This document shows, piece by piece, positions 1 through 64,000 of a stretch of 64,000 nt of DNA. Position 1 is the stretch's first letter, and each line of letters begins with the position of its first letter. The notes below the pieces were generated by a model. The model saw nothing but the letters and a program-made list of their open reading frames with translations, was not told the DNA's origin and did no database searches. Source of the DNA: Micromonospora cremea (GTDB lineage Bacteria > Actinomycetota > Actinomycetes > Mycobacteriales > Micromonosporaceae); contig NZ_FSQT01000001.1 of the NCBI RefSeq assembly GCF_900143515.1, positions 868,001-932,000 of the forward strand, read 5' to 3'. Made by a program: the position numbers and the translations under genes.

Positions 1-640
1 CGGCGCTGTAGAGCGCGGATCGGACAATCCCCGCGTGGTATGCCTCGGTGGCCAGCAGGCCGGCTGCCGCATCAAGGTACGTTTTGTTTGACAACAGTGA
101 CGCGGATCCTTTGAAGGCCGAGACTCCGACGTCTTCGAAGAGGAACGCCGCAAAGAGGAAGTTAAGGTCGTTCGCGTACGGGTCGAAGCTTTCGCCTTGC
201 TTGGTTAGACCAGCGGCAGTCGCCGCCGCAGTGAAGCTAGCGTCCAGCGAAATCGCGGGACGGGCAACAGCGGCATTGCCGAGCGCGGATCGCAAGAAGG
301 CCACGTGCTGCATCTCGTCGGAGGCGATCTCCTTTGCGAACTTCTGCACTAAGTTGCTGCTGAAGTTGACTGATCCTCCGCCTGACACCTCGCCGCGCAC
401 CCCGACGCCGGTAGTCATCTCGTCAGGAAGCCCGGATCCCGTCGTCGCGCGGAGATAGAACTCAGCTTCGAGATATTCGAGATTGAGTGCGAAGTTGAGG
501 ATAGCCGCGTCGCTCGGCGCCCCGCCACCCGCCGGGTCGGCTTTGCACATCCCTGGATCTACCAAGGCCGCGAGCCTTCGCCGATCCGTTTCGGATTCTG
601 CACTGCGTGACACCGCCTCTGAGAGGAACCAGTTGTCCAT
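1..640 (-). CDS. Ferritin-like domain protein, partial at left edge
   Basis: The reading frame is open from an ATG at 640 to the window edge, so about 213 residues are visible and the C-terminus is missing. A CGGAGG ribosome site lies five bases before the ATG. The helical segment [19 protein letters not shown] and the later [14 protein letters not shown] carry the Glu and Glu-x-x-His ligands expected of the Ferritin_2 (PF13668) four-helix bundle. Members of this family are usually small secreted or cytoplasmic di-iron-type proteins linked to stress or desiccation; the activity is mostly unknown. No signal peptide is seen at this start. It stands alone, with no partner gene visible. Confidence 0.85.
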
Positions 641-996
641 GCTGCCTCCGTTTTGATGCATCCAGGTCTCCTAGCTGTCCGCGCCGGCCGACCTGACTGG
701 AAGGGATGACACTCACGTTAGTTGCGCGGACGAACCCTCAGGAATTGTTTGCCGAAGGCGGTACGGGAGAACTCAAGCTTCGACTACGCTCCGCGCGGTG
801 GACCGTGCACCGGTCGCGGCGCGCGCAGTCGCCAGGGCACGCCGGGTGCTGCGGAATTTCCGTCCGGATGCTCCGCGTCGGCGGTGCTCGCGCCCCGAAT
901 CCGTCCCGGAAGGACTCCCCGTGCCGGCCGGGCTTGCCGTGTCCTCTCTTGTCGGCCAGCTAACCGTGGGTGCCGGTCACCGCGGGTGTGCGCTGG
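641..996. other. Intergenic stretch, no gene recognised
   Basis: About 350 bases upstream of the ferritin-like gene. Only short overlapping frames with no recognisable domain are present. The promoter of the ferritin-like gene must lie in the left part, but I cannot place -10/-35 elements with confidence. Confidence 0.5.
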
Positions 997-1250
997 TCAT
1001 ACGGCACTTTCAACGTCGAGCAGGGCGTGTTTGGCGACGGGGCCGCTGCGGTAGCTCCCTATCGTGCCGTCGGACCGGGCGACGCGATGAAAGGGCACGA
1101 TGATGGGGATGGGGATGGGGTTGGTGGCGCAGGCGGTGCCGACGGCGCGGAGGGCTTTGGGATTGCCGGTTAGGCCGGCCAGCGAGCCATAGCTGGCGAT
1201 GCGGCCGCCGATGTCGGTGGCCAGATGGTGCCGCACGGTGCGGCGAAATC
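997..1250 (-). pseudogene. Remnant of O6-alkylguanine-DNA alkyltransferase (Ogt-like), catalytic Cys replaced
   Basis: About 84 codons resemble the DNA-binding and active-site half of Ogt/AGT: FRRTVRHHL, IASYGSLAGL, then NPIPIPIIVPFHRV and a final SYRSGPVAKHALLD. The family motif is PCHRV, where Cys accepts the alkyl group. Here the codon at 1090-1092 encodes Phe (PFHRV), so methyl transfer is impossible. The upstream half of the protein is missing and the frame runs backwards into an unrelated MFS fragment. Alkyltransferase-like proteins also lack this Cys, usually with Trp, but the truncation makes a dead fragment more likely. Confidence 0.6.
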
Positions 1251-1258
1251 CGCGCGAC

Positions 1259-1417
1259 ATGGAAACCAACGTCTCCCGCGTCGCCGGCCTCGGCATGCTC
1301 GCCGGGCCCGCAATCATGGGACCCCTCACCTACCTCATGCCACTGAACTACACGTTCTTCCTTCCAGTGGCCTTCTGTGTAGTTGCCGCCCTCACTGCCC
1401 AAGTCGCCGCAGTTCCC
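1259..1417 (+). pseudogene. C-terminal fragment of an MFS transporter
   Basis: The frame starting METNVSRVAGLG continues with LTYLMPLNYTFFLPVAF and VVAALTAQVAA. This resembles the last loop and last transmembrane helix of MFS permeases of the LTxLMPLN type. Nothing upstream in frame completes the transporter; it abuts the alkyltransferase remnant head to head at about 1255. The other end of an MFS gene survives at 11966, but I cannot show they come from one gene. Confidence 0.45.
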
Positions 1418-1530
1418 GCAGCTCCGCCAACTCGGGGCTGGTGGTGCCAGGGGGATCGCGTCGTCGGTGTCGTTCCAGTCAGGAGCGCATCCTCACCGGT
1501 TAGGAGTCAACCGAACCGGGGGCAGCCCCA

Positions 1531-1860
1531 TCATCGGTACCGGCCGTCGTAGCGGACTCCGCTCCGGGTATCCGTGAAGCTGATGCCCACCCGCACTCCG
1601 TCCTCGACGATCCACCGAACGGTGTACGCCGCCCGGTACGTGGGCGGCCAGAATGAAGCGAAGGTCCCGTCACCCGTCACAGACCACTCGCCAGCTGACG
1701 GTGTGCCCCTGTCGACGTAGGCTGTTCGACCATCCGCCGTGAATGTTTGAGTTGCACCGTCTTGGAACACAAGCTGTGCAGCGCTCAGGGCGGCGATCAT
1801 GTCCACCGCATCGACCGGCTGGCCATCGACAACGTCCCCACCGGAAGGAACAGGGCCCAT
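1531..1860 (-). CDS. Small conserved-looking protein of unknown function
   Basis: 109 codons. The ATG at 1860 is chosen because CAGGAGAG lies five bases upstream, better than the longer in-frame start at 1944. The protein is polar, Tyr/Trp/Arg rich and probably beta-stranded, with segments QTFTADGRTAYVDRG, GEWSVTGDGTFASFWPP and a C-terminal VRYDGRYR. I have the impression of a small lipocalin-like or DUF-type actinobacterial domain but cannot name it. No signal peptide or membrane helix. It stands alone on the minus strand with decayed DNA downstream. Confidence 0.55.
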   Translation of the reverse strand: MGPVPSGGDVVDGQPVDAVDMIAALSAAQLVFQDGATQTFTADGRTAYVDRGTPSAGEWSVTGDGTFASFWPPTYRAAYTVRWIVEDGVRVGISFTDTRSGVRYDGRYR

Positions 1861-2296
1861 CGAACTCTCCTGACATCGGGCAAGACACTGGCCGCCGCCA
1901 TCTTGCAGCGGCAAACGACATGTCGAACGACCAACTCGGAACACTCTCTAGCCGCACCCTTCGGACGGTATAGTCCACTATACGCCCGCTGCGGAAGGCA
2001 ATCGCCAGATAGGGAGCATCGCCACGACCGTCAGGCGCTGCTGCCGCTGCTGCTCCAAACCCACCGCTGGCCAGCGTGGCTTGCAGACCGGTGCCACGCC
2101 AGCCTACTCTGGACGTGATGGTCCAGTTAATGTATTCCGGATTGCGGTCGACCACGTCCCCACCGCGGAGAATCTCATCACCGGGGCACTCGCTGACGAT
2201 GACGTCGTGGGCGGGTACTACATCCACATCCACCAGCCGAGTGGAAGCACGGGCGGCAGCGGGATCGCAGCTGCCCGGTTACCTGGGGAGGGGCGC
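1861..2296. other. Intergenic stretch between divergent genes
   Basis: About 435 bases containing the promoters of the minus-strand small protein and of the plus-strand molybdopterin enzyme operon. Open frames cross it on both strands but none has a recognisable domain or convincing ribosome site. Confidence 0.4.
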
Positions 2297-2893
2297 ATGG
2301 CAGTGATCACACGCGGCTTCGGCGGCCGCCGACGCGACGACACCGACCTCCCACCTGGCCAGTACCGCACGGACGACTTTCCGGTGCTGTCGGCGGGACC
2401 GACACCGCGCATCGGCCTCGACGAGTGGGAGCTCGCCGTCGTCACCGAGACCGGCGAGCGGAGCACGTGGTCATGGGCGGAGTTCACCGCCCTTCCTGCC
2501 GACGAGCCGACCGTGGACATCCATTGCGTCACGCACTGGTCGAAGTTCGGCACGAGCTGGCGAGGCGTCTCGGTGGACACGTTGCTGGCTGACGTCGAGA
2601 CTGCGGCCGAGTACGTCGTCGCCCACTCCTACGGCGGCTACACCACGAACGTCCCGCTGGAGGACCTTCTCGACGGCCAGGCCTGGGTGGCGTACGAGTT
2701 TGACGGCGAGCCGCTGGTGCCGGTGCACGGCGGGCCAGCTCGTCTCCTCGTTCCTCACCTGTACTTCTGGAAGAGCGCGAAATGGCTGCGAGCTCTGGAA
2801 CTGCGTCTCGACGACGAGCCCGGGTTCTGGGAGACGGCCGGCTACCACAACGACGGCGACCCATGGCGCGAGCAGCGGTACCGGGCAGACTGA
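2297..2893 (+). CDS. Sulfite oxidase-like (SUOX/MsrP-type) molybdopterin oxidoreductase
   Basis: 198 aa; ATG chosen because GGGGAGGGG precedes it. The protein has the single SUOX-fold Mo-cofactor domain: DIHCVTHWSKFGTSWRGV carries the cysteine (C77) expected to ligate molybdenum, followed by SYGGYTTNVPLEDLL and LVPHLYFWKSAKWL, both typical of the YedY/MsrP-like group. There is no Tat signal, so unlike periplasmic MsrP it should be cytosolic. Its end overlaps the start of the FAD reductase by 31 bases, and the DUF6510 gene follows, so electrons probably come from NAD(P)H through that reductase. The substrate is unknown; an S- or N-oxide is the family-based guess. Confidence 0.88.
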   Translation: MAVITRGFGGRRRDDTDLPPGQYRTDDFPVLSAGPTPRIGLDEWELAVVTETGERSTWSWAEFTALPADEPTVDIHCVTHWSKFGTSWRGVSVDTLLADVETAAEYVVAHSYGGYTTNVPLEDLLDGQAWVAYEFDGEPLVPVHGGPARLLVPHLYFWKSAKWLRALELRLDDEPGFWETAGYHNDGDPWREQRYRAD

Positions 2894-3603
2894 CCTGGCA
2901 GCCGGCGACCGTCGCCGCCATCCGGGCGGAGACTGCGACGGCGCGGACCCTGGTCCTTGACGTTGACGGCTGGACAGGTCACGTGCCGGGCCAGCACGTC
3001 GACGTGCGGTTGACGGCTCCCGACGGCTACACGGCGTACCGCAGCTACTCGATCTCGTCCGCCCCGGGGCCAGACCGGCTCGAGGTGACCGTTCAGGCGG
3101 TGACCGACGGTGAGGTCTCGCCGTACCTCGTCGACGTTGCAGAGCCGGGTGACCAACTCGAGGTCCGTGGGCCGCTCGGCGGCTGGTTCGTACGCCGACC
3201 CGCCGATCCGCGCCCGGCGTTGCTGATCGGCGGCGGGTCCGGCGTGGCGCCCCTGATGTCGATGGTGCGTGCGGCGACGAATCCCACCAGGCTGCTCTAC
3301 TCGACCCGATCCCCGTCCGATGCGCTGTTCTCTGCGGATCTTGCAACTGCAGGAGCCGCAGGCGATGGTCGCATCACCGTCGCACATGTCTATACCAGGG
3401 TCGCGCCCCCCGGCTGGCCGGCCCCACCCCGACGACTGGACGCGGACGCCCTCGCCCGCGTCGCCTGGCCCCGCGACGCCGACGCTGTGGCGTTCGTCTG
3501 CGGGCCCACCGGGTTCGTCGAGACCGTGGCCGACCTCCTCGTCGACATCGGCCACGACCCCGCGAACATCCGCACCGAACGCTTTGGACCCACCGGAGGA
3601 TGA
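2863..3603 (+). CDS. Ferredoxin-NADP reductase-type FAD oxidoreductase
   Basis: 246 aa. The ATG at 2863 gives MARAAVPGRLTWQPATV, the usual beginning of the flavin barrel. RSYSISSAPG is the RxYS flavin-binding motif, RPALLIGGGSGVAPLMSMVR the start of the NAD(P) domain and FVCGPTGFVETVADLL its C-terminal cysteine region. There is no fused plant-type 2Fe-2S domain. The coding overlap with the molybdopterin enzyme implies translational coupling, so its likely role is to feed electrons to that enzyme, directly or through the four-cysteine DUF6510 product next door. Confidence 0.88.
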   Translation: MARAAVPGRLTWQPATVAAIRAETATARTLVLDVDGWTGHVPGQHVDVRLTAPDGYTAYRSYSISSAPGPDRLEVTVQAVTDGEVSPYLVDVAEPGDQLEVRGPLGGWFVRRPADPRPALLIGGGSGVAPLMSMVRAATNPTRLLYSTRSPSDALFSADLATAGAAGDGRITVAHVYTRVAPPGWPAPPRRLDADALARVAWPRDADAVAFVCGPTGFVETVADLLVDIGHDPANIRTERFGPTGG

Positions 3604-3899
3604 CCATGTCGACCACCAACGTCGCAGCAGACGACGCACCCTGGGTGGACGGTAACGCCCTCGCCGGACCGCTCGGCGAGATCATGGGGACCGACCTCAC
3701 CGCTGCCGAGCTCACCTGCGCCGGCTGCCGGACGACCCGTCCGCTAGCCGCGATGCGCGTGTTCGACCGAGCGCCCGGCCTCGTCGCCCGATGTCCCGGC
3801 TGCGAGGACGTCGTCATGCGCGTGGTACGCATGGCCAACCGGGTCCTGGTCGAGCTGCGTGGTTCGCTCGTCGTCAGCCTCCCGGCGCCGACTGCCTGA
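3600..3899 (+). CDS. DUF6510 family protein with two CxxC motifs
   Basis: 99 aa; its ATG overlaps the stop of the reductase (ATGA arrangement). Two pairs of cysteines, C40/C43 (TCAGC) and C65/C68 (RCPGC), would bind one metal ion in a zinc-ribbon or rubredoxin-like site. The rest is short beta-strand sequence ending VLVELRGSLVVSLP. The family has no assigned function. From my knowledge of actinobacterial genomes this trio recurs, so a role as redox relay or cofactor-insertion partner of the molybdopterin enzyme is a reasonable inference, not shown here. Confidence 0.8.
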   Translation: MTMSTTNVAADDAPWVDGNALAGPLGEIMGTDLTAAELTCAGCRTTRPLAAMRVFDRAPGLVARCPGCEDVVMRVVRMANRVLVELRGSLVVSLPAPTA

Positions 3900-4055
3900 G
3901 TGCTAAGGATCCGGTCAATCGTGGCGAACCCGGATGATGTCAACGTCTCTGACGTCGGTTAACGCAATAGTCCGAGGCGGGTCACTCCTGCCACTTCATC
4001 CGACCTGACTGGGCACTCCCAGGTCGCTGACCAGACGCGAGATTCAGGAGACAAC

Positions 4056-4466
4056 ATGGCGGGCAATGCCGAGGATATGGTCACGTTGACCAGTGCCGAG
4101 CATGATGTGGGTGGCTCGAACCTGTCGGTAGCCACCGGGCCCGACGCGGAAGACTTCGTCATCACCAACAACAGTGCGCTCGGCATCTACGAGGCCGCGA
4201 TAGGGGGCCGGACAGCCGCTGGGCTCGTCTACAGCAAGGTCGGGAGCCGCGTCGTACTGTTGGCGACATCCGTGCTCCCCGAGTTCCGGGGAAAGGGGGT
4301 AGCCGCCAGGCTCATCGGCGGCGTCCTCGACGAGCTGCGCATGCAAGGAAAGACCGCCACCGTCACGTGTCCGTTCGCGACAGCATTCGTCAATGCTCAT
4401 CCGGAATATGCCGACGTTCTAGACCCGGCATTCCCTCGGTCGCACACAGCCGGGCATGGGCATTGA
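4056..4466 (+). CDS. YidJ-type small GNAT N-acetyltransferase
   Basis: 136 aa with CAGGAGACA before the ATG. The core has SKVGSRVVLLATSVLPEFRG, then GKGVAARLIGGVLDELR, the acetyl-CoA pyrophosphate loop of the minimal GNAT family PF14542, and ends FATAFVNAHPEYADVLDP. These proteins lack the N-terminal half of larger GNATs; substrates are unknown. It is monocistronic, 157 bases after the DUF6510 gene. Confidence 0.8.
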   Translation: MAGNAEDMVTLTSAEHDVGGSNLSVATGPDAEDFVITNNSALGIYEAAIGGRTAAGLVYSKVGSRVVLLATSVLPEFRGKGVAARLIGGVLDELRMQGKTATVTCPFATAFVNAHPEYADVLDPAFPRSHTAGHGH

Positions 4467-4557
4467 GCACGCGTCGTCGCGTCTGAACGCGCCGACCGCT
4501 GAGAAGGTTCAGGCGTCCCCAACGGCCGGGTACATCGCGTGAAGGCTAGCTGGCGCC

Positions 4558-4731
4558 GGCGACGAGTACCGCGATGCGCTCGGCAAGCTCGTCGACGTCA
4601 CGCTGGAGCAGCGCCAGCTGGCCAGGGCGCGCAAGGACTACACGACGGCCGACGCTCCGCGGGACGGGCTGGCGGCGGCCGGGGTCGTCTACAACACGCC
4701 GAACGGGCCGCGCTGGTCGCCCGGACGGTGA
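4558..4731 (+). pseudogene. C-terminal fragment of cysteinyl-tRNA synthetase
   Basis: The frame reads GDEYRDALGKLVDVTLEQRQ, then LARARKDYTTADAPRDGL and VVYNTPNGPRWSPGR before a stop. This matches the last 55 or so residues of CysS, where AAADxIRDxLAAAGIxVEDTPxGPRW is standard. A stop at 4540 and the absence of any catalytic domain show that only the tail survives. A genuine cysS gene should exist elsewhere in the genome. Confidence 0.65.
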
Positions 4732-4904
4732 AGATGGATCGGGCCGCCGAGGCGCGTGCTCCTCAAGGTGGCCGACCTGCGGATGCTGCCAAAGTACGTG
4801 CCCCCGAGCTCCAAGTTGCGGTGGGTGCCCGACGTCTTGCCGCTCGCCACGCCCGGCACGGCCGCGGTGCCAGGCCTGACGTGGCCGCTCTCGATCGTCA
4901 CCCA

Positions 4905-5215
4905 TGGCCGCACAGCCGCCAGTCGGGACGCGGGCACGCATTCGTGCACCGTAACGCGCGCCCCGATCTAGCGTGACAACGTCGTCGGGACCGGACCGCA
5001 CTACCTTCGACCCACCAACCGGGACTGTCTCGGTCTCGCCGTACACGACCGGGTAGGCGTCCCGTGGTAGTGCGCAGGCCGCGATGAGCTGCTGCTCGCC
5101 GATGAACCACCCGAAGTAGCGGCCGGGGTGGGCCTTGGCGAACTGGTCGGCATGCATGGAGTCGCTGATGTCAGCATCGATCGCGACCACGCGCGGGTCG
5201 GCCGAGCCACGGTCT
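4905..5215 (-). pseudogene. Transketolase remnant with internal deletion and frameshift
   Basis: Reading leftwards, RVVAIDADISDSMHADQFAK then PGRYFGWFIGEQQLIAA matches the start of the transketolase pyrimidine domain. The next residues jump to PVVYGETETVPVGGSKVVRS, which in intact enzymes lies more than 100 residues later. A one-base shift at about 4970 then moves the expected IGAxVTVHEC segment to another frame. All catalytic regions are absent, so this is a dead fragment. Confidence 0.65.
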
Positions 5216-5248
5216 CGCCGAATTTGCTGGTGGTTTCCCCGCGGGCGC

Positions 5249-5282
5249 GGGCTGCGGACGCGTACGGGCACGTCCGCAGCCC
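5249..5282. terminator. Terminator-like hairpin
   Basis: A perfect 12-bp stem, GGGCTGCGGACG (5249-5260) with CGTCCGCAGCCC (5271-5282), closes a ten-base loop. There is no T-tract, common in actinomycetes. It lies between the transketolase remnant and the SDR-tail remnant, so it may be a relic of either gene. Confidence 0.45.
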
Positions 5283-5315
5283 AGCCGGCGTGATCCCGGC
5301 GTCACGTTTCGAGGG

Positions 5316-5432
5316 TCAGCTGCGGCCGCCCATGATGTCGACGTCGGCGATGACGCCGGTCATCCAGCTCGACTTGTCCGACAGCAGGAACGACACCCCG
5401 TTCGTGATGTCCTCCGTGCTGCCGGGAGCTGG
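5316..5432 (-). pseudogene. Duplicated 3' end of a short-chain dehydrogenase gene
   Basis: The final codons, giving FLLSDKSSWMTGVIADVDIM then GGRS, and about 30 bases beyond the stop are nearly identical to the end of the intact SDR gene at 6696. This copy has lost nine bases near the C-terminus. Only about 40 codons survive, and homology stops abruptly at about 5432. Confidence 0.75.
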
Positions 5433-5559
5433 TCACGCCGGGTGCCCACCCAGGTGGCGCACCAGTCCGGTGACGTCTTCCGGTACGAGTCGCCCGACCT
5501 GGCCACGCGGTTGACGCTGATCCACAAGGAGGGCAGGACCGCTCGCTGTCCCCGAGTCC

Positions 5560-6477
5560 TTACGGACGAACGTGGATGATCGTCTTCCCGGTGATCCGCT
5601 CGGTCGGGTTGAAGGCGGCGACGGCGTCGTCGAGGGTCGCGACGTTGCCGATGTTCGTCCGCAGTCGTCCGTCCCGCACCCGCCGGACGATCTCACCCAG
5701 TTGGGCGCGATCGGCCTCGACGACGAAATCGACCGCCAGGCCGTCCGCGGGCCGCGCCTGGGGCGGCCCGACGACAGACACCAGCGTTCCTCCGGCTCGA
5801 ATCAGGCCTGCGGACCGCTTCCCGATGTCACCGCCGATGACATCGAAAACCAGATCGACTCCGCCGACGTCTTCCAGGGCGTCGGCGCCGAGGTCGACGA
5901 ACTCCTGCGCGCCGAAGTCGAGCGCGGTCTGACGGTCGGCAGCGCGTCCGGTGCCGATGACGTAGGCACCGAACTCACGTGCGAGCTGCGTCACCATCGA
6001 ACCGACTGCGCCGGCCGCGCCGTGCACGAGGACGCTCTGCCCCGCCTGAAGGCGGCCGTGCTCGAACAGTCCCTGCCACGCGGTCAGGCCCGAGATCGGC
6101 AGGCTCGCGCCCACCGTGAAGTCGACGTCGGCGGGCAGCGGCGCGAGGTTACGTGCCTCGACGGCCACATACTCCGCCAGGGTGCCGTCGCGAGTCCAGT
6201 CCGTGAGGCCGAACACCCGCTGTCCCACAGACAGTCCCGTCGTGCCATAGCCGAGAGCGGTGACCACTCCGGCCAGCTCGTGCCCAGGGATCGACGGCGT
6301 CCGGTCACGGCCGAGGCGATCGGTCCAGGTCGAGGGCCATGCCAGCTCAGTTGGGACGAATCCCGACGCATGAACCTGAACGACGACGTCGTTCAGCGCC
6401 GGTTCCGGCTCGGGCCGCTCCACCAGCGTCATCCCGGCCGTTCCCGCAGCCTCGTCTGTTACCACAATCGCCTTCAT
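5560..6477 (-). CDS. Zinc-type alcohol dehydrogenase-like NADP oxidoreductase (quinone reductase group)
   Basis: 305 aa. GroES-like N-terminal domain with IPGHELAGVVTALGYG, and a Rossmann domain with SVLVHGAAGAVGSMVTQLA, the AxxGxxG-type nucleotide loop of quinone oxidoreductases. No structural zinc-binding cysteine cluster is seen, so a zinc-independent quinone/enone reductase is likely. An AAGGAGGTACC-type ribosome site precedes the ATG. It is flanked by the SDR-tail remnant downstream and the intact SDR upstream, on the same strand, as if a tandem array had rearranged around it. Confidence 0.88.
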   Translation of the reverse strand: MKAIVVTDEAAGTAGMTLVERPEPEPALNDVVVQVHASGFVPTELAWPSTWTDRLGRDRTPSIPGHELAGVVTALGYGTTGLSVGQRVFGLTDWTRDGTLAEYVAVEARNLAPLPADVDFTVGASLPISGLTAWQGLFEHGRLQAGQSVLVHGAAGAVGSMVTQLAREFGAYVIGTGRAADRQTALDFGAQEFVDLGADALEDVGGVDLVFDVIGGDIGKRSAGLIRAGGTLVSVVGPPQARPADGLAVDFVVEADRAQLGEIVRRVRDGRLRTNIGNVATLDDAVAAFNPTERITGKTIIHVRP

Positions 6478-6695
6478 CCGGTACCTCCTTTTATCCAGTC
6501 CTCGTTTGCACGGTCACGAGGAGCAAATTTCGTTTTACCAGCATTAGCGGCGCCAGGCCTCGGTGTCTTACCACGTTGATCGGTAGCGGTTGTGGCGCGA
6601 GGGTGTCGAGGAACGAGCGCGACAGCGGAGTCGTCGGTAAGACGGTGCCGGAGTCGAGGCCCCGCCGGCGCGATCCCGGCGTTACGTTTCGAGGG

Positions 6696-7469
6696 TCAGT
6701 TGCGGCCGGCCATGATGCCGCCGTCGACGTCGACGATGGCGCCGGTCATCCAGCTCGACTTGTCCGACAGCAGGAACGACACCGCGTTCGCGATGTCCGC
6801 CGGGCTGCCGACACGCCCCAGCGGGTGGAAGCTGTCGAAGCTGCTGACGGTCTCATCGAGCTTGTCCGCCGGGACGAAGCGTAGGTACAGGGGTGTCTTC
6901 ACGACCGCAGGCGCGACCGCGTTGACCCGGATGCTGTGCGGCGCCAGCTCGATCGCGAGGGCCTTAGTGAACGAGTGCAGGCCGCCCTTCTGCATCGAGT
7001 AGCCGGAATGCGGCGTCGCCGCGATGCCCTGGTGCGCCCACATCGAGCCGATGTTGACAATGGCGCCGCCCCGGCCCCCGGCGACCATGCCCGCGACGAC
7101 GGTCTGCGTTATGAAGAACAGCGCGCGGTTCAGTTCGTTGTACGAGTCGTAGAAGGCTTCGTCGTACTCGCTGAACGCCTTCGGGATGAAGAAACCCGCG
7201 GCGTTGACGAGCAGGGTCGCGTCGGAGTGCTCGGCGGCGAGCTGCTTTCGGACCTCGGGCACGTGGTCGCGGTCGGTCAGCTCGGCTGTGATGCCCCATG
7301 CCTTTCCGTTCTGGGACAAGGCTTCGACCGCGGCCCCGACCTTGTCCTGGTCCCGGCCGGTGATCACGGCGGTGCCGCCCCCGGCGACGACTTGGTGGGC
7401 CGTGGCGAGGCCCATGCCGCTGCTGCCGCCGACGACCACGACCTTACGGCCCTCGAAACTCTCACTCAT
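6696..7469 (-). CDS. Short-chain dehydrogenase/reductase (SDR)
   Basis: 257 aa; the ATG at 7469 has AAGGATC before it and yields MSESFEGRKVVVVGGSSGMG, with the classical TGxxxGxG-type NAD(P) loop. Catalytic YSMQKGG supplies Tyr and Lys, and the end has SSWMTGAIVDVDGG. Substrate unknown. The gene is same-stranded with the alcohol dehydrogenase relative downstream, so the two may be cotranscribed, and its 3' end is duplicated beyond that gene. Confidence 0.9.
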   Translation of the reverse strand: MSESFEGRKVVVVGGSSGMGLATAHQVVAGGGTAVITGRDQDKVGAAVEALSQNGKAWGITAELTDRDHVPEVRKQLAAEHSDATLLVNAAGFFIPKAFSEYDEAFYDSYNELNRALFFITQTVVAGMVAGGRGGAIVNIGSMWAHQGIAATPHSGYSMQKGGLHSFTKALAIELAPHSIRVNAVAPAVVKTPLYLRFVPADKLDETVSSFDSFHPLGRVGSPADIANAVSFLLSDKSSWMTGAIVDVDGGIMAGRN

Positions 7470-7877
7470 GACGGTTGATCCTTCCCCACTGAATCGCGGT
7501 TTGTGTTGGCAGCACCCGGTTCCCCGGAAGTGGCGCGAGTCCGTAGAACTCGGCGCCAAGGGGCAAGTCGGACCGCTCGTCGCTAGCGGAGGCACATAGC
7601 CGGAGTCCCCGAACCTAGTCACGGTAGAACTGGTCGGTCAAGTCCACTCTCGGGGTCAGGCGGGTGCTACTGTGGCGGCGAGGCCGCCCCAGGCCACCAG
7701 CCCTAACGACGGCGCTCAGCCGGTCACTCCTGGGCCACATTGTCCGGACCTTATGGTCCAAAGTAGGTAGGGGCTGCGGGAATACAACTGGCCCGTGGGG
7801 TGTCTGTATATTTGCGCGTCCAGGTGTGTTTCGCCTGGTTCCCCAGCTTCGCGGCGAAAGGCCGGGAAGGGAGAGCT

Positions 7878-8357
7878 GTGCCACAGCAGGCCCAGTACCA
7901 TAAGACCCGGGAAGCCGTTTCGCGGCTCGGCCCGGAGCAGTACCGCGTGACGCAGCAGGATGGCACCGAGCGCCCGTTCGCCAACGCCTACTGGGATAAC
8001 CACGAGCCCGGCATTTACGTCGACGTCGTGTCCGGCGAGCCGCTGTTCGCATCGGTCGACAAGTACGACAGCAACTCCGGCTGGCCGAGCTTCACGAAGC
8101 CGATCGCCAAGACGAACGTCGTCGAGCGAAAAGACTCCAGCCACGGGATGATGCGGACTGAGGCCCGCTCGCTGCACGGGGACAGCCACCTCGGCCACGT
8201 CTTCACCGACGGTCTCCCCGACAAGGGTGGACTGCGCTACTGCATCAACTCCGCGTCGTTGCGGTTCATCCACCTCGACGACCTGGAGAACGCAGGGTAC
8301 GGCGAATACCGCACCCTGTTCACGAGTGACACCAACACTGACACCGACGACAAGTAA
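7878..8357 (+). CDS. msrB: Peptide-methionine (R)-S-oxide reductase
   Basis: 159 aa from a GTG preceded by GGAAGGGAGAG. The MsrB fold is shown by [45 protein letters not shown] and the active-site [16 protein letters not shown] with its catalytic cysteine. The zinc-binding CxxC pairs of many MsrB enzymes are absent. It reduces methionine-R-sulfoxide in proteins, with thioredoxin as usual reductant. msrA follows after nine bases, so both stereoisomers are covered by one operon. Confidence 0.93.
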
Positions 8358-8366
8358 GGAGACGAC

Positions 8367-8873
8367 GTGACCACCGAAAAGGCAATCCTCGCCGGCGGCT
8401 GCTTCTGGGGCATGGAGGAGCTGTTCCGCCACCAGCCCGGCGTCGTGTCCACGCGCGTCGGCTACAGCGGCGGCGACGTCCCGAACGCCACCTACCGCAA
8501 CCACGGCACCCACGCGGAGTCCATCGAGGTCGTCTACGACACCGAGAAGACGGACTTCCGCGCGCTGCTCGAGTTCTTCTTCCAGATCCACGACCCCTCG
8601 ACGAAGAACCGCCAGGGCAACGACATTGGCGCCAGCTACCGCTCGGCGATCTTCTACACCAACGACGAACAAAAGCGGGTCGCCGAGGACACGATCGCCG
8701 ACGTCGACGCCTCGGGCCTGTGGCCCGGTAAGGTCGTCACCGAGGTCACTCCGGCAGGCGACTTCTGGGAGGCTGAGCCCGAGCACCAGGACTACCTGCA
8801 GACCTACCCCAACGGTTACACCTGCCACTTCCCCCGTCCCGGGTGGAAGCTCCCGAAGCGGGCGACGGCCTGA
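8367..8873 (+). CDS. msrA: Peptide-methionine (S)-S-oxide reductase
   Basis: 168 aa from a GTG with AAGGAGACGAC upstream. The catalytic GGCFWG motif (C12) is at the N-terminus, followed by [29 protein letters not shown] and a C-terminal [12 protein letters not shown] strong hairpin lies immediately after the stop. Together with msrB this is a compact repair operon for oxidised methionine. Confidence 0.94.
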
Positions 8874-8878
8874 CACCT

Positions 8879-8909
8879 CCGGCGCGCGGACCTCGGGTCC
8901 GCGCGCCGG
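8879..8909 (+). terminator. Strong hairpin terminator after msrBA
   Basis: A perfect 14-bp inverted repeat, CCGGCGCGCGGACC and its complement, around a three-base loop, five bases after the msrA stop codon. Confidence 0.85.
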
Positions 8910-8920
8910 CCCACGCCGAC

Positions 8921-9060
8921 GTGGTCGGCCTGGACGCGGAGTCAGCCGGATGGGTGCAGGCTCTCTCCGGCCCCGGTGCCGAGCGAGACGTGGCATTCGA
9001 TCGGCTGCACGAGATGCTGGTGCGCGCGGCGTTGCGGGAGGTGCGCCGGCTCGCCGCCGC
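8921..9060 (+). pseudogene. N-terminal fragment of an ECF-type sigma factor
   Basis: From a GTG at 8921 the frame gives GWVQALSGPGAERDVAFDRL and HEMLVRAALREVRRLAAAA. This is the signature of region 1/2 of actinobacterial sigma factors, in which HxxLLRAARFEVxRR is usual. After about 45 codons the similarity ends and the frame closes at 9136 without the promoter-recognition regions. It is too short to act as a sigma factor. Confidence 0.5.
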
Positions 9061-9460
9061 TGCTGCCCTCGTCCTGACCGGGATCGCCATATCCGGCGCA
9101 GCCCGCGCCCGCACGAGCCGCCGTCATCACCATTGATTCCCTTCTGTTGTTGCATGTCCGCAGCCAGGTCAGCTGCGGGTGATGCGTGTGACGTGCAGAC
9201 GCGGGTCAACGAGCGTTGACCTCCGGCGCGCCGCTCACGACACATCGCCGAGCAACCCTTGAGCAGCAGCTTGCCGCAAAAAGGACCAAAGAGTCCAGGA
9301 AGACGCGCCCTGTCGATGGTCTCGCGGACATTGCACCGTTCAATCAAGCCGGTGACGCATGCATTCGTCCTTCACCATCCCGCGAATGCGACATGACGCC
9401 GGATGGACTCCAAGGTCCCATTCTCCATGGATTATCTGGCGCGCTGGATACACTTGACCG
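9061..9460. other. Intergenic stretch upstream of the TetR gene
   Basis: About 400 bases with no recognisable gene or strong repeat. The TetR promoter must lie towards the right end. Confidence 0.4.
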
Positions 9461-10117
9461 ATGAGCGACGAGCGGGTGGCTGCGCCGACGAATCAGCGGA
9501 GGATCAGTCAACGGGGCATCGCGACGCGAGAGCGGATCCTCGAGGCGGCGAACCGGCTGATGTTCGTGCGCGGAGTCAACGCGACGACCCTTGACGACGT
9601 CCGCGAGGCAAGCCAGACGAGCAAGTCTCAGCTCTACCACCACTTCGCCGACAAGCAGGAGCTCGTGCGCGCGTTGGTCAAATACCGAGGCGCGCTTGTG
9701 CTTCAGCGCGAGCGCGGAGGACTCGAACGACTGAGATCGTTCTCAGGGCTGGTGCGGTGGCGTAACGCGCTGGTCCAGGCCAACTCGCTGAACAACGGCA
9801 AATACGGGTGCGGCCTCGGGTCGATGGCTGTTGAGCTGTCGGATCAAGATGAGCAGGCTCGATCGATGCTGTTGGAGACGTTTGCGGCATGGGAAAAGCT
9901 GATTAGTGATGGTCTGCACCGGATGCGGGACAGCGGTGCACTGCGCCAGGACGCCGACCCGGAGAAGTTGGCCACGGGGTTGATGGCAGCTTTGCAAGGC
10001 GGCTACCTGCTGGCGAACGCCGCGCACAACGTCGCACCCATGGAAGTTGCTCTAGACATGGCGCTGGAGCACATCAAATCGTTCCTTTCGGAGCCGTCCG
10101 GCGAGCCAACCCGTTAA
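9461..10117 (+). CDS. TetR/AcrR family transcriptional regulator
   Basis: 218 aa. The N-terminal helix-turn-helix reads RERILEAANRLMFVRGVNAT then TTLDDVREASQTSKSQLYHH, typical of TetR. The C-terminal ligand domain has the GCGLGSMAVEL pattern seen in the TetR_C_11/YjdC-like group that often controls NADPH oxidoreductases. The effector is unknown. No obvious divergent target lies next to it; the SDR/alcohol dehydrogenase pair is 2 kb away. Confidence 0.88.
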   Translation: MSDERVAAPTNQRRISQRGIATRERILEAANRLMFVRGVNATTLDDVREASQTSKSQLYHHFADKQELVRALVKYRGALVLQRERGGLERLRSFSGLVRWRNALVQANSLNNGKYGCGLGSMAVELSDQDEQARSMLLETFAAWEKLISDGLHRMRDSGALRQDADPEKLATGLMAALQGGYLLANAAHNVAPMEVALDMALEHIKSFLSEPSGEPTR

Positions 10118-10119
10118 CT

Positions 10120-10548
10120 GAGCCCCGTTTCATCGTGATCAGGCTGGTCACGGCGGGCGCGAGCAGCCCGCAGATCGATGAGGGCGAGGCCCAAGGGAAG
10201 CAGCAGTCGAACCAGGATTCCGATGCCCCGACCGGAACCGATCCCACCCCGATTGACCACGCCGTCTCCGATGAGCGCTCCAGTACGCCTGACGAGCGTC
10301 CACTGGCCAGGCGCTGGCCGGGGCCGGGGTCGCCGCGTCGGGGGAGCAACGCTTGCAGGCTCTGTGTCCAGCGAGCTGGGCGCTGGCCGCTGTCGGGTGG
10401 AAATCGACGTTTTCCGTGCGAGGGGTCTTGGCGCGACACGATGCCGACAGTAGGTGCCGGTCGTCTTCACCGCGGTGAGAAAAGTGCCATCGAGTCGTTC
10501 CTCGCGTCGTTGGATCGCCTCGTACTGCGACTGCGGATCATTGAGCAT
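10120..10548 (-). pseudogene. Remnant of an Ada/AlkA-type methylation-repair gene
   Basis: The N-terminus MLNDPQSQYEAIQRREERLD then GTFLTAVKTTGTYCRHR matches the Ada metal-binding domain of AlkA fusions, where FFTAVxTTGIYCRPSC is normal. The following Cys-containing segment is scrambled by frameshifts. A later GALIGDGVVNRGGIGS still echoes the AraC-type part. The glycosylase domain is missing. An alkyltransferase remnant at 997 suggests a whole adaptive-response locus once existed here. Confidence 0.55.
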
Positions 10549-10932
10549 CGATGTTCCTCATGGTGTCCGGATTTGAGTCCGCCCGATGAGGATCGCCGGC
10601 CTGATGCGTGAACGACGGCACATCCTAGCCCCTAACGGACCAATGAGTCCATCTCGGGGTTTGGCGGTGAACGAGTTCACCTGGGGGCATCGTGGTCCTA
10701 GCCGCCTCTCAGTGCACCTTAACACCCTGAGGTGATGGTTTCACGAGGGCCGAGCGGTTCTAGCAACGAGTGCTCGACTTGGACTATCCAGTCCACGGAG
10801 GTTAGCCTGCGGAGGTACCCGGTCATGCAGTGATACGCCCGGCCGCTGCCCCCGCTCAGACAGCGACACGGCTGCCGCTGGATCCGCGTATCTCGACCGT
10901 CACTACCCAGGATCTACAGGAAGGCACGGCAG
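10549..10932. other. Intergenic stretch upstream of the OsmC gene
   Basis: About 380 bases, no gene recognised. It separates the AlkA remnant from the OsmC gene; no strong hairpin or palindrome was seen. Confidence 0.4.
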
Positions 10933-11361
10933 ATGGAAACCGATCGGGATCGTGTCGTCGCATCCGCCCGAGCTGTCCTTCCGGCCACTGAGCGCCGGCG
11001 CACGGACATGACCACCCGCGGCTTCACGTTCGTCGCCGATGAACCGCACCACGGCGCACTCGGCGACGGCCCGACGCCGACGGAGTACCTGTTGATGGCG
11101 CTCGCGTCGTGCACCGCTCAGACCCTCAGGCAGTACGTCGACTACAAGTACGACACCGCCGGCGACATCACCGTCGAGATCGACTACCACGAACCCGAGC
11201 AGGACGGCGCAGAGCGCTACCTGCAGCGCACGATCACACTGAGCGAAGACCCTGACCCCGACGACTTGAAGGTGATGCATGACATCGCCGACAAGTCCCC
11301 GGTGACCCTGCTGATCCAGTTCGCATGGAGCGTGAGGACCGAATTCATCGGACCGCGCTGA
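10933..11361 (+). CDS. OsmC family peroxide/organic hydroperoxide protein
   Basis: 142 aa, ATG preceded by an AGGAAGG ribosome site. The family fold is shown by GDGPTPTEYLLMALASCTAQ then TLRQYVDYK, containing one of the redox cysteines, and the C-terminal KSPVTLLIQFAWSVRTEF. The second conserved cysteine expected near KCPVxxTL is replaced (KSPVTLL), so classical two-cysteine peroxidase activity is doubtful; related one-cysteine YhfA-like members are of unknown function. Confidence 0.87.
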   Translation: METDRDRVVASARAVLPATERRRTDMTTRGFTFVADEPHHGALGDGPTPTEYLLMALASCTAQTLRQYVDYKYDTAGDITVEIDYHEPEQDGAERYLQRTITLSEDPDPDDLKVMHDIADKSPVTLLIQFAWSVRTEFIGPR

Positions 11362-11531
11362 AATCAAGCCACTGGCCGCTCGACGATCACGGCAAGTGCA
11401 GCAAGCAGTTGTCGTTCCGCCCCAGGCGGCGACAGTGAATCCATCGACCGCGACAGCTTGAACGCGATGCGGCGCCGTGCATGCGGCGCAGGTACTGGTC
11501 CTGGCGATGGCCGGTGACTCGTGCCGGCAGC

Positions 11532-11965
11532 TCAGAACAGACTCGGTGCGGTCGGCTCGGTGACGGTGGAGCGTCTGCCGAGCAGGGCGAACTTGTCGGA
11601 GGCCGTGTCGTCGGGGATCGGCAGCCTGTGGCGCTGCAATGCCTGGTTCACCCGTGTCCGGACGAGGCCGCGGTAATGACGGGGCGTGCGCGAGCCGAAT
11701 GTTGCCTGCCCCTGCGTCGGCCAGGGTGCCGATCAACTCGTCGGTCTGCTCGGTGCTGTCTGTCAGTTCGGGCAGGATCGGCGCGACGAACACGGTGGGG
11801 TGAGGCCGGCGTCGTACATGGCTCGCAGTGTGATCAGCTGGGCCACGGTGGACGGTGCGCCGCGTTCGAGCGAGCGTTGCAGTGCCTCGTCGAGGAAGGC
11901 GATGGACATGCCGGGCTCGACGTTGACGCGCTGAGCTGTGCCAGCGAGCTGATCCAGGTCGCGGC
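11532..11965 (-). pseudogene. Radical SAM protein remnant (Rv2578c/spore photolyase-like), frameshifted
   Basis: Reading leftwards one frame gives VNVEPGMSIAFLDEALQRSL and AQLITLRAMYDAGLTP. A one-base shift then gives VFVAPILPELTDSTEQTDEL, and a further shift gives YRGLVRTRVNQALQRHRLPI before a stop at 11532. This order matches the C-terminal half of the actinobacterial Rv2578c-type radical SAM family. The CxxxCxxC cluster half is missing. Confidence 0.55.
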
Positions 11966-12223
11966 CTGGCCGCGCTGATCCTGCTGGCCAGCGCGCTCGG
12001 CGACCGCTACGGCCGCAGGAGAATCTTCCTCGTGGGTATCGCCGGGTTCACCATCGCTCCGATCATGTGCGCGGTCGTCCCGCCCATGAGCTCACTGAAA
12101 GTCGCCTGCGCCCTGCAGGGCATCGCGGGCCTCGTCGCTCTCTCCGCAGCCGGCCACAGCTGGGGCAGCGCGATCAGTACTGAACCGAGCGGTCGCGTGC
12201 CCGCATTGCGGCACGTGATCTAG
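11966..12223 (+). pseudogene. N-terminal-side fragment of an MFS transporter
   Basis: LAALILLASALGDRYGRRRI then FLVGIAGFTIAP is the loop 2-3 signature of MFS permeases (GxLxDRxGRRR), followed by VACALQGIAGLVALSAAG. The frame then runs into unrelated sequence and stops at 12223. The start of the transporter is replaced by the radical SAM remnant on the other strand. Confidence 0.6.
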
Positions 12224-12263
12224 CTATCCATGCTGGCCCGGCCAGCGCGTCGGAAGGTGACGT

Positions 12264-14156
12264 GTGACCGAAACCAAGATGAGCGGCCGAACGATCTGGA
12301 AGCCGGATCTAGCGCCATCGCTGCGAGCCTTTCTGCGAACTGAGTCCGGCAGCGCCGGCGTGCTCGTGGCCGCCATCATCGCCGCACTGCTCTGGGCCAA
12401 CATCGACCTCGGCTCCTACGAAGCCGTCTGGCGCACCCAACTGTCCCTGCGCCTCGGGCACCTCGAGCTCTCCCGCGACCTGCAGACCTGGATCAACAGC
12501 GGCTTGATGACGCTGTTCTTCCTGGTCGTCGGCCTTGAGACGCGGCGCGAGTTCGACCTCGGCGACCTACGCGACCGGCGACGTTTCGTGCTGCCCAGCG
12601 TGGCCGGCGTGATCGGCATGCTGATCCCGGTGCTGATCTTCCTGGTGATCAACCACGGCGGGCCGGGCGCGCAAGGCTGGGGCGTGGCGATGTCAACCGA
12701 CACCGCCCTCGCGTTGGGTCTGCTGGCACTGCTCGGCCGGGGCGTGCCCGACCAGGTTCGGATCTTCCTGCTCACCGTGTTCGTGGTCGACGACTTGATC
12801 GCACTCATCGTCATCGCCCTGGTCTACAGCGACGACATCACGATGATGCCCATCGTGGTGGCCGTAGCCGCGTTCGCGGTCATGCTGGCCATCCGCGCAG
12901 CCGGCGTCCGACGTGGCTCGGCGTACGCGCCGGTCGCCATCGTGATGTGGGGCGCGCTGCTGGTCAGCGGAGTCGACCCGGTGGTGGCCGGACTGGCCAT
13001 CGGGTTGACGGCCTTCGCCTACTCTCCCGGCCGAGCTGAGCTCGAGCAGGTCAGCGGGCTGTTCCGGTCGTTCCGTGAGCAGCCGACGCCCAAGCTCGCG
13101 CGTACGGCTTCGATCGGCCTCGCGAATACGCTCTCGCCCAACGACCGCCTTCGGCGCATCTACCACCCTTGGTCCAGCTACGTCATCGTGCCGCTGTTCG
13201 GCCTGGCCAACGCTGGCATCATCATCGATGGTCCGTTCCTCGCCCAGGCGTTCGCGTCGCCTGTCACCTGGGGCGTGCTGCTCGGGTATGTCGTCGGCAA
13301 GCCGCTCGCCGTGATCGGCACCTCGGCCGGGCTCACCTGGATCTCACACGGCCGCATCCGTCCGGCCGTGGGCTGGGCGGGCGTTCTCGGCAGCGGCACG
13401 ATCGCCGGTGTCAGCTTCACGGTGTCACTGCTGATCGCCAGCCTGGCCTTCACCGGCGACCAACTGGCCGAGGCCAAAGTCGGGGTGCTCAGCGCCTCGA
13501 TCGTATCCTCAGCGCTGACCTGGACCGCGTTTCGCGTCACCAACATGTTGCCCAAGGACAAGCGCACCCGGGCGCTCATCGGCGACATGACGGAGCTGAT
13601 CGACCTCATCCCAGAAGTCGACGAGAAGCGGGACCACGTCCGCGGCCCAGCCGGTGCGTCGGTAACGCTGGTGCAGTACGGCGACTTCCAGTGCCCGTAC
13701 TGCGGGAAGGCCGAGCCAGTCGTCCGGCAGTTGTTGGGCCACGCCGACCTGCGTTTCGTGTGGCGTCACCTGCCTCTGTCAGACGTGCACCCGCAAGCCG
13801 GGCTAGCAGCCGAGGCCGCCGAAGCAGCGGCCGCTCAGGGCAAGTTCTGGCAGATGCACGACCTGCTGCTCGAACACCACGACAAGCTGAACATCACTGA
13901 TCTGATCAAATACGCCGGCGACCTCGACCTGGATCAGAAACGCTTCCACGACGATCTGATAAGCCACGCCCACGCCGGCCGCATCGAAAGCGACATCGAC
14001 TCGGCCGACAACAGCGGAGTGTCCGGCACCCCGACGTTCTTCATCAACGGCCGCCGCCACTACGGCGCCTACGACATCACGACCTTGACCGCCGCCATTC
14101 GTATGGCCCGAGCCCGGGCCCGCCTCGGCCGGGAGGCACCAGCGACCCGTAAATAA
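12264..14156 (+). CDS. nhaA: NhaA Na+/H+ antiporter fused to a C-terminal thioredoxin/DsbA-like domain
   Basis: 630 aa from a GTG with GGAAGG upstream. Residues about 20-430 form the NhaA membrane domain; D146 (STDTALALG) and D176/D177 (FVVDDLIAL) match the E. coli trio D133, D163, D164 in spacing. Residues about 455-615 form a DsbA/thioredoxin-like domain with CPYC (C477-C480) and the cis-Pro loop SGTPTFFING. The antiporter exports Na+ for H+. The fused oxidoreductase should face the side where the C-terminus lies, cytoplasmic if E. coli topology holds, suggesting redox control or a docking function. Such fusions are known in actinobacteria; the purpose is unexplained. Confidence 0.93.
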   Translation: MTETKMSGRTIWKPDLAPSLRAFLRTESGSAGVLVAAIIAALLWANIDLGSYEAVWRTQLSLRLGHLELSRDLQTWINSGLMTLFFLVVGLETRREFDLGDLRDRRRFVLPSVAGVIGMLIPVLIFLVINHGGPGAQGWGVAMSTDTALALGLLALLGRGVPDQVRIFLLTVFVVDDLIALIVIALVYSDDITMMPIVVAVAAFAVMLAIRAAGVRRGSAYAPVAIVMWGALLVSGVDPVVAGLAIGLTAFAYSPGRAELEQVSGLFRSFREQPTPKLARTASIGLANTLSPNDRLRRIYHPWSSYVIVPLFGLANAGIIIDGPFLAQAFASPVTWGVLLGYVVGKPLAVIGTSAGLTWISHGRIRPAVGWAGVLGSGTIAGVSFTVSLLIASLAFTGDQLAEAKVGVLSASIVSSALTWTAFRVTNMLPKDKRTRALIGDMTELIDLIPEVDEKRDHVRGPAGASVTLVQYGDFQCPYCGKAEPVVRQLLGHADLRFVWRHLPLSDVHPQAGLAAEAAEAAAAQGKFWQMHDLLLEHHDKLNITDLIKYAGDLDLDQKRFHDDLISHAHAGRIESDIDSADNSGVSGTPTFFINGRRHYGAYDITTLTAAIRMARARARLGREAPATRK

Positions 14157-14498
14157 GCGCGTTTCATTGACGGCGTAGCCGATCGACGGTGGCCTGGGCC
14201 GAAGCCGAGTAGCGCCGTCACCAGCAGCGGGTCGACGGTGCGGGCAGGGTGGCGCGGTGCCTGCTCGTCGTGGCTGATCGAGTTGACCATGCTAGCCAGG
14301 CGCGCTGGTACCGGGATGAGGGCCTGGACGGGTTGGCAGATGTCGCACGCGCGCATCCTCATCGCGCCCAGAGCAGTCGAGAGGTCGAAGTGGCGTATCT
14401 GCGAGCTGCGCCGAAGTCATCCGTGGTGGACAGCGGCGGCTGCCGGGTTAAATGTTGAATCCGGATCTGTCGGATGGTGGGCGAACAAAGATTGGCCT
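14157..14498. other. Intergenic stretch between nhaA and ltrA
   Basis: About 340 bases. Frames cross it on both strands but show no recognisable domain. Probably carries the ltrA promoter. Confidence 0.4.
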
Positions 14499-15704
14499 AT
14501 GAGGCACATCTTCCGGGCCGGGCCGCCGGTGCCGACCGAGGAAACCCATCGGACCACGCCGTTCGAGGTGTTCTTCGACCTGGTGTTCGTGTTCGCCTTC
14601 ATTCGGGTGGCGACGTTCACGGCACAGGCGCCGACGCCACTCGGGCTGGCGCATAGCCTTGTGCTCCTGCTGCTGCTGTGGTGGCCGTTCACTAACTACG
14701 CTTGGTTGGCCAACCAGGTCCGCGCCGACGTGGGCCTGGTCCGCGCCGGAAACTCCGCTGTGATGGCCGCGATGTTCGTGGCCGCCCTGGTCCTCCCCGA
14801 GGCGTGGCGGCATGGCACCCAGTCACTGGCCGCGCCCATGACGCTGGCCTTCGTCTACATCGTCGTCCGGGCGGTATATCTGGCCCTCATCTGGCACATA
14901 TCGGCCGGTAAAACGCAGCTACGCGCTTCGCTGCGCCTCCGGGTCATCCCGGTCGTGGTGGGCGTGCCTGCGCTGCTGTTCGGCGCGGTGTTCGGCGGCG
15001 CCACGCAGACGCTGTTGTGGGCCGCGGCGTTCCTCATCGACTGCGTCGGCGGCCTATTCATCGCGGTGTCTGCCGGACGCGCTCCGTTGCCCAGCCCCAG
15101 TCATTTCGCCGAGCGGCACGGCCTGATGGTAATCATTGCTCTGGGCGAGTCGCTGATCTCGGTGGGCGTCGGCGCCGGATCGGCGGTCACTCGTTGGCCG
15201 GTCCTGATCGCTGCGCTGCTCGCCCTGACCACGGCGCTGGCCCTGTGGTGGCTGTACTTCGAAAACGCCGCTGCACCTGCCGGACAAGCCCTGGCGCGGA
15301 TCCCCGCTCCCGACCGGGCTCGGACCGGCAGCATCGCCTACAGCTTGACTCACTTCGCGCTCATCGCCGGGATCATCTACCTGGCCCTCGGCATCGAGGT
15401 GGTCCTCGTCCACGTAGCCCACCACCCACCCCAGCAGCCAGCTGGGACCCCGCTGGACTGGAGTTCAACCGCAGCCCTGTTCGGCGGCCCGGCCCTCTAC
15501 CTCATTGGTCGGGCCCTGTTCCTTCAACTCACCGTCCGGCACACCCCACCCGCCCCGATCCTCGCGGCCGGCACCATCCTCGCGCTGCTGCCCGTCGCCC
15601 GACACCTTCCCCCCCTCGCCGCCCTCGCTCTGGTCGCCATCATCTTGATCGCCCTGGTCTGCTATGAACGAATCAGTTGGCAGCCAACCGCTGCGGCGAA
15701 ATGA
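14499..15704 (+). CDS. ltrA: Low temperature requirement A (LtrA) family membrane protein
   Basis: 401 aa from the ATG at 14499, which gives MRHIFRAGPPVPTEETHRTT then PFEVFFDLVFVFAFIRVA. The E-x-F-FDLVFVFA block is the hallmark of LtrA (PF06772). A dozen hydrophobic segments follow and the FAERHGLMVIIALGES motif in the middle is also diagnostic. The family was named for a Listeria cold-growth mutant; its biochemical function is unknown, though a transporter or channel is likely. No operon partner. Confidence 0.9.
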   Translation: MRHIFRAGPPVPTEETHRTTPFEVFFDLVFVFAFIRVATFTAQAPTPLGLAHSLVLLLLLWWPFTNYAWLANQVRADVGLVRAGNSAVMAAMFVAALVLPEAWRHGTQSLAAPMTLAFVYIVVRAVYLALIWHISAGKTQLRASLRLRVIPVVVGVPALLFGAVFGGATQTLLWAAAFLIDCVGGLFIAVSAGRAPLPSPSHFAERHGLMVIIALGESLISVGVGAGSAVTRWPVLIAALLALTTALALWWLYFENAAAPAGQALARIPAPDRARTGSIAYSLTHFALIAGIIYLALGIEVVLVHVAHHPPQQPAGTPLDWSSTAALFGGPALYLIGRALFLQLTVRHTPPAPILAAGTILALLPVARHLPPLAALALVAIILIALVCYERISWQPTAAAK

Positions 15705-15826
15705 CCACGTATCCAGGCGTGCCGAACCCCGAAGACCGGCAATCTGGCCAAGCTTCGAGTTCGAGGTCGCCAGCAGGCAGACCGGCCGGCTGCCAGCCTG
15801 CTCCGATGACAGGGCCGGGTATCAAC

Positions 15827-16309
15827 TCACGCGGGAGGCGCCGTCGTGGGCATGGCACCCTCGGCGAGCTTGAGTCGCGTCCAGATGTTCATGTTGATCA
15901 CAGCGGCCACGATCTCCAGGATCTCGTCCTCCGTGAAGTGTGTAGCCATCCTGTCGTGTGCCTCCTGGACCCGGTTGTTGACGGTGGCGTCGGCCGCTCG
16001 GGTCAACGCCTCGGCGTAGGCCAACGCGGCTCGCTCCTCCTCGGTGAACAGGTGCGTCTCCCACCACGCGGTGAGGGTCTCGACCTTGGACGGCGGGATG
16101 TCGGCGGTGCGGGCAGCGGCGTGATGCACCAGAAGGCAGTAGCTGCAATTGTTGATCTGTGCGACGCGTAACCGCAGAAGCTGGGCCAGGGCCCGGTCCA
16201 CCTGGAGTGTGGCGGTATGGCCGAAAGCTGCGGCCCCGGCGTTTGCCAGAGCCATGAGTTGCTCGTTTGACGTGGCGTTCAGTCGGACGTTCTGGATCCT
16301 GGTATCCAA
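15827..16309 (-). CDS. Carboxymuconolactone decarboxylase/AhpD-like protein
   Basis: 160 aa. NNCSYCLLVHH (C55, C58, H62) is the CxxC-x3-H redox motif of AhpD-like alkylhydroperoxidase-fold proteins. WWETHLFTEEERAALAYAEA and FTEDEILEIVAAVINMNIWT complete the all-helical CMD domain. It probably acts as a thiol peroxidase or disulfide reductase partner; substrates are unknown. Transcribed alone, with the promoter in the 16310-16600 gap. Confidence 0.88.
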   Translation of the reverse strand: MDTRIQNVRLNATSNEQLMALANAGAAAFGHTATLQVDRALAQLLRLRVAQINNCSYCLLVHHAAARTADIPPSKVETLTAWWETHLFTEEERAALAYAEALTRAADATVNNRVQEAHDRMATHFTEDEILEIVAAVINMNIWTRLKLAEGAMPTTAPPA

Positions 16310-16601
16310 GAGATGACCTCCTGTAGGTCACAACGACAACACCAGTGGTGGGGACGTCCACGTGGGTGGACAGGGACAGCCGTATCGGGATTCCCAGCAC
16401 CCTTGATAGGCGGGCGTAGGTCGTGTACCGCGTCTTTCAGGTGCGCAAGCGCGCCCCGCTACCACCCCCCGCCCCGCTGCCCACGCCCAGGTGCGACATT
16501 GCGCGATCATCGGCTGCCGCCACGGCATCACAACTTCCGGATCGCGTTCCTGATCACGGCCGTCGCCGGGGGCCCAGGATGGGGTTGGCCGCAGCGCGGG
16601 G

Positions 16602-16632
16602 CCGGTCCGGACGGTGACACCGCCCGGACCGG
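16602..16632 (-). terminator. Terminator hairpin after the DUF1680 glycosidase gene
   Basis: CCGGTCCGG and CCGGACCGG form the outer stem, with an inner CGGT/ACCG pair around a three-base loop. It lies 16 bases past the stop of the minus-strand glycosidase gene. Confidence 0.75.
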
Positions 16633-16648
16633 ACTCGTGCGACGACGC

Positions 16649-19591
16649 TCAGCCGTCCAGGTCGCGCCGCGCCTGGGTGGCGGCGTCGAGGATCGCCTGC
16701 CGCTGCTCCTCGGTGTGCCGGCCGGCGGTGACCCACTCGGTCGAAACCTGCCGCACACGGTGGAGGAAGTGCCCGTGGCTGGCGAACGGTGCCTCGGCCC
16801 AGACCCGGTCGAGGAAGGTCTCGCCGTTCTCGTCGCGTACGCCGTCGTTGGGCACTCCCGACCCGACCGTGCCGAAGACCACCTCGGGCTCGATCCGCTT
16901 GACGTACGGGTGGTAGGCGTTGAACTCGCCGGGCACCGGGTCGGAGATGTAGTACGGCGCCAGTGTGTAGCCGTGCGTGGTGAAGTGCATCGGCACGTCG
17001 GTCGATTGGATCGAATTGGCCAGATCGCCGTTGAGCTTGAGGTCGCGATAGAAGCTGAACTCGCGGTAGCTCGGCGTCGCGTCGCGGACCACCATCAGGG
17101 TCGGGCCATACATGATCGACTGGACCGACTTGTCGTCGAGGGCCTTCTCCACCCGGAAGCTCATCGGCATGTCGATGTCGATCGTGTCGCCGCGGTTCCA
17201 GCGCCGGTCGAGGGTGACGTAGCTGCCGGGCTCGGCCTCCAGCCGCTGGCCGCGCCCGTTGACCCGTACCGTGTAGCCCTGCGTCGCCCACGCCGGCACC
17301 CGCAGCCGGACCTTCAACCGCCCGCCACCCTGCTCGAAGCGGAGCCGGCTCAAACCCTCGGTCGGGTACCGCGTCTCCTGGGTGATGACAAAGCCCCGGT
17401 CGCGCCAGGTGAGAGTCGAGGCGATGAAGAGATTGACATAGAGCGTCGACTCGTCGGCCGAATGGAAATAGATGGTCTCCTGGTACTTGGTGTGGCTCTC
17501 CAGTCCCGTGCCGTTGCAGCAACTGCCGTTGCCGCCGTACCGGCTGTATTCGACGGTGTTACCGATCCGGCGGGAGCGGCCCGGCCACATGTTCTGGTGG
17601 TACGTCACCTCGGTGCTGGTCACGCTGTCCACGTCCCGCCGCGAGCTGAGGATCTGGTTGTGCAGGGCCTTCTCGTAGAAGTCCATGTAGGCCGGATCCG
17701 GGTCGTGGAAGAAAAGGTTCCGGGTCAGCCGCAGCATGTTGTAGGCGCAGCAGGTCTCAGCGTGTCTCGGGTCCGACGATGAGGTGAATCCGGCGGTGAT
17801 GACGCCGCGCGGGCCGAAGTGCTCGCTCCGGCCGGCACCGCCGTTGCTGAAGGTGCGGTGCGGCACCACCATCGACCAGAAGTGCTTGGCCGCGACGTGG
17901 AAGTCCCGGTCACCGGTCCCCTCGAAAATCCGCAGGTAGCCGATGTTCGGCGCCATGTACTGGTTGGCGTGGCGCCCGTTGAGCTCGTCGCGCTCGGCGA
18001 TGGAGGCGTCGAACAGGGTGGTGAAGGTGAAAGCCTTCGCCGTCGCCAGGTACTGCGCCCGTTTCTCGGAGCCGTGGGCCAGCGCCGAGAGTTCCGCCAT
18101 CACCTCGTTCATCGACCCGGCCTCGCCCGCACTGTAGATATTCCACATTCGATCTAGCTCATCCTGGCTGTACCGGCTGAGCCGCTGGTGGGCCCAGTCG
18201 CCCATCCGGAAGGCGATGTCGAGGGCTTCCTCGTTGCCGGTCAGGTGGTACGCGTTGAGCAGCCCTCGCATGATCTTGTGGCAGGTGTACCAGACCGCCC
18301 AGACCGCGTTCGGCCCGCTGTTGGGCTGCAGTGTCGGCGGCTCGAGGCGGCTGAACTGGCCCTCCGGGAACGCGGCCAGGAAACCGTGGTAGCTGGTGCC
18401 GATGATCGTCGCGTCCCGCCGGTTGCCCGAGTGGTCGCTTGCGGTCTCGCCGTCGGTGTCGAAGCGGTACCAGGCGACCAGGTCTGCCGGGGACCCGGCC
18501 GGGGCCGACGCCTGTTCAGCAGCGAGCGCCTGCACCTCGGTCCCGCTCAGCGCCCGACGATAGATCCGGAAGTCGTCGACCGACGTGTTCAGCAGCGGAT
18601 CGTTGTTGCTCTGCCCGCGCCCGATCCAGTTGTTGCCGGTCGCACCGAGGCTCGCCGGGGTGAGCGTGATGGCGGCCGTGCCGGCCTCGACCCCGTTGAC
18701 GTAGAGCCGACCGGTGCCGTCCGCGGCGGAGAGGGTGACCGCGACGTGCGCCCACTGACCGACTGGGACGGGAATGCTGTCGCCGGCGATCCGCTGCTCG
18801 GCGCTGGTGCCGCTGTTGGTGATCGCGAAACGCGGACCGGGGTTGGTCGCCGAGACCCGCGCGATCAGTGAGAGGTGGACGTTTCCACCCGTGCCAAAGC
18901 TGAAGACCTTGGCGTTGTTCTGCGCCGCCACGAGGTTCACCCAGGCTGTGATGGTGACGTCCGCGACGTCCGCCAGGATGCCCGCGGGCAGCAGGACGTA
19001 CTGGTTGGGGTGCGGGTCGCTGAGCCGTACCGCCTTGCCCGAACGGCCCGGCACCCTACCCACCGGCCGGGCATCCAGCGCCCGTTGACACTTGCCCAGT
19101 TCCTCGACCAGGTAGTCGAGCTTGTCGAGGAAGACCTCCTCGCCCGTGTCGGCCCAACATTGCGACAGCATCGTCAGGTAGTGGCCGGTGAAGTGGCCGC
19201 GCAGCAGGTGATTTGGCGTGTCCCAACCGCCCGGCCAGGTCCCGGGAGCGGACAGGCCGGCGTTGACCCGGAACAGGTGCAGCATGCGGTCCGGCCCGTC
19301 GAAAACACCGCCGGTGCCGGGGTAGTTCCGGGCGTAGTTGAGCATCCGGTCGCGCTTCTGCTGGAAGATGCCGTCGCGCAGAGCGACCTGGTTCAGCGCG
19401 AAGGGCTTGACCCGCCAGTTGGCGGCCTCCCAGCCCGGCCGTGGGTGTTTGCTTCCGGCGCCGCCCCGGTCGCCGGGGGTACCGCCCGAACCGATTGCGG
19501 GCGCGGTTGGCGCGAGGGTCATCGCGGCCGGGGCGGCGGCCGCCAACGCGCCAATGCGCAACAGGTTCCGCCGGGAGAATTGCTTGCTCAC
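16649..19591 (-). CDS. Tat-exported DUF1680 (GH127/GH146) glycosidase with inserted LamG domain
   Basis: 980 aa from a GTG with AAGGAGA upstream. SRRNLLRIGALAAAAPAAM is a twin-arginine signal. The DUF1680 catalytic alpha-barrel begins at about residue 60 and is interrupted at about 176-400 by a LamG/concanavalin-type beta domain, then resumes with GFLAAFPEGQFSRLE. AETCCAYNMLRLTR and CCNGTGLESHTKYQE contain the conserved Glu and metal-binding cysteines of beta-L-arabinofuranosidases; the CCNGTG form recalls GH146. The likely role is exported removal of L-arabinofuranose from plant glycans. Monocistronic, followed by a terminator. The exact sugar specificity is not certain. Confidence 0.88.
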   Translation of the reverse strand: MSKQFSRRNLLRIGALAAAAPAAMTLAPTAPAIGSGGTPGDRGGAGSKHPRPGWEAANWRVKPFALNQVALRDGIFQQKRDRMLNYARNYPGTGGVFDGPDRMLHLFRVNAGLSAPGTWPGGWDTPNHLLRGHFTGHYLTMLSQCWADTGEEVFLDKLDYLVEELGKCQRALDARPVGRVPGRSGKAVRLSDPHPNQYVLLPAGILADVADVTITAWVNLVAAQNNAKVFSFGTGGNVHLSLIARVSATNPGPRFAITNSGTSAEQRIAGDSIPVPVGQWAHVAVTLSAADGTGRLYVNGVEAGTAAITLTPASLGATGNNWIGRGQSNNDPLLNTSVDDFRIYRRALSGTEVQALAAEQASAPAGSPADLVAWYRFDTDGETASDHSGNRRDATIIGTSYHGFLAAFPEGQFSRLEPPTLQPNSGPNAVWAVWYTCHKIMRGLLNAYHLTGNEEALDIAFRMGDWAHQRLSRYSQDELDRMWNIYSAGEAGSMNEVMAELSALAHGSEKRAQYLATAKAFTFTTLFDASIAERDELNGRHANQYMAPNIGYLRIFEGTGDRDFHVAAKHFWSMVVPHRTFSNGGAGRSEHFGPRGVITAGFTSSSDPRHAETCCAYNMLRLTRNLFFHDPDPAYMDFYEKALHNQILSSRRDVDSVTSTEVTYHQNMWPGRSRRIGNTVEYSRYGGNGSCCNGTGLESHTKYQETIYFHSADESTLYVNLFIASTLTWRDRGFVITQETRYPTEGLSRLRFEQGGGRLKVRLRVPAWATQGYTVRVNGRGQRLEAEPGSYVTLDRRWNRGDTIDIDMPMSFRVEKALDDKSVQSIMYGPTLMVVRDATPSYREFSFYRDLKLNGDLANSIQSTDVPMHFTTHGYTLAPYYISDPVPGEFNAYHPYVKRIEPEVVFGTVGSGVPNDGVRDENGETFLDRVWAEAPFASHGHFLHRVRQVSTEWVTAGRHTEEQRQAILDAATQARRDLDG

Positions 19592-20346
19592 GTCACTCTC
19601 CTTGTTCTGGGGCTGTGACCAGCTCGCTGGCCGGGACGGGACACACCGGCCACCCCGCCGCCAGAAGGAGATGTTCGCGCTAACATCGCGGCGCATTGGG
19701 CGACGGCTTGGCAGACGATGGCGGGGGCATTAGCTCAGGCAGGACGGAGTCTTATCGATGGTGAGAGCGCTACTGCCGTGCGTGCTCCCCATGTTAGCGA
19801 TCACTTCCGCACCGTCAAGAGGTCCGCGCGCGTCGATGACCCCGCCCGTCGTTGCCACCCACCCCGACGTCACCGAATTTGTCCACACCGGAACCGACCG
19901 CCCCGCCTGCCCCCGGGGCCGGCCGGCCCGAGCGGCTTCGCCGCACTGGGTGCGAACGACACGCCGGTGCACACCTGCGACATCGCCAGGGACTGGGATC
20001 AGTTGGAGTCCATCGCATCTCTCTTGCGAAGGCTTCGGACTCCCGAGGGCGGCGGCGTTGCATTCCGCGCGGTGACCTCGGTCCTGCCATCGGCCAGGGC
20101 ACCCGAAGCCGGTAGAGGAGGCCGAGTCCGCTCAGGACCAAGGCGAGCAAGGTGACCACCACGACGATGCTGGCCAGCGCCGGCCGGAGTCGAGATGTCC
20201 GCCGTGAGCCGGGGGTAAGGGGTGGGCCCGCCGCCGCCTGACCACCCTCTCGCACCTCCCATCGGAGTGAGCCGGCGGGATCGGGATGGCCCGGTGTCTG
20301 GTGACCGGACCCTCCTGATCCCTCGTCGGCTCTCCCGGCGGCCCGC
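19592..20346. other. Long gap upstream of the DUF1680 gene
   Basis: About 755 bases. The right part of the first 150 bases should hold the promoter of the glycosidase. On the minus strand near 20130-20200 a frame encodes one hydrophobic stretch (ASIVVVVTLLALVLSGLGLL), possibly a leftover membrane anchor, but no gene can be defended. Confidence 0.35.
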
Positions 20347-20735
20347 TTATGCGCAGGTCACCCGAACCTCGCCCCAGTCGGCGTGGTCGAAGTTCCTCCG
20401 CCCCCACCGTCGGTGACCTTCAAGGTCACCATGCGCACTCCGCCGACGTCGACGCCGAGCGGGCCGGACGACCCCGGTGTCGGCGAGTTGCCGACCGTCG
20501 CCGAAGACCTGGAACGCGACCGAGCCGGACTGGGCGCCTCGTCGTCGATGCCGACCGCGGCTCGCAACTGGCTGCACGCGCCGCCCAGCCACACGGTGAC
20601 GTCGCTGGGCGCGTGAGTGCCGATGCCCTTGGCGTACGTCGTGCCGTCGATGGCCAGCGTCTGCCCGTCGACGGCGTCCATCTCCCCGCCGCGTAGGCTG
20701 ACCGACTTTCTGACACCTACAAGATCAGACTCTGC
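20347..20735 (-). pseudogene. NPCBM carbohydrate-binding module remnant, frameshifted
   Basis: One frame reads GQTLAIDGTTYAKGIGTHAP then SDVTVWLGG and LRAAVGIDDE, the core of the NPCBM domain. The next frame carries SGSVAFQVFGDGRQLADTGV, a return to the first gives TLKVTDGGGGG, and the other frame again gives NFDHADWGEVRVTCA and a stop. Two or more indels have thus broken the domain. NPCBM is normally the C-terminal part of secreted glycosidases such as GH27; the catalytic part is absent. Confidence 0.6.
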
Positions 20736-21021
20736 GAACGGCGTGATCATGCAGGTGGAGCCGACGCGGGCGCACGCCCGTCGTCGCCGTCTCGGGCAAG
20801 GGCTCCGGCCGGATCTCGATTGCAGGGCTGGTCTGCCTCAAGCCCGGACGACGCGGCCGGCTGCACGCGGTGTGCTTCGCCTCTATCCAGGCAGCTTCAG
20901 CTGGAGCCAGCCGATAGAGCTCGAGCCCGGACGCTGAACGGCCGACAGCGACGTTCGGGGCCGTGTCGAGAAAGCGGCACAGCCCCACGGCGCCGGGTGT
21001 CCCGTACCTGCCCCTGATCGC
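20736..21021. other. Gap, nothing recognised
   Basis: About 285 bases between the NPCBM remnant and a hairpin; no gene supported. Confidence 0.35.
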
Positions 21022-21054
21022 ATCAGGCGTCGACAAACTTCGCCGACGCCTGAT
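21022..21054 (-). terminator. Probable terminator of the leftward catabolic operon
   Basis: ATCAGGCGTCG (21022-21032) and CGACGCCTGAT (21044-21054) form a perfect 11-bp stem with an 11-base loop, about 80 bases after the DUF2848 stop. Confidence 0.6.
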
Positions 21055-21133
21055 CACATGCCCAAGCAGGTACCGCGCTGCAGAAACCACAGCCTTCGCG
21101 GAAGCGGTTGAGCACTTCTGATTGCCGCCCGCA

Positions 21134-21808
21134 TCAGACGCTCCTGTTCTTTACCTGGTAGGCGTGCGTCAGCGACTGGCCGTCGGGCAGGTGCATCTCC
21201 ATCTCGTACCTGGTCCCGTAGACGAACTCTCCGGTCAGCAACGGCAGGGTCCCGCAGAACATCACCGTGTCCGCCGTGAGCTTCGTGCCATTGGCCTCCA
21301 ACTTGCCGAGCAGCTGTTGGGGCGTCAGCATCGCCGCCAGGCGGCCCTGCTGGTACGGCTGGCGATCGGTTCGGCACGTCACGACGATTTCGTCCCATCG
21401 GTCTTCGATGGACACCAGCGGCACCACTGCGGCGCCCATCGGTTTGGGCGCCGCCGCCTTTGAGTTGGCGATGCTCTGGGTTTCGAGTTCGCGGTCCGTG
21501 TGGTCACTGCCAACACCGAGGTAGAAGCGCCCCCGGTGGAACACCAGAACCGGTTCCACCTCCCCAGAGGTCTTGTCACCGGCTACGTCGACGGAGGCGT
21601 CCGTCGTTAGGAGGTCAGCGTTCAGCTCGTAGAACATCGGGACGCGTGGTGGCGGTGTGACGCCGATGTGGGCCAGTTCGTCAATGTGCGCTTGGACCGC
21701 TTGGTGGTCGCGGCCGGTGTAGCCCGCCACGATGAGCCTGGGATCGGAGAGGTGGATCTGGTCGGCTGTGCCGGCGACTGTGAGAGTGATCAGGGGCGTG
21801 TCAGGCAC
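21134..21808 (-). CDS. DUF2848 family protein
   Basis: 224 aa from a GTG with AAGGGAAGGAC upstream. The sequence contains LIVAGYTGRDHQAVQAHIDE, SGEVEPVLVFHRGRFYLGVG, SIEDRWDEIVVTCRTDR and LTADTVMFCGTLPLLTGEFV. The pattern of a late, Gly- and metal-rich sheet recalls fumarylacetoacetase-like hydrolases, but that link is my inference; the family has no assigned reaction. It is last in the leftward operon after ALDH and a nitrilase-superfamily hydrolase. That position suits a hydrolase or decarboxylase acting late in degradation of an aromatic or amide compound. Confidence 0.8.
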   Translation of the reverse strand: MPDTPLITLTVAGTADQIHLSDPRLIVAGYTGRDHQAVQAHIDELAHIGVTPPPRVPMFYELNADLLTTDASVDVAGDKTSGEVEPVLVFHRGRFYLGVGSDHTDRELETQSIANSKAAAPKPMGAAVVPLVSIEDRWDEIVVTCRTDRQPYQQGRLAAMLTPQQLLGKLEANGTKLTADTVMFCGTLPLLTGEFVYGTRYEMEMHLPDGQSLTHAYQVKNRSV

Positions 21809-21854
21809 GAAATGTCCTTCCCTTTGGGTTCGTCTAGACGAGATGGAAAGCTGT

Positions 21855-22655
21855 TCAGCCGAAGGCCGCCTGATTGCGTAGCCGGCGGTCTTGAAGCACG
21901 GGGAACTCGTGCCGTATTTCCGTGACTGTGGCACGGTCGATCTCGGTGTACAGGACCTCCTCGCCGGAGCCTGCTTCGGCCAGCACGCGTCCCCAGGGAT
22001 CGACCACGACGCTGTGGCCGGCCAGCTCGACGTCGCCCTGCTTCCCGACGGCGTTGCAGGCCAGCAAGAACACCTGGTTCTCGACCGCACGGGTTCGGGT
22101 GAAGAGCTTCCAGTGCTCAAGGCGTGCGGCCGGCCAGGCGGCCGGCACGATGACGAGCTCTGCACCCTGGTCGACGAGGTGCCGGTACAGCTCCGGGAAG
22201 CGGAGGTCGTAGCAGGTCGTCATGCCGACCTGGCCGATGGCGGTGTCCGCCACGTCCGCCCGCTGACCGGCGCTGAGGAGTTTCGACTCGAGGGACTGAT
22301 AGCCGAAAACGTGGATCTTGCGGTAGTCCAACAGCACCTCACCGGTCGGATCGACGAGTACGGCGGTGTTGTGAAGGCGACCGGTTGGGTCCCGTTCGAG
22401 CACGCTGCCGGCGTGCAAGTGGGCCCCGATCGCTCGGGCCCAGCCCCTGATCGTGGAGAGGAGCGGTCCGTCGAGGTGCTGCGCAAGTTCGTCATAGCGG
22501 TCGAATGCGAAGTAGCCAGGGGCCCACAACTCCGGGAGGACCACCAGGTCGACGTCGGTGAGGCCGGCAACAAGGTCGCCGACACGCTCGATGCGACCTT
22601 CGACCGGCTCGTCCAAAGGGCTGGCGACCTGCACCAAGGCTGCTTTCATGACCAT
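21855..22655 (-). CDS. Carbon-nitrogen hydrolase (nitrilase superfamily)
   Basis: 266 aa. The catalytic triad is visible as E42 (LPELWAPG), K113 (YRKIHVFG) and C148 (TTCYDLRFPELYRHL). The sequence matches omega-amidase/carbamoyl-amidase-type members, which cleave linear amides or N-carbamoyl compounds to acid plus ammonia. A second in-frame ATG two codons later (22649) is equally possible given CGGAG upstream. It sits between ALDH and DUF2848 with short gaps, so it is part of the same catabolic operon and may release ammonia from a ring-opened product. Confidence 0.9.
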   Translation of the reverse strand: MVMKAALVQVASPLDEPVEGRIERVGDLVAGLTDVDLVVLPELWAPGYFAFDRYDELAQHLDGPLLSTIRGWARAIGAHLHAGSVLERDPTGRLHNTAVLVDPTGEVLLDYRKIHVFGYQSLESKLLSAGQRADVADTAIGQVGMTTCYDLRFPELYRHLVDQGAELVIVPAAWPAARLEHWKLFTRTRAVENQVFLLACNAVGKQGDVELAGHSVVVDPWGRVLAEAGSGEEVLYTEIDRATVTEIRHEFPVLQDRRLRNQAAFG

Positions 22656-22713
22656 CCACTCCGTTTGTCGTCGGCTGATCTCATCGGGAACACCGTTTCT
22701 TTGGCCCGCCGCG

Positions 22714-24207
22714 TCAGGCGGTGAGCTTCACGTGGACGCTCTTGGTCTGCAGGTAGCTCAACAGCTCCTCCATGCACTCCTCCCGTCCGAGGCCGCTGTT
22801 CTTCCATCCGCCGAAGGGCGTTCCCCAGTAGTGGGTCGTGCTGTCGTTGACCCAGACGTAACCCGCTTCCACGTCATCGGCGAGTCGGAGCGCGTTGCTC
22901 ACGTCATTCGTCCAGACGCTTGCGGTGAGTCCGTACTCGACGCTGTTCACGTCGCGCAACATCGTCGTGTAGTCGCTCCAGCGGAACACGGACACCACCG
23001 GACCGAAGACCTCCTCCTGCGCGATCCTCGAATGCGGCTCGACGTCGGTGAAGAGGGTCGGAGCGACGAAGAAGCCCTGTTGCGGAACACGGGGGTCGTC
23101 GAGTCCGCCCGAGATTAGGGTCGCGCCTTCCGCGGCCGCTCCCTTGATGAAGTCGCGTGTTCTGCCGGCATGACGGGCGTTGATCAGAGGGCCCATGTCG
23201 ACGGCGCGGTCGTAGGCGGGGCCCAGCGTCAGGGCGGAGAACTCACGGGCCAACGCCTCGACGAACGCGTCGTGCACGTCGGCGTGGACGAACAGCCGTG
23301 ACGTTGAGCCGCATGACTGGCCGGCGTTGGCGCGCAGATTCATCGCCTTCACGACCTCACGGGCGGTGCGCGCTACGTCAACGTCAGCGAAGACGATCAT
23401 TGGGTTCTTTCCGCCCAGTTCCAGCGACACCGATCGCACGGCCTGTTCGGCGGCACGGCGCTGGATGAGGCGGCCTGTCGCTGCGCTGCCGGTGAAACCG
23501 ATGCGGCGGACGTCAGGATGCGTCACCAGCGCGTCGCCGGTGTGCGCGTCGCCGGTGATGATGTTGAAGACTCCTGGAGGGAAGGTCTCCCGGACCAGGT
23601 CTCCGAGAAGCAGCGCCGACATGGGCGTTTGGTCGGCGACCTTCAGCACTACGGCGTTGCCCGCGGTGAGCGCTGCCAGGCTGCCTTTGACCGCGAACAG
23701 GAAAGGGTGGTTGTAGGCCACGATCTTGGCCACGACCCCGTACGGCTTGTAGCGCGTGTAGTGCAGGGTGTCATCGTCGGGCAGGACGTCACCTCGTAGC
23801 GCGCCCGCGAGCCCTGGCCAACCTCGCAGTGACCTCGTCGCCCCGGCGATATCGCCGAACATTCGCTGGATGGGCAGCCCGGCGTCGATCGCGTCCACCA
23901 CGGCGATCTCGTGGGCGCGGTTCTCGATGGCCAGCGCGAGGCGCTCGAAGCAGCGAGCTCGTTCACCGAGCGTCGTGCGCGCCCAGGTTCGCTGGGCGTC
24001 CCTGGCCGCGTCGACCGCGGCGGCCACGTCGACCGGACCGGCGACGGCGTAGCTGGCGAACTCGGTGCCGGTGGAAGGGTTCAGTGTGCGGCGCACGGCC
24101 CCGGAGGAGGGCGTGACCCACTCGTTGTCGATCAGCAGGCGCGGGGCCCGGGCCGCCAGCGAGTCAAAGACGGTCGAGAGTTCGGGGTGCTGCGTCGGGT
24201 CGTGCAT
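22714..24207 (-). CDS. NAD-dependent aldehyde dehydrogenase
   Basis: 497 aa from the ATG at 24207, preceded by GGAGAGGG; an upstream extension of the frame crosses the operator and is rejected. Active-site GQSCGSTSR holds the catalytic Cys, SLELGGKNPMIVF the general-base Glu, and FTGSAATGRLIQRR the NAD-binding turn. It begins the leftward operon. The divergent promoter carries a strong palindrome, so it is probably induced together with the importer operon on the other side. Confidence 0.92.
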   Translation of the reverse strand: MHDPTQHPELSTVFDSLAARAPRLLIDNEWVTPSSGAVRRTLNPSTGTEFASYAVAGPVDVAAAVDAARDAQRTWARTTLGERARCFERLALAIENRAHEIAVVDAIDAGLPIQRMFGDIAGATRSLRGWPGLAGALRGDVLPDDDTLHYTRYKPYGVVAKIVAYNHPFLFAVKGSLAALTAGNAVVLKVADQTPMSALLLGDLVRETFPPGVFNIITGDAHTGDALVTHPDVRRIGFTGSAATGRLIQRRAAEQAVRSVSLELGGKNPMIVFADVDVARTAREVVKAMNLRANAGQSCGSTSRLFVHADVHDAFVEALAREFSALTLGPAYDRAVDMGPLINARHAGRTRDFIKGAAAEGATLISGGLDDPRVPQQGFFVAPTLFTDVEPHSRIAQEEVFGPVVSVFRWSDYTTMLRDVNSVEYGLTASVWTNDVSNALRLADDVEAGYVWVNDSTTHYWGTPFGGWKNSGLGREECMEELLSYLQTKSVHVKLTA

Positions 24208-24292
24208 GCGTGCCCTCTCCGCCAGGACGTCGTACGGAGCGGGCCAGTGGGCCGGAAGTCCGTCGCGGCTGTATCCGCCGAAGTCCTTGACT

Positions 24293-24309
24293 CTAGGTAC
24301 CGTACCTAG
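24293..24309. promoter_or_regulatory. Palindromic operator in the divergent catabolic promoter
   Basis: CTAGGTAC-C-GTACCTAG is a perfect inverted repeat of 8-bp arms, placed 84 bases before the ALDH start and 35 bases before the start of the rightward operon. It probably overlaps one or both promoters. The same TTAATCTAGGTA sequence recurs at 33683 before the third operon. The nearby MarR gene (32669) is a candidate binder. Confidence 0.7.
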
Positions 24310-24343
24310 ATTAACTAAATCACAACCGACCGAGGAGCGCGAG

Positions 24344-25261
24344 ATGCGACTGGCTGTTCCCGACCTGATCTCGAACTCGTACTTTCCTGCCGTTGCGGCG
24401 GTGGAGCTTGGTCTCATGCGCGAGGAAGGCCTCGACGTCACGTTGGAGCTGCTCTTCCCGGTCACCGACGCGGCCGCCGCGCTGCGCGATGGCGAGATCG
24501 ACTTCCTGGCTGGTGCCGCGCATGCGCCGCTGTACGACGTGCGAGCGTGGGACGACACGACGCTCGTCGCCGCGCTGTCGAGCAACATGTACTGGTACCT
24601 CGTCGTGGCGGCGGACTCGCCCATTGACGCCGGCTCGTGGACATCGCTGCGCGACGTGCGGATCGGCGCGGCGCCCGGCCCTGACACAGGTCTCCGCCAG
24701 CTCCTGGTCGATGCCGGCCTCGATCTCGACGAGGCTCGGATCGACATCGCTCCGGTTCCGGGCGCTGACGCCCCCAGCGTTTCGTTCGGCGTCACCGCCG
24801 CACAGGCGCTCGAGCAAGGCCGCATCGACGCGTTCTGGGCCAACGGCATGGGCGCCGAGGTCGCGGTTCGCGACGGCATCGGCAAGATCATCTTCGACGC
24901 ACGGCGCTGCGACGGCGAAGCCGCTGGCTTCACGTTCCCTGCCCTCATGACGTCGCGGAGGCTGGCTGCCACGTCGCCAGAGGTCGTGTCCGCCGCCGTC
25001 CGCGCGATCGTCCGCGCACAGCGGGCCCTCCGGAAGGATCCGTCTCTGGCCGAGAAGGTCGCCGACGGCCTCTTCCCGCCAATGGAGACAGGGCTGATCG
25101 CGAACCTCGTAGAGCGAGACCTTCCCTTCTACAACCCCGCCATCAACGACAGCGCCGTTGCGAGCCTGCGGGACTTCGCGTGCCGCGCTGCCCTGCCAGG
25201 GGCCGGGGGCTCCTTCGTGCGAGCGGTCGCTAGGGAGTTCGCCCCCCTGTGGTCCTCATGA
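24344..25261 (+). CDS. NMT1/THI5-like substrate-binding protein without signal peptide
   Basis: 305 aa from an ATG with CGAGGAG upstream. It begins MRLAVPDLISNSYFPAVAAV and continues LGLMREEGLDVTLEL, the usual start of the mature NMT1/SsuA-type ligand-binding fold; EIDFLAGAAHAPLYDVR and ALEQGRIDAFWANG follow. No signal peptide or lipobox precedes it, and the operator and promoter immediately upstream leave no room for one. It could be a cytoplasmic ligand sensor, an enzyme of THI5-like type or a protein that lost its leader. First gene of the rightward operon. Confidence 0.82.
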   Translation: MRLAVPDLISNSYFPAVAAVELGLMREEGLDVTLELLFPVTDAAAALRDGEIDFLAGAAHAPLYDVRAWDDTTLVAALSSNMYWYLVVAADSPIDAGSWTSLRDVRIGAAPGPDTGLRQLLVDAGLDLDEARIDIAPVPGADAPSVSFGVTAAQALEQGRIDAFWANGMGAEVAVRDGIGKIIFDARRCDGEAAGFTFPALMTSRRLAATSPEVVSAAVRAIVRAQRALRKDPSLAEKVADGLFPPMETGLIANLVERDLPFYNPAINDSAVASLRDFACRAALPGAGGSFVRAVAREFAPLWSS

Positions 25262-25328
25262 GGAGGCACCGCGCTGCTCCGCGGCGTTCCTGACCATCAC
25301 CCACCGTAGATAAGGCCGAGAGGAAGAC

Positions 25329-25673
25329 ATGCCGAAGCCCGAGCTGGAGTTCGTCTCCATTGAAAAGACCGCGTTCACACCGTGTGAGGGCGTGGTACCC
25401 CAGCTGACCGAAAGAGTCCTCGCCCGCGACCCGGAGCGCGGCGTGGCGACGCGGATCCTCCGCTTCGAGCCGCAGACGGACACGACGCCGAACGGTGTGC
25501 AGTCTCATGACTTCTGGGAGGAGGTCTACATCCTGGAGGGCTCCATCACGGACCTGCGGTTGGGGCAGACGTTCACCGCAGGGGACTACGCGTGTCGCCC
25601 GCCCGGCATGAAGCACGGCCCGTGGAAGTCCGAGGAGGGCTGCCTCACCTTTGAGGTCAGGTACGAGGCGTGA
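25329..25673 (+). CDS. Single-domain cupin protein
   Basis: 114 aa. ATRILRFEPQTDTTPNGVQS then HDFWEEVYILEGSITDLRLG is cupin motif 1 with His and two Glu candidates, and GDYACRPPGMKHGPW is motif 2 with the second His. It is likely to bind a metal and act on a small molecule of the pathway, as isomerase, dioxygenase or sensor. It is the second gene of the operon; 159 bases with a possible second promoter follow. Confidence 0.85.
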   Translation: MPKPELEFVSIEKTAFTPCEGVVPQLTERVLARDPERGVATRILRFEPQTDTTPNGVQSHDFWEEVYILEGSITDLRLGQTFTAGDYACRPPGMKHGPWKSEEGCLTFEVRYEA

Positions 25674-25831
25674 GCCGCGGCGGTGCCGAGGAGCGGCTGG
25701 ACGCCCGAGGACGCCGCCACTCCGTCCCACGCCATCGAACAGCGTTGTCGATCACGAATCGCCAAAGTAGGTCACCAAAAATTCAACCGAAATAACTTAC
25801 CTGGCTTAACCACCCCTTAGGGAGTCCCCCG

Positions 25832-26845
25832 ATGAAGCTGAGAGCCGTCCCCCGCCTCGCAGCTGTCTTCGCCATCAGCGCGGCCACGATGCTCAGTGGA
25901 TGCAGCGCTGGATCCGGCAAGGGCAGCGCGTCGAACGGCACCACCTGGAAGGTGGGTGTCATGCCCTGTACCAGCGACTGCGGCTTCTTGCGCATGGCGC
26001 AGGCAAAGGGCTTTTACAAGGAGCAGGGCGTCAACGTCGAGTTCGTCGAGCTCAAGAGCGCGGAGCAGGTCTACCCGGCGCTGGCTTCCGGCGAGGTGGA
26101 CGCCATCGAGCAGAGCCCCGGCGGACTCTACATCGCCGCGCAGCAAGGAGGTCTCAACGCAAAGGTGATTGGTTCCTCAATGGAGGGCAACCCTTTCGCG
26201 ATCTTCGCTAACAAGAAGTACGACTCGATTTCGGACCTCAAGGGCAAGAGTGTGGGCATCTCGTCGCCGACAGGACTTCCAGCCCTCGTTGCCAAGCTGA
26301 TGCTGAAAGACGCCGGCGTCGACTGGACGTCGGTCCAGAAGGTGAACGCGGGCGGCAACCCCGACCGGTACCGGGCGGTGGTGGCGGGCACGGTCGACGC
26401 GACGGCCGACGCCACGGACTACGTCCCCCGGGCCGAGAAGGACGGCGTGAACGTCCTCGGCCTTTCCGCCGACATCATCCCCGACTATCCGCGCTACATG
26501 ATCATCGCTCGCGAGGACAGCCTCAAGAAGAAGGACGACCTGGCCACGGGGTACCTGGCGGGCCTAATCGAGGGTCTGCGGTACGCGTACGACCACCCGG
26601 ACGAGGCCAGGAAGATCTCCGCGGAGGCGCTGAAGGTGAGCCCGGACGACCCCATGGTCACGTTCACCCACGACGTCATCGTCGAGAAGAAGCTGGTCGA
26701 TCCCGACGCCGGCATCGACATGAAAAAGCTCGAGTACCTGGAAAAGGTGCTGCAGGAGTCCGGTGATCTCAAGAAGTCGATCGATGTGAAGTCCCTCGTC
26801 GATGACTCGTACCAGCAAGCCGCGCTGAAGCGTTTGGAGGACTGA
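25832..26845 (+). CDS. ABC transporter substrate-binding lipoprotein (NMT1/SsuA type)
   Basis: 337 aa. MKLRAVPRLAAVFAISAATM then LSGC is a lipoprotein signal peptide, with C24 as lipidation site. The mature part has TWKVGVMPCTSDCGFLRMAQ, EQGVNVEFVELKSAEQVYPA and KSVGISSPTGLPALVAKLM, typical of NMT1/THI5-like binding proteins for thiamine precursors, sulfonates and aromatic carboxylates. It precedes its ATPase by four bases. Together the three genes form a complete importer whose ligand is probably the substrate of the surrounding catabolic enzymes. Confidence 0.92.
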   Translation: MKLRAVPRLAAVFAISAATMLSGCSAGSGKGSASNGTTWKVGVMPCTSDCGFLRMAQAKGFYKEQGVNVEFVELKSAEQVYPALASGEVDAIEQSPGGLYIAAQQGGLNAKVIGSSMEGNPFAIFANKKYDSISDLKGKSVGISSPTGLPALVAKLMLKDAGVDWTSVQKVNAGGNPDRYRAVVAGTVDATADATDYVPRAEKDGVNVLGLSADIIPDYPRYMIIAREDSLKKKDDLATGYLAGLIEGLRYAYDHPDEARKISAEALKVSPDDPMVTFTHDVIVEKKLVDPDAGIDMKKLEYLEKVLQESGDLKKSIDVKSLVDDSYQQAALKRLED

Positions 26846-26849
26846 AGCC

Positions 26850-27755
26850 ATGCAGGCAAGCAGCACCGCCGGGAAGACGCAGGCGAGCCCTCCGACGACT
26901 CCACCGGCCCAGTCGCAGCCGAGGGTCGTCATCGACAGCGTCTCCAAGGACTTCACCGTCTCGGATCGCAAGGGAAGTCAGCCTCTGAAGGCCCTGGACC
27001 GAGTGTCGTTGTCGATCAACGACGGCGAGATCGTCGCCCTGACCGGCTTGAGCGGCTGCGGCAAGACCACCTTGCTGCGCATCATCATGGGGTTGGAGCG
27101 GGCGACCAGCGGCACCGTGACCGTGGGCGACAAAGTGGTCACTGGATGCGGTTTTGACCGCGGTCTGGTGTTCCAGCACGCCGAGCTCTTCCCGTGGCGG
27201 ACGGCCCTTCAGAATGTGGAGTTCGGGCTCGAGGTGAAGGGCGTGCCGAAGGCGGAGCGTCGCCGAATCGCCCGCGAGAAGCTCGAACTCGTGGGCCTGG
27301 GCGCCGCGATGGACAGGCGTCCCAACCAGCTTTCCGGTGGCATGAAGCAGCGTGTCGGTCTGGCCCGGGCGCTCAGCATTGAACCGCAAGTGCTCCTCAT
27401 GGACGAGCCCTTCGGAGCGCTCGACGCGCAGACTCGCGAGGGTCTTCAGCTCGAGGTGCTGCGCGTTCACCGCGAGACCGGCAAGACAATCATCTTCGTC
27501 ACGCACGACCTGGACGAAGCCGTTCTGCTCGCGGACCGGGTCGTGCTGATGTCGCCGAACCCGGGCCGCGTGGATCACATCTTCGACATTCCGATCTCCG
27601 GGCCGCGCGAGGACCTGTTCGCGATCCGCGGTCTCGACGAGTTCGCCCACACGAGGTACGAGATCTGGCGCCGGCTCATGGCGCGGGTCCACGAGAACAG
27701 TGAAGCCGCGCACGGCATCGACCCGCAGGGCCGCGATCGAGGAGGAGACCGATGA
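26850..27755 (+). CDS. ABC transporter ATP-binding protein (SsuB/NrtD-like)
   Basis: 301 aa. Walker A LSGCGKTTLL, signature LSGGMKQRVGLARAL and Walker B VLLMDEPFGALDAQTRE are all intact. ELFPWRTALQNVEFGLEVKG is the Q-loop region of nitrate/sulfonate/taurine-type importers. The stop overlaps the ATG of the permease (ATGA), which indicates translational coupling. Confidence 0.94.
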   Translation: MQASSTAGKTQASPPTTPPAQSQPRVVIDSVSKDFTVSDRKGSQPLKALDRVSLSINDGEIVALTGLSGCGKTTLLRIIMGLERATSGTVTVGDKVVTGCGFDRGLVFQHAELFPWRTALQNVEFGLEVKGVPKAERRRIAREKLELVGLGAAMDRRPNQLSGGMKQRVGLARALSIEPQVLLMDEPFGALDAQTREGLQLEVLRVHRETGKTIIFVTHDLDEAVLLADRVVLMSPNPGRVDHIFDIPISGPREDLFAIRGLDEFAHTRYEIWRRLMARVHENSEAAHGIDPQGRDRGGDR

Positions 27756-28606
27756 CTTCCCTAGCGCAGAAACGCACTTCCACCCGTCAGGGACCGGACC
27801 CCACCGCTGTCGCGAAGCGGCGCCGGGTCCTGCGCGGCCGACACACCTACACGCTGGTGACCATCGCCTCCCTGTTGGTCCTGCTCGTGGCGTGGGAGAT
27901 CTTCGGGCGACGGATGAACCCCATCTTCGCCTCGTACCCGACGGCCATCGCCGTCTCGTTCCGCGACCAACTCGCCGACGGGACGCTCTTCACGGCACTG
28001 CTCGACAGCCTCAAGCCGCTGCTACTCGGCTACCTGATCGCTGCTGTCGCAGGCATCCCCGTCGGCCTGCTGTTGGGCCGGTACCGGGCCGTCGAGGCAG
28101 CCCTCGGCATCTACGTGACGGGCGGCTACGCCATGCCGATGGTGGCGTTCATCCCCCTGCTGATCCTCTGGTTCGGACTCGGCTTCGCCGTCAAGGTGGC
28201 GGTGGTCGTAGTCATGACGGTCTTCCCAATCGTGATCAGTACGTGGGCGGGGGTCAACGCCGTCTCCAAGCCCCTCCTCGAGGTCGGTAAGTCCTTCATG
28301 GCCAGCGAGACCGCCATCATGCGGAAGATCATCCTGCCCGCGACAGTGCCTCACATCATGACGGGTCTGCGCCTGGGTATCGGACGCGCTGTCATCGGCA
28401 TCGTGATCGCCGAGTTCTTCACCTCGATCGGTGGCCTCGGCGGCTTGATCATCAACGCGGGCCAGCGGTTTGACACGTCAGCGCTGTTCGTCCCGGTCGT
28501 CGTCCTGATGGTGCTCGGCATCGGCCTGACGCGGGGGGTCGGCTGGCTGGAGTCGCGGGTTGCCCCTTGGTACGCCGGCGTCAGCGGCGGGCGGGACCCG
28601 GAGTGA
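27752..28606 (+). CDS. ABC transporter permease (SsuC/ThiX-like)
   Basis: 284 aa with about six transmembrane segments; a first helix at about 30-50 (LVTIASLLVLLVAWEIFG). The EAA-like cytoplasmic loop lies at EVGKSFMASETAIMRKIILP, followed by ATVPHIMTGLRLGIGRAVIG. Completes the importer with the preceding ATPase and lipoprotein. Its stop overlaps the GTG start of the amidohydrolase. Confidence 0.93.
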   Translation: MTSLAQKRTSTRQGPDPTAVAKRRRVLRGRHTYTLVTIASLLVLLVAWEIFGRRMNPIFASYPTAIAVSFRDQLADGTLFTALLDSLKPLLLGYLIAAVAGIPVGLLLGRYRAVEAALGIYVTGGYAMPMVAFIPLLILWFGLGFAVKVAVVVVMTVFPIVISTWAGVNAVSKPLLEVGKSFMASETAIMRKIILPATVPHIMTGLRLGIGRAVIGIVIAEFFTSIGGLGGLIINAGQRFDTSALFVPVVVLMVLGIGLTRGVGWLESRVAPWYAGVSGGRDPE

Positions 28607-29364
28607 GCGCCGCGATCCACGTCGAGGTGCTGGAAGGCCTGCTCGACGAGCATGAGCGCGCGGTCTTCGAGACGGCGGGCTACGGGCAGCGCGCCGGCTT
28701 CGGCGAACGCCCGGTCCTGCTGGTCGTCGACGTCAACTACAACTTCTGTGGCGACCGCCCCGAGCCGATCCTGGACTCCATCAGGTCGTGGCGGAACAGC
28801 TGTGGCGAGCATGCCTGGGACGCGCTGCCGGACATCGGCAGGCTCACCGCTGCCGCTCGGCGGCGCGGGATTCCGGTCATCTACAGCACGGGCCAGGATC
28901 CCCGTCCCGACGGACTCGACTCCGGACGCTGGGCGGACAAGAACCGCCGGCGAGCTGAGGACGCAGTCGTCACACGGGGGCGCGGCAACCAGATCGTGGA
29001 GCAGATTGCTCCTGAGGATCCCGACATCGTCATCTCAAAGCCGAAGCCCAGCGCCTTCTTCGCCACACAGCTCAACAGCTTACTCGTGGAGCTGAAGGCC
29101 GACTCCGTCCTGGTGTGCGGCGCCACGACCAGTGGCTGCGTGCGGGCCACCGTCATTGACGGCTTCTCCAACAACTACCGGATGGCCGTGGTCGCCGACT
29201 GCACCTTTGACCGCGTGCAGCTGTCGCACCGGGTGAACCTGCTGGACATGCATCAAAAGTACGCCGACGTGGTGACCCTCGACGAGACCCTCGAGTTCCT
29301 GGACTCGCTCCCGGACAGTCTCTTCCCGTGGTTCTCTCCGGCACGAACGAAAGAGTGTGGATGA
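28603..29364 (+). CDS. Isochorismatase-type amidohydrolase (N-carbamoylsarcosine amidase-like)
   Basis: 253 aa from a GTG that overlaps the permease stop. The cysteine-hydrolase triad is D43 (LLVVDVNYNF), a Lys at 146 or 148 (VISKPKPSAFF) and C179 (VLVCGATTSGCVRATVIDGF). This subgroup cleaves N-carbamoyl, maleamate or ureido amides. In N-heterocycle degradation an enzyme of this fold typically hydrolyses the amide released after ring opening. Being cotranscribed with the importer and two FAD monooxygenases nearby supports such a role. Confidence 0.9.
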   Translation: MSAAIHVEVLEGLLDEHERAVFETAGYGQRAGFGERPVLLVVDVNYNFCGDRPEPILDSIRSWRNSCGEHAWDALPDIGRLTAAARRRGIPVIYSTGQDPRPDGLDSGRWADKNRRRAEDAVVTRGRGNQIVEQIAPEDPDIVISKPKPSAFFATQLNSLLVELKADSVLVCGATTSGCVRATVIDGFSNNYRMAVVADCTFDRVQLSHRVNLLDMHQKYADVVTLDETLEFLDSLPDSLFPWFSPARTKECG

Positions 29365-29365
29365 C

Positions 29366-30568
29366 ATGGGGCACGTGATCGTCGTCGGTGGGGGACCGGT
29401 CGGTGTCGTCGCCGCCCTCGCCGCTGCACGAAGCGGCTTCGAGGTAACCGTGCTGGAGGCTGCGGAGCAGGTCCAGGACGACCCGCGAGCCTCCACCCTG
29501 CACCCCTCGACCCTCGAGATGCTCGACGACCTGGGCCTGGTCGACGAGTTGATCAGCGTCGGTCTGGTCGCCCGTCACTTCGACTTCTGGGACAAGCCGA
29601 GCCGGAGTCTCGTTGCACGGCTCGACCACGACGTCCTGCGTCACGAGACGAGGTTCCCCTTCGTCGTACAGACCGAGCAGCACAAGCTCGCCCGCATCGG
29701 CCTGCACAGGCTCGCGGAGATGCCGAATGTCGAAGTGCGGCTAGGGTGCACGTTCACGAGTCTGGAGCAGTCTGCCGACTCTGTCGTCGTCCATGCGCAG
29801 ACCGCCGACGGGCCGGTCCGGCTTACGGGCGACTGGGTCATCGGGTGCGACGGCGGCCGCAGCGCCGTTCGCAAGGGGCTCGGCATCGAGTTCGAGGGCT
29901 ACACCTGGCCGGAGCGGTTCGTGGTGCTGACCTCCCTCTTCGACTTCGCCGATGCCATGTCCTGCAGCTACCGCAGCTACTTCGCGGATCCGTCCGAGTG
30001 GTCCAACCTGTTCAAGGTCGCAGGCGAGGACCTGAAGGGGCGCTGGCGGGTGGTGCTTCCCACATCAGTCGGGGAGTCCGACGAACAGGCCCTGAGCGAC
30101 GAGGCGTCCATGCAGCGGCTCGAGCGCATTTGCCCCGGCGCGTCGCAGGGGGAGATCGTGCACCGCAAGATCTACCGGGTGCATCAGCGCGTGGCGGCCC
30201 AGTTCAGGGTAGGCCGGGCCTTCCTCGCCGGCGATGCGGCCCACGTGAACAACCCGATCGGCGGCCTCGGGCTCAATTGCGGAATCCACGACGCCGTCGA
30301 GCTCCTCGAGGCGTTGGACGACTTCCGCGGCTCCCGAAACGAGGACGTGCTCGACGCCTACGAACGCCGCCGGCGGGACCTCAACATCCGCTATGTGCAG
30401 CAGCAGACTGTGAGCAACAAGAAGCGGCTCGAGGAGAAGGACCCGGTCGTGCGAGCCCAGCGGCTCGACGAGCTACGTGCCATCGCGAGCAGCGAGGAGT
30501 CGCAGCGGGTGTTCCTGCGCAGGACATCCTTGCTCGAGAGCGTGCGAGAGCCGCACGCCAGCGCATGA
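29366..30568 (+). CDS. FAD-dependent aromatic monooxygenase (PHBH family)
   Basis: 400 aa. The ATG at 29366 is preferred over a GTG at 29357. VIVVGGGPVGVVAALAAARS is the GxGxxG ADP-binding motif, VIGCDGGRSAVRKGLGIEF the DG motif and AFLAGDAAHVNNPIGGLGLN the GD motif, giving a complete class A flavoprotein hydroxylase. No C-terminal thioredoxin-like domain. It should hydroxylate an electron-rich aromatic or heteroaromatic ring using NAD(P)H and O2. It is placed between the amidohydrolase and the MFS gene, whose ATG overlaps its stop. Confidence 0.92.
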   Translation: MGHVIVVGGGPVGVVAALAAARSGFEVTVLEAAEQVQDDPRASTLHPSTLEMLDDLGLVDELISVGLVARHFDFWDKPSRSLVARLDHDVLRHETRFPFVVQTEQHKLARIGLHRLAEMPNVEVRLGCTFTSLEQSADSVVVHAQTADGPVRLTGDWVIGCDGGRSAVRKGLGIEFEGYTWPERFVVLTSLFDFADAMSCSYRSYFADPSEWSNLFKVAGEDLKGRWRVVLPTSVGESDEQALSDEASMQRLERICPGASQGEIVHRKIYRVHQRVAAQFRVGRAFLAGDAAHVNNPIGGLGLNCGIHDAVELLEALDDFRGSRNEDVLDAYERRRRDLNIRYVQQQTVSNKKRLEEKDPVVRAQRLDELRAIASSEESQRVFLRRTSLLESVREPHASA

Positions 30569-31812
30569 GAGGGCACGGCGGCACTCCGTCGACCGCCTAT
30601 GAGCCGCTCCTCGCCGGATACCTCGCGCTGGGGATGGGGGTCGGTCCGCTGACGCACTATGCCTTGAGTGCGCTGGGTCCCTTGGTCGTCTCCGACCTCG
30701 GGTTGTCGGCGACCGAGTTCGGCGGCCTCTGGCTTGTCGCCTTCGGTACGGCGGCCGCCTGCACCCCCGGATTCGGGCGGCTCACCGACCACCTCGGTGC
30801 CCAACGGATGCTTCGGCTCACCTTCGTCTGTGCGGGGGCGGCCATGGTGGCCGTGAGCATGTCGCACTCGCTGGTCCCACTGGTGCTCGGCGTGGGTCTC
30901 GCCGGCATGGCGGTCGCCAGCTCCAACCCTGCGACGAACCTCGCGGTGGCCGGCTCGGTGACCGTCGGGCGACAAGGGCTCGTCGTGGGAGCGAAGCAGT
31001 CAGGGGTGCAGGCAAGCCAACTGCTGGCAGGTCTCGCCCTCCCAGGACTTGCCGTGGTGCTCGGCTGGCGCGTGGCGATTCTGCTCTGTGGGGCGTTGGC
31101 GGTCCTCGGGTTCGCGGCCACCCGATGGGTCGTGGGCCCCGCGGCTCCACGCGCCGCGCGAGCCGGCGCCCCCCGTGCGGCCATGGACCCCAGCGTGTGG
31201 TGGTTGGCCACCTACGCGCTGGTGACCGGTGCCGTCATCCAGGCGACGAACGTCTACCTGCCGCTCTATGCCCACGACGTGCTCGGCCACTCGGTGAGCG
31301 AGGCCGGGCTGGTCTCGGCCACGCTCGGCGGGACCGGCGTGCTGGCACGCCTTGTGTGGGGGCGGGTGATGGACCGCATCCTCGATACGCCGTCGCTCCT
31401 GACCGGGTTGGCGGTCCTGGCGGGCGTGGGCTTGGCGGTATGCGGTCTCGCCGCCGCCGTCAGTGACCTGATGGTCTGGCTGGGTGCCGCGATCTTCGGA
31501 GCGAGTGCCTTGGCTGCGAACGTCGTGATCATGATGACGGTGGTGCGCACCGCGCCCAGTGGCTCGGTAGGCCGCGCCACCGGTTGGACCTCACTGGGGC
31601 TCTATGCCGGCTTCATGGTCGGGCCGCTCACTTTCGGCATGTTCGTCGACTCGGCGGCCGGCTACCGCGGCGCGTGGTCGTACCTGTGCGCACTGACCGT
31701 AATCCTCGTCGTCATCACGGCCTGCTGGAAGCAGTTCGGTAGGCACGCCGATGACGCCAGTGGGTCCGAGGCCGCCCGGGCCGGCGCCGGCGGTGCGCGA
31801 GGACCTGGCTAG
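30565..31812 (+). CDS. MFS transporter
   Basis: 415 aa, start codon overlapping the monooxygenase stop (ATGA). Twelve hydrophobic helices; FGRLTDHLGAQRMLRLTF is the loop 2-3 MFS signature and LVWGRVMDRILDTPSLL its C-half counterpart. VVGAKQSGVQASQLLAGLAL recalls the cyanate/aromatic-acid branch. It may import an alternative form of the substrate or export an intermediate. Confidence 0.9.
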   Translation: MRGHGGTPSTAYEPLLAGYLALGMGVGPLTHYALSALGPLVVSDLGLSATEFGGLWLVAFGTAAACTPGFGRLTDHLGAQRMLRLTFVCAGAAMVAVSMSHSLVPLVLGVGLAGMAVASSNPATNLAVAGSVTVGRQGLVVGAKQSGVQASQLLAGLALPGLAVVLGWRVAILLCGALAVLGFAATRWVVGPAAPRAARAGAPRAAMDPSVWWLATYALVTGAVIQATNVYLPLYAHDVLGHSVSEAGLVSATLGGTGVLARLVWGRVMDRILDTPSLLTGLAVLAGVGLAVCGLAAAVSDLMVWLGAAIFGASALAANVVIMMTVVRTAPSGSVGRATGWTSLGLYAGFMVGPLTFGMFVDSAAGYRGAWSYLCALTVILVVITACWKQFGRHADDASGSEAARAGAGGARGPG

Positions 31813-31860
31813 AGCCGCCTTTTCACACAACGACGCACAACAATCCAAGGAGCTACAACT

Positions 31861-32517
31861 GTGAGCGCAGCAGTACTTCTCGCGGTCCTCCGCCCGAAGG
31901 CCGACGACGTGGACGACTTTTTCACGTGGTACGAGGCCGAGCACGTCACCGGACGACTGGCGATGCCGGGCTTTCTCGACGCCCATAGGTACGTCTCTGA
32001 AGACGATCACGACATGGGTTTGGTGATCTACGACCTCGCGAGTCTGGATGTGCTGAGCACGGAGGCGTACCGAGCCCTGCAGGCCAGGACGGCCGCGACC
32101 ACGCAGACGCGGATGGGGGGACTGGACCAGTTTGTCAGGGTCACGGGGGAAGTCATCCAGGAGCACGGCGACGTCGCCGCTGCGGTACCCCTGCTCTTCG
32201 TCGTGGCGTTCTCGGCACCGCGGAGCGACCTGGACGACCTCGACGCGTGGTACCGCGAGGAACACGCACCCATGCTCCTCAAGGCCGCGGCCTGGCGCGG
32301 GGTCAGCCTGGTCGATGTGACGGGATCCAACACTCCGTGGACCCGGGTGGCGATCCACCGGCTCGCCGATGCGTCTGCGCTCGAATCGCCGGAGCGCCGT
32401 GCAGCGGGGGAGGCGCCGCGGCGACAGCAGCTTGCTGCCCGACCCTGGTTCAACGCCGGCACCCGCTACAGAGTCAGGGCCGTGGATCGTCTGGACTCCG
32501 CCTCGAGGCGTCGCTAG
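31861..32517 (+). CDS. EthD-like protein with two dimeric alpha/beta-barrel repeats
   Basis: 218 aa from a GTG with AAGGAG upstream. Two similar halves are seen: DDVDDFFTWYEAEHVTGRLA with PGFLDAHRYV, and SDLDDLDAWYREEHAPMLLK with AAWRGVSLVDV. The W-Y-x-x-E-H pattern is that of EthD/DUF4286-type ferredoxin-like folds, which form heme-free or metal-free barrels around hydrophobic ligands. Last gene of the operon; role could be a cyclase, isomerase or binding protein for an aromatic intermediate. Confidence 0.75.
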   Translation: MSAAVLLAVLRPKADDVDDFFTWYEAEHVTGRLAMPGFLDAHRYVSEDDHDMGLVIYDLASLDVLSTEAYRALQARTAATTQTRMGGLDQFVRVTGEVIQEHGDVAAAVPLLFVVAFSAPRSDLDDLDAWYREEHAPMLLKAAAWRGVSLVDVTGSNTPWTRVAIHRLADASALESPERRAAGEAPRRQQLAARPWFNAGTRYRVRAVDRLDSASRRR

Positions 32518-32606
32518 ACGGGCAGATGTTAACCGTGGGAGGCCTCCGATAAAGTCAGCAGGGCGCCCCAGGAGGCGAATATGACGCCTGGCCGCGCATT
32601 CGCGAT

Positions 32607-32632
32607 CGCGAACGTGTAGGGACACGTTCGCG
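32607..32632. promoter_or_regulatory. Perfect inverted repeat before the MarR gene
   Basis: CGCGAACGTGT and ACACGTTCGCG flank a four-base spacer, 37 bases before the MarR start and 90 bases after the preceding stop. It could be the operator for autoregulation or a T-less terminator of the operon. The AT-balanced arms without a T-tract favour an operator. Confidence 0.6.
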
Positions 32633-32668
32633 ACCGACCGGCCACGATTTAGAAGCGTAGGTATAGCT

Positions 32669-33274
32669 GTGGCTCGTCGAACAGTACGGAACCCAGGGCG
32701 CGTAGGCCGCGGCGTCGCCGCCACCATCTCCGCGCTCAGGGGCGGCCCTGGCGGAACCCCCGCCGAGGTGGATGCCTACTTCGAGGGTGTCGCACGCGCT
32801 CGCTACATCATCCGGCGCACCTTCCGGATCTTCGACGAGGTGGCCCGCAACTCGGACCTCGAGCCGCTTCAGCACCAGGCGCTCATCCAGATCCTCGGTG
32901 GCGGCGTCACCGAGGGAGCCCTCCCCGTGAGCCGGATCGCCGAGCGCCTCAACGTCACGAGTGCCTTCGCGTCGCGACTCGTCCAAGACCTCGAGGCCAA
33001 GGAGTTGGTCGTCCGGCGTCCCTCGGAAGTGGACCGCCGGGTCATCCTGGTGGAGGCGACTGCGCACGGTCGCCGGTGCCTCACGACGGTGTCCGACGGC
33101 GTCCGGCGCGACGTGGCCTACTTCCAGTCGCACTTGACGGAGGAAGACCGCGCGGCTGCCCTGACCGTCATGGCGTTCTACGTCGGCGTGCCGCTCAACG
33201 ACGACGACCTGGAGTCCATCAGGAGCCTCGTCCAGTCGGCCATCCACGCACAGCGAGAGGCGGCCGCGAGATGA
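32669..33274 (+). CDS. MarR family transcriptional regulator
   Basis: 201 aa from a GTG. The winged helix reads LPVSRIAERLNVTSAFASRL then VQDLEAKELVVRRPSEVDRR, with the DxR wing typical of MarR. An N-terminal arginine-rich extension of about 35 residues precedes the domain. It lies inside the catabolic locus between two operons, so it is the leading candidate for the regulator binding CTAGGTAC-type sites. Its own promoter holds a different palindrome. Confidence 0.9.
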   Translation: MARRTVRNPGRVGRGVAATISALRGGPGGTPAEVDAYFEGVARARYIIRRTFRIFDEVARNSDLEPLQHQALIQILGGGVTEGALPVSRIAERLNVTSAFASRLVQDLEAKELVVRRPSEVDRRVILVEATAHGRRCLTTVSDGVRRDVAYFQSHLTEEDRAAALTVMAFYVGVPLNDDDLESIRSLVQSAIHAQREAAAR

Positions 33275-33479
33275 GTGTTCCGGCCTGAGACCTTGGAGAG
33301 CGGCTGGCGGCTGGTCGAGCGCCGAGTGCGGCGTGAGCCTGGTGTCGTAGGCGTGTAGCCGGGCGGACATGGCGGCGCTCGGGCGGTCCGCGAGGGAGAC
33401 GGCTTGGCGTAGGGCCGCGTTCCGGCGGCGACGGCGCGATCGCCCCTGCCCTGCTGACGCCCGCGAACGCGCCAGCCGC

Positions 33480-33635
33480 CGTTGTCGAAACGTTGCCCAG
33501 CTCCGAAGCTCGGCCCACCGCTTCGCCGCGGTCGGCTGACGTGGAACCGCTGCCGGGCTCGACGCTGCGGCCAGCCGTCCTTCACGGCGTAGCGGGCCAG
33601 AGGTAGACGCATCCGTCTCGCGGACCGGTGCCGCA
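33480..33635 (-). pseudogene. IS481-type transposase N-terminal remnant
   Basis: HRSARRMRLPLARYAVKDGW then PQRRARQRFHVS matches the leucine-zipper/HTH start of IS481 transposases (RLRLARxVVxDGWPxRRAAERFxVS). A one-base shift continues it as TAAKRWAELR. Nothing of the DDE domain remains. It is a short scar just upstream of the third operon. Confidence 0.5.
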
Positions 33636-33682
33636 CACCTATTTCGCCGCTCCTCACCTCTTGACCCTCCTCATCCAGATAC

Positions 33683-33704
33683 TTAATCTAGGTAACGTAC
33701 AAAG
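33683..33704. promoter_or_regulatory. Relative of the CTAGGTAC operator
   Basis: TTAATCTAGGTAACGTACAAAG shares its first 12 bases and the internal GTAC with the palindrome at 24293 read on the minus strand. The right arm is degenerate (ACAAAG instead of ACCTAG). It lies 30 bases before the FAD monooxygenase start. Confidence 0.55.
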
Positions 33705-33733
33705 GTCAGTGATTTCCTCCATAGGAGCGCTGG

Positions 33734-35002
33734 ATGACCCATGCAACGAAGGACACCGAGGTTCTGATCGTCGGTGCAGGAGCGGGTGGCCTGATCCTCG
33801 CCCTCAGCCTCAAAGAGATCGGCATACAGTGCCGCGTGTACGACGCGGTGCCCGAGCTGACGGCCGTGGGTGTCGGTATCAACCTGCTTCCCCACGCCGT
33901 TCGTGAACTCGACGAACTCGGCCTGGTGCCGGCGCTTGACGAAGTCGGTATCCGCACCAAGGACGCGTCCTACTACAACCGGTTCGGCCAGCACATCTTC
34001 ACCGAGCCCGCAGGCGAAGCGGCCGGCTACCCGTGGCCGCAGTTCTCTCTACACCGCGGTGACATGCAGATGGTGTTCCTGAACGCCGTGCGCGAGCGGC
34101 TCGGCGAGGACAGCGTCGTCACCGGTCACCGACTCACCCACGTCGACCTCGGTGACGACACGGTCACCGCCCACTTCATCGGGCCGAACGGCGAGGACCT
34201 TCCCTCTGTCCGCGCCTCGGTCCTTGTCGGAGCCGACGGCATCAAGTCCGCGCTGCGCAAGCAGTTCTATCCGGACGAGGGCGACCCCCTCTACTCCGGC
34301 CTCACCATCTGGCGCGGCGCGACCCCCATGCCGCCCTTCCTGAGCGGAGCCAACACCGTCCGCATGGGCTGGATGAGCGTCGGCAAGCTCATGGTGTACC
34401 CGATCAGGAACAACATCGATGGCCAGGGCAACCAGCTGATGAACTTCGTCGCGACCCTGGAGCGGCCCCGACCCGACTTGTACGACTGGAACGCCAAGGG
34501 CAGGCTCGAGGACTTCTTCCCAACCTTCAAGGACTGGCACTTCGACTTCCTCGACGTGCCTGGCATGCTCCAGAAGACCGACCCGATCCTGATCTACCCC
34601 ATGGTGGACCGCGACCCACTTCCCACGTGGACCTTCGGTCGCGCGACGTTGCTGGGTGACGCCGCCCACCCGATGTACCCGCGAGGCTCCAACGGCGCAG
34701 GCCAGGCGATCCTCGACGCACGGATCCTCGCCGGCAGCTTCAAGCGCCATGGCGTGACCGACGAGGCACTCCACGAGTACGACGTCACGCGTGTCGAGGC
34801 GACGGGCAAAGTCGTCCGCATGAACCGGGCCAACCCGCCAGACGCCATCCTGCGCGAGGTGCACGAGCGCAGCGGTGACAAGCCGTTCGAGCGCCTGAGC
34901 GACATCGTCTCCGACGAGGAACTGCGTGCGATCACGGAGCGGTACAAGACCGTCGCGGGCTTCCAGGTCGACCAGCTCAAGCGGAGGCGGTCGCTCGTAT
35001 GA
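33734..35002 (+). CDS. FAD-dependent monooxygenase (PhzS/salicylate hydroxylase-like)
   Basis: 422 aa with ATAGGAG before the ATG. VLIVGAGAGGLILALSLKEI is the dinucleotide motif, LVGADGIKSALRKQFYP the DG motif and ATLLGDAAHPMYPRGSNGAG the GD motif. The phrase MYPRGSNGAGQAILDAR is typical of the flavin monooxygenase group that includes the phenazine hydroxylase PhzS. It heads the third operon, coupled by a four-base overlap to the DapA-like gene. It is unlike the PHBH-type enzyme at 29366, so two successive hydroxylations are plausible. Confidence 0.92.
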   Translation: MTHATKDTEVLIVGAGAGGLILALSLKEIGIQCRVYDAVPELTAVGVGINLLPHAVRELDELGLVPALDEVGIRTKDASYYNRFGQHIFTEPAGEAAGYPWPQFSLHRGDMQMVFLNAVRERLGEDSVVTGHRLTHVDLGDDTVTAHFIGPNGEDLPSVRASVLVGADGIKSALRKQFYPDEGDPLYSGLTIWRGATPMPPFLSGANTVRMGWMSVGKLMVYPIRNNIDGQGNQLMNFVATLERPRPDLYDWNAKGRLEDFFPTFKDWHFDFLDVPGMLQKTDPILIYPMVDRDPLPTWTFGRATLLGDAAHPMYPRGSNGAGQAILDARILAGSFKRHGVTDEALHEYDVTRVEATGKVVRMNRANPPDAILREVHERSGDKPFERLSDIVSDEELRAITERYKTVAGFQVDQLKRRRSLV

Positions 35003-35916
35003 CAAGCACCGTCATGACCATCCCCGGTCTCGTGGTTCCCCCGCTGACTCCGTTCACCGCAGAGCTGACCGTGGACTACGACGCGCTGAAGCACGGTGTC
35101 GACTACGTGGTGAAAGACTGTGACGCTGCCATGGTGATCGCGGCGGGCGTCGAGGCGCAGGAGTACCAGTACCTCGACCTCCCGCAGCGGCGGGAGCTGA
35201 TCCGCAAAACGATCGAGTTCGTCGATGGGCGCCGACCGGTCGTGGTCGGCGTCTCCCACCCGTCGTTCAAAGTCAGCATCGACCTCACTCACTTCGCAGA
35301 GGAGCTGGGCGCAAGCGCCGTGCAACTGCTGGCGCCGCTTCGGCCCTTCGGCGGCGAGCCTTCACCCCGGGATCTGGAGCGCTACGTCGACGCCGTGGCC
35401 GGCGAGACATCGCTGCCGCTCATGCTCTACCTCAACGCCGGAGCCGGAGCCACCGTGTCCCCCGAAGCGACCATCGCGCTCGCGAGCCGGGACAGCATCG
35501 GGTTCGTCAAGGAGAGTTCACGCGATCTCTCAAGAGTGTCGCGGCTGATCGAAGAAATTGACCAGGCCGGCCTGGCGCACTACTTCACCACCGTGCAGAT
35601 GATGCTGATCAGCCTTCAGCTCGGCGGATCCGGTGTGACGCTGCCGCCGCCCGCCGCGAAGATCGCATCGCTGATCCTGCAGTCGTTCCTCAAGGGCGAC
35701 GTTGCCGAGGCGGTACGGCTACAACGGCAGTTCTCGCTGTATCCGGCGAAGTGGATGCGATACGGCCTGACACCAACGATGAAGGCGTCGCTGAATCTTC
35801 TGGGCGTGCCAGCCGGTGCCCCGTACCCGCCGTACTCGCCGGTGACCGGAGAGGACCTCGACGACCTGCGTGCCTTCCTCACGACGACCGACCTAGAGAT
35901 AGTGGAGGAACTCTGA
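34999..35916 (+). CDS. DapA-like (dihydrodipicolinate synthase family) aldolase
   Basis: 305 aa. K171 (SIGFVKESSRD) should form the Schiff base and Y144 (LPLMLYLNAGA) is the family's tyrosine; VVPPLTPFTAELTVDYDAL is the usual start. The lysine-biosynthesis signature around the first loop is absent, so it is probably a catabolic pyruvate-dependent aldolase or hydratase-aldolase that splits a ring-opened product. Start overlaps the monooxygenase stop; its own stop overlaps the next ATG (TGATG). Confidence 0.9.
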   Translation: MTSTVMTIPGLVVPPLTPFTAELTVDYDALKHGVDYVVKDCDAAMVIAAGVEAQEYQYLDLPQRRELIRKTIEFVDGRRPVVVGVSHPSFKVSIDLTHFAEELGASAVQLLAPLRPFGGEPSPRDLERYVDAVAGETSLPLMLYLNAGAGATVSPEATIALASRDSIGFVKESSRDLSRVSRLIEEIDQAGLAHYFTTVQMMLISLQLGGSGVTLPPPAAKIASLILQSFLKGDVAEAVRLQRQFSLYPAKWMRYGLTPTMKASLNLLGVPAGAPYPPYSPVTGEDLDDLRAFLTTTDLEIVEEL

Positions 35917-36350
35917 TGCTGACCGTCATCAGGCTCGGACGAGACGACGCCGCCGTACTCGTGGAGGGCGCGCGTCAGGCCGCCGTCGACCTGGGCATCC
36001 CGATGAGCATCGCGGTGACCGACGAAAGCGGACACCTGATCATGTTCGAGCAGATGGACGGCGCCAAGGTGAGCAGCATCGCCACCGCGATCGACAAGGC
36101 CTTCACCGGTGCCGCCGCTCGCAAGGGGACCCATATCTACAACCAGCTCTGTGTCCCCGGGGAGCCGACCTTCGGCATCCACAACACGAACGGCGGTCGT
36201 TTCTCCGTGATCGGCGGTGGACTCCCCGTCGTCGTCGACGACCAGGTGGTCGGCGGCATCGGCATCAGCTCCGGAACCGCGGGGGAGGACCTCGAGGTGG
36301 CCCAGGCTGCCGTCAACCACTTCATGAAGTTCCATGCCGACCGTGGTTGA
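35916..36350 (+). CDS. GlcG/HbpS family protein
   Basis: 144 aa. AAVDLGIPMSIAVTDESGHL, MDGAKVSSIATAIDKAFTGA and VVGGIGISSGTAGEDLEVAQ are the three conserved blocks of the GlcG/HbpS fold (PF03928). Members bind heme or cobalamin or accompany catabolic enzymes without known activity. There is no secretion signal, so a cytosolic accessory or chaperone role in the pathway is likely. Confidence 0.88.
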   Translation: MLTVIRLGRDDAAVLVEGARQAAVDLGIPMSIAVTDESGHLIMFEQMDGAKVSSIATAIDKAFTGAAARKGTHIYNQLCVPGEPTFGIHNTNGGRFSVIGGGLPVVVDDQVVGGIGISSGTAGEDLEVAQAAVNHFMKFHADRG

Positions 36351-37839
36351 GAGCCCCGGGACCCAGCACTTAGTGGACGGTACCGCAGAGGCGAAGCGCC
36401 TCCTTCTGTCCTCCGTGCCCACCGGGTCGTTCATCGGCGGACAGTGGGTGAGCACGGACGCCACGTTCGATGTGCGGAATCCTTCCACGGGCCAACCGCT
36501 CGCGGCAGTGACCGACGCCGGTCCGGCCCACGGCATGGATGCCCTGGCCGCGGCGTCGCGAGCGCAGGACCGCTGGGCCGCCGTTCCACCACGGACCCGG
36601 GGCGAGATCCTGCTCCGGGTGCACGACCTGCTCCATAAGCGGGCCGACGACTTCGCCATGCTCATGGCACTGGAGATGGGAAAGACCATCTCCGAGGCCC
36701 GGGGGGAGGTCGGCTACGGCGCCGAGTTCTTCCGGTGGTTCTCCGAGGAGGCCGTCCGCGTCGGTGGCGGATATTCGCAGTCGCCCACGGGCGGCAGTCG
36801 GATCCTCACCATACGCCAGCCGGTCGGGCCGGTTCTCGCCATCACGCCGTGGAACTTCCCGCTCGCCATGGGCGCTCGCAAGATCGCGCCCGCGTTGGCA
36901 GCCGGATGCACCGTTGTGGTCAAGCCCTCCGAGCTCGCACCGTTGACCACTCTTGCGTTGGCGCAGGTCCTCGTCGAGGCCGGCGTGCCCGACGGCGTGG
37001 TCAACGTCGTGACAACCAGCCGGGCCGGCGGTGTCGCCGAGCCGCTCATTCGGGATCAGCGCCTGCGTAAGTTGACGTTCACCGGCTCAACTGCTGTCGG
37101 CAAGCGCCTGATCGCCCAGTCAGCAGACTCCGTGCTGCGCGTGTCCATGGAGCTGGGAGGAAACGCCCCGTTCATCGTCTTCGACGATGTCGACCTGGAC
37201 GCTGCGGTGGAAGGTGCCCTTCTCGCCAAGATGCGCAACGGCGGCCAAGCCTGTACTGCGGCGAACCGCTTCCTCGTGCACGAGGCCGTCGTCGAGCAGT
37301 TCTCGCAGCGCCTAGCCGACCGAATGAGCGCTCTCCTCGTCGGATCAGCGACCGACGAGGAGACGCAGGCCGGCCCACTGGTCAGCGAGGCCGCGGTGCG
37401 GAAGGTGGAGCGGCTGGTCTCCGACGCGGCGACGGAGGGAGCCCGGGTTCTGACCGGGGGCTGCCGACTCGAGAGTGAAGGCTTCTTCTACGCGCCGACC
37501 GTGCTGATCGATGTGCCGGTCGACGCACGGCTGCAGTCGGAGGAGATCTTCGGTCCGGTCGCTCCGATCACCAGCTTTTCCGACGACGAGCAGGCAACAG
37601 CTCTTGCCAACGACACACAGTATGGCCTCGCCGCCTACATCTTCACCCGCGACCTGAATAAAGCGATCCGGCTGGCTGAGCGGCTTGAAACGGGAATGGT
37701 CGGTATCAACCAGGGAGTGATCTCCAACCCGGCCGCGCCGTTCGGTGGTATGAAGGCGTCGGGCCTCGGTAGAGAGGGTGGAACCCAGGGAATCGAGGAA
37801 TATCTCGAGAGCAAGTACGTGGGAATCGCCTTTTCCTAG
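36334..37839 (+). CDS. Succinate-semialdehyde dehydrogenase-type aldehyde dehydrogenase
   Basis: 501 aa; the ATG overlaps the previous gene by 17 bases. Catalytic GGQACTAANRF, Glu motif SMELGGNAPFIVF and NAD-binding FTGSTAVGKRLIAQ are all intact. LTIRQPVGPVLAITPWNFPL and the final PFGGMKASGLGREGG place it in the GabD-like group. As the last gene of the third operon it could oxidise the semialdehyde released by the aldolase to a dicarboxylate for central metabolism. Confidence 0.92.
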   Translation: MPTVVESPGTQHLVDGTAEAKRLLLSSVPTGSFIGGQWVSTDATFDVRNPSTGQPLAAVTDAGPAHGMDALAAASRAQDRWAAVPPRTRGEILLRVHDLLHKRADDFAMLMALEMGKTISEARGEVGYGAEFFRWFSEEAVRVGGGYSQSPTGGSRILTIRQPVGPVLAITPWNFPLAMGARKIAPALAAGCTVVVKPSELAPLTTLALAQVLVEAGVPDGVVNVVTTSRAGGVAEPLIRDQRLRKLTFTGSTAVGKRLIAQSADSVLRVSMELGGNAPFIVFDDVDLDAAVEGALLAKMRNGGQACTAANRFLVHEAVVEQFSQRLADRMSALLVGSATDEETQAGPLVSEAAVRKVERLVSDAATEGARVLTGGCRLESEGFFYAPTVLIDVPVDARLQSEEIFGPVAPITSFSDDEQATALANDTQYGLAAYIFTRDLNKAIRLAERLETGMVGINQGVISNPAAPFGGMKASGLGREGGTQGIEEYLESKYVGIAFS

Positions 37840-37917
37840 CCTGCCCGCGACGTCTCGTGCGTGCTCTTTCCGTGGGTGAAAAGCGTAGGGGAAGCGGCTG
37901 GCTGGTGGACGGCGGTG

Positions 37918-37953
37918 CCGGCCGGGCCTGATGGGAGCCCTGGACCCGGCCGG
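37918..37953 (+). terminator. Possible terminator of the third catabolic operon
   Basis: CCGGCCGGG (37918-37926) and CCCGGCCGG (37945-37953) form a GC-only stem with an 18-base loop, about 80 bases past the ALDH stop. Confidence 0.45.
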
Positions 37954-37966
37954 CTATCGGCTCAGG

Positions 37967-38633
37967 TCACAGTTTCAGGAGCGGGTGCCAGCCGCCGCGG
38001 TAGCGCACACCACGAGGTCGCAGTCGGACCGGCTCGTGCACCATTGCGGAGACCGGCTCGGTTTGGATCTCCGAGGGCCGGTCCACCACGACGCAGACGT
38101 CCTCGCCCGGCCACCACCAGCCGCAGGAGCGGGCCAGGTTGGCCCACGCGTCGAGGTGCTCGGCCTCGTCCGGCCCGTACCGGGGCAAGACCAAGCCGAT
38201 GCAGCGTGTCGTAGTAGGCGACCCAGGACGCTTCCTGCTGGCCGTACCAGCAAACGGGGACCGGACCGCTGCCGGCCAATGCGGCACGCACGGGTAGGTA
38301 GTACCCGTGCGCGAGGCTCCGGTGCAGTGCCGTGCGTACGCCTTGGTGCAGCACGACACCGAGCGGAAGGCCGCTGTCGAGCGCGTGTAGCGGCGGCAGT
38401 TCGGACCATGGTTCTTTGATCTTGCCCGCGCGCATCGGTGACAGCTCCGGGTCAATGTAAGTGACGCTCGCGCTCAGCGCGCCAGGGAGCTGGGAGGTAA
38501 CCATGGCGAGATCGCTCGCCATTGGTGGTGTTCCGCGCGGCCGAGGGTCGCGGAACCACTCGTAGAGTTGGTCGAGGGTGGGCCATCCGGTGATCAGGGG
38601 AGCATGCCTTGTCGGGCGACTCGACACATTCAA
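37967..38633 (-). pseudogene. Frameshifted DUF6745-type protein gene
   Basis: The first part (minus strand) reads AHGYYLPVRAALAGSGPVPV then CWYGQQEASWVAYYDTLHRL. A one-base shift at about 38190 then gives YGPDEAEHLDAWANLARSCG, WWWPGEDVCVVVDRPSEIQT and a stop at 37967. The W-Y-G-Q and SCGWWWP blocks are typical of DUF6745, a family of unknown function common near repeat proteins. With the single shift repaired the gene would be about 220 codons, so the damage may be recent. Confidence 0.55.
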
Positions 38634-39135
38634 ATCGGGGTCGCGGCCGCTTCATTCTGGCGTAAGTGGCGGTCAAACAGCGTTCGGCGGTCGGCTTGTC
38701 AGCCGGTTCTGTGGACAAAGCGTGGCCAAGCCCGCTCCTGCCAGATCCCGACGGCCTGCTGCCACAGGTCACGAACGTCGTTGTTGCTTTAGACGGCCTG
38801 TGCAGGCATCGCGGCGTCGTTGCACCGCGCGGGGGCGCTCATCACGCCTGGGCGTCGCCGCCCTGCCGTGAAGAGATCATCAGTGACTATGACCCACCAC
38901 GCGACACAGACGCAAGCGGCTTCGAAAGCCATCTGGGGAAGGAGCCTGGGGTGAAGTGATCGGTCGCGGCTCGATAGCTTTGCCGCAGCGCGTGAGGAGC
39001 GAGCCGGAACGGCGCTGACGGCTGGTGGGTCCTTGGCGTCCCGCTCGGGTCAGAACGTCCTGGGCCGGAGGCGGTCAGCGTGCCCGACGGCGGTCGGGCA
39101 TGTGATCCGGACCCGACTCAGGTGAGCTTGTGCGC
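38634..39135. other. Gap between two pseudogenes
   Basis: About 500 bases with no gene, hairpin or repeat that I can support. Confidence 0.4.
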
Positions 39136-39752
39136 CTAATCTGTCACGGCGGCCAGAAGGGCGGTCAGGGCGGGAGCCGGCGGGGTGTCTCGGGTGACCA
39201 CGACCAGACGGCGCCTGAGGTTGGCTTCGGCAACGTCACGGACAGCGAGAGCAGGGTCGTTGGCCGGTAGGGTCAATGCCGGCATCAACGCGACGGCTCC
39301 CGTGACGGGGACGAGTTCGAGTTGAACGTCGCGTCGTTGGAGCGGTGCAGCAGGTCGGACTGGTATCCGCCGAGGGACCGGCAGATCCCGACGACCATGG
39401 CGTGATGGCCGGTCCCCTCGGCAGAGGTGGCCCAGACGTCGGACCGCAGCAAGGCGACCGCGACAGGTTCTCCTGGCCCGGCCAGCGGGTGCGTCGCTGG
39501 CAACACCACCTTCAGTGGCTCCTCATGCAGGAGTACGAAGCGCAGCCCTGCCGGGCGGGGCCGTGGATGCCCGTCATACTCGTCGCCGATCACGAGGTCG
39601 ACCGCACCCAAGCGCAGGCCGGGTAGGGGCCTGTTCGAGCTCGAAGATCTCCGCGCGCCTGGGGATGGTCGACCATCATGCGGGCCACGGCCGGCACCAA
39701 CAGGCGACGGGCCGCCGACTGCAGTGACGCCTGGCGCCGTTGTCGCGCCGAC
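39136..39752 (-). pseudogene. LysR effector-domain remnant with two frameshifts
   Basis: The pieces, read leftwards in changing frames, are QSAARRLLVPAVARM, then LRLGAVDLVIGDEYDGHPRP and ICRSLGGYQSDLLHRSND, then DVQLELVPVTGAVALMPALT and RRRLVVVTRDTPPAPALTAL up to a TAG at 39136. Together they make a near-complete LysR substrate-binding domain. The helix-turn-helix is missing; the intact Tat hydrolase gene occupies that side. Confidence 0.7.
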
Positions 39753-39878
39753 GAGTCGGACAGCAGCGGACCGCCGTCGCTCAAGGCAGGCGCCGGCCGT
39801 GCGACGGATCGGCATGCCCGGGCTCGACAACGGCGGTCCACTGGCCGGCCCCGGTCGGAGCAACCAGGGGTGGTTCGA

Positions 39879-40973
39879 TCAGAGGCCCAGGCTCTTCAGC
39901 CAGCTCACTTCGGCTTCGAGTACGGCCTCGGGGTTCTCGTTGAGGCTGTGGCTGCCGCCGGGGATCTCCACGAACTTGATGCTCGGGACCAGCGAGCCCT
40001 CGGAATTGGCCTCGGCCAGTAGCCAGTTGGGCTCGAAGTCCCGGATGGTGGTGTCCTGGTCGCCACGCATCATGAGGATGGGGACGGGAATGCGCTTGAT
40101 CCAGTAGGTGCCGTCCGCGGCGCTGGTGGCCTCCCACCGGTAGGACAGGAAGTGCTGCCCGGTCACCGGTCCAGTCCGGCTCGGACTCCCGCCGCCGCCG
40201 CGCATCTCGGTCGGCAGGATCTCGTCAACTCGTCCCGCCGCCAGGAACTGCATCGACTCGTTGAAGAGCTGGTTGTAGTTCTGCTCGTCTTGGGTGAGGA
40301 GATGACGCGACTTCCACGGCAGTTTGGCGAACATCGACGGTAGGATGACTCCGCGAATGCGGGGGTCCCAGTTCGTGGCGGCGTAGAACTGGACCTGGAT
40401 GTTGCCGAGGCTGCGACCGTTCAGGACGATCTTCTTGTATCCCAGGTCGACGGCGGTGAAGAAGGCTGCCTCGATGTCCTTCCGGATGTCGAAGAAGTTG
40501 TCTGTCTCGCCGTTGTCGTCGTGTTGCCGGGTGTTGATCGCCAGTACGGCGTAGCCCGCCGCCGACAACCCTGGCATCTCGAATCCCAGGTAGTTTCCGC
40601 CGCTGCCGTGGACCCTGAGCACCAGCGTGGTGTCGCTCGGCTTCTTGTTACTGGGTTCGAAGAGTACGGCGTCGACCTTGAACCCGTCGATGGCGTCGAT
40701 GGTGAGGAACTGCTGCCGTGCGTTCTTCGGCGCCACGAAGTCGTCGGGCACCCAACCGGGCCTGGAGGTCGTCCGGTAGGTGATCGCCGCGACGGACTTG
40801 CCGCCATGACCGGCGGCGGCCATGTCCGCCTGGCCCTCGGGCTGGAGTTGGCCCTCGGCGACGCCACCCCCTGCCATCGCCGGGCTCGCGGTGGCGCCAA
40901 TCGCTGCCGCCGTAGCCGTTCCCGCGGCCGCCCCGAGGAAACTCCGGCGGGTCAGATCGTGTGCTTTGCCCAT
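39879..40973 (-). CDS. Tat-exported alpha/beta hydrolase
   Basis: 364 aa. MGKAHDLTRRSFLGAAAGTA is a twin-arginine signal peptide. The nucleophile elbow is NGRSLGNIQ, the acid RGDQDTTIRD and the His GGSHSLNENP, giving a full Ser-Asp-His triad; TTLVLRVHGSGGNYLGFEMP holds the oxyanion loop. An exported esterase or lipase-like enzyme of unknown substrate. A CTAGGTAC-type half-site and a small palindrome lie about 240 bases upstream, hinting at coregulation with the catabolic locus. Confidence 0.9.
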   Translation of the reverse strand: MGKAHDLTRRSFLGAAAGTATAAAIGATASPAMAGGGVAEGQLQPEGQADMAAAGHGGKSVAAITYRTTSRPGWVPDDFVAPKNARQQFLTIDAIDGFKVDAVLFEPSNKKPSDTTLVLRVHGSGGNYLGFEMPGLSAAGYAVLAINTRQHDDNGETDNFFDIRKDIEAAFFTAVDLGYKKIVLNGRSLGNIQVQFYAATNWDPRIRGVILPSMFAKLPWKSRHLLTQDEQNYNQLFNESMQFLAAGRVDEILPTEMRGGGGSPSRTGPVTGQHFLSYRWEATSAADGTYWIKRIPVPILMMRGDQDTTIRDFEPNWLLAEANSEGSLVPSIKFVEIPGGSHSLNENPEAVLEAEVSWLKSLGL

Positions 40974-41499
40974 TCTTCTCCTTCTTCCGTCCCTGGCACT
41001 CGCGCCCGGGTGTGCGGACAGGCGGGACCGGATCTACAGGCCAAGCTCTTTGGTTGCATCCGACGGCTGCGGATCGTCGTCGGTTTTGGCGATCGACTGA
41101 GGCGGTTGCCGGCCTGGGGGCTGCCGGGTGAGCGCCGTGTTGTTCGGTCACCGGGGTTCCGCCGAGGTGTGGACCTCCTTAGGTAGATCCGATGGCGCTA
41201 ACTCTACACTGAGGTGTAGTACCTAGATCAATGACTTATGTTGATGACTGCAGTTACGTTATCGATTCGATGGTCGTCGCCAGACACTCTCTGTCCCTTG
41301 CGGACGGCGACCGCACCTTAGTTGCACCTCGGTCGCGCCGCGGTGCTCGTGGGGCGTGGCCGACGCCCCCCGGGGGCGACCCCTGGCCTGCCGCCCGGTA
41401 GTTGCCAACCGGGCAGAACGTTGATGACGTCCGGCGAAGGTTCGTCCGCCCCGGCCGAGGCGTCCATGCTCTGGACCCACGCCGACGAGGTCAACAACG
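40974..41499. other. Upstream region of the Tat hydrolase
   Basis: About 525 bases. Besides the site at 41204-41228 I see no gene. The right part borders the IS5-type remnant. Confidence 0.4.
41204..41228. promoter_or_regulatory. Palindrome plus CTAGGTAC half-site
   Basis: CTACAC-TGAG-GTGTAG (41204-41219) overlaps AGTACCTAGAT, whose complement ATCTAGGTACT matches the left arm of the operator at 24293. It lies about 230 bases upstream of the minus-strand hydrolase start. Weak alone, but the third occurrence of the core in this window. Confidence 0.35.
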
Positions 41500-42000
41500 C
41501 GCTGCTCGCCTTCCTCGCCAGGTGATGGCCTCGCCGCCGCTGGTACGAACTCGGCCGCTCGACGGGGCGCCTCGACCGTGCCGCTGAACTCGCTCCCTTG
41601 GCGGCCCGGCCGGCGACCTGGTCCGATCGTTCAGGGATGACGTGGCGGATGCCGCGTTGTCGCAACGCTCGGCGAGTCGAGTCGTGGGCGTAGCCCTTGT
41701 CCGCGATCAGCACCTCGGGCAGCTTGCGGGGCCGTCCCGGTCCCGGCTCGTTGACGCAGATCGCGTCCAGCAGCGCCAACGGTTGCTGTTGTCGCCGGCC
41801 TGGCCTGGGGTGAGCAAGACCGACAGCGGGCGTCCGCGTCCGTCGACGGCGAGGTGGGCCTTCGTGCTCAGTCCTCCGCGGGATCGGCCGATGGCCTCGC
41901 CATCTTGCGCACCAGGTGTCGCTGGACTTGTCGGGAGCCCCTTTTGGCGGGCGCGTTGACTGACGCTGAGTGGGAAGCGCTGTCGCGATACGTGGCGTGA
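41500..42000 (-). pseudogene. IS5-family (IS427-like) transposase remnant
   Basis: GEAIGRSRGGLSTKAHLAVD then GRGRPLSVLLTPGQAGDNSN in one frame, and NEPGPGRPRKLPEVLIADKG then YAHDSTRRALRQRGIRHVIP in another, match the middle of IS5-type DDE transposases. The first catalytic Asp region and the C-terminal VVERCFNRLK block are missing. No terminal repeats were found, so the element is dead. Confidence 0.7.
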
Positions 42001-42157
42001 GCGGTGACCGGTCGCCCGAGGGCCGATGATGGGCACGTGTTCAGGGCGATCCTCGGGCCGGCGGGCGTGGATGTTCTGGTAGGGGAGCGGGTCGGCGATG
42101 GCCGGAAGCTGCCGCCGGGCTTGGGGCCCGAGACCGGGGAGCCGGGTGGGAGCAGCC

Positions 42158-42185
42158 GGCCCAGTCGGCCGGAGCCGACTGGGCC
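42158..42185 (-). terminator. Terminator hairpin after the M14 carboxypeptidase gene
   Basis: GGCCCAGTCGGC and GCCGACTGGGCC form a perfect 12-bp stem with a CGGA tetraloop, about 30 bases past the stop. Confidence 0.8.
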
Positions 42186-42215
42186 AGATCTGGAGCGTGC
42201 GGGAAACCCCACCCG

Positions 42216-43889
42216 CTAAGGGCTCGGCACGGATGACGGTCGCAGGGTGGAACAGTCATCCACGGGTGTGGCCTCGATCTCGTTGGAGCCGGCGGCCCGC
42301 GCGTCGACCATCATCGGGATCACCGCGGAGGAAGCCTGCCACATGGGTACGAATGCCTCGTATCCCGGTACCGAGGTCTCCTGGCTTACCACGTTGAACA
42401 GGTCCGCCCACTGGGCCCGGTCCGCCGCCTGCTCGCCGGTGAGCAGGTATCCGCATGGGACGCGCATGATGAACGCGTCCGGCGGCAGCGGCTCCGAGGA
42501 TTCGGAGTTCCCGGTGAAGAAGTAGGGGCCGGCCTGGGTGTAACCCATCTCGATGTTCCGCCGGTCGGCGTTGACGGCGGCCGCCGCCATCTCGTCGCGC
42601 TGCGCGCGATGCTGCCGGATCGTCTCGTGGATGGTCAGGGCTTGGACCTTCACCCGCCGCAGCTGCGAGGACTGCTGCGTCTCCCCCTCCGCGGTCAGCA
42701 CCGAGGTGTTCGTCTCGCTGATCACGCCGTTCAGGTTGCGCATCATTGCGCCGTTGGTCAGCGTGGTGTTCTCCGCCGTGCCCGGGTTTGCCAGGTACGG
42801 GCCGGTGGTGAAGCCCGCTGCCTCCACTCGTGGGCGGACCCAGTCGAGGCCCCACGACCGGCCGTACGCACGGACCTCCTCGTCGATGACCATGTGCCGT
42901 CCCCAGATGACCTCAAGGTGCGGGCGGGTCTGGCCGGACATCTCGTGCAGGTCGTGGACGATCTCGGGACGGGCGTCCCGCATCACCTTGGCGATCATGC
43001 GGGTCTCCGGCTCCTCCAGCCGCAGGTGGTCACGGTTGAGGTCCACATCGTTGGCGTTGCGCCGGGTGTTTGCCGCGCTCCCGTCCGGGTTAGCCGACGG
43101 GATGACCAGAACGGTGTTCTCCGCGAGGTAGTCACGGGTGCGCGCGTCCGAACTCAGCGCCAACCGACGCGCCTGCTCGAAGCACGCCTGACGGCCGGAC
43201 GGCTCGTTGCCGTGCTGCGAGCAGACCAGCAGCACTGTGTCGCCATCGAGGTCCGCATACGACCGCGATGCGCCGGCGCCGATCGTGAGCAGGTTGTACG
43301 GCCGGCCGTTCACCGTCTCGCCGAGGACCGTCAGGCTGGTCCGGGAGGACCCGGCCGCCACGGCGGCGAGGAAGGACTGCTCCTGCTCGAAGGTGGTCCA
43401 CGTCGTTCCCTCGGTGGACTCGAACCCGGTCGGCAGGCCATGATCCTCGATGGTCACGCCGCTGCGGACGTCTCCCTTAGCGACCACCTTGCCGTCCTCG
43501 CCGACGACCCGGACCCGCAGGTCATACTCGCCGGCCCCGGTTCCCAAGGGGGCCTCCGCCAGCACGGTCACCGGACCCGCAGCGACCACTTGGTTCAGCG
43601 CCTCGGTGGCTACCTTCAGCGGTATCCATTCTTTCCTGCCGGACACCGCCCGGATCTCCGCGGTGAGCGTCCCCGCCCGCAGCACCTCGACATCGATGTC
43701 GAACCCCTCGCCAGCCTGAGCCGCCGCCGCACCGGAGGATGACGGATACACCACGGTGACGCCCTCCTTGGGCGCACTGGCTGTGGCGGAGGCGGCGGGT
43801 GCCATGCCCCCGACGGACAGCACCCCGGCGCCGAGCACAGCCAGCGAGCTTCGGTATAACGCCGTACTTCGCAGCTTGGTGAAACTCAT
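42216..43889 (-). CDS. Secreted M14 family zinc carboxypeptidase
   Basis: 557 aa. The N-terminus has a Sec signal peptide ending near ASATAS. Zinc ligands are seen as SQHGNEP (HxxE) and EIVHDLHEMSG, with NANDVDLNRDHLRL between them as in M14 enzymes. An N-terminal beta domain of about 140 residues precedes the peptidase. The catalytic Glu region probably lies near GVISETNTSV. Likely function: extracellular trimming of peptides. A terminator follows; the gene diverges from the amino-acid catabolism operon, which could use released amino acids. Confidence 0.9.
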   Translation of the reverse strand: MSFTKLRSTALYRSSLAVLGAGVLSVGGMAPAASATASAPKEGVTVVYPSSSGAAAAQAGEGFDIDVEVLRAGTLTAEIRAVSGRKEWIPLKVATEALNQVVAAGPVTVLAEAPLGTGAGEYDLRVRVVGEDGKVVAKGDVRSGVTIEDHGLPTGFESTEGTTWTTFEQEQSFLAAVAAGSSRTSLTVLGETVNGRPYNLLTIGAGASRSYADLDGDTVLLVCSQHGNEPSGRQACFEQARRLALSSDARTRDYLAENTVLVIPSANPDGSAANTRRNANDVDLNRDHLRLEEPETRMIAKVMRDARPEIVHDLHEMSGQTRPHLEVIWGRHMVIDEEVRAYGRSWGLDWVRPRVEAAGFTTGPYLANPGTAENTTLTNGAMMRNLNGVISETNTSVLTAEGETQQSSQLRRVKVQALTIHETIRQHRAQRDEMAAAAVNADRRNIEMGYTQAGPYFFTGNSESSEPLPPDAFIMRVPCGYLLTGEQAADRAQWADLFNVVSQETSVPGYEAFVPMWQASSAVIPMMVDARAAGSNEIEATPVDDCSTLRPSSVPSP

Positions 43890-44190
43890 CAGTGCCGCCT
43901 CCTACGTCTGGCATTAACGGACATGCCTTACCTGGTTCGCGAGACTCGGCCCCACGTATTTGAACGTCTTGGCGGGGGAGGAACGTGCGCCTGGGACGCC
44001 AGACCGTTCGAATGCCGTCCCGACGAATAGTCGGGCTGCTCTGTTTCCAGGAAGGTTGGTGTGACGCTAGCCACGGCCCGGGCGGACCCACAAGGGGTGG
44101 CGCTGCGGTCAAGGCCAAGAATGTCTGTCGGTGACACAAACGAAATGGTGCGCCAACGGCCTTGGCAGTGCGCTTGGAGACTGTGATGGT
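43890..44190. other. Divergent promoter region
   Basis: About 300 bases between the carboxypeptidase and the amino-acid dehydrogenase. The dehydrogenase frame stays open upstream to a GTG at 44131, so its start is uncertain. No clear palindrome was seen. Confidence 0.4.
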
Positions 44191-45429
44191 ATGGCAACGG
44201 CCGCTATCAGGGCGGGGCGGGGCGTGTCTTCGCGGCAGGCATACGGTCCGAGTGAAGGGTCCATTTACGTGACATCCGACATCTTCTCGTTGATGGATGA
44301 GTGGGGTCCGGAGAAGATCGTGTGCGTTTCCAGCACCCGGACCGGCATGAAGGGCGCGCTGGTGATAGACAACACCTCGCGCGGTATGGGCAAGGGCGGG
44401 ACCCGTATGGCTCCCGACGTAACCGTTGAGGAGATTTCCCGGCTGGCTCGGGTCATGACGTGGAAATGGGCCGGCGTCGACCTGTTCTTTGGTGGCGCGA
44501 AGGCGGGAATTGTGTCCGATCCGGCCGGCCCGGACAAGGAGTTGGTGTTGCGTTCCTTCGTTCGCGCGCTGGCGAACGAGGTGCCGAAGGAGTACGTGCT
44601 CGGCCTCGACATGGGCCTTACGGAGCGCGACGCGGCGATCGTGCAGGACGAACTCGGCGACCGGGGCGCCGCCGTCGGCAGCCCGCACGACCTCGGGGGG
44701 GTGCCGTACGACGAGCTCGGCCTGACCGGATTCGGGGTGGCCGAGGCGGCGGACGCGGCGGGGGAGTGCCTCGGTTTTAGCCTTCGCGGTGCCAGGGTGG
44801 TCGTCCAAGGGTTCGGGGCGGTCGGATCGGCGGCGGCGAGGCGGCTCACTGAACTCGGCGCGGTCGTGGTCGCCGTCTCCACCGTCCACGACGCGCTGTA
44901 CGACCCCGACGGCCTGGACATCGGCGCCCTGCTTGAGTTGCGGGCCGAGCGTGGTGATGCGGCGGTCAAGGAGTACGACGGCGGGACGATCATCCCGGTT
45001 GGGGACGAACTGCTGGTTCCGGCCGACATTCTGGTGCCCGCCGCGATCCAGGACGTCATCGACGTGGCTACCGCCACGCGGGTCAAGGCGCGGCTCGTGG
45101 TCGAGGGCGCGAATCTACCCACCGACCCGGCCGCGCAGGAGGTGCTCCGCGAGCGTGGCATCGCCGTCGTACCCGATTTCATCGCCAACGCCGGCGGGGT
45201 CGTGGCGGCCGCCTACGCGATGGAGGCGAGACGATCCCCTTTCCGCCCGGACCCCGGCGCCATCTACACCTACATCTCGGAGAAGCTGCGCAGTAACACC
45301 GCGCAGGTGCTCGCCGATGCCCGCCGGCTGGGCATCACCCCGCACGCCACGGCGCGTTGCCTCGCCGAACGGCGGATCCGCGCGGCGATGGAGCTGCGGG
45401 GACGGGTATGGCGTGGTGGCGCGCGGTGA
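44191..45429 (+). CDS. Glu/Leu/Phe/Val family amino-acid dehydrogenase
   Basis: 412 aa from the ATG at 44191 (GGAG 11 bases upstream); a GTG at 44131 and a GTG at the start of VTSDIFSLMDEWG are alternatives. Substrate-domain lysines are present in GKGGTRMAPDVTVEEISRLA, ARVMTWKWAGVDLFFGGAKA. The Rossmann domain shows GARVVVQGFGAVGSAAARRL and ANAGGVVAAAYAM. It should deaminate an amino acid to the 2-oxoacid with NAD(P). First gene of an operon with an E1 and an acyl-CoA dehydrogenase, so it supplies the 2-oxoacid. Confidence 0.9.
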   Translation: MATAAIRAGRGVSSRQAYGPSEGSIYVTSDIFSLMDEWGPEKIVCVSSTRTGMKGALVIDNTSRGMGKGGTRMAPDVTVEEISRLARVMTWKWAGVDLFFGGAKAGIVSDPAGPDKELVLRSFVRALANEVPKEYVLGLDMGLTERDAAIVQDELGDRGAAVGSPHDLGGVPYDELGLTGFGVAEAADAAGECLGFSLRGARVVVQGFGAVGSAAARRLTELGAVVVAVSTVHDALYDPDGLDIGALLELRAERGDAAVKEYDGGTIIPVGDELLVPADILVPAAIQDVIDVATATRVKARLVVEGANLPTDPAAQEVLRERGIAVVPDFIANAGGVVAAAYAMEARRSPFRPDPGAIYTYISEKLRSNTAQVLADARRLGITPHATARCLAERRIRAAMELRGRVWRGGAR

Positions 45430-45443
45430 GTGGGGGCGCAAGC

Positions 45444-46622
45444 ATGTCGCCAGCCACGACGGTGACCCCGGACGCGCTGTTCGCCATCGACTCGCTCCTG
45501 ACCGAGGAGGAGCTGGCGATCCGGGAGACGGTGCGCCGCGTCGTCGACGACCACGTCCGGCCACACGTAGCCGGCTGGTACGAATCCGGCGACCTGCCGG
45601 CCCGCGAGCTGGCCCGCCTGCTCGGGTCTGCCGGCCTGCTCGGGATGCATCTGCGAGGCTACGGCTGCGCTGGCACGTCTGCCACCGCGTACGGCCTCGC
45701 GTGCTTGGAACTGGAGGCGGGCGACTCGGGGGTGCGCTCGCTGGTCAGCGTGCAGGGCTCGCTGGCCATGTACGCCATTCACACGTACGGCGACGAGGCG
45801 CAGAAGGCGTACTGGCTGCCACGGATGGCCAGCGGCGACAGCATCGGATGCTTCGGGCTCACCGAGCCCGACGCCGGCTCGGACCCGGCCGGTATGCGCT
45901 CGACTGCGAAACGGCACGGCACTGACTGGATCCTCGACGGTACCAAGATGTGGATCACGAACGGCTCGGTCGCCGACGTCGCCGTCGTGTGGGCGCGCGC
46001 CGACGACGGGATCCGGGGGTTCGTCGTACCGACCAACACTCCCGGCTTCACTGCAAATGCGGTGAAGTCCAAACTATCGCTACGCGCCTCGGTCACCAGT
46101 GAGCTGGTCCTCGACGGGGTCCGGCTGCCCGCCGCGGCGCTGCTGCCCGGTGCGCGAGGGCTGTCCGGCCCGCTCGGATGCCTGTCCGAGGCGCGTTTCG
46201 GCATCATCTTCGGTGCGATGGGAGCCGCGCGGGATTGCCTGGAGGCGGCCATCGGCTACGCGCTGAGCCGGGAGCAGTTCGGCCGGCCGATCGCCGCGTT
46301 CCAGCTGACCCAGGCGAAGCTCGCCGACACGGCGCTCGAACTCGGCAAGGGAATGCTGCTCGCGCTGCATTTGGGCCGGCTCAAGGACGCCGGCCGGCTT
46401 GCACCTGAGCAGGTGAGCGCTGGCAAGCTCAATAACGTGCGGGAGGCGCTCGGCGTCGCCCGCGAATGCAGGAGCATCCTGGGAGCCAATGGGATCATGC
46501 TCGATTACTCGCCCCTGCGGCACGCGTGCAACCTCGAGTCGGTCCTGACCTACGAGGGCACCAGCGAGATCCATACCCTCGTGGTCGGGCACGCCCTCAC
46601 CGCACTCCCGGCCTTCCGCTGA
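45444..46622 (+). CDS. Acyl-CoA dehydrogenase, glutaryl-CoA dehydrogenase-like
   Basis: 392 aa; ATG at 45444, with a GTG seven codons earlier as an alternative. The sequence follows glutaryl-CoA dehydrogenase closely: GYGCAGTSATAYGLACLELE, CFGLTEPDAGSDPAGM, KMWITNGSVADVAVVWARAD, KLSLRASVTSELVLDGV. R98 and S102 (GVRSLVSVQGS) correspond to human R94 and S98 that bind the substrate carboxylate, and E371 (LTYEGTSEIH) is the catalytic base. Glutaryl-CoA or another dicarboxylic acyl-CoA is therefore the likely substrate, giving crotonyl-CoA by dehydrogenation and decarboxylation. Confidence 0.9.
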   Translation: MSPATTVTPDALFAIDSLLTEEELAIRETVRRVVDDHVRPHVAGWYESGDLPARELARLLGSAGLLGMHLRGYGCAGTSATAYGLACLELEAGDSGVRSLVSVQGSLAMYAIHTYGDEAQKAYWLPRMASGDSIGCFGLTEPDAGSDPAGMRSTAKRHGTDWILDGTKMWITNGSVADVAVVWARADDGIRGFVVPTNTPGFTANAVKSKLSLRASVTSELVLDGVRLPAAALLPGARGLSGPLGCLSEARFGIIFGAMGAARDCLEAAIGYALSREQFGRPIAAFQLTQAKLADTALELGKGMLLALHLGRLKDAGRLAPEQVSAGKLNNVREALGVARECRSILGANGIMLDYSPLRHACNLESVLTYEGTSEIHTLVVGHALTALPAFR

Positions 46623-46626
46623 CGGC

Positions 46627-48843
46627 ATGACCGAGCCAATCGACGCGCACTTCCTGCGGATCGTACCGCGCCTGGTCTGCGGCACGTCCGCCCCGTCACA
46701 GCCGCTGCCCTGGGCGGGTTCCATTCTGGACGCCGACAGGTGCCTTGAGCTGTTCGACGCGCAACTCGGCAGCCGGCACTTGGACCTGGCCGCACGCTGG
46801 TTGCAGGGCCAGGGCAAGGGGTTTTACACGATCGGGTCGTCCGGACACGAGGGCAACGCCGCCGTCGCCGCCGCGCTGCGGCCCACCGACCCGGCACTGC
46901 TGCACTACCGCTCCGGTGCCTTCTATCTGGAGCGGGCCCGCCAGGTGCCGGGCCAGGACCCGCTGCGGGATGTGCTGCTGGGCGTCGTCGCCGCGGCCGC
47001 CGAGCCGATCTCCGGTGGGCGGCACAAGGTCTTCGGCCATCAGGGGCTCGCCGTGATCCCGCAGACCTCCACGATCGCCTCGCACCTGCCGCGGGCCGTC
47101 GGCGTCGCGTTCGCCATCGAACGCGCGCGGAAGTTGGGGGTCGCCAGCCCATGGCCGCGCGATGCGCTAGCGGTGTGTAGCTTCGGGGACGCGTCGGCGA
47201 ACCACTCCACCGCGCTGGGGGCGATCAACGCCGCAGCGTACTGCGCGTACCAGGGTCAGTCGCTGCCTTTGCTGCTGCTCTGCGAGGACAACGGGCTTGG
47301 CATCAGCGTCCCCACACCGGCGGGATGGATCGGGTCGGCGCACGGCAACCGCGCCGGCCTGAAATACTTCGAAGCCGACGGCGGCGACCTGACCGCCGTG
47401 TTCGACGCGGCGTTGGCGGCCGGGCAGTGGGTCCGTACCCGCCGCGCCCCGGCGTTCCTGCACCTGCGGACGGTGCGGTTGATGGGGCATGCCGGATCGG
47501 ACGTCGAACACGCCTACCGCAGCCAGCGGGAGATTGCCGCGGACTACGGGCGCGACCCCCTGGTCAGGACGGCCGAGCTGCTCATCGGAGCCGGGCTGCT
47601 CACCCCCAATGAGGTCCTCGCGCGCTACGAGGCGAAGCGGGTCGAGGTGCTGGCCATCGCCGCGGAGGTCGCCAAGGCACCGAAGCTCGGATCGGCCGAG
47701 GAGATCATGGCCCCACTCGCGCACCACGTCGCGGCGAACGTGACGGCTGTGGCCACGGCGCCGGCCCCGCGCGACGGGCGGTGGCGGATGTTCGGTGGCA
47801 CGCTGCCGGAGTCGGAGGGACCGTTGACGCTCGCCCAGGCGATCAATCGCGCGCTGCTCGACGTGCTGGCCTACCATCCACAGTCGATGGTGTTCGGCGA
47901 GGACGTCGGGCGCAAGGGCGGCGTGTACGGCGTCACCCGCGGGCTCGGCAAGCGGGCCGGCCGGGCGCGGGTCTTCGACACGCTGCTGGACGAGCAGAGC
48001 ATTCTCGGCCTCGCCCTCGGTGCGGGGATCTCCGGACTCCTGCCGATCCCGGAGATTCAGTACCTGGCGTATCTGCACAACGCGGAGGACCAGTTGCGCG
48101 GTGAGGCCGCGACGCTTCCGTTCTTCTCCGCCGGCCAGTACCACAATCCTATGGTCCTACGCATTGCCGGATACGGATATCAAAAGGGTTTTGGCGGGCA
48201 CTTCCACAACGACAACTCGCTGGCCGTCCTCCGGGATATCCCGGGGCTCGTCGTGGCGTCCCCGGCACGGCCGGACGATGCCGCGGCCATGTTGCGGACC
48301 TGCGCGGCAGCGGCAAGTCTGGATGGGCGCACCTCCGTCTTCTTGGAGCCGATCGCGCTGTACCACACCCGGGACCTGTTCGCGGACGGCGACGGGGAAT
48401 GGTTGGTACGGTACGCCGGCCCGCGGGAGTGGGCGGCGACCGATGCACCGATCGGCCGGGGACGCACGCACGGCGACGGCGGCGAATTGACGCTGGTCAC
48501 CTTCGCCAACGGCCTGCACATGAGCCTGCGGGTCGCGCGCCGGCTCGAACGCGCGGGAGTTGGCTGCCGGGTGCTCGACCTGCGGTGGTTGGCACCGTTA
48601 CCGGTCGAGGATCTGATGCGGGAGGCCGAGGCCACCGGCCGCGTCCTCGTAGTGGACGAGACGCGGCGCTCGGGCGGCGTCTCGGAAGGGGTCGTCACGG
48701 CGCTCGTGGATCGCGGGTTCCGGGGCGCGATCAGCCGGGTGACGAGCGAAGACAGCTTCATCCCGCTGGGCGCTGCGGCGCTGCGCGTGCTGCTATCCGA
48801 GGCCGCCATCGAGAAGGCGGCGATGGAGCTGGTTGGCTCCTGA
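46627..48843 (+). CDS. 2-oxoacid dehydrogenase E1, alpha and beta subunits fused
   Basis: 738 aa. Residues about 1-370 are the E1 alpha part with the thiamine-diphosphate motif GDASANHSTALGAINAAAYC then CEDNGLGIS. Residues about 390-738 are the E1 beta part with LAQAINRALLDVLAYHPQSM, FGEDVGRKGGVYGVTRGLG and the C-terminal lobe VLVVDETRRSGGVSEGVV. It decarboxylates a 2-oxoacid and passes the acyl group to a lipoyl E2. No E2 or E3 gene lies in the operon, so those must be shared. Four bases separate it from the acyl-CoA dehydrogenase gene. Confidence 0.92.
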   Translation: MTEPIDAHFLRIVPRLVCGTSAPSQPLPWAGSILDADRCLELFDAQLGSRHLDLAARWLQGQGKGFYTIGSSGHEGNAAVAAALRPTDPALLHYRSGAFYLERARQVPGQDPLRDVLLGVVAAAAEPISGGRHKVFGHQGLAVIPQTSTIASHLPRAVGVAFAIERARKLGVASPWPRDALAVCSFGDASANHSTALGAINAAAYCAYQGQSLPLLLLCEDNGLGISVPTPAGWIGSAHGNRAGLKYFEADGGDLTAVFDAALAAGQWVRTRRAPAFLHLRTVRLMGHAGSDVEHAYRSQREIAADYGRDPLVRTAELLIGAGLLTPNEVLARYEAKRVEVLAIAAEVAKAPKLGSAEEIMAPLAHHVAANVTAVATAPAPRDGRWRMFGGTLPESEGPLTLAQAINRALLDVLAYHPQSMVFGEDVGRKGGVYGVTRGLGKRAGRARVFDTLLDEQSILGLALGAGISGLLPIPEIQYLAYLHNAEDQLRGEAATLPFFSAGQYHNPMVLRIAGYGYQKGFGGHFHNDNSLAVLRDIPGLVVASPARPDDAAAMLRTCAAAASLDGRTSVFLEPIALYHTRDLFADGDGEWLVRYAGPREWAATDAPIGRGRTHGDGGELTLVTFANGLHMSLRVARRLERAGVGCRVLDLRWLAPLPVEDLMREAEATGRVLVVDETRRSGGVSEGVVTALVDRGFRGAISRVTSEDSFIPLGAAALRVLLSEAAIEKAAMELVGS

Positions 48844-49075
48844 CCGACCCGTTGCCGCACCGGCACCGCCAGCAGCGAAAGAGTTTCTGACGCTGTGCAT
48901 AAGAGAAGCAATGCCGACACCGTCTACCGGAACTCTTAGCGGTACGCCACGCTCATCACAAGGTCATGTTTCAGCCCCCGTGAGACGCAGGCCCTTCGCT
49001 TTCGTGAAAGAAGAACAAGAATGCACAGCTTCCTACACCCAATCCGATTAGAGTTCGCACACTCCCAGAAGTGCC

Positions 49076-49891
49076 ATGGCGGATAAGCTGAATGACGCGG
49101 TGAACCGTGTGATTGCTGGCGGAGCCGCCGACTGGCCGCAGGCTGGCGTCAGCGGCCCGCCCCTGGTCGAACTGGAAAAGGTGAACAAGCGGTTCGGCGA
49201 CCTGCACGTGCTTAAAAATATCGATCTGGCCGTGTTCGCCGGAGAGGTCGTGGTCATCATCGGCCCGTCCGGGTCGGGCAAGTCCACGCTGTGCCGCACC
49301 ATCAACGGACTGGAGGCTCACGACTCCGGGACGATCTGCATGGCGGGCAAACCGTTGCCCACCGACGGCAGGAATCTGGCCAGGCTGCGCGCCGATGTCG
49401 GGATGGTCTTCCAGTCGTTCAACCTGTTCGCGCACAAAACGGTGCTGGAGAACGTCACCCTGGGCCAGATCCGGGTGCGCCGGCGCAAGAGGGCGGAAGC
49501 CGAGCGGCGCGGCATGGCGTTGCTCGATCGCGTGGGCGTTGCCGAGCAGGCCGGCAAGTATCCGGCCCAACTCTCCGGCGGCCAGCAGCAGCGGGTCTCC
49601 ATCGCCAGGGCGCTGGCCATGGATCCGAAGGTGATGCTCTTCGACGAACCGACCTCGGCACTCGACCCAGAAATGATCAACGAGGTGCTCGGCGTCATGA
49701 CCGCGCTGGCCGGCACCGGCATGACCATGCTCGTCGTCACCCATGAGATGGGTTTCGCCCGGCGCGCCGCCGACCGGGTCGCGTTCATGGCCGACGGCGA
49801 GATCGTCGAGTCCGGCGCTCCCGAGCGCTTCTTCGATTCCCCGACGAGCGAGCGGGCTAGGGATTTCTTGTCCAAGGTCCTGACCCACTGA
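49076..49891 (+). CDS. Polar amino acid ABC transporter ATP-binding protein (GlnQ-like)
   Basis: 271 aa. Walker [18 protein letters not shown]-loop [20 protein letters not shown], signature [20 protein letters not shown] and Walker [15 protein letters not shown] are intact. [20 protein letters not shown] is typical of polar amino acid importers. An N-terminal extension of about 30 residues is unusual but harmless. First gene of the importer module. Confidence 0.95.
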
Positions 49892-49946
49892 CCCGGCGCC
49901 AGTGGGCGCGGGGCCCAGCCGATCCGTGATTCGAGAAAGGAGCACG

Positions 49947-50837
49947 ATGGGTATACGACGCGTATCCATCCTGGCCGTCGTGACCGCGGCCAGCCTGGCC
50001 ATCGCCGCCTGCGGGGGTGGCGGCGATCCGGCGGCGGGACCGGTCGCCGACGCACCGCAGTTCCCGGCCGGGTCCACGATGGCCCGGATCGCCGAGGCCG
50101 GCACCCTGAGGGCGGGCGTCAAGTTCGACCAGGCCGGCTTCGGTATGACGGGCCTGTCGGACAAGCCGGCCGGGTTCGAGGTCGAACTGGTCAAGATGAT
50201 CGCCGCGAAGCTGGGCGTCAAGGAGGAGAACATCCAGTACACCGAGGCTCCGGCCCGGGTCCGCGAGGAGATCATCGAACGCAAGGAGGTGGACCTCGTC
50301 GCGGCCACGTACACCATCAACGACGAGCGCAAGAAGCGGATCTCGTTCGCCGGGCCGTATTACCTGGCGGGTCAACAGGTGATGGTCGCCAAGGACGACA
50401 ACAAGATCGACGGGCCGCAGGCCCTGCGGAACGACACGGCTGCCAAGGTGTGCTCCACCGAGGGCTCCGTCCCCTCAGAGAGGATCAAGCCGTACCTGGC
50501 CAACCCGGACCAACTGGTCCTGTTCGACGTGAACTCCAAGTGCGCGGACGCGCTGCGCACCGGGCAGATCCGGGCGGTGACGTCCGACAACGTCATCCTC
50601 CTGGGCCTGGTCAGCAAGTCCAACGGCGCCTTCAAGCTCGTGGGTGAGCGCTTCAGCGACGAGCCGTACGGCATCGGCATCGCCAAGGGCGACGTGCAGT
50701 TCTGCGAGTTCATTAACCAGGTGCTGAGGGAAGCGGCGCAGTCCGGCGCGTACGAGAAGGCCTGGACCTCCACGGCCGGCAAGCTCGCCGACAACGTCGA
50801 GACGCCGGCACTGCCCAGCATCGGCACGTGTAGCTGA
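49947..50837 (+). CDS. Amino acid ABC transporter substrate-binding lipoprotein
   Basis: 296 aa; ATG at 49947 with GAAAGGAG upstream. Signal peptide with lipobox SLAIAAC. The mature protein has TLRAGVKFDQAGFGMTGLSD, GFEVELVKMIAAKLGVKEEN and VDLVAATYTINDERKKRISF, the fold of glutamate/glutamine-type (SBP_bac_3) proteins. It should determine the amino acid imported for the dehydrogenase at 44191. Confidence 0.94.
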   Translation: MGIRRVSILAVVTAASLAIAACGGGGDPAAGPVADAPQFPAGSTMARIAEAGTLRAGVKFDQAGFGMTGLSDKPAGFEVELVKMIAAKLGVKEENIQYTEAPARVREEIIERKEVDLVAATYTINDERKKRISFAGPYYLAGQQVMVAKDDNKIDGPQALRNDTAAKVCSTEGSVPSERIKPYLANPDQLVLFDVNSKCADALRTGQIRAVTSDNVILLGLVSKSNGAFKLVGERFSDEPYGIGIAKGDVQFCEFINQVLREAAQSGAYEKAWTSTAGKLADNVETPALPSIGTCS

Positions 50838-50889
50838 TCATCGTGTGGCGGGGCGGGGGCCGGGTCAGGCCCCCACCCGATCCACGTCG

Positions 50890-51573
50890 ATGCCTGGACG
50901 ATCGACGGCGGAGGTCCGGTACGTGGACGCGTTCACCGACAACATCGACCTTTTCTGGTCCGGGTACCTGCGCTCGGTCGGCATCTGCCTGTGGGCGCTG
51001 GTCGGCTCGCTCGCCCTGGGCTTGGTGCTGGCCGCGATGCGGGTATCACCGATCCCACCGCTGCGCGCCCTCGCCGCAGGATTCGTCAACGCGCTACGCA
51101 ACACACCACTCGCGCTGGTCCTGTTCTTCATGGCGTTTGGCCTGCCCGAACTCGGTATCAATGCCTCGTACTACCTGTTCGCCGTGGCCGGGTTGATTCT
51201 CTACACCGCCGCCTTCGTGTGCGAGGCGGTCCGCTCCGGCATCAACACCGTGCCCGCGGGCCAGGCCGAGGCGGCCCGATCGATCGGGATGACGTTCGCC
51301 CAGAGCCTGTCGACCGTGGTGCTCCCGCAGGCGGTGCGAACGGTCGTACCGCCGCTGGCCAGCGTGATCATCGCGATGTTCAAGAATTCCGCCGTGGTGG
51401 GTGCGTTCGGCGTCGGGCGGGACCTGTTCTCGGTGAGCGGCACGCTCACCAGCGCGCAGGGCTATCCGAACCTGCCGGTGCTGACCGGCGTCGCCGTGGG
51501 ATACCTCGCCATCACCATCCCCGCCGCGCTCCTCCTCCACGTGATCGAACGAAGGGTGGCGTTTACACAATGA
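50890..51573 (+). CDS. Amino acid ABC transporter permease 1
   Basis: 227 aa from the ATG at 50890. Membrane helices with ALRNTPLALVLFFMAFGLPE and AAFVCEAVRSGINTVPAGQA then EAARSIGMTFAQSLSTVVLP, the HisM/GlnP-type EAA loop. Its stop overlaps the next ATG. Confidence 0.94.
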   Translation: MPGRSTAEVRYVDAFTDNIDLFWSGYLRSVGICLWALVGSLALGLVLAAMRVSPIPPLRALAAGFVNALRNTPLALVLFFMAFGLPELGINASYYLFAVAGLILYTAAFVCEAVRSGINTVPAGQAEAARSIGMTFAQSLSTVVLPQAVRTVVPPLASVIIAMFKNSAVVGAFGVGRDLFSVSGTLTSAQGYPNLPVLTGVAVGYLAITIPAALLLHVIERRVAFTQ

Positions 51574-52472
51574 GCGCGGCACCAAGCATCCTCTACGACG
51601 AGCCCGGGCCGCGGGCCCGCCGCCGGATTCGCGTTAGCAGCGCCGCGGCCGTGGTGGTCATCCTCATCGCGCTGGCCGTCGCTGCCCTGCGCCTGCGCGA
51701 CGGGGGGCAGTTCGCGGCGGAGAAGTGGAGCCCGCTGTTCGACCCCGACGATGAGAGCTTCGCGGCGGTGTGGCAGATCATCGGCCGCGGCCTGCGGCGC
51801 ACGCTGGTCGCAGCCGCGCTCGCCATCGCGTGCTCGCTGGCCGTCGGTACCCTGATCGCGGTCGCCCGGTTCATGCTCGGGCGCGCCGGCCGGATCCTGC
51901 TCGTCGGTTTGGTCGAGCTGCTGCGTGGCCTGCCCGTCGTCATCACCATCTACTTCGCCGCGCGCGTGCTGCCCGACCTCGGCCTGACGTTCGCCAACGC
52001 ACCCGGTGGTCGCTTCCTGTGGTACCTGGTCATCGGGCTGACCGCCTACAACGGCGTGGTCATAGCGGAGATCATCCGCGCCGGCGTGCAGGCGCTCCCG
52101 CGCGGGCAGTGTGAGGCGGCGTCGGCGATCGGCCTGTCCCGGTGGCAGACCCTGCGCCTCGTACTGTTGCCACAGGCCTTCCGCGTGATGCTGCCCGCCC
52201 TGATCAGTCAGGTCGTCGTGGTGCTCAAGGACACCTCGCTCGCGGCGCTGATCCTCGGTCAGTACCCCGAGTTGCTGCGCTCGGGCAACCTCGCCGTGCA
52301 GGAGTTGGGCAACCCCATCCAGATGTTCCTGGTGATCGCGGTCATGTACGTCGCCGTCGGGTACGCGCTGTCGAGGCTGGCGCAGTACACCGACCGTCGC
52401 CTGTCGCGGCCGGAACGGCGGGCGCGGCGATCGGTGTCTGGACCGCTGAGCGTAGCCGGCGCGGCCAAGTAG
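51570..52472 (+). CDS. Amino acid ABC transporter permease 2
   Basis: 300 aa, ATGA overlap with permease 1. VELLRGLPVVITIYFAARVL and GVVIAEIIRAGVQALPRGQC then EAASAIGLSRWQTLRLVLLP give the second HisM/GlnP-type subunit. Last gene of the operon; an IS630-type element begins 12 bases downstream, so terminator elements of the operon may have been displaced. Confidence 0.94.
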   Translation: MSAAPSILYDEPGPRARRRIRVSSAAAVVVILIALAVAALRLRDGGQFAAEKWSPLFDPDDESFAAVWQIIGRGLRRTLVAAALAIACSLAVGTLIAVARFMLGRAGRILLVGLVELLRGLPVVITIYFAARVLPDLGLTFANAPGGRFLWYLVIGLTAYNGVVIAEIIRAGVQALPRGQCEAASAIGLSRWQTLRLVLLPQAFRVMLPALISQVVVVLKDTSLAALILGQYPELLRSGNLAVQELGNPIQMFLVIAVMYVAVGYALSRLAQYTDRRLSRPERRARRSVSGPLSVAGAAK

Positions 52473-52486
52473 GTACCAGCCGTCTA

Positions 52487-53630
52487 GTGTCCTGAGTCGT
52501 TGGTTCATTGCTAGATTGATGGCGTGGGTGATGGTCGTGGTCCGAAGTTGGCGTTGCTGGCGTTGACCGCTGAGGAGCGGGACGTGTTGCAGGGCTGGGC
52601 TCGTCGTGGAAAGACGGCGCAGGCGTTGGCGTTACGGGCGCGGATCGTGTTGGCGTGCGCGGATGGCCTGTCCAACAGCGAGGTATCACGGCAGCTCGGG
52701 GCGTCGCTGCCGACGGTTGGTAAGTGGCGCAAGCGGTTCATCACGCAGCGACTGGCAGGGCTGCAGGACGAGCCTCGTCCTGGCGCGCCGCGGAAGATTA
52801 CCGACGCGCAGGTCGAGGCGGTCATCGTCAAGACCCTCGAAGAGGCGCCGTCCAACCGGGATAGCCACTGGTCGACCCGGTCGATGGCGAAGGCGGCCGG
52901 GCTCAACCAGACGGCCGTGTCGCGGATCTGGCGGGCGTTCGGGCTCAAACCGCACCTGGTTGACACCTGGAAGCTGTCCACCGATCCGTTGTTCATCGAC
53001 AAGGTTCGTGACGTGGTCGGGTTGTACCTCGATCCGCCGGACAAGGCGATGGTCCTCGCAGTCGACGAGAAATCCCCGATGCAGGCCCTCGATCGCACCG
53101 CGCCGATGCTGCCGATGATGCCGGGCGCGCCTGAGCGCCGCACCCACGACTACGTGCGGCACGGCACCGTGAGCCTGTTCGCCGCGCTGGACATCGCCAC
53201 CGGCAAGGTGATCGGCCAGCACCAGCGTCGGCACCGCCATCAGGAGTTCCTGCGCTTGCTCAAGACCATCGACGCCAGCACGCCGCCCGAGTTGGACCTG
53301 CACCTGATCTGCGACAACTACGCCACCCACAAGACCCCGGCGATCCGCGCCTGGCTGGCTGCACATCCCCGCTTCCACCTGCACTTCACACCAACCTCCG
53401 GCAGCTGGCTCAACCTGGTCGAACGCTGGTTCGCTGAACTGACCAACCGCAAGCTCCGCCGCTGCACGCACCGCAGCGTCAAAGCCCTCGAAGACGACGT
53501 CAACGCCTGGATCGCGGCATGGAACGACGACCCGAAACCCTTTGTCTGGACCAAAACCGCCGACCAGATCCTCGACAACCTCGCCAACTACTGCGCCCGG
53601 ATCAATAAAGCTTCCAACGACTCAGGACAC
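52487..53630 (+). mobile_element. Complete IS630-family insertion sequence
   Basis: 1144 bp bounded by 17-bp perfect terminal inverted repeats beginning GTGTCCTGAGTCGTTGG, flanked at both ends by the TA dinucleotide (52485-52486 and 53631-53632) that IS630/mariner elements duplicate. It contains one intact transposase gene. It inserted between the amino-acid operon and the LysR gene; intact ends and frame suggest recent activity. Confidence 0.93.
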
Positions 53631-53633
53631 TAG
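52524..53633 (+). CDS. IS630 family transposase
   Basis: 369 aa from a GTG. N-terminal HTH part LSNSEVSRQLGASLPTVGKW, then the DDE catalytic domain: Asp in LAVDEKSPMQALDR, Asp in LICDNYATHK and Glu in SWLNLVERWFAELTNRKLRR. All catalytic residues are present and the length is normal. The stop codon TAG uses the flanking TA target duplication plus one host base, so it lies just outside the element. Confidence 0.94.
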   Translation: MGDGRGPKLALLALTAEERDVLQGWARRGKTAQALALRARIVLACADGLSNSEVSRQLGASLPTVGKWRKRFITQRLAGLQDEPRPGAPRKITDAQVEAVIVKTLEEAPSNRDSHWSTRSMAKAAGLNQTAVSRIWRAFGLKPHLVDTWKLSTDPLFIDKVRDVVGLYLDPPDKAMVLAVDEKSPMQALDRTAPMLPMMPGAPERRTHDYVRHGTVSLFAALDIATGKVIGQHQRRHRHQEFLRLLKTIDASTPPELDLHLICDNYATHKTPAIRAWLAAHPRFHLHFTPTSGSWLNLVERWFAELTNRKLRRCTHRSVKALEDDVNAWIAAWNDDPKPFVWTKTADQILDNLANYCARINKASNDSGH

Positions 53634-53798
53634 TAGTGCTTGTTAGGTCGGCATGTCGTGGGTCGTCGCGAGCTTGGCGGTAGTGTCATCGTCCGGTGAC
53701 CCGCACGAGCTTTCGGTTGTGCCGCAACGACTGGAGAACGAGGGATTACACGATCAACGTTAAGAGATGAGGCACTAGCCGGCCGCGAGGGCGGGTCG

Positions 53799-54725
53799 TT
53801 AGATACCGCCGTGCTGTGCGGCATCGACGGTCCTGGCCGCCACGAGCAGGCAGCCGATCAGCTTGCGGAGCAGCGGGTTGGGGTTGCCGTCCCGGTGCAG
53901 CGTGCTGATCTGCCGCCGCGGGGTGCGCCGACGGATCCGTAGGTCCCGTACGCCCGGTTCCGGCCGGTGCGCCAGCCGCGGTACCAGGGCGATACCCAGC
54001 TTCGCCCGCACGAACCCGCGCACCACGTCATAGTCGTTGCTGCGGAAGGCGACGCGGGGAATGAAGCCGGCCCTGGTGCAGAGGCAGACCAATGCCCTGG
54101 CACCGGCTGTCTCCTCCCGGCTCGCGATCCAGGTCTCCTCGGATAGGTCGGCGAGCCGAACCGACGACTGGCCTGCGAAGGGGTGCGACTCCGGCACCAG
54201 CAGTACCAGCTCGTCGGTGGTGAGTGCGGTGGGCACGACCGCGTCCGGCCAGGTCCGCGGTGCCAGGTCGTAGCTGTACACGAGCACCAGGTCGAGCTTC
54301 CCGGCGAGGAGGGGCGGCAGCAGCTCGTCCGGCTCACCTTCGTCCAGATGCACCTCGGCCTCGGGCGCCATCCGCGACAGGCTGGCCAACCCCGTCGGCA
54401 GGATCCTCTGGCTCGCCGTCGGGAAGCTGCCTAATGTTATCCGCCCCTGCTGGGCCGCGGACAGGCTCTGCATCTCCTGGCGCAGGCTCTCCAGCGAGGC
54501 CAGGATGTCATTGCCCCGGCACGCCAGCACTCTCGCCGCATGGGTCGGCTGTACGCTGCTGGCACTGCGCTCGAACAGCGCGACGCCTATCTTGTGCTCA
54601 AGCGCGGAGATCTGCTGCGAGACAGCGGAACTGGTGTAGCCCAGGTTGCGGGCGGCGTTGGCGAACGACCCAACCCGCAGCACCTCCCGGAGCGTCTGAA
54701 TGTGCAGCGGATTGATCACGTTCAC
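53799..54725 (-). CDS. LysR family transcriptional regulator
   Basis: 308 aa from a GTG at 54725. HTH: LHIQTLREVLRVGSFANAAR then NLGYTSSAVSQQISALEHKI. The effector domain has GRITLGSFPTASQRILPTGL and LAGKLDLVLVYSYD. It faces the amino-acid operon across the IS element; a role controlling that operon is possible but not shown. No divergent gene shares its promoter. Confidence 0.9.
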   Translation of the reverse strand: MNVINPLHIQTLREVLRVGSFANAARNLGYTSSAVSQQISALEHKIGVALFERSASSVQPTHAARVLACRGNDILASLESLRQEMQSLSAAQQGRITLGSFPTASQRILPTGLASLSRMAPEAEVHLDEGEPDELLPPLLAGKLDLVLVYSYDLAPRTWPDAVVPTALTTDELVLLVPESHPFAGQSSVRLADLSEETWIASREETAGARALVCLCTRAGFIPRVAFRSNDYDVVRGFVRAKLGIALVPRLAHRPEPGVRDLRIRRRTPRRQISTLHRDGNPNPLLRKLIGCLLVAARTVDAAQHGGI

Positions 54726-55096
54726 ACACCTTGTCGGGTCGCACCGGGGCTCCAGGGGCGAAGCCTCGTCCGCGACGCAATCCTGACTGCCCGAACGGGA
54801 GACACCGCAGAGCGACTGCTGGAGCAAACGTTCTCAAAGGGGGTGGACAGAACAAGGTCATTTTAGCTGGCGGCAGCGCGGTCACCAGAGGTGGCGACCA
54901 TCATCTTGACTTGGGGTCAGGAATACATCCAGTAACCCTCCACAGGGTTGCCTACCCAACCGATCCCGCCCGGTCGCGTGCCGAGCCAGCGGTGTAACTC
55001 GCGTTCGCGCCCGACCGCCGGGCGGTGGCTGCGGGCGTGGGTGAGCGTGCCATGGGCCGGGGTTCGCCTGCCGGCGGTAGGTCAGCGGGCCCGGAC
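54726..55096. other. Upstream region of the LysR gene
   Basis: About 370 bases with the LysR promoter on the left; no other gene recognised. Confidence 0.4.
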
Positions 55097-55175
55097 TCAG
55101 CCGCAGCTGGAGATTTGTTGCACCGCCCAGCCGTTACCGTCCGGGTCGGTGAAGAAGAGGAGTTGTGCCCGACGG
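55097..55175 (-). pseudogene. C-terminal scrap of a VOC/glyoxalase-fold protein
   Basis: The last 25 codons read AQLLFFTDPDGNGWAVQQI then SSCG and a stop. FxDPDGNGWxLQEI is the standard end of VOC family proteins. Nothing upstream continues the fold. Confidence 0.5.
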
Positions 55176-55305
55176 ACATCCGGCCACCTAGTCGCACCGC
55201 AATAGCGATCAGTTGAACCCCAACGGGTAGTTGCCCAATCAATGCCTTGTGGTCAGGCTCAATCGAGTCGGATGCCGATGCCCTCGAACGACACGGGAGG
55301 CTCCC

Positions 55306-56232
55306 ATGGTCGTTGCGGAACCGCTCACCAACATTAGCGCTACCGCTGGCCTCTATTCCCAGATTGCTGGCGTCCTGGCTGGCTTCGCCTTCACCGCCCT
55401 GCTGCTTTACCTCAACCGGACGCCGGACACGCCGGAACAGGTAAAGGAGGTCGATCCATCGCAGGCTGACGAGGCCACCCGGGTCCATCGCCAAGTGACC
55501 GTCGTTCTGTTCAACACACTCGGTGCGCTGATCATCTGCGCAGTCCAATATGGGGTGCTTGCCGGCGGGCCACCCGACTCCGGGAACTCGCTTTCCGGCA
55601 CGATGCTCAACGGTCCGGCCTTCAGCCTGGCAATCCTCGGCATGTTCTACGCCACGGCGCTGGCAGCCGCACCCTTTGGCCATCTTGCGCCGATGCTCGC
55701 GTCAGCCCGAATCCTCGTCGGCGCAATCGGTCCGGTGATCGCGATGCTCCTCATCGCCTCCGCAGCGCTGGACATCCACATAAGTGGATGCGTTGCTCGA
55801 GCCGCCGCCAGCCAGGGCACCACGACGGTGTGCCGTACCGACACGGAGATCGCCCTCGACCGTCCCTATGGGTTTGCGCTCGCGCTCACAGCGCTCATGC
55901 TCCTGATCGGAGTGCTAGCGCTGACGGTGTTCCGCCAACCGACCAGGCCTGCGCCACTGTGGATCCCCAAGGCCATGGCTCACCTCATCATCGGCGCTGC
56001 GGCCATCACAACCTTCGGCACGGTCTTCCTAGGCACGAGGCCGGTCAGCTATCTGCTTCCGAGTCCCGCCCTGTTCGCCGTGCTGACCTCTGCCTTCGCC
56101 ATCCTTACGTCATTCGCCGTCATGGCCGCCCGCAGCTGCCATCACATCCAAGACGCCCAACCAGGCGGGGCTCACCGTGACGGTGCCACTCCTCCGGCGG
56201 TACTGCGACCGATACCCAGTACCCCCGCGTAG
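55306..56232 (+). CDS. Integral membrane protein of unknown function
   Basis: 308 aa from the ATG at 55306 with GGGAGG upstream. About eight hydrophobic segments, for example VVLFNTLGALIICAVQYGVL, ALALTALMLLIGVLALTVF and MAHLIIGAAAITTFGTVFLG; the first follows LYSQIAGVLAGFAFTALLLY. No enzymatic motif. The C-terminal 25 residues are cytoplasmic-looking and polar. I do not recognise the family; no operon partner. Confidence 0.65.
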   Translation: MVVAEPLTNISATAGLYSQIAGVLAGFAFTALLLYLNRTPDTPEQVKEVDPSQADEATRVHRQVTVVLFNTLGALIICAVQYGVLAGGPPDSGNSLSGTMLNGPAFSLAILGMFYATALAAAPFGHLAPMLASARILVGAIGPVIAMLLIASAALDIHISGCVARAAASQGTTTVCRTDTEIALDRPYGFALALTALMLLIGVLALTVFRQPTRPAPLWIPKAMAHLIIGAAAITTFGTVFLGTRPVSYLLPSPALFAVLTSAFAILTSFAVMAARSCHHIQDAQPGGAHRDGATPPAVLRPIPSTPA

Positions 56233-56730
56233 CAGAGTCGTGCGGGCATCAGGGCCTAGCTCCGGCTCGCCGGGCGGTGCGGCCGTCGACGTCATGAATT
56301 GCAATGGTGAAGTGGCGGTGCGGCCGGGCGTTAGGGCCGATGTGAACTCTGCGGTGGCCAGTTTACGCCCGTCCAGGAATGCCAGCATCCGGCGGTTTGG
56401 CGTCCCGCCGTAACGCCGGTGGGCGCAGCTCGCCCCCGGGCAGGGTGAACGCTGCGTACGCCTCGTCGGCGCCGGAGGGTTGCCCGAGCAGCAACGCCTG
56501 TCCGTCGGTCGACTGCTGCAGCGACTCGTACCCGGGCGGGACGGCGCGCTCGGTGATCTCGGTGAGGTCGCGGATCCACCACTGCCAGTCTCGGCGCTGG
56601 GCGGACCACCGCCCGTCCGGGGCCGTGCGTCTACGGACGCCATAGGACCACGATCCACGTCTCGACGCGCTCAATCCTAACCGGTACTTCCACAACGCGG
56701 TTGACCACATGCAGCATGCGGGATATCTTT
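56233..56730 (-). pseudogene. Possible frameshifted hypothetical gene
   Basis: On the minus strand one frame has WSAQRRDWQWWIRDLTEITE then YESLQQSTDGQALLLGQPSG and AAFTLPGGELRPPA; a one-base shift continues as YGGTPNRRMLAFLDGRKLAT then AEFTSALTPGRTATSPLQF. Codon-like composition persists through both frames, as expected for a recently broken gene. No known domain, so this is tentative. The remaining bases to 56901 hold the promoter of the first GH31 gene. Confidence 0.3.
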
Positions 56731-56901
56731 CCGTACCAGGCAAGCGAAATCCAGATTGGATGTTGTCAGGTCCTTCGCACCGAAAGCTCCGCCCCACGCG
56801 CTGGCACAGCCCGCCGCTGCGGCCCTACCGCAGCCGACTTCGCACGACGCTCGGCGTGAACCCGCCCTGCCGCATCGCGACGCTCTCAGCTAGGAGCCAC
56901 C

Positions 56902-59900
56902 ATGCTGAAACGCCCCGCACTGTCGGTTCACCTCGTCGCCGCGGTCACCGTCGGGTCGGGCCTGGTCGGGGCGGTCCCCGCTGCCGGCTGGACCGGCGGC
57001 GACCCGCCGCGCCAGCGAGTGGTGGACGTCGGTGACAGCATCGTGATCACCGGCGAGACCTACCGGATGCGGATCATCAAGGACCGCTTCCGGTACTCGT
57101 TCGATAATTCCTCCGGCGCCGCGGTTGCACCGGCGCATCCGGACTCGGGTCTGCGGATCAGGTACGCCGGCGGGCAGGACGTCAACGACGCCGAGGACAC
57201 TCGGCTCGTCTCCGGTCCAAGGTCGAGGTCCGGCACGGCCGTGCTGAACGTGACGATGACGGACGGGTCGCAGGTCAAAGTGCACGTGCTTCCATCCGAC
57301 AGCTACGCGCGGATCCTGGTGCCGAACCTGCCCGGAGCCAGCAGCACGATCGACTTCCGTACCGGTGCGGTCGCCCCGGCGTACGGGCTCGGCGACTACG
57401 GGTCGTTCGCCGACGGCCAACCTGAGCAGGGGACGCCCTGCAGTGGAAACGTCGAGGCCAGGCCGAGTACGGAGCTGACGGGGCTGGTGCTGGACAACCT
57501 GACGAACGAGGGCAGTTGCAAGCGCTTCGTCAGCAACTTCACCGTGTTCCCAAAGCAGCGGTTCGCTCAGGTGTGGTTCGAGGACGGGCGGAAACGAGTC
57601 GGCCTCACCGGAACCGAGAACCGGCTCGGCGCCGCCGACGTGGACTCCGTCGACAGCCTGTACTACTTCGTCGGCCGTGACCTGCCGCAGGTGTACGCCG
57701 ACTACAAGCAGGTCCGCAACCGGCACGGCTACCTGGACTCCCGGCCGGACGAGTCGTTCTTCGGACTCGGCTGGGAGGCGTACGGCGCACTCGGCTGGGA
57801 CACCTACCAGTCGTCCGTCGTCGAGACGGTGCAGGAATTCCTCGCGCACGGCTATCCGCTCAGTTGGGGCGTGGTCGGATCCGGCTTCTGGCCTGGCCCC
57901 CGCGGCAACAAGGTCGAGGGCACCACGAACAGTTTTGGCATGTGGGACGACACCGCAGAGGACGGGCGCGCGGACGGACTGCCGAACCCGCGATACCCGG
58001 ATCCTGACGCGTTGAAGCGGCTCTTCGCCGACAACGACATCAAGCTGCTGCTGGGGGCGCGAAACAACATCAAGGCTCTGCCAGCCGACGGCGGCAACTA
58101 CAACCTGCGGTACGACGGGCCGTTCCTGCAGGAGGCGCTGGAGCGCGGCTTCCTGCTACGCAACGGCGACGGCGCGCCCCGTGTCGTGACTCGGGCGCAG
58201 TTCCCCGCCGGCGCCAGCTACGTGCTGGACGGATCCAACCCGGAGGCGGTGCGCTGGTTCGTCGACCGGCTGCGCGCCTGGGGTGTGGACGGGTGGAAGG
58301 AGGACACGATGCTCTACGACCCGAACCTCCACCTCGACGGCAACTGGAACCCGGTGCAGATCGCGATGCACGATGCTGGCGACCTGGTGATGGTGCGGAA
58401 CGCCGGGTACTCCGTTCCGGGCGACATCATCCGGATCAACGACACCATCTACGGCACCGGCGAGGTCTACCACGAGGACCCGGACCGGATGCCGGTCAAC
58501 CTCCTCAACTACGCCGCATCCAGTGCCGGCAACCTGTACGGCGACTACGTGGGTGGCACGCCAGGGCCGTCGATGCAGGACCCGGCGTACCAGCAGTACT
58601 TCGTCCGCAACGCGCAGTTCAGCGCCATGTTGCCGGTGATGGCGTTCGGCAAGGGCCCGTGGGAACTCGGCTGCGGCGACTACGCGGCAGCGGTGAAAAA
58701 GATGGCGTTGTGGCACGAGGCGCTGCGCCCGTACATCTACGACGCGGTGCTGGACGGGCACGAGAGCGGGTTCCCCGCCGCCGTGACCCCGTTGCCACTG
58801 GCCTATCCCGACGATCCGAACACCTACGGGCTGGCGAACGACACCACCCGCCAGTACGAGTGGATGTTCGGCGAGTCCCTGCTCGCCGTGCCGGTGTTCG
58901 GCGCCGACTTCGAAACAGCGCAGGCCCGGGACGTGTACCTGCCGGCCGGCAAGTGGATCGACGTCCAGAGCGGCGCGGTGTTCCACGGGCCGACGACGCT
59001 GCGGAACTACGCGATCGGCACCGACCGGATCCCAGCGTTCGCTGGCGGCAAGGGCGTTCTGGTGACCACGCAGGCTGGAGCGCTGACGGCCGAGGTGTAC
59101 CCGGTGTCGACCGGATCCCGCTACACCGCCGGGCGTGGGGATGACGCGATCACCATCGAGAATGCCAACACCGGCTGGGACACCGGCTCCCTCGCCGTCG
59201 TCGACCGCACGAGCGGGCAGTCGGTCGCGTACCGGGTCGACCAGGTCACCGGCGTGTTGCGGTTCCCGGTGACCGTGGGCCACACCTACCTCCTTGTGGG
59301 CGGTGGGACCGCTGAGCACACCGTCGGGCTGGACACCACCGCTCCCGGGCAGGTCACCGGAGTCGGGCACCGCACGGTCGACGGGATCACGACACTGAAC
59401 TGGGACGCCACCGACAATGCCCGGGGCTACGTCGTGACCGCATCGCTGAAGCAGGCGTGCGTTGTCGCCCCGGAACGGATCATCGGATCTTCGACCGGCA
59501 CGAGCCTGGTACTGGGCAGCGACGCTGTGGCGGGCACGTACCGGGTGACGGCAACGAACAGCGCGGGCAGCGGACCGCCGTCCGCGCTTCACGTGATCAC
59601 ACCGACGACCGGTGGTGGCGGTGCCGCGGCGGTCGTCGTGACGAACGAAGGCACCCCGCCGACCTGCGATGCCGAGAATCCGGCCTACAGCGAGGAGGGA
59701 CGCTGGCTGTCGAGCAGCTTGAAAGGATTCGACGGCTCCGGCACCCGCTACACCTCGACCGCCGGCCTGACCGTGACCTGGCGAGCTGACCTGCCTGCGG
59801 GGACCTACCAGGTCGACGTCTGGTCACCGAAGCACACCAGCTGCAGCACCAGCACGACGTACACCGTCGCCGGCGCGAGCGTCCCCGTCGATCAGTGCGC

Positions 59901-60024
59901 CACCGGCGGCGAATGGCATTCGATCGGCACGCATCAGCTGACCGAGGGGATCACGGCGGTCACCCTGACGTCCGGCTCGGGCACCACCCGCGCCGATGCG
60001 GTCCGCTTCACGCCGACCGGATGA
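56902..60024 (+). CDS. Secreted GH31 glycosidase with FN3 and C-terminal golvesin-like domain
   Basis: 1040 aa; AGGAGCCACC before the ATG. Sec signal peptide over the first 30 residues. GH31 catalytic domain at about 130-720; GVDGWKEDTM places the nucleophile at D468, in line with D416 of YicI, and PLSWGVVGSGFWPGPRGN and LLLGARNNIKALPADGG are barrel loops. A fibronectin III-like domain (about 815-895) and a golvesin C-terminal-like beta domain (about 905-1040, CSTSTTYTVAGASVPVDQC) follow. Exported alpha-glycosidase, substrate unknown; pairs with the next gene, 81 bases on. Confidence 0.88.
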   Translation: MLKRPALSVHLVAAVTVGSGLVGAVPAAGWTGGDPPRQRVVDVGDSIVITGETYRMRIIKDRFRYSFDNSSGAAVAPAHPDSGLRIRYAGGQDVNDAEDTRLVSGPRSRSGTAVLNVTMTDGSQVKVHVLPSDSYARILVPNLPGASSTIDFRTGAVAPAYGLGDYGSFADGQPEQGTPCSGNVEARPSTELTGLVLDNLTNEGSCKRFVSNFTVFPKQRFAQVWFEDGRKRVGLTGTENRLGAADVDSVDSLYYFVGRDLPQVYADYKQVRNRHGYLDSRPDESFFGLGWEAYGALGWDTYQSSVVETVQEFLAHGYPLSWGVVGSGFWPGPRGNKVEGTTNSFGMWDDTAEDGRADGLPNPRYPDPDALKRLFADNDIKLLLGARNNIKALPADGGNYNLRYDGPFLQEALERGFLLRNGDGAPRVVTRAQFPAGASYVLDGSNPEAVRWFVDRLRAWGVDGWKEDTMLYDPNLHLDGNWNPVQIAMHDAGDLVMVRNAGYSVPGDIIRINDTIYGTGEVYHEDPDRMPVNLLNYAASSAGNLYGDYVGGTPGPSMQDPAYQQYFVRNAQFSAMLPVMAFGKGPWELGCGDYAAAVKKMALWHEALRPYIYDAVLDGHESGFPAAVTPLPLAYPDDPNTYGLANDTTRQYEWMFGESLLAVPVFGADFETAQARDVYLPAGKWIDVQSGAVFHGPTTLRNYAIGTDRIPAFAGGKGVLVTTQAGALTAEVYPVSTGSRYTAGRGDDAITIENANTGWDTGSLAVVDRTSGQSVAYRVDQVTGVLRFPVTVGHTYLLVGGGTAEHTVGLDTTAPGQVTGVGHRTVDGITTLNWDATDNARGYVVTASLKQACVVAPERIIGSSTGTSLVLGSDAVAGTYRVTATNSAGSGPPSALHVITPTTGGGGAAAVVVTNEGTPPTCDAENPAYSEEGRWLSSSLKGFDGSGTRYTSTAGLTVTWRADLPAGTYQVDVWSPKHTSCSTSTTYTVAGASVPVDQCATGGEWHSIGTHQLTEGITAVTLTSGSGTTRADAVRFTPTG

Positions 60025-60105
60025 CCGTCCCACCGCGGCCGTTCGCTCAACCCGGCGGTGCGGCGCGCCCGACGGTAGCCCATCGCCTGAGGATGGAGTA
60101 AACAG

Positions 60106-63100
60106 ATGTTCGCCCGTCCACCACTTCGTGTCCTTCTCACGATGATGACGGCGCTCCTGGTGCCGTTCGCAGTCGTCGTCCCGTCGTCCCCGGCAGCGGC
60201 CGCCGAGGCAGTCGTCGTCACCCCCTCGACTCCCGGCGCCTACTCTGAGACCGGAACCTGGGCGAACGCCCGAGACCCCGGTCACGACGGCTCTCCCTCG
60301 CGGTACAGCCGGACTCCCGGTTCCACGGCCACCTGGACCGTCGTGGCACCCGCCTCCGCCAGGTACGACCTGGCCGTCTACTACAGCGCGAGCGTGGACA
60401 ACGCCAAGGTGGAGTACGCCTGGACCGGAGGACCGGACACCCCGACGGTGGTCAACCAGGCCGTCGGCGGCAACGCCTGGCGCCAGATCGGCTCCATTTA
60501 CCTCGACGAGGGGCAGACCTTCACCCTGACCGTCACCGCGACCGCGGGTCCGGCGGTGACCACCCCCAACCTCAACGTCATCACCCGGGCCAACGCTGTG
60601 CGGTTGCTCGAGGTGGCCAGCGACGAGGAACCGGTCGCCGACTGCGGTACGGACGAAACGGCGGCACCGATCGTCGACGCGGCGGAACAGCGCTTCCCCT
60701 CCTACCGGCTGTCGCAGCACGGCACCATGGTCTCGCTGGCTGGCGACGGCTGGAACGTGTCAATCGACCGTCGAGGCTTCCGCTACGGACTCCAGGTCGA
60801 CGGCGCGTCGGCCGCGGCGCCGCATCCGACAGCCGGGTTGCAACTGGCCGTCCCGGGCCGTGCCCCGTGCGACGCCGTCGCGGCGACGCTCACGGCGGCG
60901 GACGCGTCGAGCACGCGGTTCTCCGTGACCTTCTCCAACGGCCGCCGGGCAGACGTCACGGTGGTGCCGGCGGACCATTCCGTGAACCTGCGGGTCACCG
61001 CCGCGGACGCGAGCACTGGCAGCGTGCGGGCGCAGGTGGCCGGCGGCATGAACCCCGCGTACGGGCTCGGTGACCTGGGCGGATTCCGGACCGACCTGAA
61101 CGCCTATGGCATCCGCAACCTCGACTACTACGCCCAGAACAGCGCGGGCACGACGAACCAGCGCTTCGTCTCGACGTTCACCGTCTTCCCCGGCCGGAAG
61201 CTCGCCCAGGTCGTGCTCTCGGACGAGAGCCTGGCCGTGCAGGTCGACAGCGCCGCCACCCTGCTCGGTGTCAACGGCCCGCAGATGTCCGGGCTGCACT
61301 ACTTCTTCGGGGACATGCAGACGATCTACCGGCGCTACGCCGAAGTCCGGCAGAGCGCGGGCTATGTCAACTCCAAGCCGGACTACACGCTCTTCGGCGT
61401 CGGCTACGAGTCCTACGGAGCGCTCGGCTACAACACCAACCAGCAGACCATCACCGACTCGGTGACGACGTACCTGGACAAGGGCTTCCCCCTCAGCTGG
61501 GTGGTGACCGGCTCGGGGTTCTGGCCGTACGGTTCGGGGACCGCCCAGGGCACGACCTCGAGCTTCGGCCTCTGGGGCGGAAAGTACCCGGATCCCGACC
61601 GATACAAGAAGTTCCTGCACGACAACGGGATCAAGCTACTGCTCGGAGCCCGGCAGTCCTTCCGCGCGCTGCCGGCCGACGGCGGCACGTACGACCCCGC
61701 TCTGGACGGTGACGGCACCGCCGTGGGCATCGAACAGGGCTACTTCATCAAGGACGCGAACGGCAAGCCGCGGGTGTTCCGGCCGGTGTCGTTCCCCAAC
61801 ACTGCTGCGATGTACCTGATCGATCCGCACAACGAGGCGGCTGTCCGGTGGTTCGTGGCCCGCAGCCGGGAGTGGGGCGCGGACGGGTACAAGGAAGACC
61901 ACATGTTCGACGGCACCGCGAACCGGTACGTCAACAACGCGCTGGTGAACCCGATCAATGAGGGCCTCGAAGACGACGGAAAGCTCATGATGGTGCGCAA
62001 CAGCGCCTTCTCGGTGGCGGGCTCCATCCTGCGGATCAACGACACCGACTACAACCACGGGCCGGGGGACCGCGACCGCACGGTCGTCAACGGGCTCGCC
62101 TACGCCGCCAGCGGTCAGCCCAACTTCTATCCGGACATCATCGGCGGTCGGATCATCGGCGACCTGGAGACCAACACCTCGAAGCAGCGGTACCTGACCC
62201 GGAACGCCATGATGGCCGCCATGTCGCCGGCGATGTCCTTCGGCAACGAGCCGTGGCGGATGAATGACCCCGCCCTGGTGGCGGCGACCCGGAAGGCCGC
62301 ACAGTGGCACGCCGAGTATCAGCCCTACATCTACTCGGCGGCCGTCACCTCGTACGAGACCGGCTTCCCCTCAACGGCAACGCCGCTGCCCGTGGCGTTC
62401 CCCGACGACCCCCGGGTCCGCGACCTGGCGTCCGCGGCCAGGAAACAGTACGAGTGGATGTTCGGTCCGTCACTGCTGGTCGCACCGCTGTACGGCGCCG
62501 ACACCGACACGGCCATGTCCCGTGACGTCTACCTTCCGGCCGGTGAGTGGATGGACATCGAGACCGGTGAGCGGTTCTCCGGCCCCATCACCCTCACCGC
62601 CTACCAGCAGCCGTTCGGCAAGATTCCCGCCTTCGTCGGCGGTACGGGCATCCTCGTCCACGATCCCGGAGCGCGGGATCCGGGCGACGCCGTCGCCGCC
62701 GGGAACCTACGGGCCAGCGTCTACCCCGTCGCCGCACCCGGCGCCACCTTCACCTGCACCAGCAGCGACGGACACGCCCGAAGCCGGATCACCGCGAAGA
62801 ACACCTCGTGGTCGGCGGAGGACATCGTCGTGCGGGACTCGTCGGGCACCGACATCGCCTTCAGCAGGAACCCGGTCACCGGGGCGATCGAATTTTCCGT
62901 CGAGGCGGGGCTGGACTACGTGATCTCGGACGCTGATTCTCCCGAGTGGGGCCTCGAGGTCGTCGACGTCCGGCCGGCCGGGCCGGTCGTCACCGACCGG
63001 GCAGTGCCCGTGCAGTTCGGACTTGTGGATCAGTCCGGGTCCCCCGCCGGCCGCGGCGTCACCGAGGTGGTGCAGGCGGCACCGGACGGCGCCGAACGGC

Positions 63101-63240
63101 AACTGGAGTTCGACACGGACGACCAGAACCGGATCCACACCGTCCTGAGGACGCAGGCCGGCGTCGCGGGAGCCTACGTCGTCGTCGTGAAGGCGGCGGA
63201 CGGGCGCCGGTTGGCGCATTTCACCGTGAAGGTCACCTGA
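60106..63240 (+). CDS. Secreted GH31 glycosidase with N-terminal golvesin-like domain
   Basis: 1044 aa; GGATGGAG upstream. Signal peptide to about residue 30 (PSSPAAAAE). A golvesin-like beta domain at about 32-165 (GAYSETGTWANARDPGHDG, SARYDLAVYYSASVDN) precedes the GH31 domain, whose nucleophile is D598 in GADGYKEDHMFD. The end holds a small beta domain. It resembles the preceding enzyme across the catalytic part, so the two are paralogues with the accessory domain moved from one end to the other. Likely the same operon and complementary linkages of one polysaccharide. Confidence 0.88.
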   Translation: MFARPPLRVLLTMMTALLVPFAVVVPSSPAAAAEAVVVTPSTPGAYSETGTWANARDPGHDGSPSRYSRTPGSTATWTVVAPASARYDLAVYYSASVDNAKVEYAWTGGPDTPTVVNQAVGGNAWRQIGSIYLDEGQTFTLTVTATAGPAVTTPNLNVITRANAVRLLEVASDEEPVADCGTDETAAPIVDAAEQRFPSYRLSQHGTMVSLAGDGWNVSIDRRGFRYGLQVDGASAAAPHPTAGLQLAVPGRAPCDAVAATLTAADASSTRFSVTFSNGRRADVTVVPADHSVNLRVTAADASTGSVRAQVAGGMNPAYGLGDLGGFRTDLNAYGIRNLDYYAQNSAGTTNQRFVSTFTVFPGRKLAQVVLSDESLAVQVDSAATLLGVNGPQMSGLHYFFGDMQTIYRRYAEVRQSAGYVNSKPDYTLFGVGYESYGALGYNTNQQTITDSVTTYLDKGFPLSWVVTGSGFWPYGSGTAQGTTSSFGLWGGKYPDPDRYKKFLHDNGIKLLLGARQSFRALPADGGTYDPALDGDGTAVGIEQGYFIKDANGKPRVFRPVSFPNTAAMYLIDPHNEAAVRWFVARSREWGADGYKEDHMFDGTANRYVNNALVNPINEGLEDDGKLMMVRNSAFSVAGSILRINDTDYNHGPGDRDRTVVNGLAYAASGQPNFYPDIIGGRIIGDLETNTSKQRYLTRNAMMAAMSPAMSFGNEPWRMNDPALVAATRKAAQWHAEYQPYIYSAAVTSYETGFPSTATPLPVAFPDDPRVRDLASAARKQYEWMFGPSLLVAPLYGADTDTAMSRDVYLPAGEWMDIETGERFSGPITLTAYQQPFGKIPAFVGGTGILVHDPGARDPGDAVAAGNLRASVYPVAAPGATFTCTSSDGHARSRITAKNTSWSAEDIVVRDSSGTDIAFSRNPVTGAIEFSVEAGLDYVISDADSPEWGLEVVDVRPAGPVVTDRAVPVQFGLVDQSGSPAGRGVTEVVQAAPDGAERQLEFDTDDQNRIHTVLRTQAGVAGAYVVVVKAADGRRLAHFTVKVT

Positions 63241-63261
63241 CACGCTGACAAGGAGATTCTG

Positions 63262-64000
63262 TTGACGACACCTGCGCGAGCGTGGACCAATGCGGCTATG
63301 GCGCCGATTTTGATGGCGACCGTGGGTCTGACGGCGGCGTCAGCCGCGGCCGCCGCACCTGAATCGGCAGCGGCACCCGTGTTCACCGACGACTTCACCA
63401 CCGGGCTCAGCCGGTGGCGGGCGCTGACCGGAGCGCTGACGGAGTGGACGGGCACCACCGCCGAGTTCCCCTACGTCTCGATCGACACCCGCACCCAGCC
63501 GTCGGGCCGGTACATCACCCCGGTCACGCCGGTGGGCTTGCCCGACGCGTACGAGCTGCGCACCAGGGTCCGCGTCGATGCGGCAAGCGACTCACCCGCC
63601 GTCTCCGTGCTCACCGACTTCCGGGAACCGTACGCCGTCACCCAGAACAACTTCGCGGCGCAGCTGACCGGCTGGTCCGGAGTGCAGATCTCCGCCCCGG
63701 TGACGCAGACGGTGTGCCGCGGCCCCGCCCCTGTGCGGCAGGGGGAGTGGCACGAGATGGTCATCCGCCGGGCCAACAACATCACGGTCGTGGAGATCGA
63801 CGCCCAACGGGTCGCCGTGGTGACCGCGCCCGCCGCCGGTGGGACGATCGGCCTCGGCGTCTACCACGCCCGGGCGTCGTTCGCCGCCGTCGCGGTCACC
63901 GCGCTGCCCACCGTGCCCGCCGACCACCCCACGACCGCATCGGGCTGTTCCTGGACCGAGCCGGGCGAGCCCGAGGTCGACCAGCCCATCCTGGTCAACC
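63262..64000 (+). CDS. Secreted protein with concanavalin-like domain, partial at right edge
   Basis: Open from a TTG at 63262 (AAGGAG eight bases upstream) to the edge: 246 codons. The N-terminus is a signal peptide (GLTAASAAAAAPESAAAP). A beta-sandwich of about 190 residues follows (FTDDFTTGLSRWRALTGALT, ELRTRVRVDAASDSPAVSVL, IGLGVYHARASFAAVAV), as in DUF1080/LamG-like modules. The visible end EPEVDQPILVN could begin a CelD-type N-terminal Ig fold, which would make this a multidomain glycosidase; that is inference. It is 21 bases after the second GH31 gene. Confidence 0.75.
   Translation, partial: MTTPARAWTNAAMAPILMATVGLTAASAAAAAPESAAAPVFTDDFTTGLSRWRALTGALTEWTGTTAEFPYVSIDTRTQPSGRYITPVTPVGLPDAYELRTRVRVDAASDSPAVSVLTDFREPYAVTQNNFAAQLTGWSGVQISAPVTQTVCRGPAPVRQGEWHEMVIRRANNITVVEIDAQRVAVVTAPAAGGTIGLGVYHARASFAAVAVTALPTVPADHPTTASGCSWTEPGEPEVDQPILVN

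Follow-up and report, generated by a model that had tools for sequence, protein, structure and literature searches.

A 17-gene locus of Micromonospora cremea that most likely takes up and degrades a hydroxylated N-heteroaromatic acid

Within a 64,000-nt stretch of Micromonospora cremea DNA (the window), positions 21134 to 37839 hold 17 intact genes in three transcription units. They form a rare set whose products most likely import a hydroxylated N-heteroaromatic acid and break it down, and the whole is best explained, at a little better than even chances, as a two-module catabolic island. New are the cytosolic nature of sbp1, a protein of the NMT1/PBP fold, its alternation with an enamidase module around the hydroxylase gene fad1, and the fumarylacetoacetase (FAH) fold of the DUF2848 protein. 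The original prediction had put the set forward as a candidate for an undescribed system; no published description or assignment was found in the open-access literature.

Gene content and distribution

The genes were identified by profile search and the three units were deduced from gene spacing. Within units the intergenic distance is -17 to 158 bp, the divergent units are set 136 bp apart, and 459 bp lie upstream of fad2.

21134..21808, minus, DUF2848 protein, 224 aa, FAH fold
21855..22649, minus, CN-hydrolase amidase (PF00795, E=1.7e-55; E40, K111, C146)
22714..24207, minus, aldehyde dehydrogenase 1 (ALDH1), betaine/aminobutyraldehyde dehydrogenase-like (PF00171, E=3.2e-143; longer frame)
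24344..25261, plus, sbp1, cytosolic NMT1/PBP-fold protein, no export signal
25329..25673, plus, small ChrR-type cupin, 114 aa (PF12973, E=3.5e-11)
25832..26845, plus, NMT1-type lipoprotein of ABC importer (PF09084, E=2.2e-29; lipobox LSGC)
26850..27755, plus, ABC importer ATPase (PF00005, E=2.2e-31)
27752..28606, plus, ABC importer permease (PF00528, E=6.8e-26)
28603..29364, plus, isochorismatase-fold amidohydrolase (PF00857, E=4.1e-33; D43, K146, C179)
29366..30568, plus, FAD hydroxylase 1 (fad1), group A flavoprotein monooxygenase (PF01494, E=2.7e-58)
30565..31812, plus, MFS transporter (PF07690, E=1e-32; longer frame)
31861..32517, plus, EthD/DUF4286-like barrel protein (homologs in fad1 loci)
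32669..33274, plus, MarR-family regulator (PF12802, E=2.7e-11)
33734..35002, plus, module II, FAD hydroxylase 2 (fad2) (NCBIfam NF005720, 544 bits, cut-off 400; PF01494, 2.6e-20)
34999..35916, plus, module II, DapA-type lyase (PF00701, E=2.3e-32; FVKES motif)
35916..36350, plus, module II, HbpS/GlcG-like protein (PF03928, E=9.5e-33; longer frame)
36334..37839, plus, module II, aldehyde dehydrogenase 2 (ALDH2), succinate-semialdehyde-type (PF00171, E=1.1e-165)

Pfam and NCBIfam agree with the families, places and strands originally predicted, the EthD-like barrel through a homolog, and the spacing bears out the three operons. The residues that we take to be catalytic are intact in the CN hydrolase, the isochorismatase, the aldehyde dehydrogenases (Cys and Glu), the FAD enzymes, the cupin and DUF2848 (E83xE85).

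Aeromicrobium terrae carries the whole set of 17 in colinear order, at 58-85% identity. A core of fad1, sbp1, cupin, DUF2848 and CN hydrolase is present in nine further actinobacterial loci from five more genera, namely Georgenia, Streptomyces, Actinomadura (three loci), Amycolatopsis (three) and Pseudonocardia; eight of the nine also have the importer, and none has fad2, DapA or HbpS. The search in other actinomycetes that had been proposed recovers the full set in Aeromicrobium terrae and the core in these loci, and because of the full colinearity and the recurring core we regard the locus as beyond chance. Among same-genus genomes, fad1 (E<=1e-120) is absent from all 159 others searched, and DapA (E<=1e-60) occurs in the window's genome only out of 160. 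The gene set is therefore accessory within the genus, and we infer a horizontally acquired catabolic island.

Sets centred on fad1 are found in actinobacteria, including some with small genomes, in several proteobacterial classes and in Acidobacteria. Module I, which in the window comprises fad1, sbp1, the cupin, DUF2848, the amide hydrolases and the ABC importer, recurs in varied form around this gene across several phyla. Some sets lie on plasmids of Proteobacteria and others in assemblies that measure 1.0-1.7 Mb and are 60-100% complete. A smaller version, ie double CN hydrolase, sbp1, fad1, DUF1330 and an aldehyde dehydrogenase, was seen in all four of the small-genome loci read, five having a match. 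In one locus (L105, genome G289) DUF2848, cupin, lipoprotein and sbp1 are present and fad1 was not found in the 19 kb read. Being so widespread, the fad1 sets may target some natural compound that is common, one for whose breakdown no genes are assigned in the literature found. As an own-genome control, seven paralogous FAD-hydroxylase loci gave matches to fad1 or fad2 only, a weak control covering about 1.5 kb on each side.

fad1 neighbourhoods and the cytosolic protein sbp1

Both fad1 and fad2 are group A flavoprotein monooxygenases, with FAD_binding_3 and the GxGxxG, DG and GD motifs. The solved chains nearest to fad1 are PnpA (6ain, 208 bits), which we take to be a p-nitrophenol enzyme, and then HspB (7da9, 191 bits); these are its best solved matches, yet the scores are moderate and the gene partners different. 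PnpA and the rifampin monooxygenases, both relatives of fad1, have targets without an N-heterocycle, which counts against the N-heteroaromatic reading given below. It may also be that fad1 is itself a ring-opening monooxygenase of the MHPCO type; no such enzyme is among the best 60 of its 128 PDB matches.

Amide hydrolases of four kinds were counted in 80 fad1 loci: 56 have one or more of them, and 38 an enamidase-like one. None of the four is seen in the other 24, where many contigs are short; 11 of these belong to the 46 loci flanked by 8 kb or more to either side. DUF1185 is near fad1 in 35/80 loci, isochorismatase-like genes in five and ALDH1-like genes in two; XDH-type Mo-hydroxylase genes (query identified by Pfam) occur in 14 and, as common enzymes, may be bystanders. 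The amidohydrolase partner, in its plasmid homolog, matches enamidase 2vun (E=2e-105), and the 30 enamidase-like members with a readable motif carry QxH (20) or HxH (10). The window's 17 proteins give no amidohydrolase (PF01979) or DUF1185 Pfam match. A connection with chlorophyll or bilin catabolites was considered and dropped: a flanking protein in L102 misses the cut-off for RCC_reductase (E=0.017), its second copy has no match, and there is no PDB relative.

The original prediction of an NMT1-type importer stands for the lipoprotein at 25832, which has a lipobox and adjoins the ATPase and permease genes with spacings of 4 and -4 bp. Its nearest PDB entries, 4nmy (45 bits) and 3ix1 (35 bits), place it weakly with thiamin- and pyrimidine-binding proteins. 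The prediction does not extend to sbp1 at 24344, which has no lipobox and no export signal. In all 28 members examined (the window and 27 of 30 loci) an ATG, GTG or TTG lies at most 13 codons from a conserved PD, leaving no room for a signal peptide. A longer upstream frame is open in ten sbp1 rows. A role as the importer's binding protein was also rejected on the ground that the three importer genes are together in only 12/30 sbp1 loci. Two loci, L077 and L088, have another residue in place of His60 of sbp1. The family gave 7985 matches among 7999 scored candidates, and its members are named as transporter parts in the sources.

An enamidase is present in 38 of the 80 fad1 loci and sbp1 in 30; two have both and 14 neither. 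On raw counts the alternation is strong (Fisher p 1.3e-10 for 87 rows, and 1.2e-9 when only the 62 rows flanked by 5 kb or more to either side are counted), and a quick tree of fad1 has repeated switches. Phylogenetically independent pairs are not significant (median p 0.25), the eight pairs on starred branches giving means of 3.7 opposite, 0.4 same and 3.9 without difference. We propose, tentatively, that sbp1 might be an enzyme or essential ring-opening partner acting on the fad1 product, repeatedly swapped with the enamidase module in the aerobic breakdown of the same N-heteroaromatic in several phyla. If true, the binding-protein fold would here be put to a new catalytic use, one that databases obscure by filing the protein, along with thousands of relatives, as 'ABC transporter substrate-binding protein'. 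The model for a decarboxylase role is 4,5-dihydroxyphthalate decarboxylase; its entry did not surface in the comparisons made, and sbp1 may still act in this way.

Among the other proteins, DUF2848 combines the FAH fold with metal-binding acidic residues, and the cupin has H60, E64, E65 and H96 in 16/16 rows, window included. The CN hydrolase has 1f89, 2w1v and 3p8k as best solved matches, including nitrilase homolog 2. The isochorismatase-fold protein is nearest N-carbamoylsarcosine amidohydrolase, matching 26st at 104 bits and 3ot4/3uao, presumably maleamate amidohydrolase, at 90 bits. The best NCBIfam scores of ALDH1 are below the curated cut-offs, and ALDH2 reaches 554 bits with TIGR01780, under the cut-off of 646. 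The barrel protein has no Pfam match at E<=0.001; a homolog on a Mariluticola plasmid (L090) matches DUF4286 (1.3e-8) and EthD (1.6e-5), and the window protein is 64% identical to that of L009 and 26-37% to other ethd matches in fad1 loci. The evidence supports the first proposal in so far as it describes a catabolic locus that has its own importer together with amide hydrolases, dehydrogenases and two flavin hydroxylases.

Proposed pathway and alternatives

N-heteroaromatics are the likeliest class of substrate to judge from the enamidase-like partners in 38/80 loci, the nearness of fad2 to 2rgj/3c96 (presumably PhzS) and 6-hydroxynicotinate 3-monooxygenase, and HspB as second nearest to fad1. 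The product of an HspB-type enzyme is 2,5-dihydroxypyridine (PMC4108407). The NMT1-type ABC importer, aided perhaps by the MFS protein, would take up a small N-heteroaromatic, probably carboxylated and hydroxylated. It would be hydroxylated by fad1, most likely at the para or ipso position relative to a hydroxyl already present, since the nearest characterised relatives presumably act so. The oxidised ring would then be opened and processed by sbp1, the cupin and the FAH-fold DUF2848 in a gentisate-like logic, ie ring cleavage followed by acylpyruvate-type hydrolysis. That logic is not universal, because cupin and DUF2848 occur in 0/38 enamidase-type loci, and ring opening, originally thought to be covered, has no enzyme that can be assigned with certainty. 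The CN hydrolase and the isochorismatase-type amidase would free the nitrogen, and ALDH1 would oxidise a semialdehyde. Module II (fad2, DapA-type lyase, HbpS and the SSADH-like aldehyde dehydrogenase) may provide a second branch, in which hydroxylation is followed up by C-C cleavage and by oxidation, perhaps of substrates from the same family; the FVKES motif of the lyase is presumed to carry the Schiff-base lysine. The loci without any of the four amide hydrolases, the rarity of ALDH1-like and isochorismatase-like genes near fad1 and the locus L105 without fad1 count against this scheme. It would give a testable function to DUF2848, to its partner families DUF1185 and DUF4286 and to a large cytosolic PBP-fold family.

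An alternative, somewhat short of an even chance, is that modules I and II are unrelated catabolic operons with different substrates lying side by side, the single pathway being only apparent through their chance proximity. DapA and HbpS are linked to fad1 in just 1/80 loci, the nine core loci lack module II genes, and a gap of 459 bp precedes fad2. A Salipiger plasmid carries fad2-DapA-HbpS-DUF4286, and the 25 kb read there show no fad1; against separate operons, its DUF4286/EthD gene is the same kind of partner as at fad1, and Aeromicrobium terrae has the full set in colinear order. The claim of one complete pathway is not supported in the form first given, in view of the 1/80 and of the separate Salipiger copy.

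A hydroxyaromatic acid without nitrogen, or else an aryl amide, is rather unlikely as the substrate; in that case the amide hydrolases would do no more than strip off a side-chain amide. PnpA is nearest to fad1, and a FAD hydroxylase with cupin and FAH fold is, by an analogy that we presume, the set of gentisate-type routes for benzenoid acids. However, fad1 is repeatedly accompanied by amide hydrolases of unrelated families, and fad2 matches 6-hydroxynicotinate 3-monooxygenase. Among those hydrolases is a relative of enamidase, whose substrate is given as 6-oxo-1,4,5,6-tetrahydronicotinate in PMC7356986.

A diverged lower pathway of nicotinate (nic) or nicotine via 2,5-dihydroxypyridine, of HspB or NicC type, is improbable. 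The match of fad1 to HspB, that of the isochorismatase to 3ot4/3uao, the SSADH-like ALDH2 and an alpha/beta hydrolase just outside the locus (39879-40973) speak for it. Against it, the 17 proteins carry no Pfam sign, in the families that we assume for them, of 2,5-dihydroxypyridine dioxygenase, N-formylmaleamate deformylase or maleate isomerase, and the recurring partners of fad1 homologs are enamidase, DUF1185 and EthD, or else sbp1. A natural-product tailoring cluster, suggested by the actinobacterial host and by the FAD hydroxylases and MFS exporters presumably common in such clusters, is very improbable, given no PKS or NRPS among 40 window frames scanned, an importer, two aldehyde dehydrogenases and amide hydrolases within the locus, and fad1 sets in the 1.0-1.7 Mb assemblies and on proteobacterial plasmids.

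Comparison with known systems

HspB (6-hydroxy-3-succinoylpyridine 3-monooxygenase) and PnpA share the group A FAD hydroxylase fold and motifs with fad1, but the scores are too low to establish orthology, the locus shows no 2,5-dihydroxypyridine dioxygenase, and the partners of fad1 in the 80 loci are the enamidase/DUF1185/EthD or sbp1 sets, unlike those of HspB and PnpA. For fad2 the nearest PDB entries are 2rgj/3c96 (282 bits), which we take to be the phenazine enzyme PhzS, and then 5eow, 6-hydroxynicotinate 3-monooxygenase (107 bits); its neighbours are the DapA-type lyase and HbpS.

The kpi cluster of Arthrobacter sp. IN13 for 4-hydroxypyridine has, according to PMC7356986, a FAD hydroxylase, a ring-opening enzyme of the amidohydrolase superfamily and then a hydrolase, and it resembles the enamidase-type fad1 loci. 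KpiC is there 28% identical to enamidase, while a fad1 partner matches enamidase at E=2e-105. Compared by the protein families that the paper describes, kpi has a KpiC-type ring-opening amidohydrolase whereas the window's 17 proteins are without PF01979. The family of enamidase 2vun supplies the amidohydrolase of 38/80 fad1 loci and is missing in the window, where sbp1, cupin and DUF2848 stand in its place. Fumarylpyruvate and maleylpyruvate hydrolases of the FAH family are 12-20% identical to DUF2848 in the FAH rows. Thi5, MqnD and DszB are cytosolic enzymes of the PBP fold, and sbp1 likewise is a cytosolic protein of this fold, with putative catalysis.

Gene content and surroundings

The region 21134-37839 contains 17 genes, all intact within the window, and its hydrolases, dehydrogenases and flavoenzymes retain all the expected catalytic residues; the gene inventory of the original prediction was correct. 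Because several of the longest open frames begin too early, gene starts were placed with the help of homologs, domain boundaries and the bases upstream.

Features of the locus and its surroundings
16649-19696: GH127 beta-L-arabinofuranosidase with LamG-like domain, left of the locus
21134-21808, minus: DUF2848 protein (FAH fold)
21855-22649, minus: CN hydrolase
22714-24207, minus: aldehyde dehydrogenase (ALDH1)
24344-25261, plus: NMT1/PBP-fold protein, divergent from the minus-strand unit
Plus-strand unit, continuing in order: small ChrR-type cupin, NMT1-type lipoprotein, ABC ATPase, permease, isochorismatase-fold amidase, FAD hydroxylase 1 (fad1), MFS transporter, EthD-like protein, MarR regulator
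Third unit, after a gap of 459 bp, in order: FAD hydroxylase 2 (fad2), DapA-type lyase, HbpS-like protein, second aldehyde dehydrogenase
39879-40973, minus: alpha/beta hydrolase, directly right of the locus
42216-43889: M14 zinc carboxypeptidase (1/160 same-genus genomes at E<=1e-150)
44131-51573: second accessory cluster: amino-acid (ELFV) dehydrogenase, acyl-CoA dehydrogenase, fused E1-type dehydrogenase (738 aa), ABC ATPase, SBP_bac_3 protein and permease
52524-53633: DDE-type transposase, right of the accessory region, a possible island border

Among 160 same-genus genomes, fad1 (E<=1e-120) and DapA (E<=1e-60) were each found in the window's own genome alone. The right-hand neighbours, the M14 peptidase and the amino-acid dehydrogenase, are as rare, each at E<=1e-150 (the ELFV gene again in the window's own genome only), whereas LtrA, on the left, occurs in 32 of the 160 at E<=1e-100. 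The accessory part thus probably extends beyond the 17 kb. Two of the proteins have hits of 95% identity that carry the name Micromonospora, which probably places the window's genome in that genus.

Conservation and modular structure

Searching the collection with 18 aligned fad1 relatives gave 266 relatives, and the best 80 were kept as the locus set. All 17 genes are found in Aeromicrobium terrae in identical order and orientation, with 58-85% identity (mean 73%). A core of fad1, PBP-fold protein, cupin, DUF2848 and CN hydrolase is present in nine more loci, from Georgenia, Streptomyces sp. SBT349, Actinomadura (3), Amycolatopsis (3) and Pseudonocardia. The three importer genes accompany it in eight of the nine, isochorismatase in two and ALDH1 in one; fad2, DapA and HbpS were found in none of the nine.

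DapA and HbpS were found in only one of the 80 fad1 loci (Aeromicrobium), and fad2-like genes in three. On a plasmid of Salipiger abyssi, a DUF4286 gene comes after fad2-DapA-HbpS, and fad1 was not found within the 25 kb read. Among 394 genomes sampled from the class, DapA (E<=1e-50) was seen in the window's own genome alone. The third operon is thus a separate module of its own, and the claim of one complete uptake and degradation pathway is partly supported: for the 17 genes and their catabolic content, but not as stated for a single pathway. The two modules may serve the same substrate where one genome holds both. On the Salipiger plasmid (L092, 23307-24882), a gene annotated as MqnA/MqnD/SBP family protein adjoins an FAD-dependent oxidoreductase.

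Partners of fad1

Partners were counted as matches of at least 60 bits within each fetched locus, at most 10 kb per side, both sides reaching at least 8 kb in only 46 of the 80. An enamidase-like amidohydrolase was found in 38 loci and the PBP-fold protein in 30; two have both and 14 neither. The enamidase loci usually include an EthD-like gene (33/38) and DUF1185 (35/38); cupin and DUF2848, present in 18 and 16 of the 30 PBP-type loci, were matched in none of the 38 in the same fetched regions. Across the 80 loci there are 11 with CN hydrolase, seven with amidase-signature amidase, five with isochorismatase and two with ALDH1-like genes; at least one of four amide hydrolase kinds occurs in 56, and XDH-type Mo-hydroxylase genes in 14. 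Two annotated plasmids carry the clean enamidase type. That of Mariluticola halotolerans encodes an amidohydrolase matching enamidase 2vun (E=2e-105), and one of its genes bears the annotation NAD-dependent succinate-semialdehyde dehydrogenase; that of Agrobacterium vitis has an NMT1-type importer.

The enamidase/PBP association is strong in raw counts (Fisher p 1.3e-10); in phylogenetically independent pairs, which are too few, it is not significant (median p 0.25). When 87 fad1 proteins are placed on a tree by maximum likelihood, its well-supported branches require at least 11 changes of enamidase label and at least 10 of PBP label. This pattern hints at a shared job for the two partner sets without proving it. 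Seven paralogous FAD-hydroxylase loci of the window's own genome, a weak control at 3.5-4.1 kb each, matched fad1/fad2 alone.

The expected metal-binding motif of the enamidase-like family, readable in 30 of 32, is QxH in 20 and HxH in 10, so the metal site may differ within the family. Two divergent PBP-fold relatives (36-37%; L077, 11359-12282, and L088, 15442-16362) are without the usual PD and His60, the former near a second fad1 paralog. In a class genome (L105 in G289, 9500-12500), DUF2848, cupin, lipoprotein and PBP-fold genes are consecutive without ATPase, permease or fad1, through either deletion or an assembly fault. In a small-genome actinobacterium (L102), two like proteins without a family flank the set of fad1 and PBP-fold gene (6173-6952 and 14282-15079); the second alone has a Pfam match, RCC_reductase, below threshold.

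Proposed route and known systems

The closest solved chains to fad2 are 2rgj/3c96, which we take to be PhzS, and it also matches 6-hydroxynicotinate 3-monooxygenase; these nearest relatives are enzymes of N-heteroaromatic acids. Together with the amide hydrolases, the enamidase partners, the Mo-hydroxylase genes and, as weaker evidence, the lipoprotein's thiamin- and pyrimidine-binding relatives, this points to an N-heteroaromatic acid as the putative substrate class. The closest solved chains to fad1 are PnpA and HspB; an HspB-type enzyme converts 6-hydroxy-3-succinoylpyridine to 2,5-dihydroxypyridine (PMC4108407). The substrate would be imported and hydroxylated by fad1, the PBP-fold, cupin and FAH-fold proteins would carry out ring opening and hydrolysis, the amidases would release nitrogen, and a semialdehyde would be oxidised. 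Possibly fad1 is itself the ring opener. Of all parts of the locus, the PBP-fold protein, a cytosolic partner of fad1, is the most interesting.

The suggestion of an undescribed system stands to the extent that no published description of this catabolic gene set was found in the open-access literature; the cluster itself is of a known kind. Since none of the 17 proteins points to the remaining enzymes of the nicotinate/nicotine lower pathway, that route lacks support. Structures of DUF1185 have been published (PMC2954203), and a member in a coumarin cluster is likened to TgnF of trigonelline breakdown (PMC7913881). No amidohydrolase of the kpi type was found among the 17 proteins of the locus, whereas for the enamidase-type fad1 loci the published logic of the kpi cluster for 4-hydroxypyridine (PMC7356986) is the closest among the systems found.
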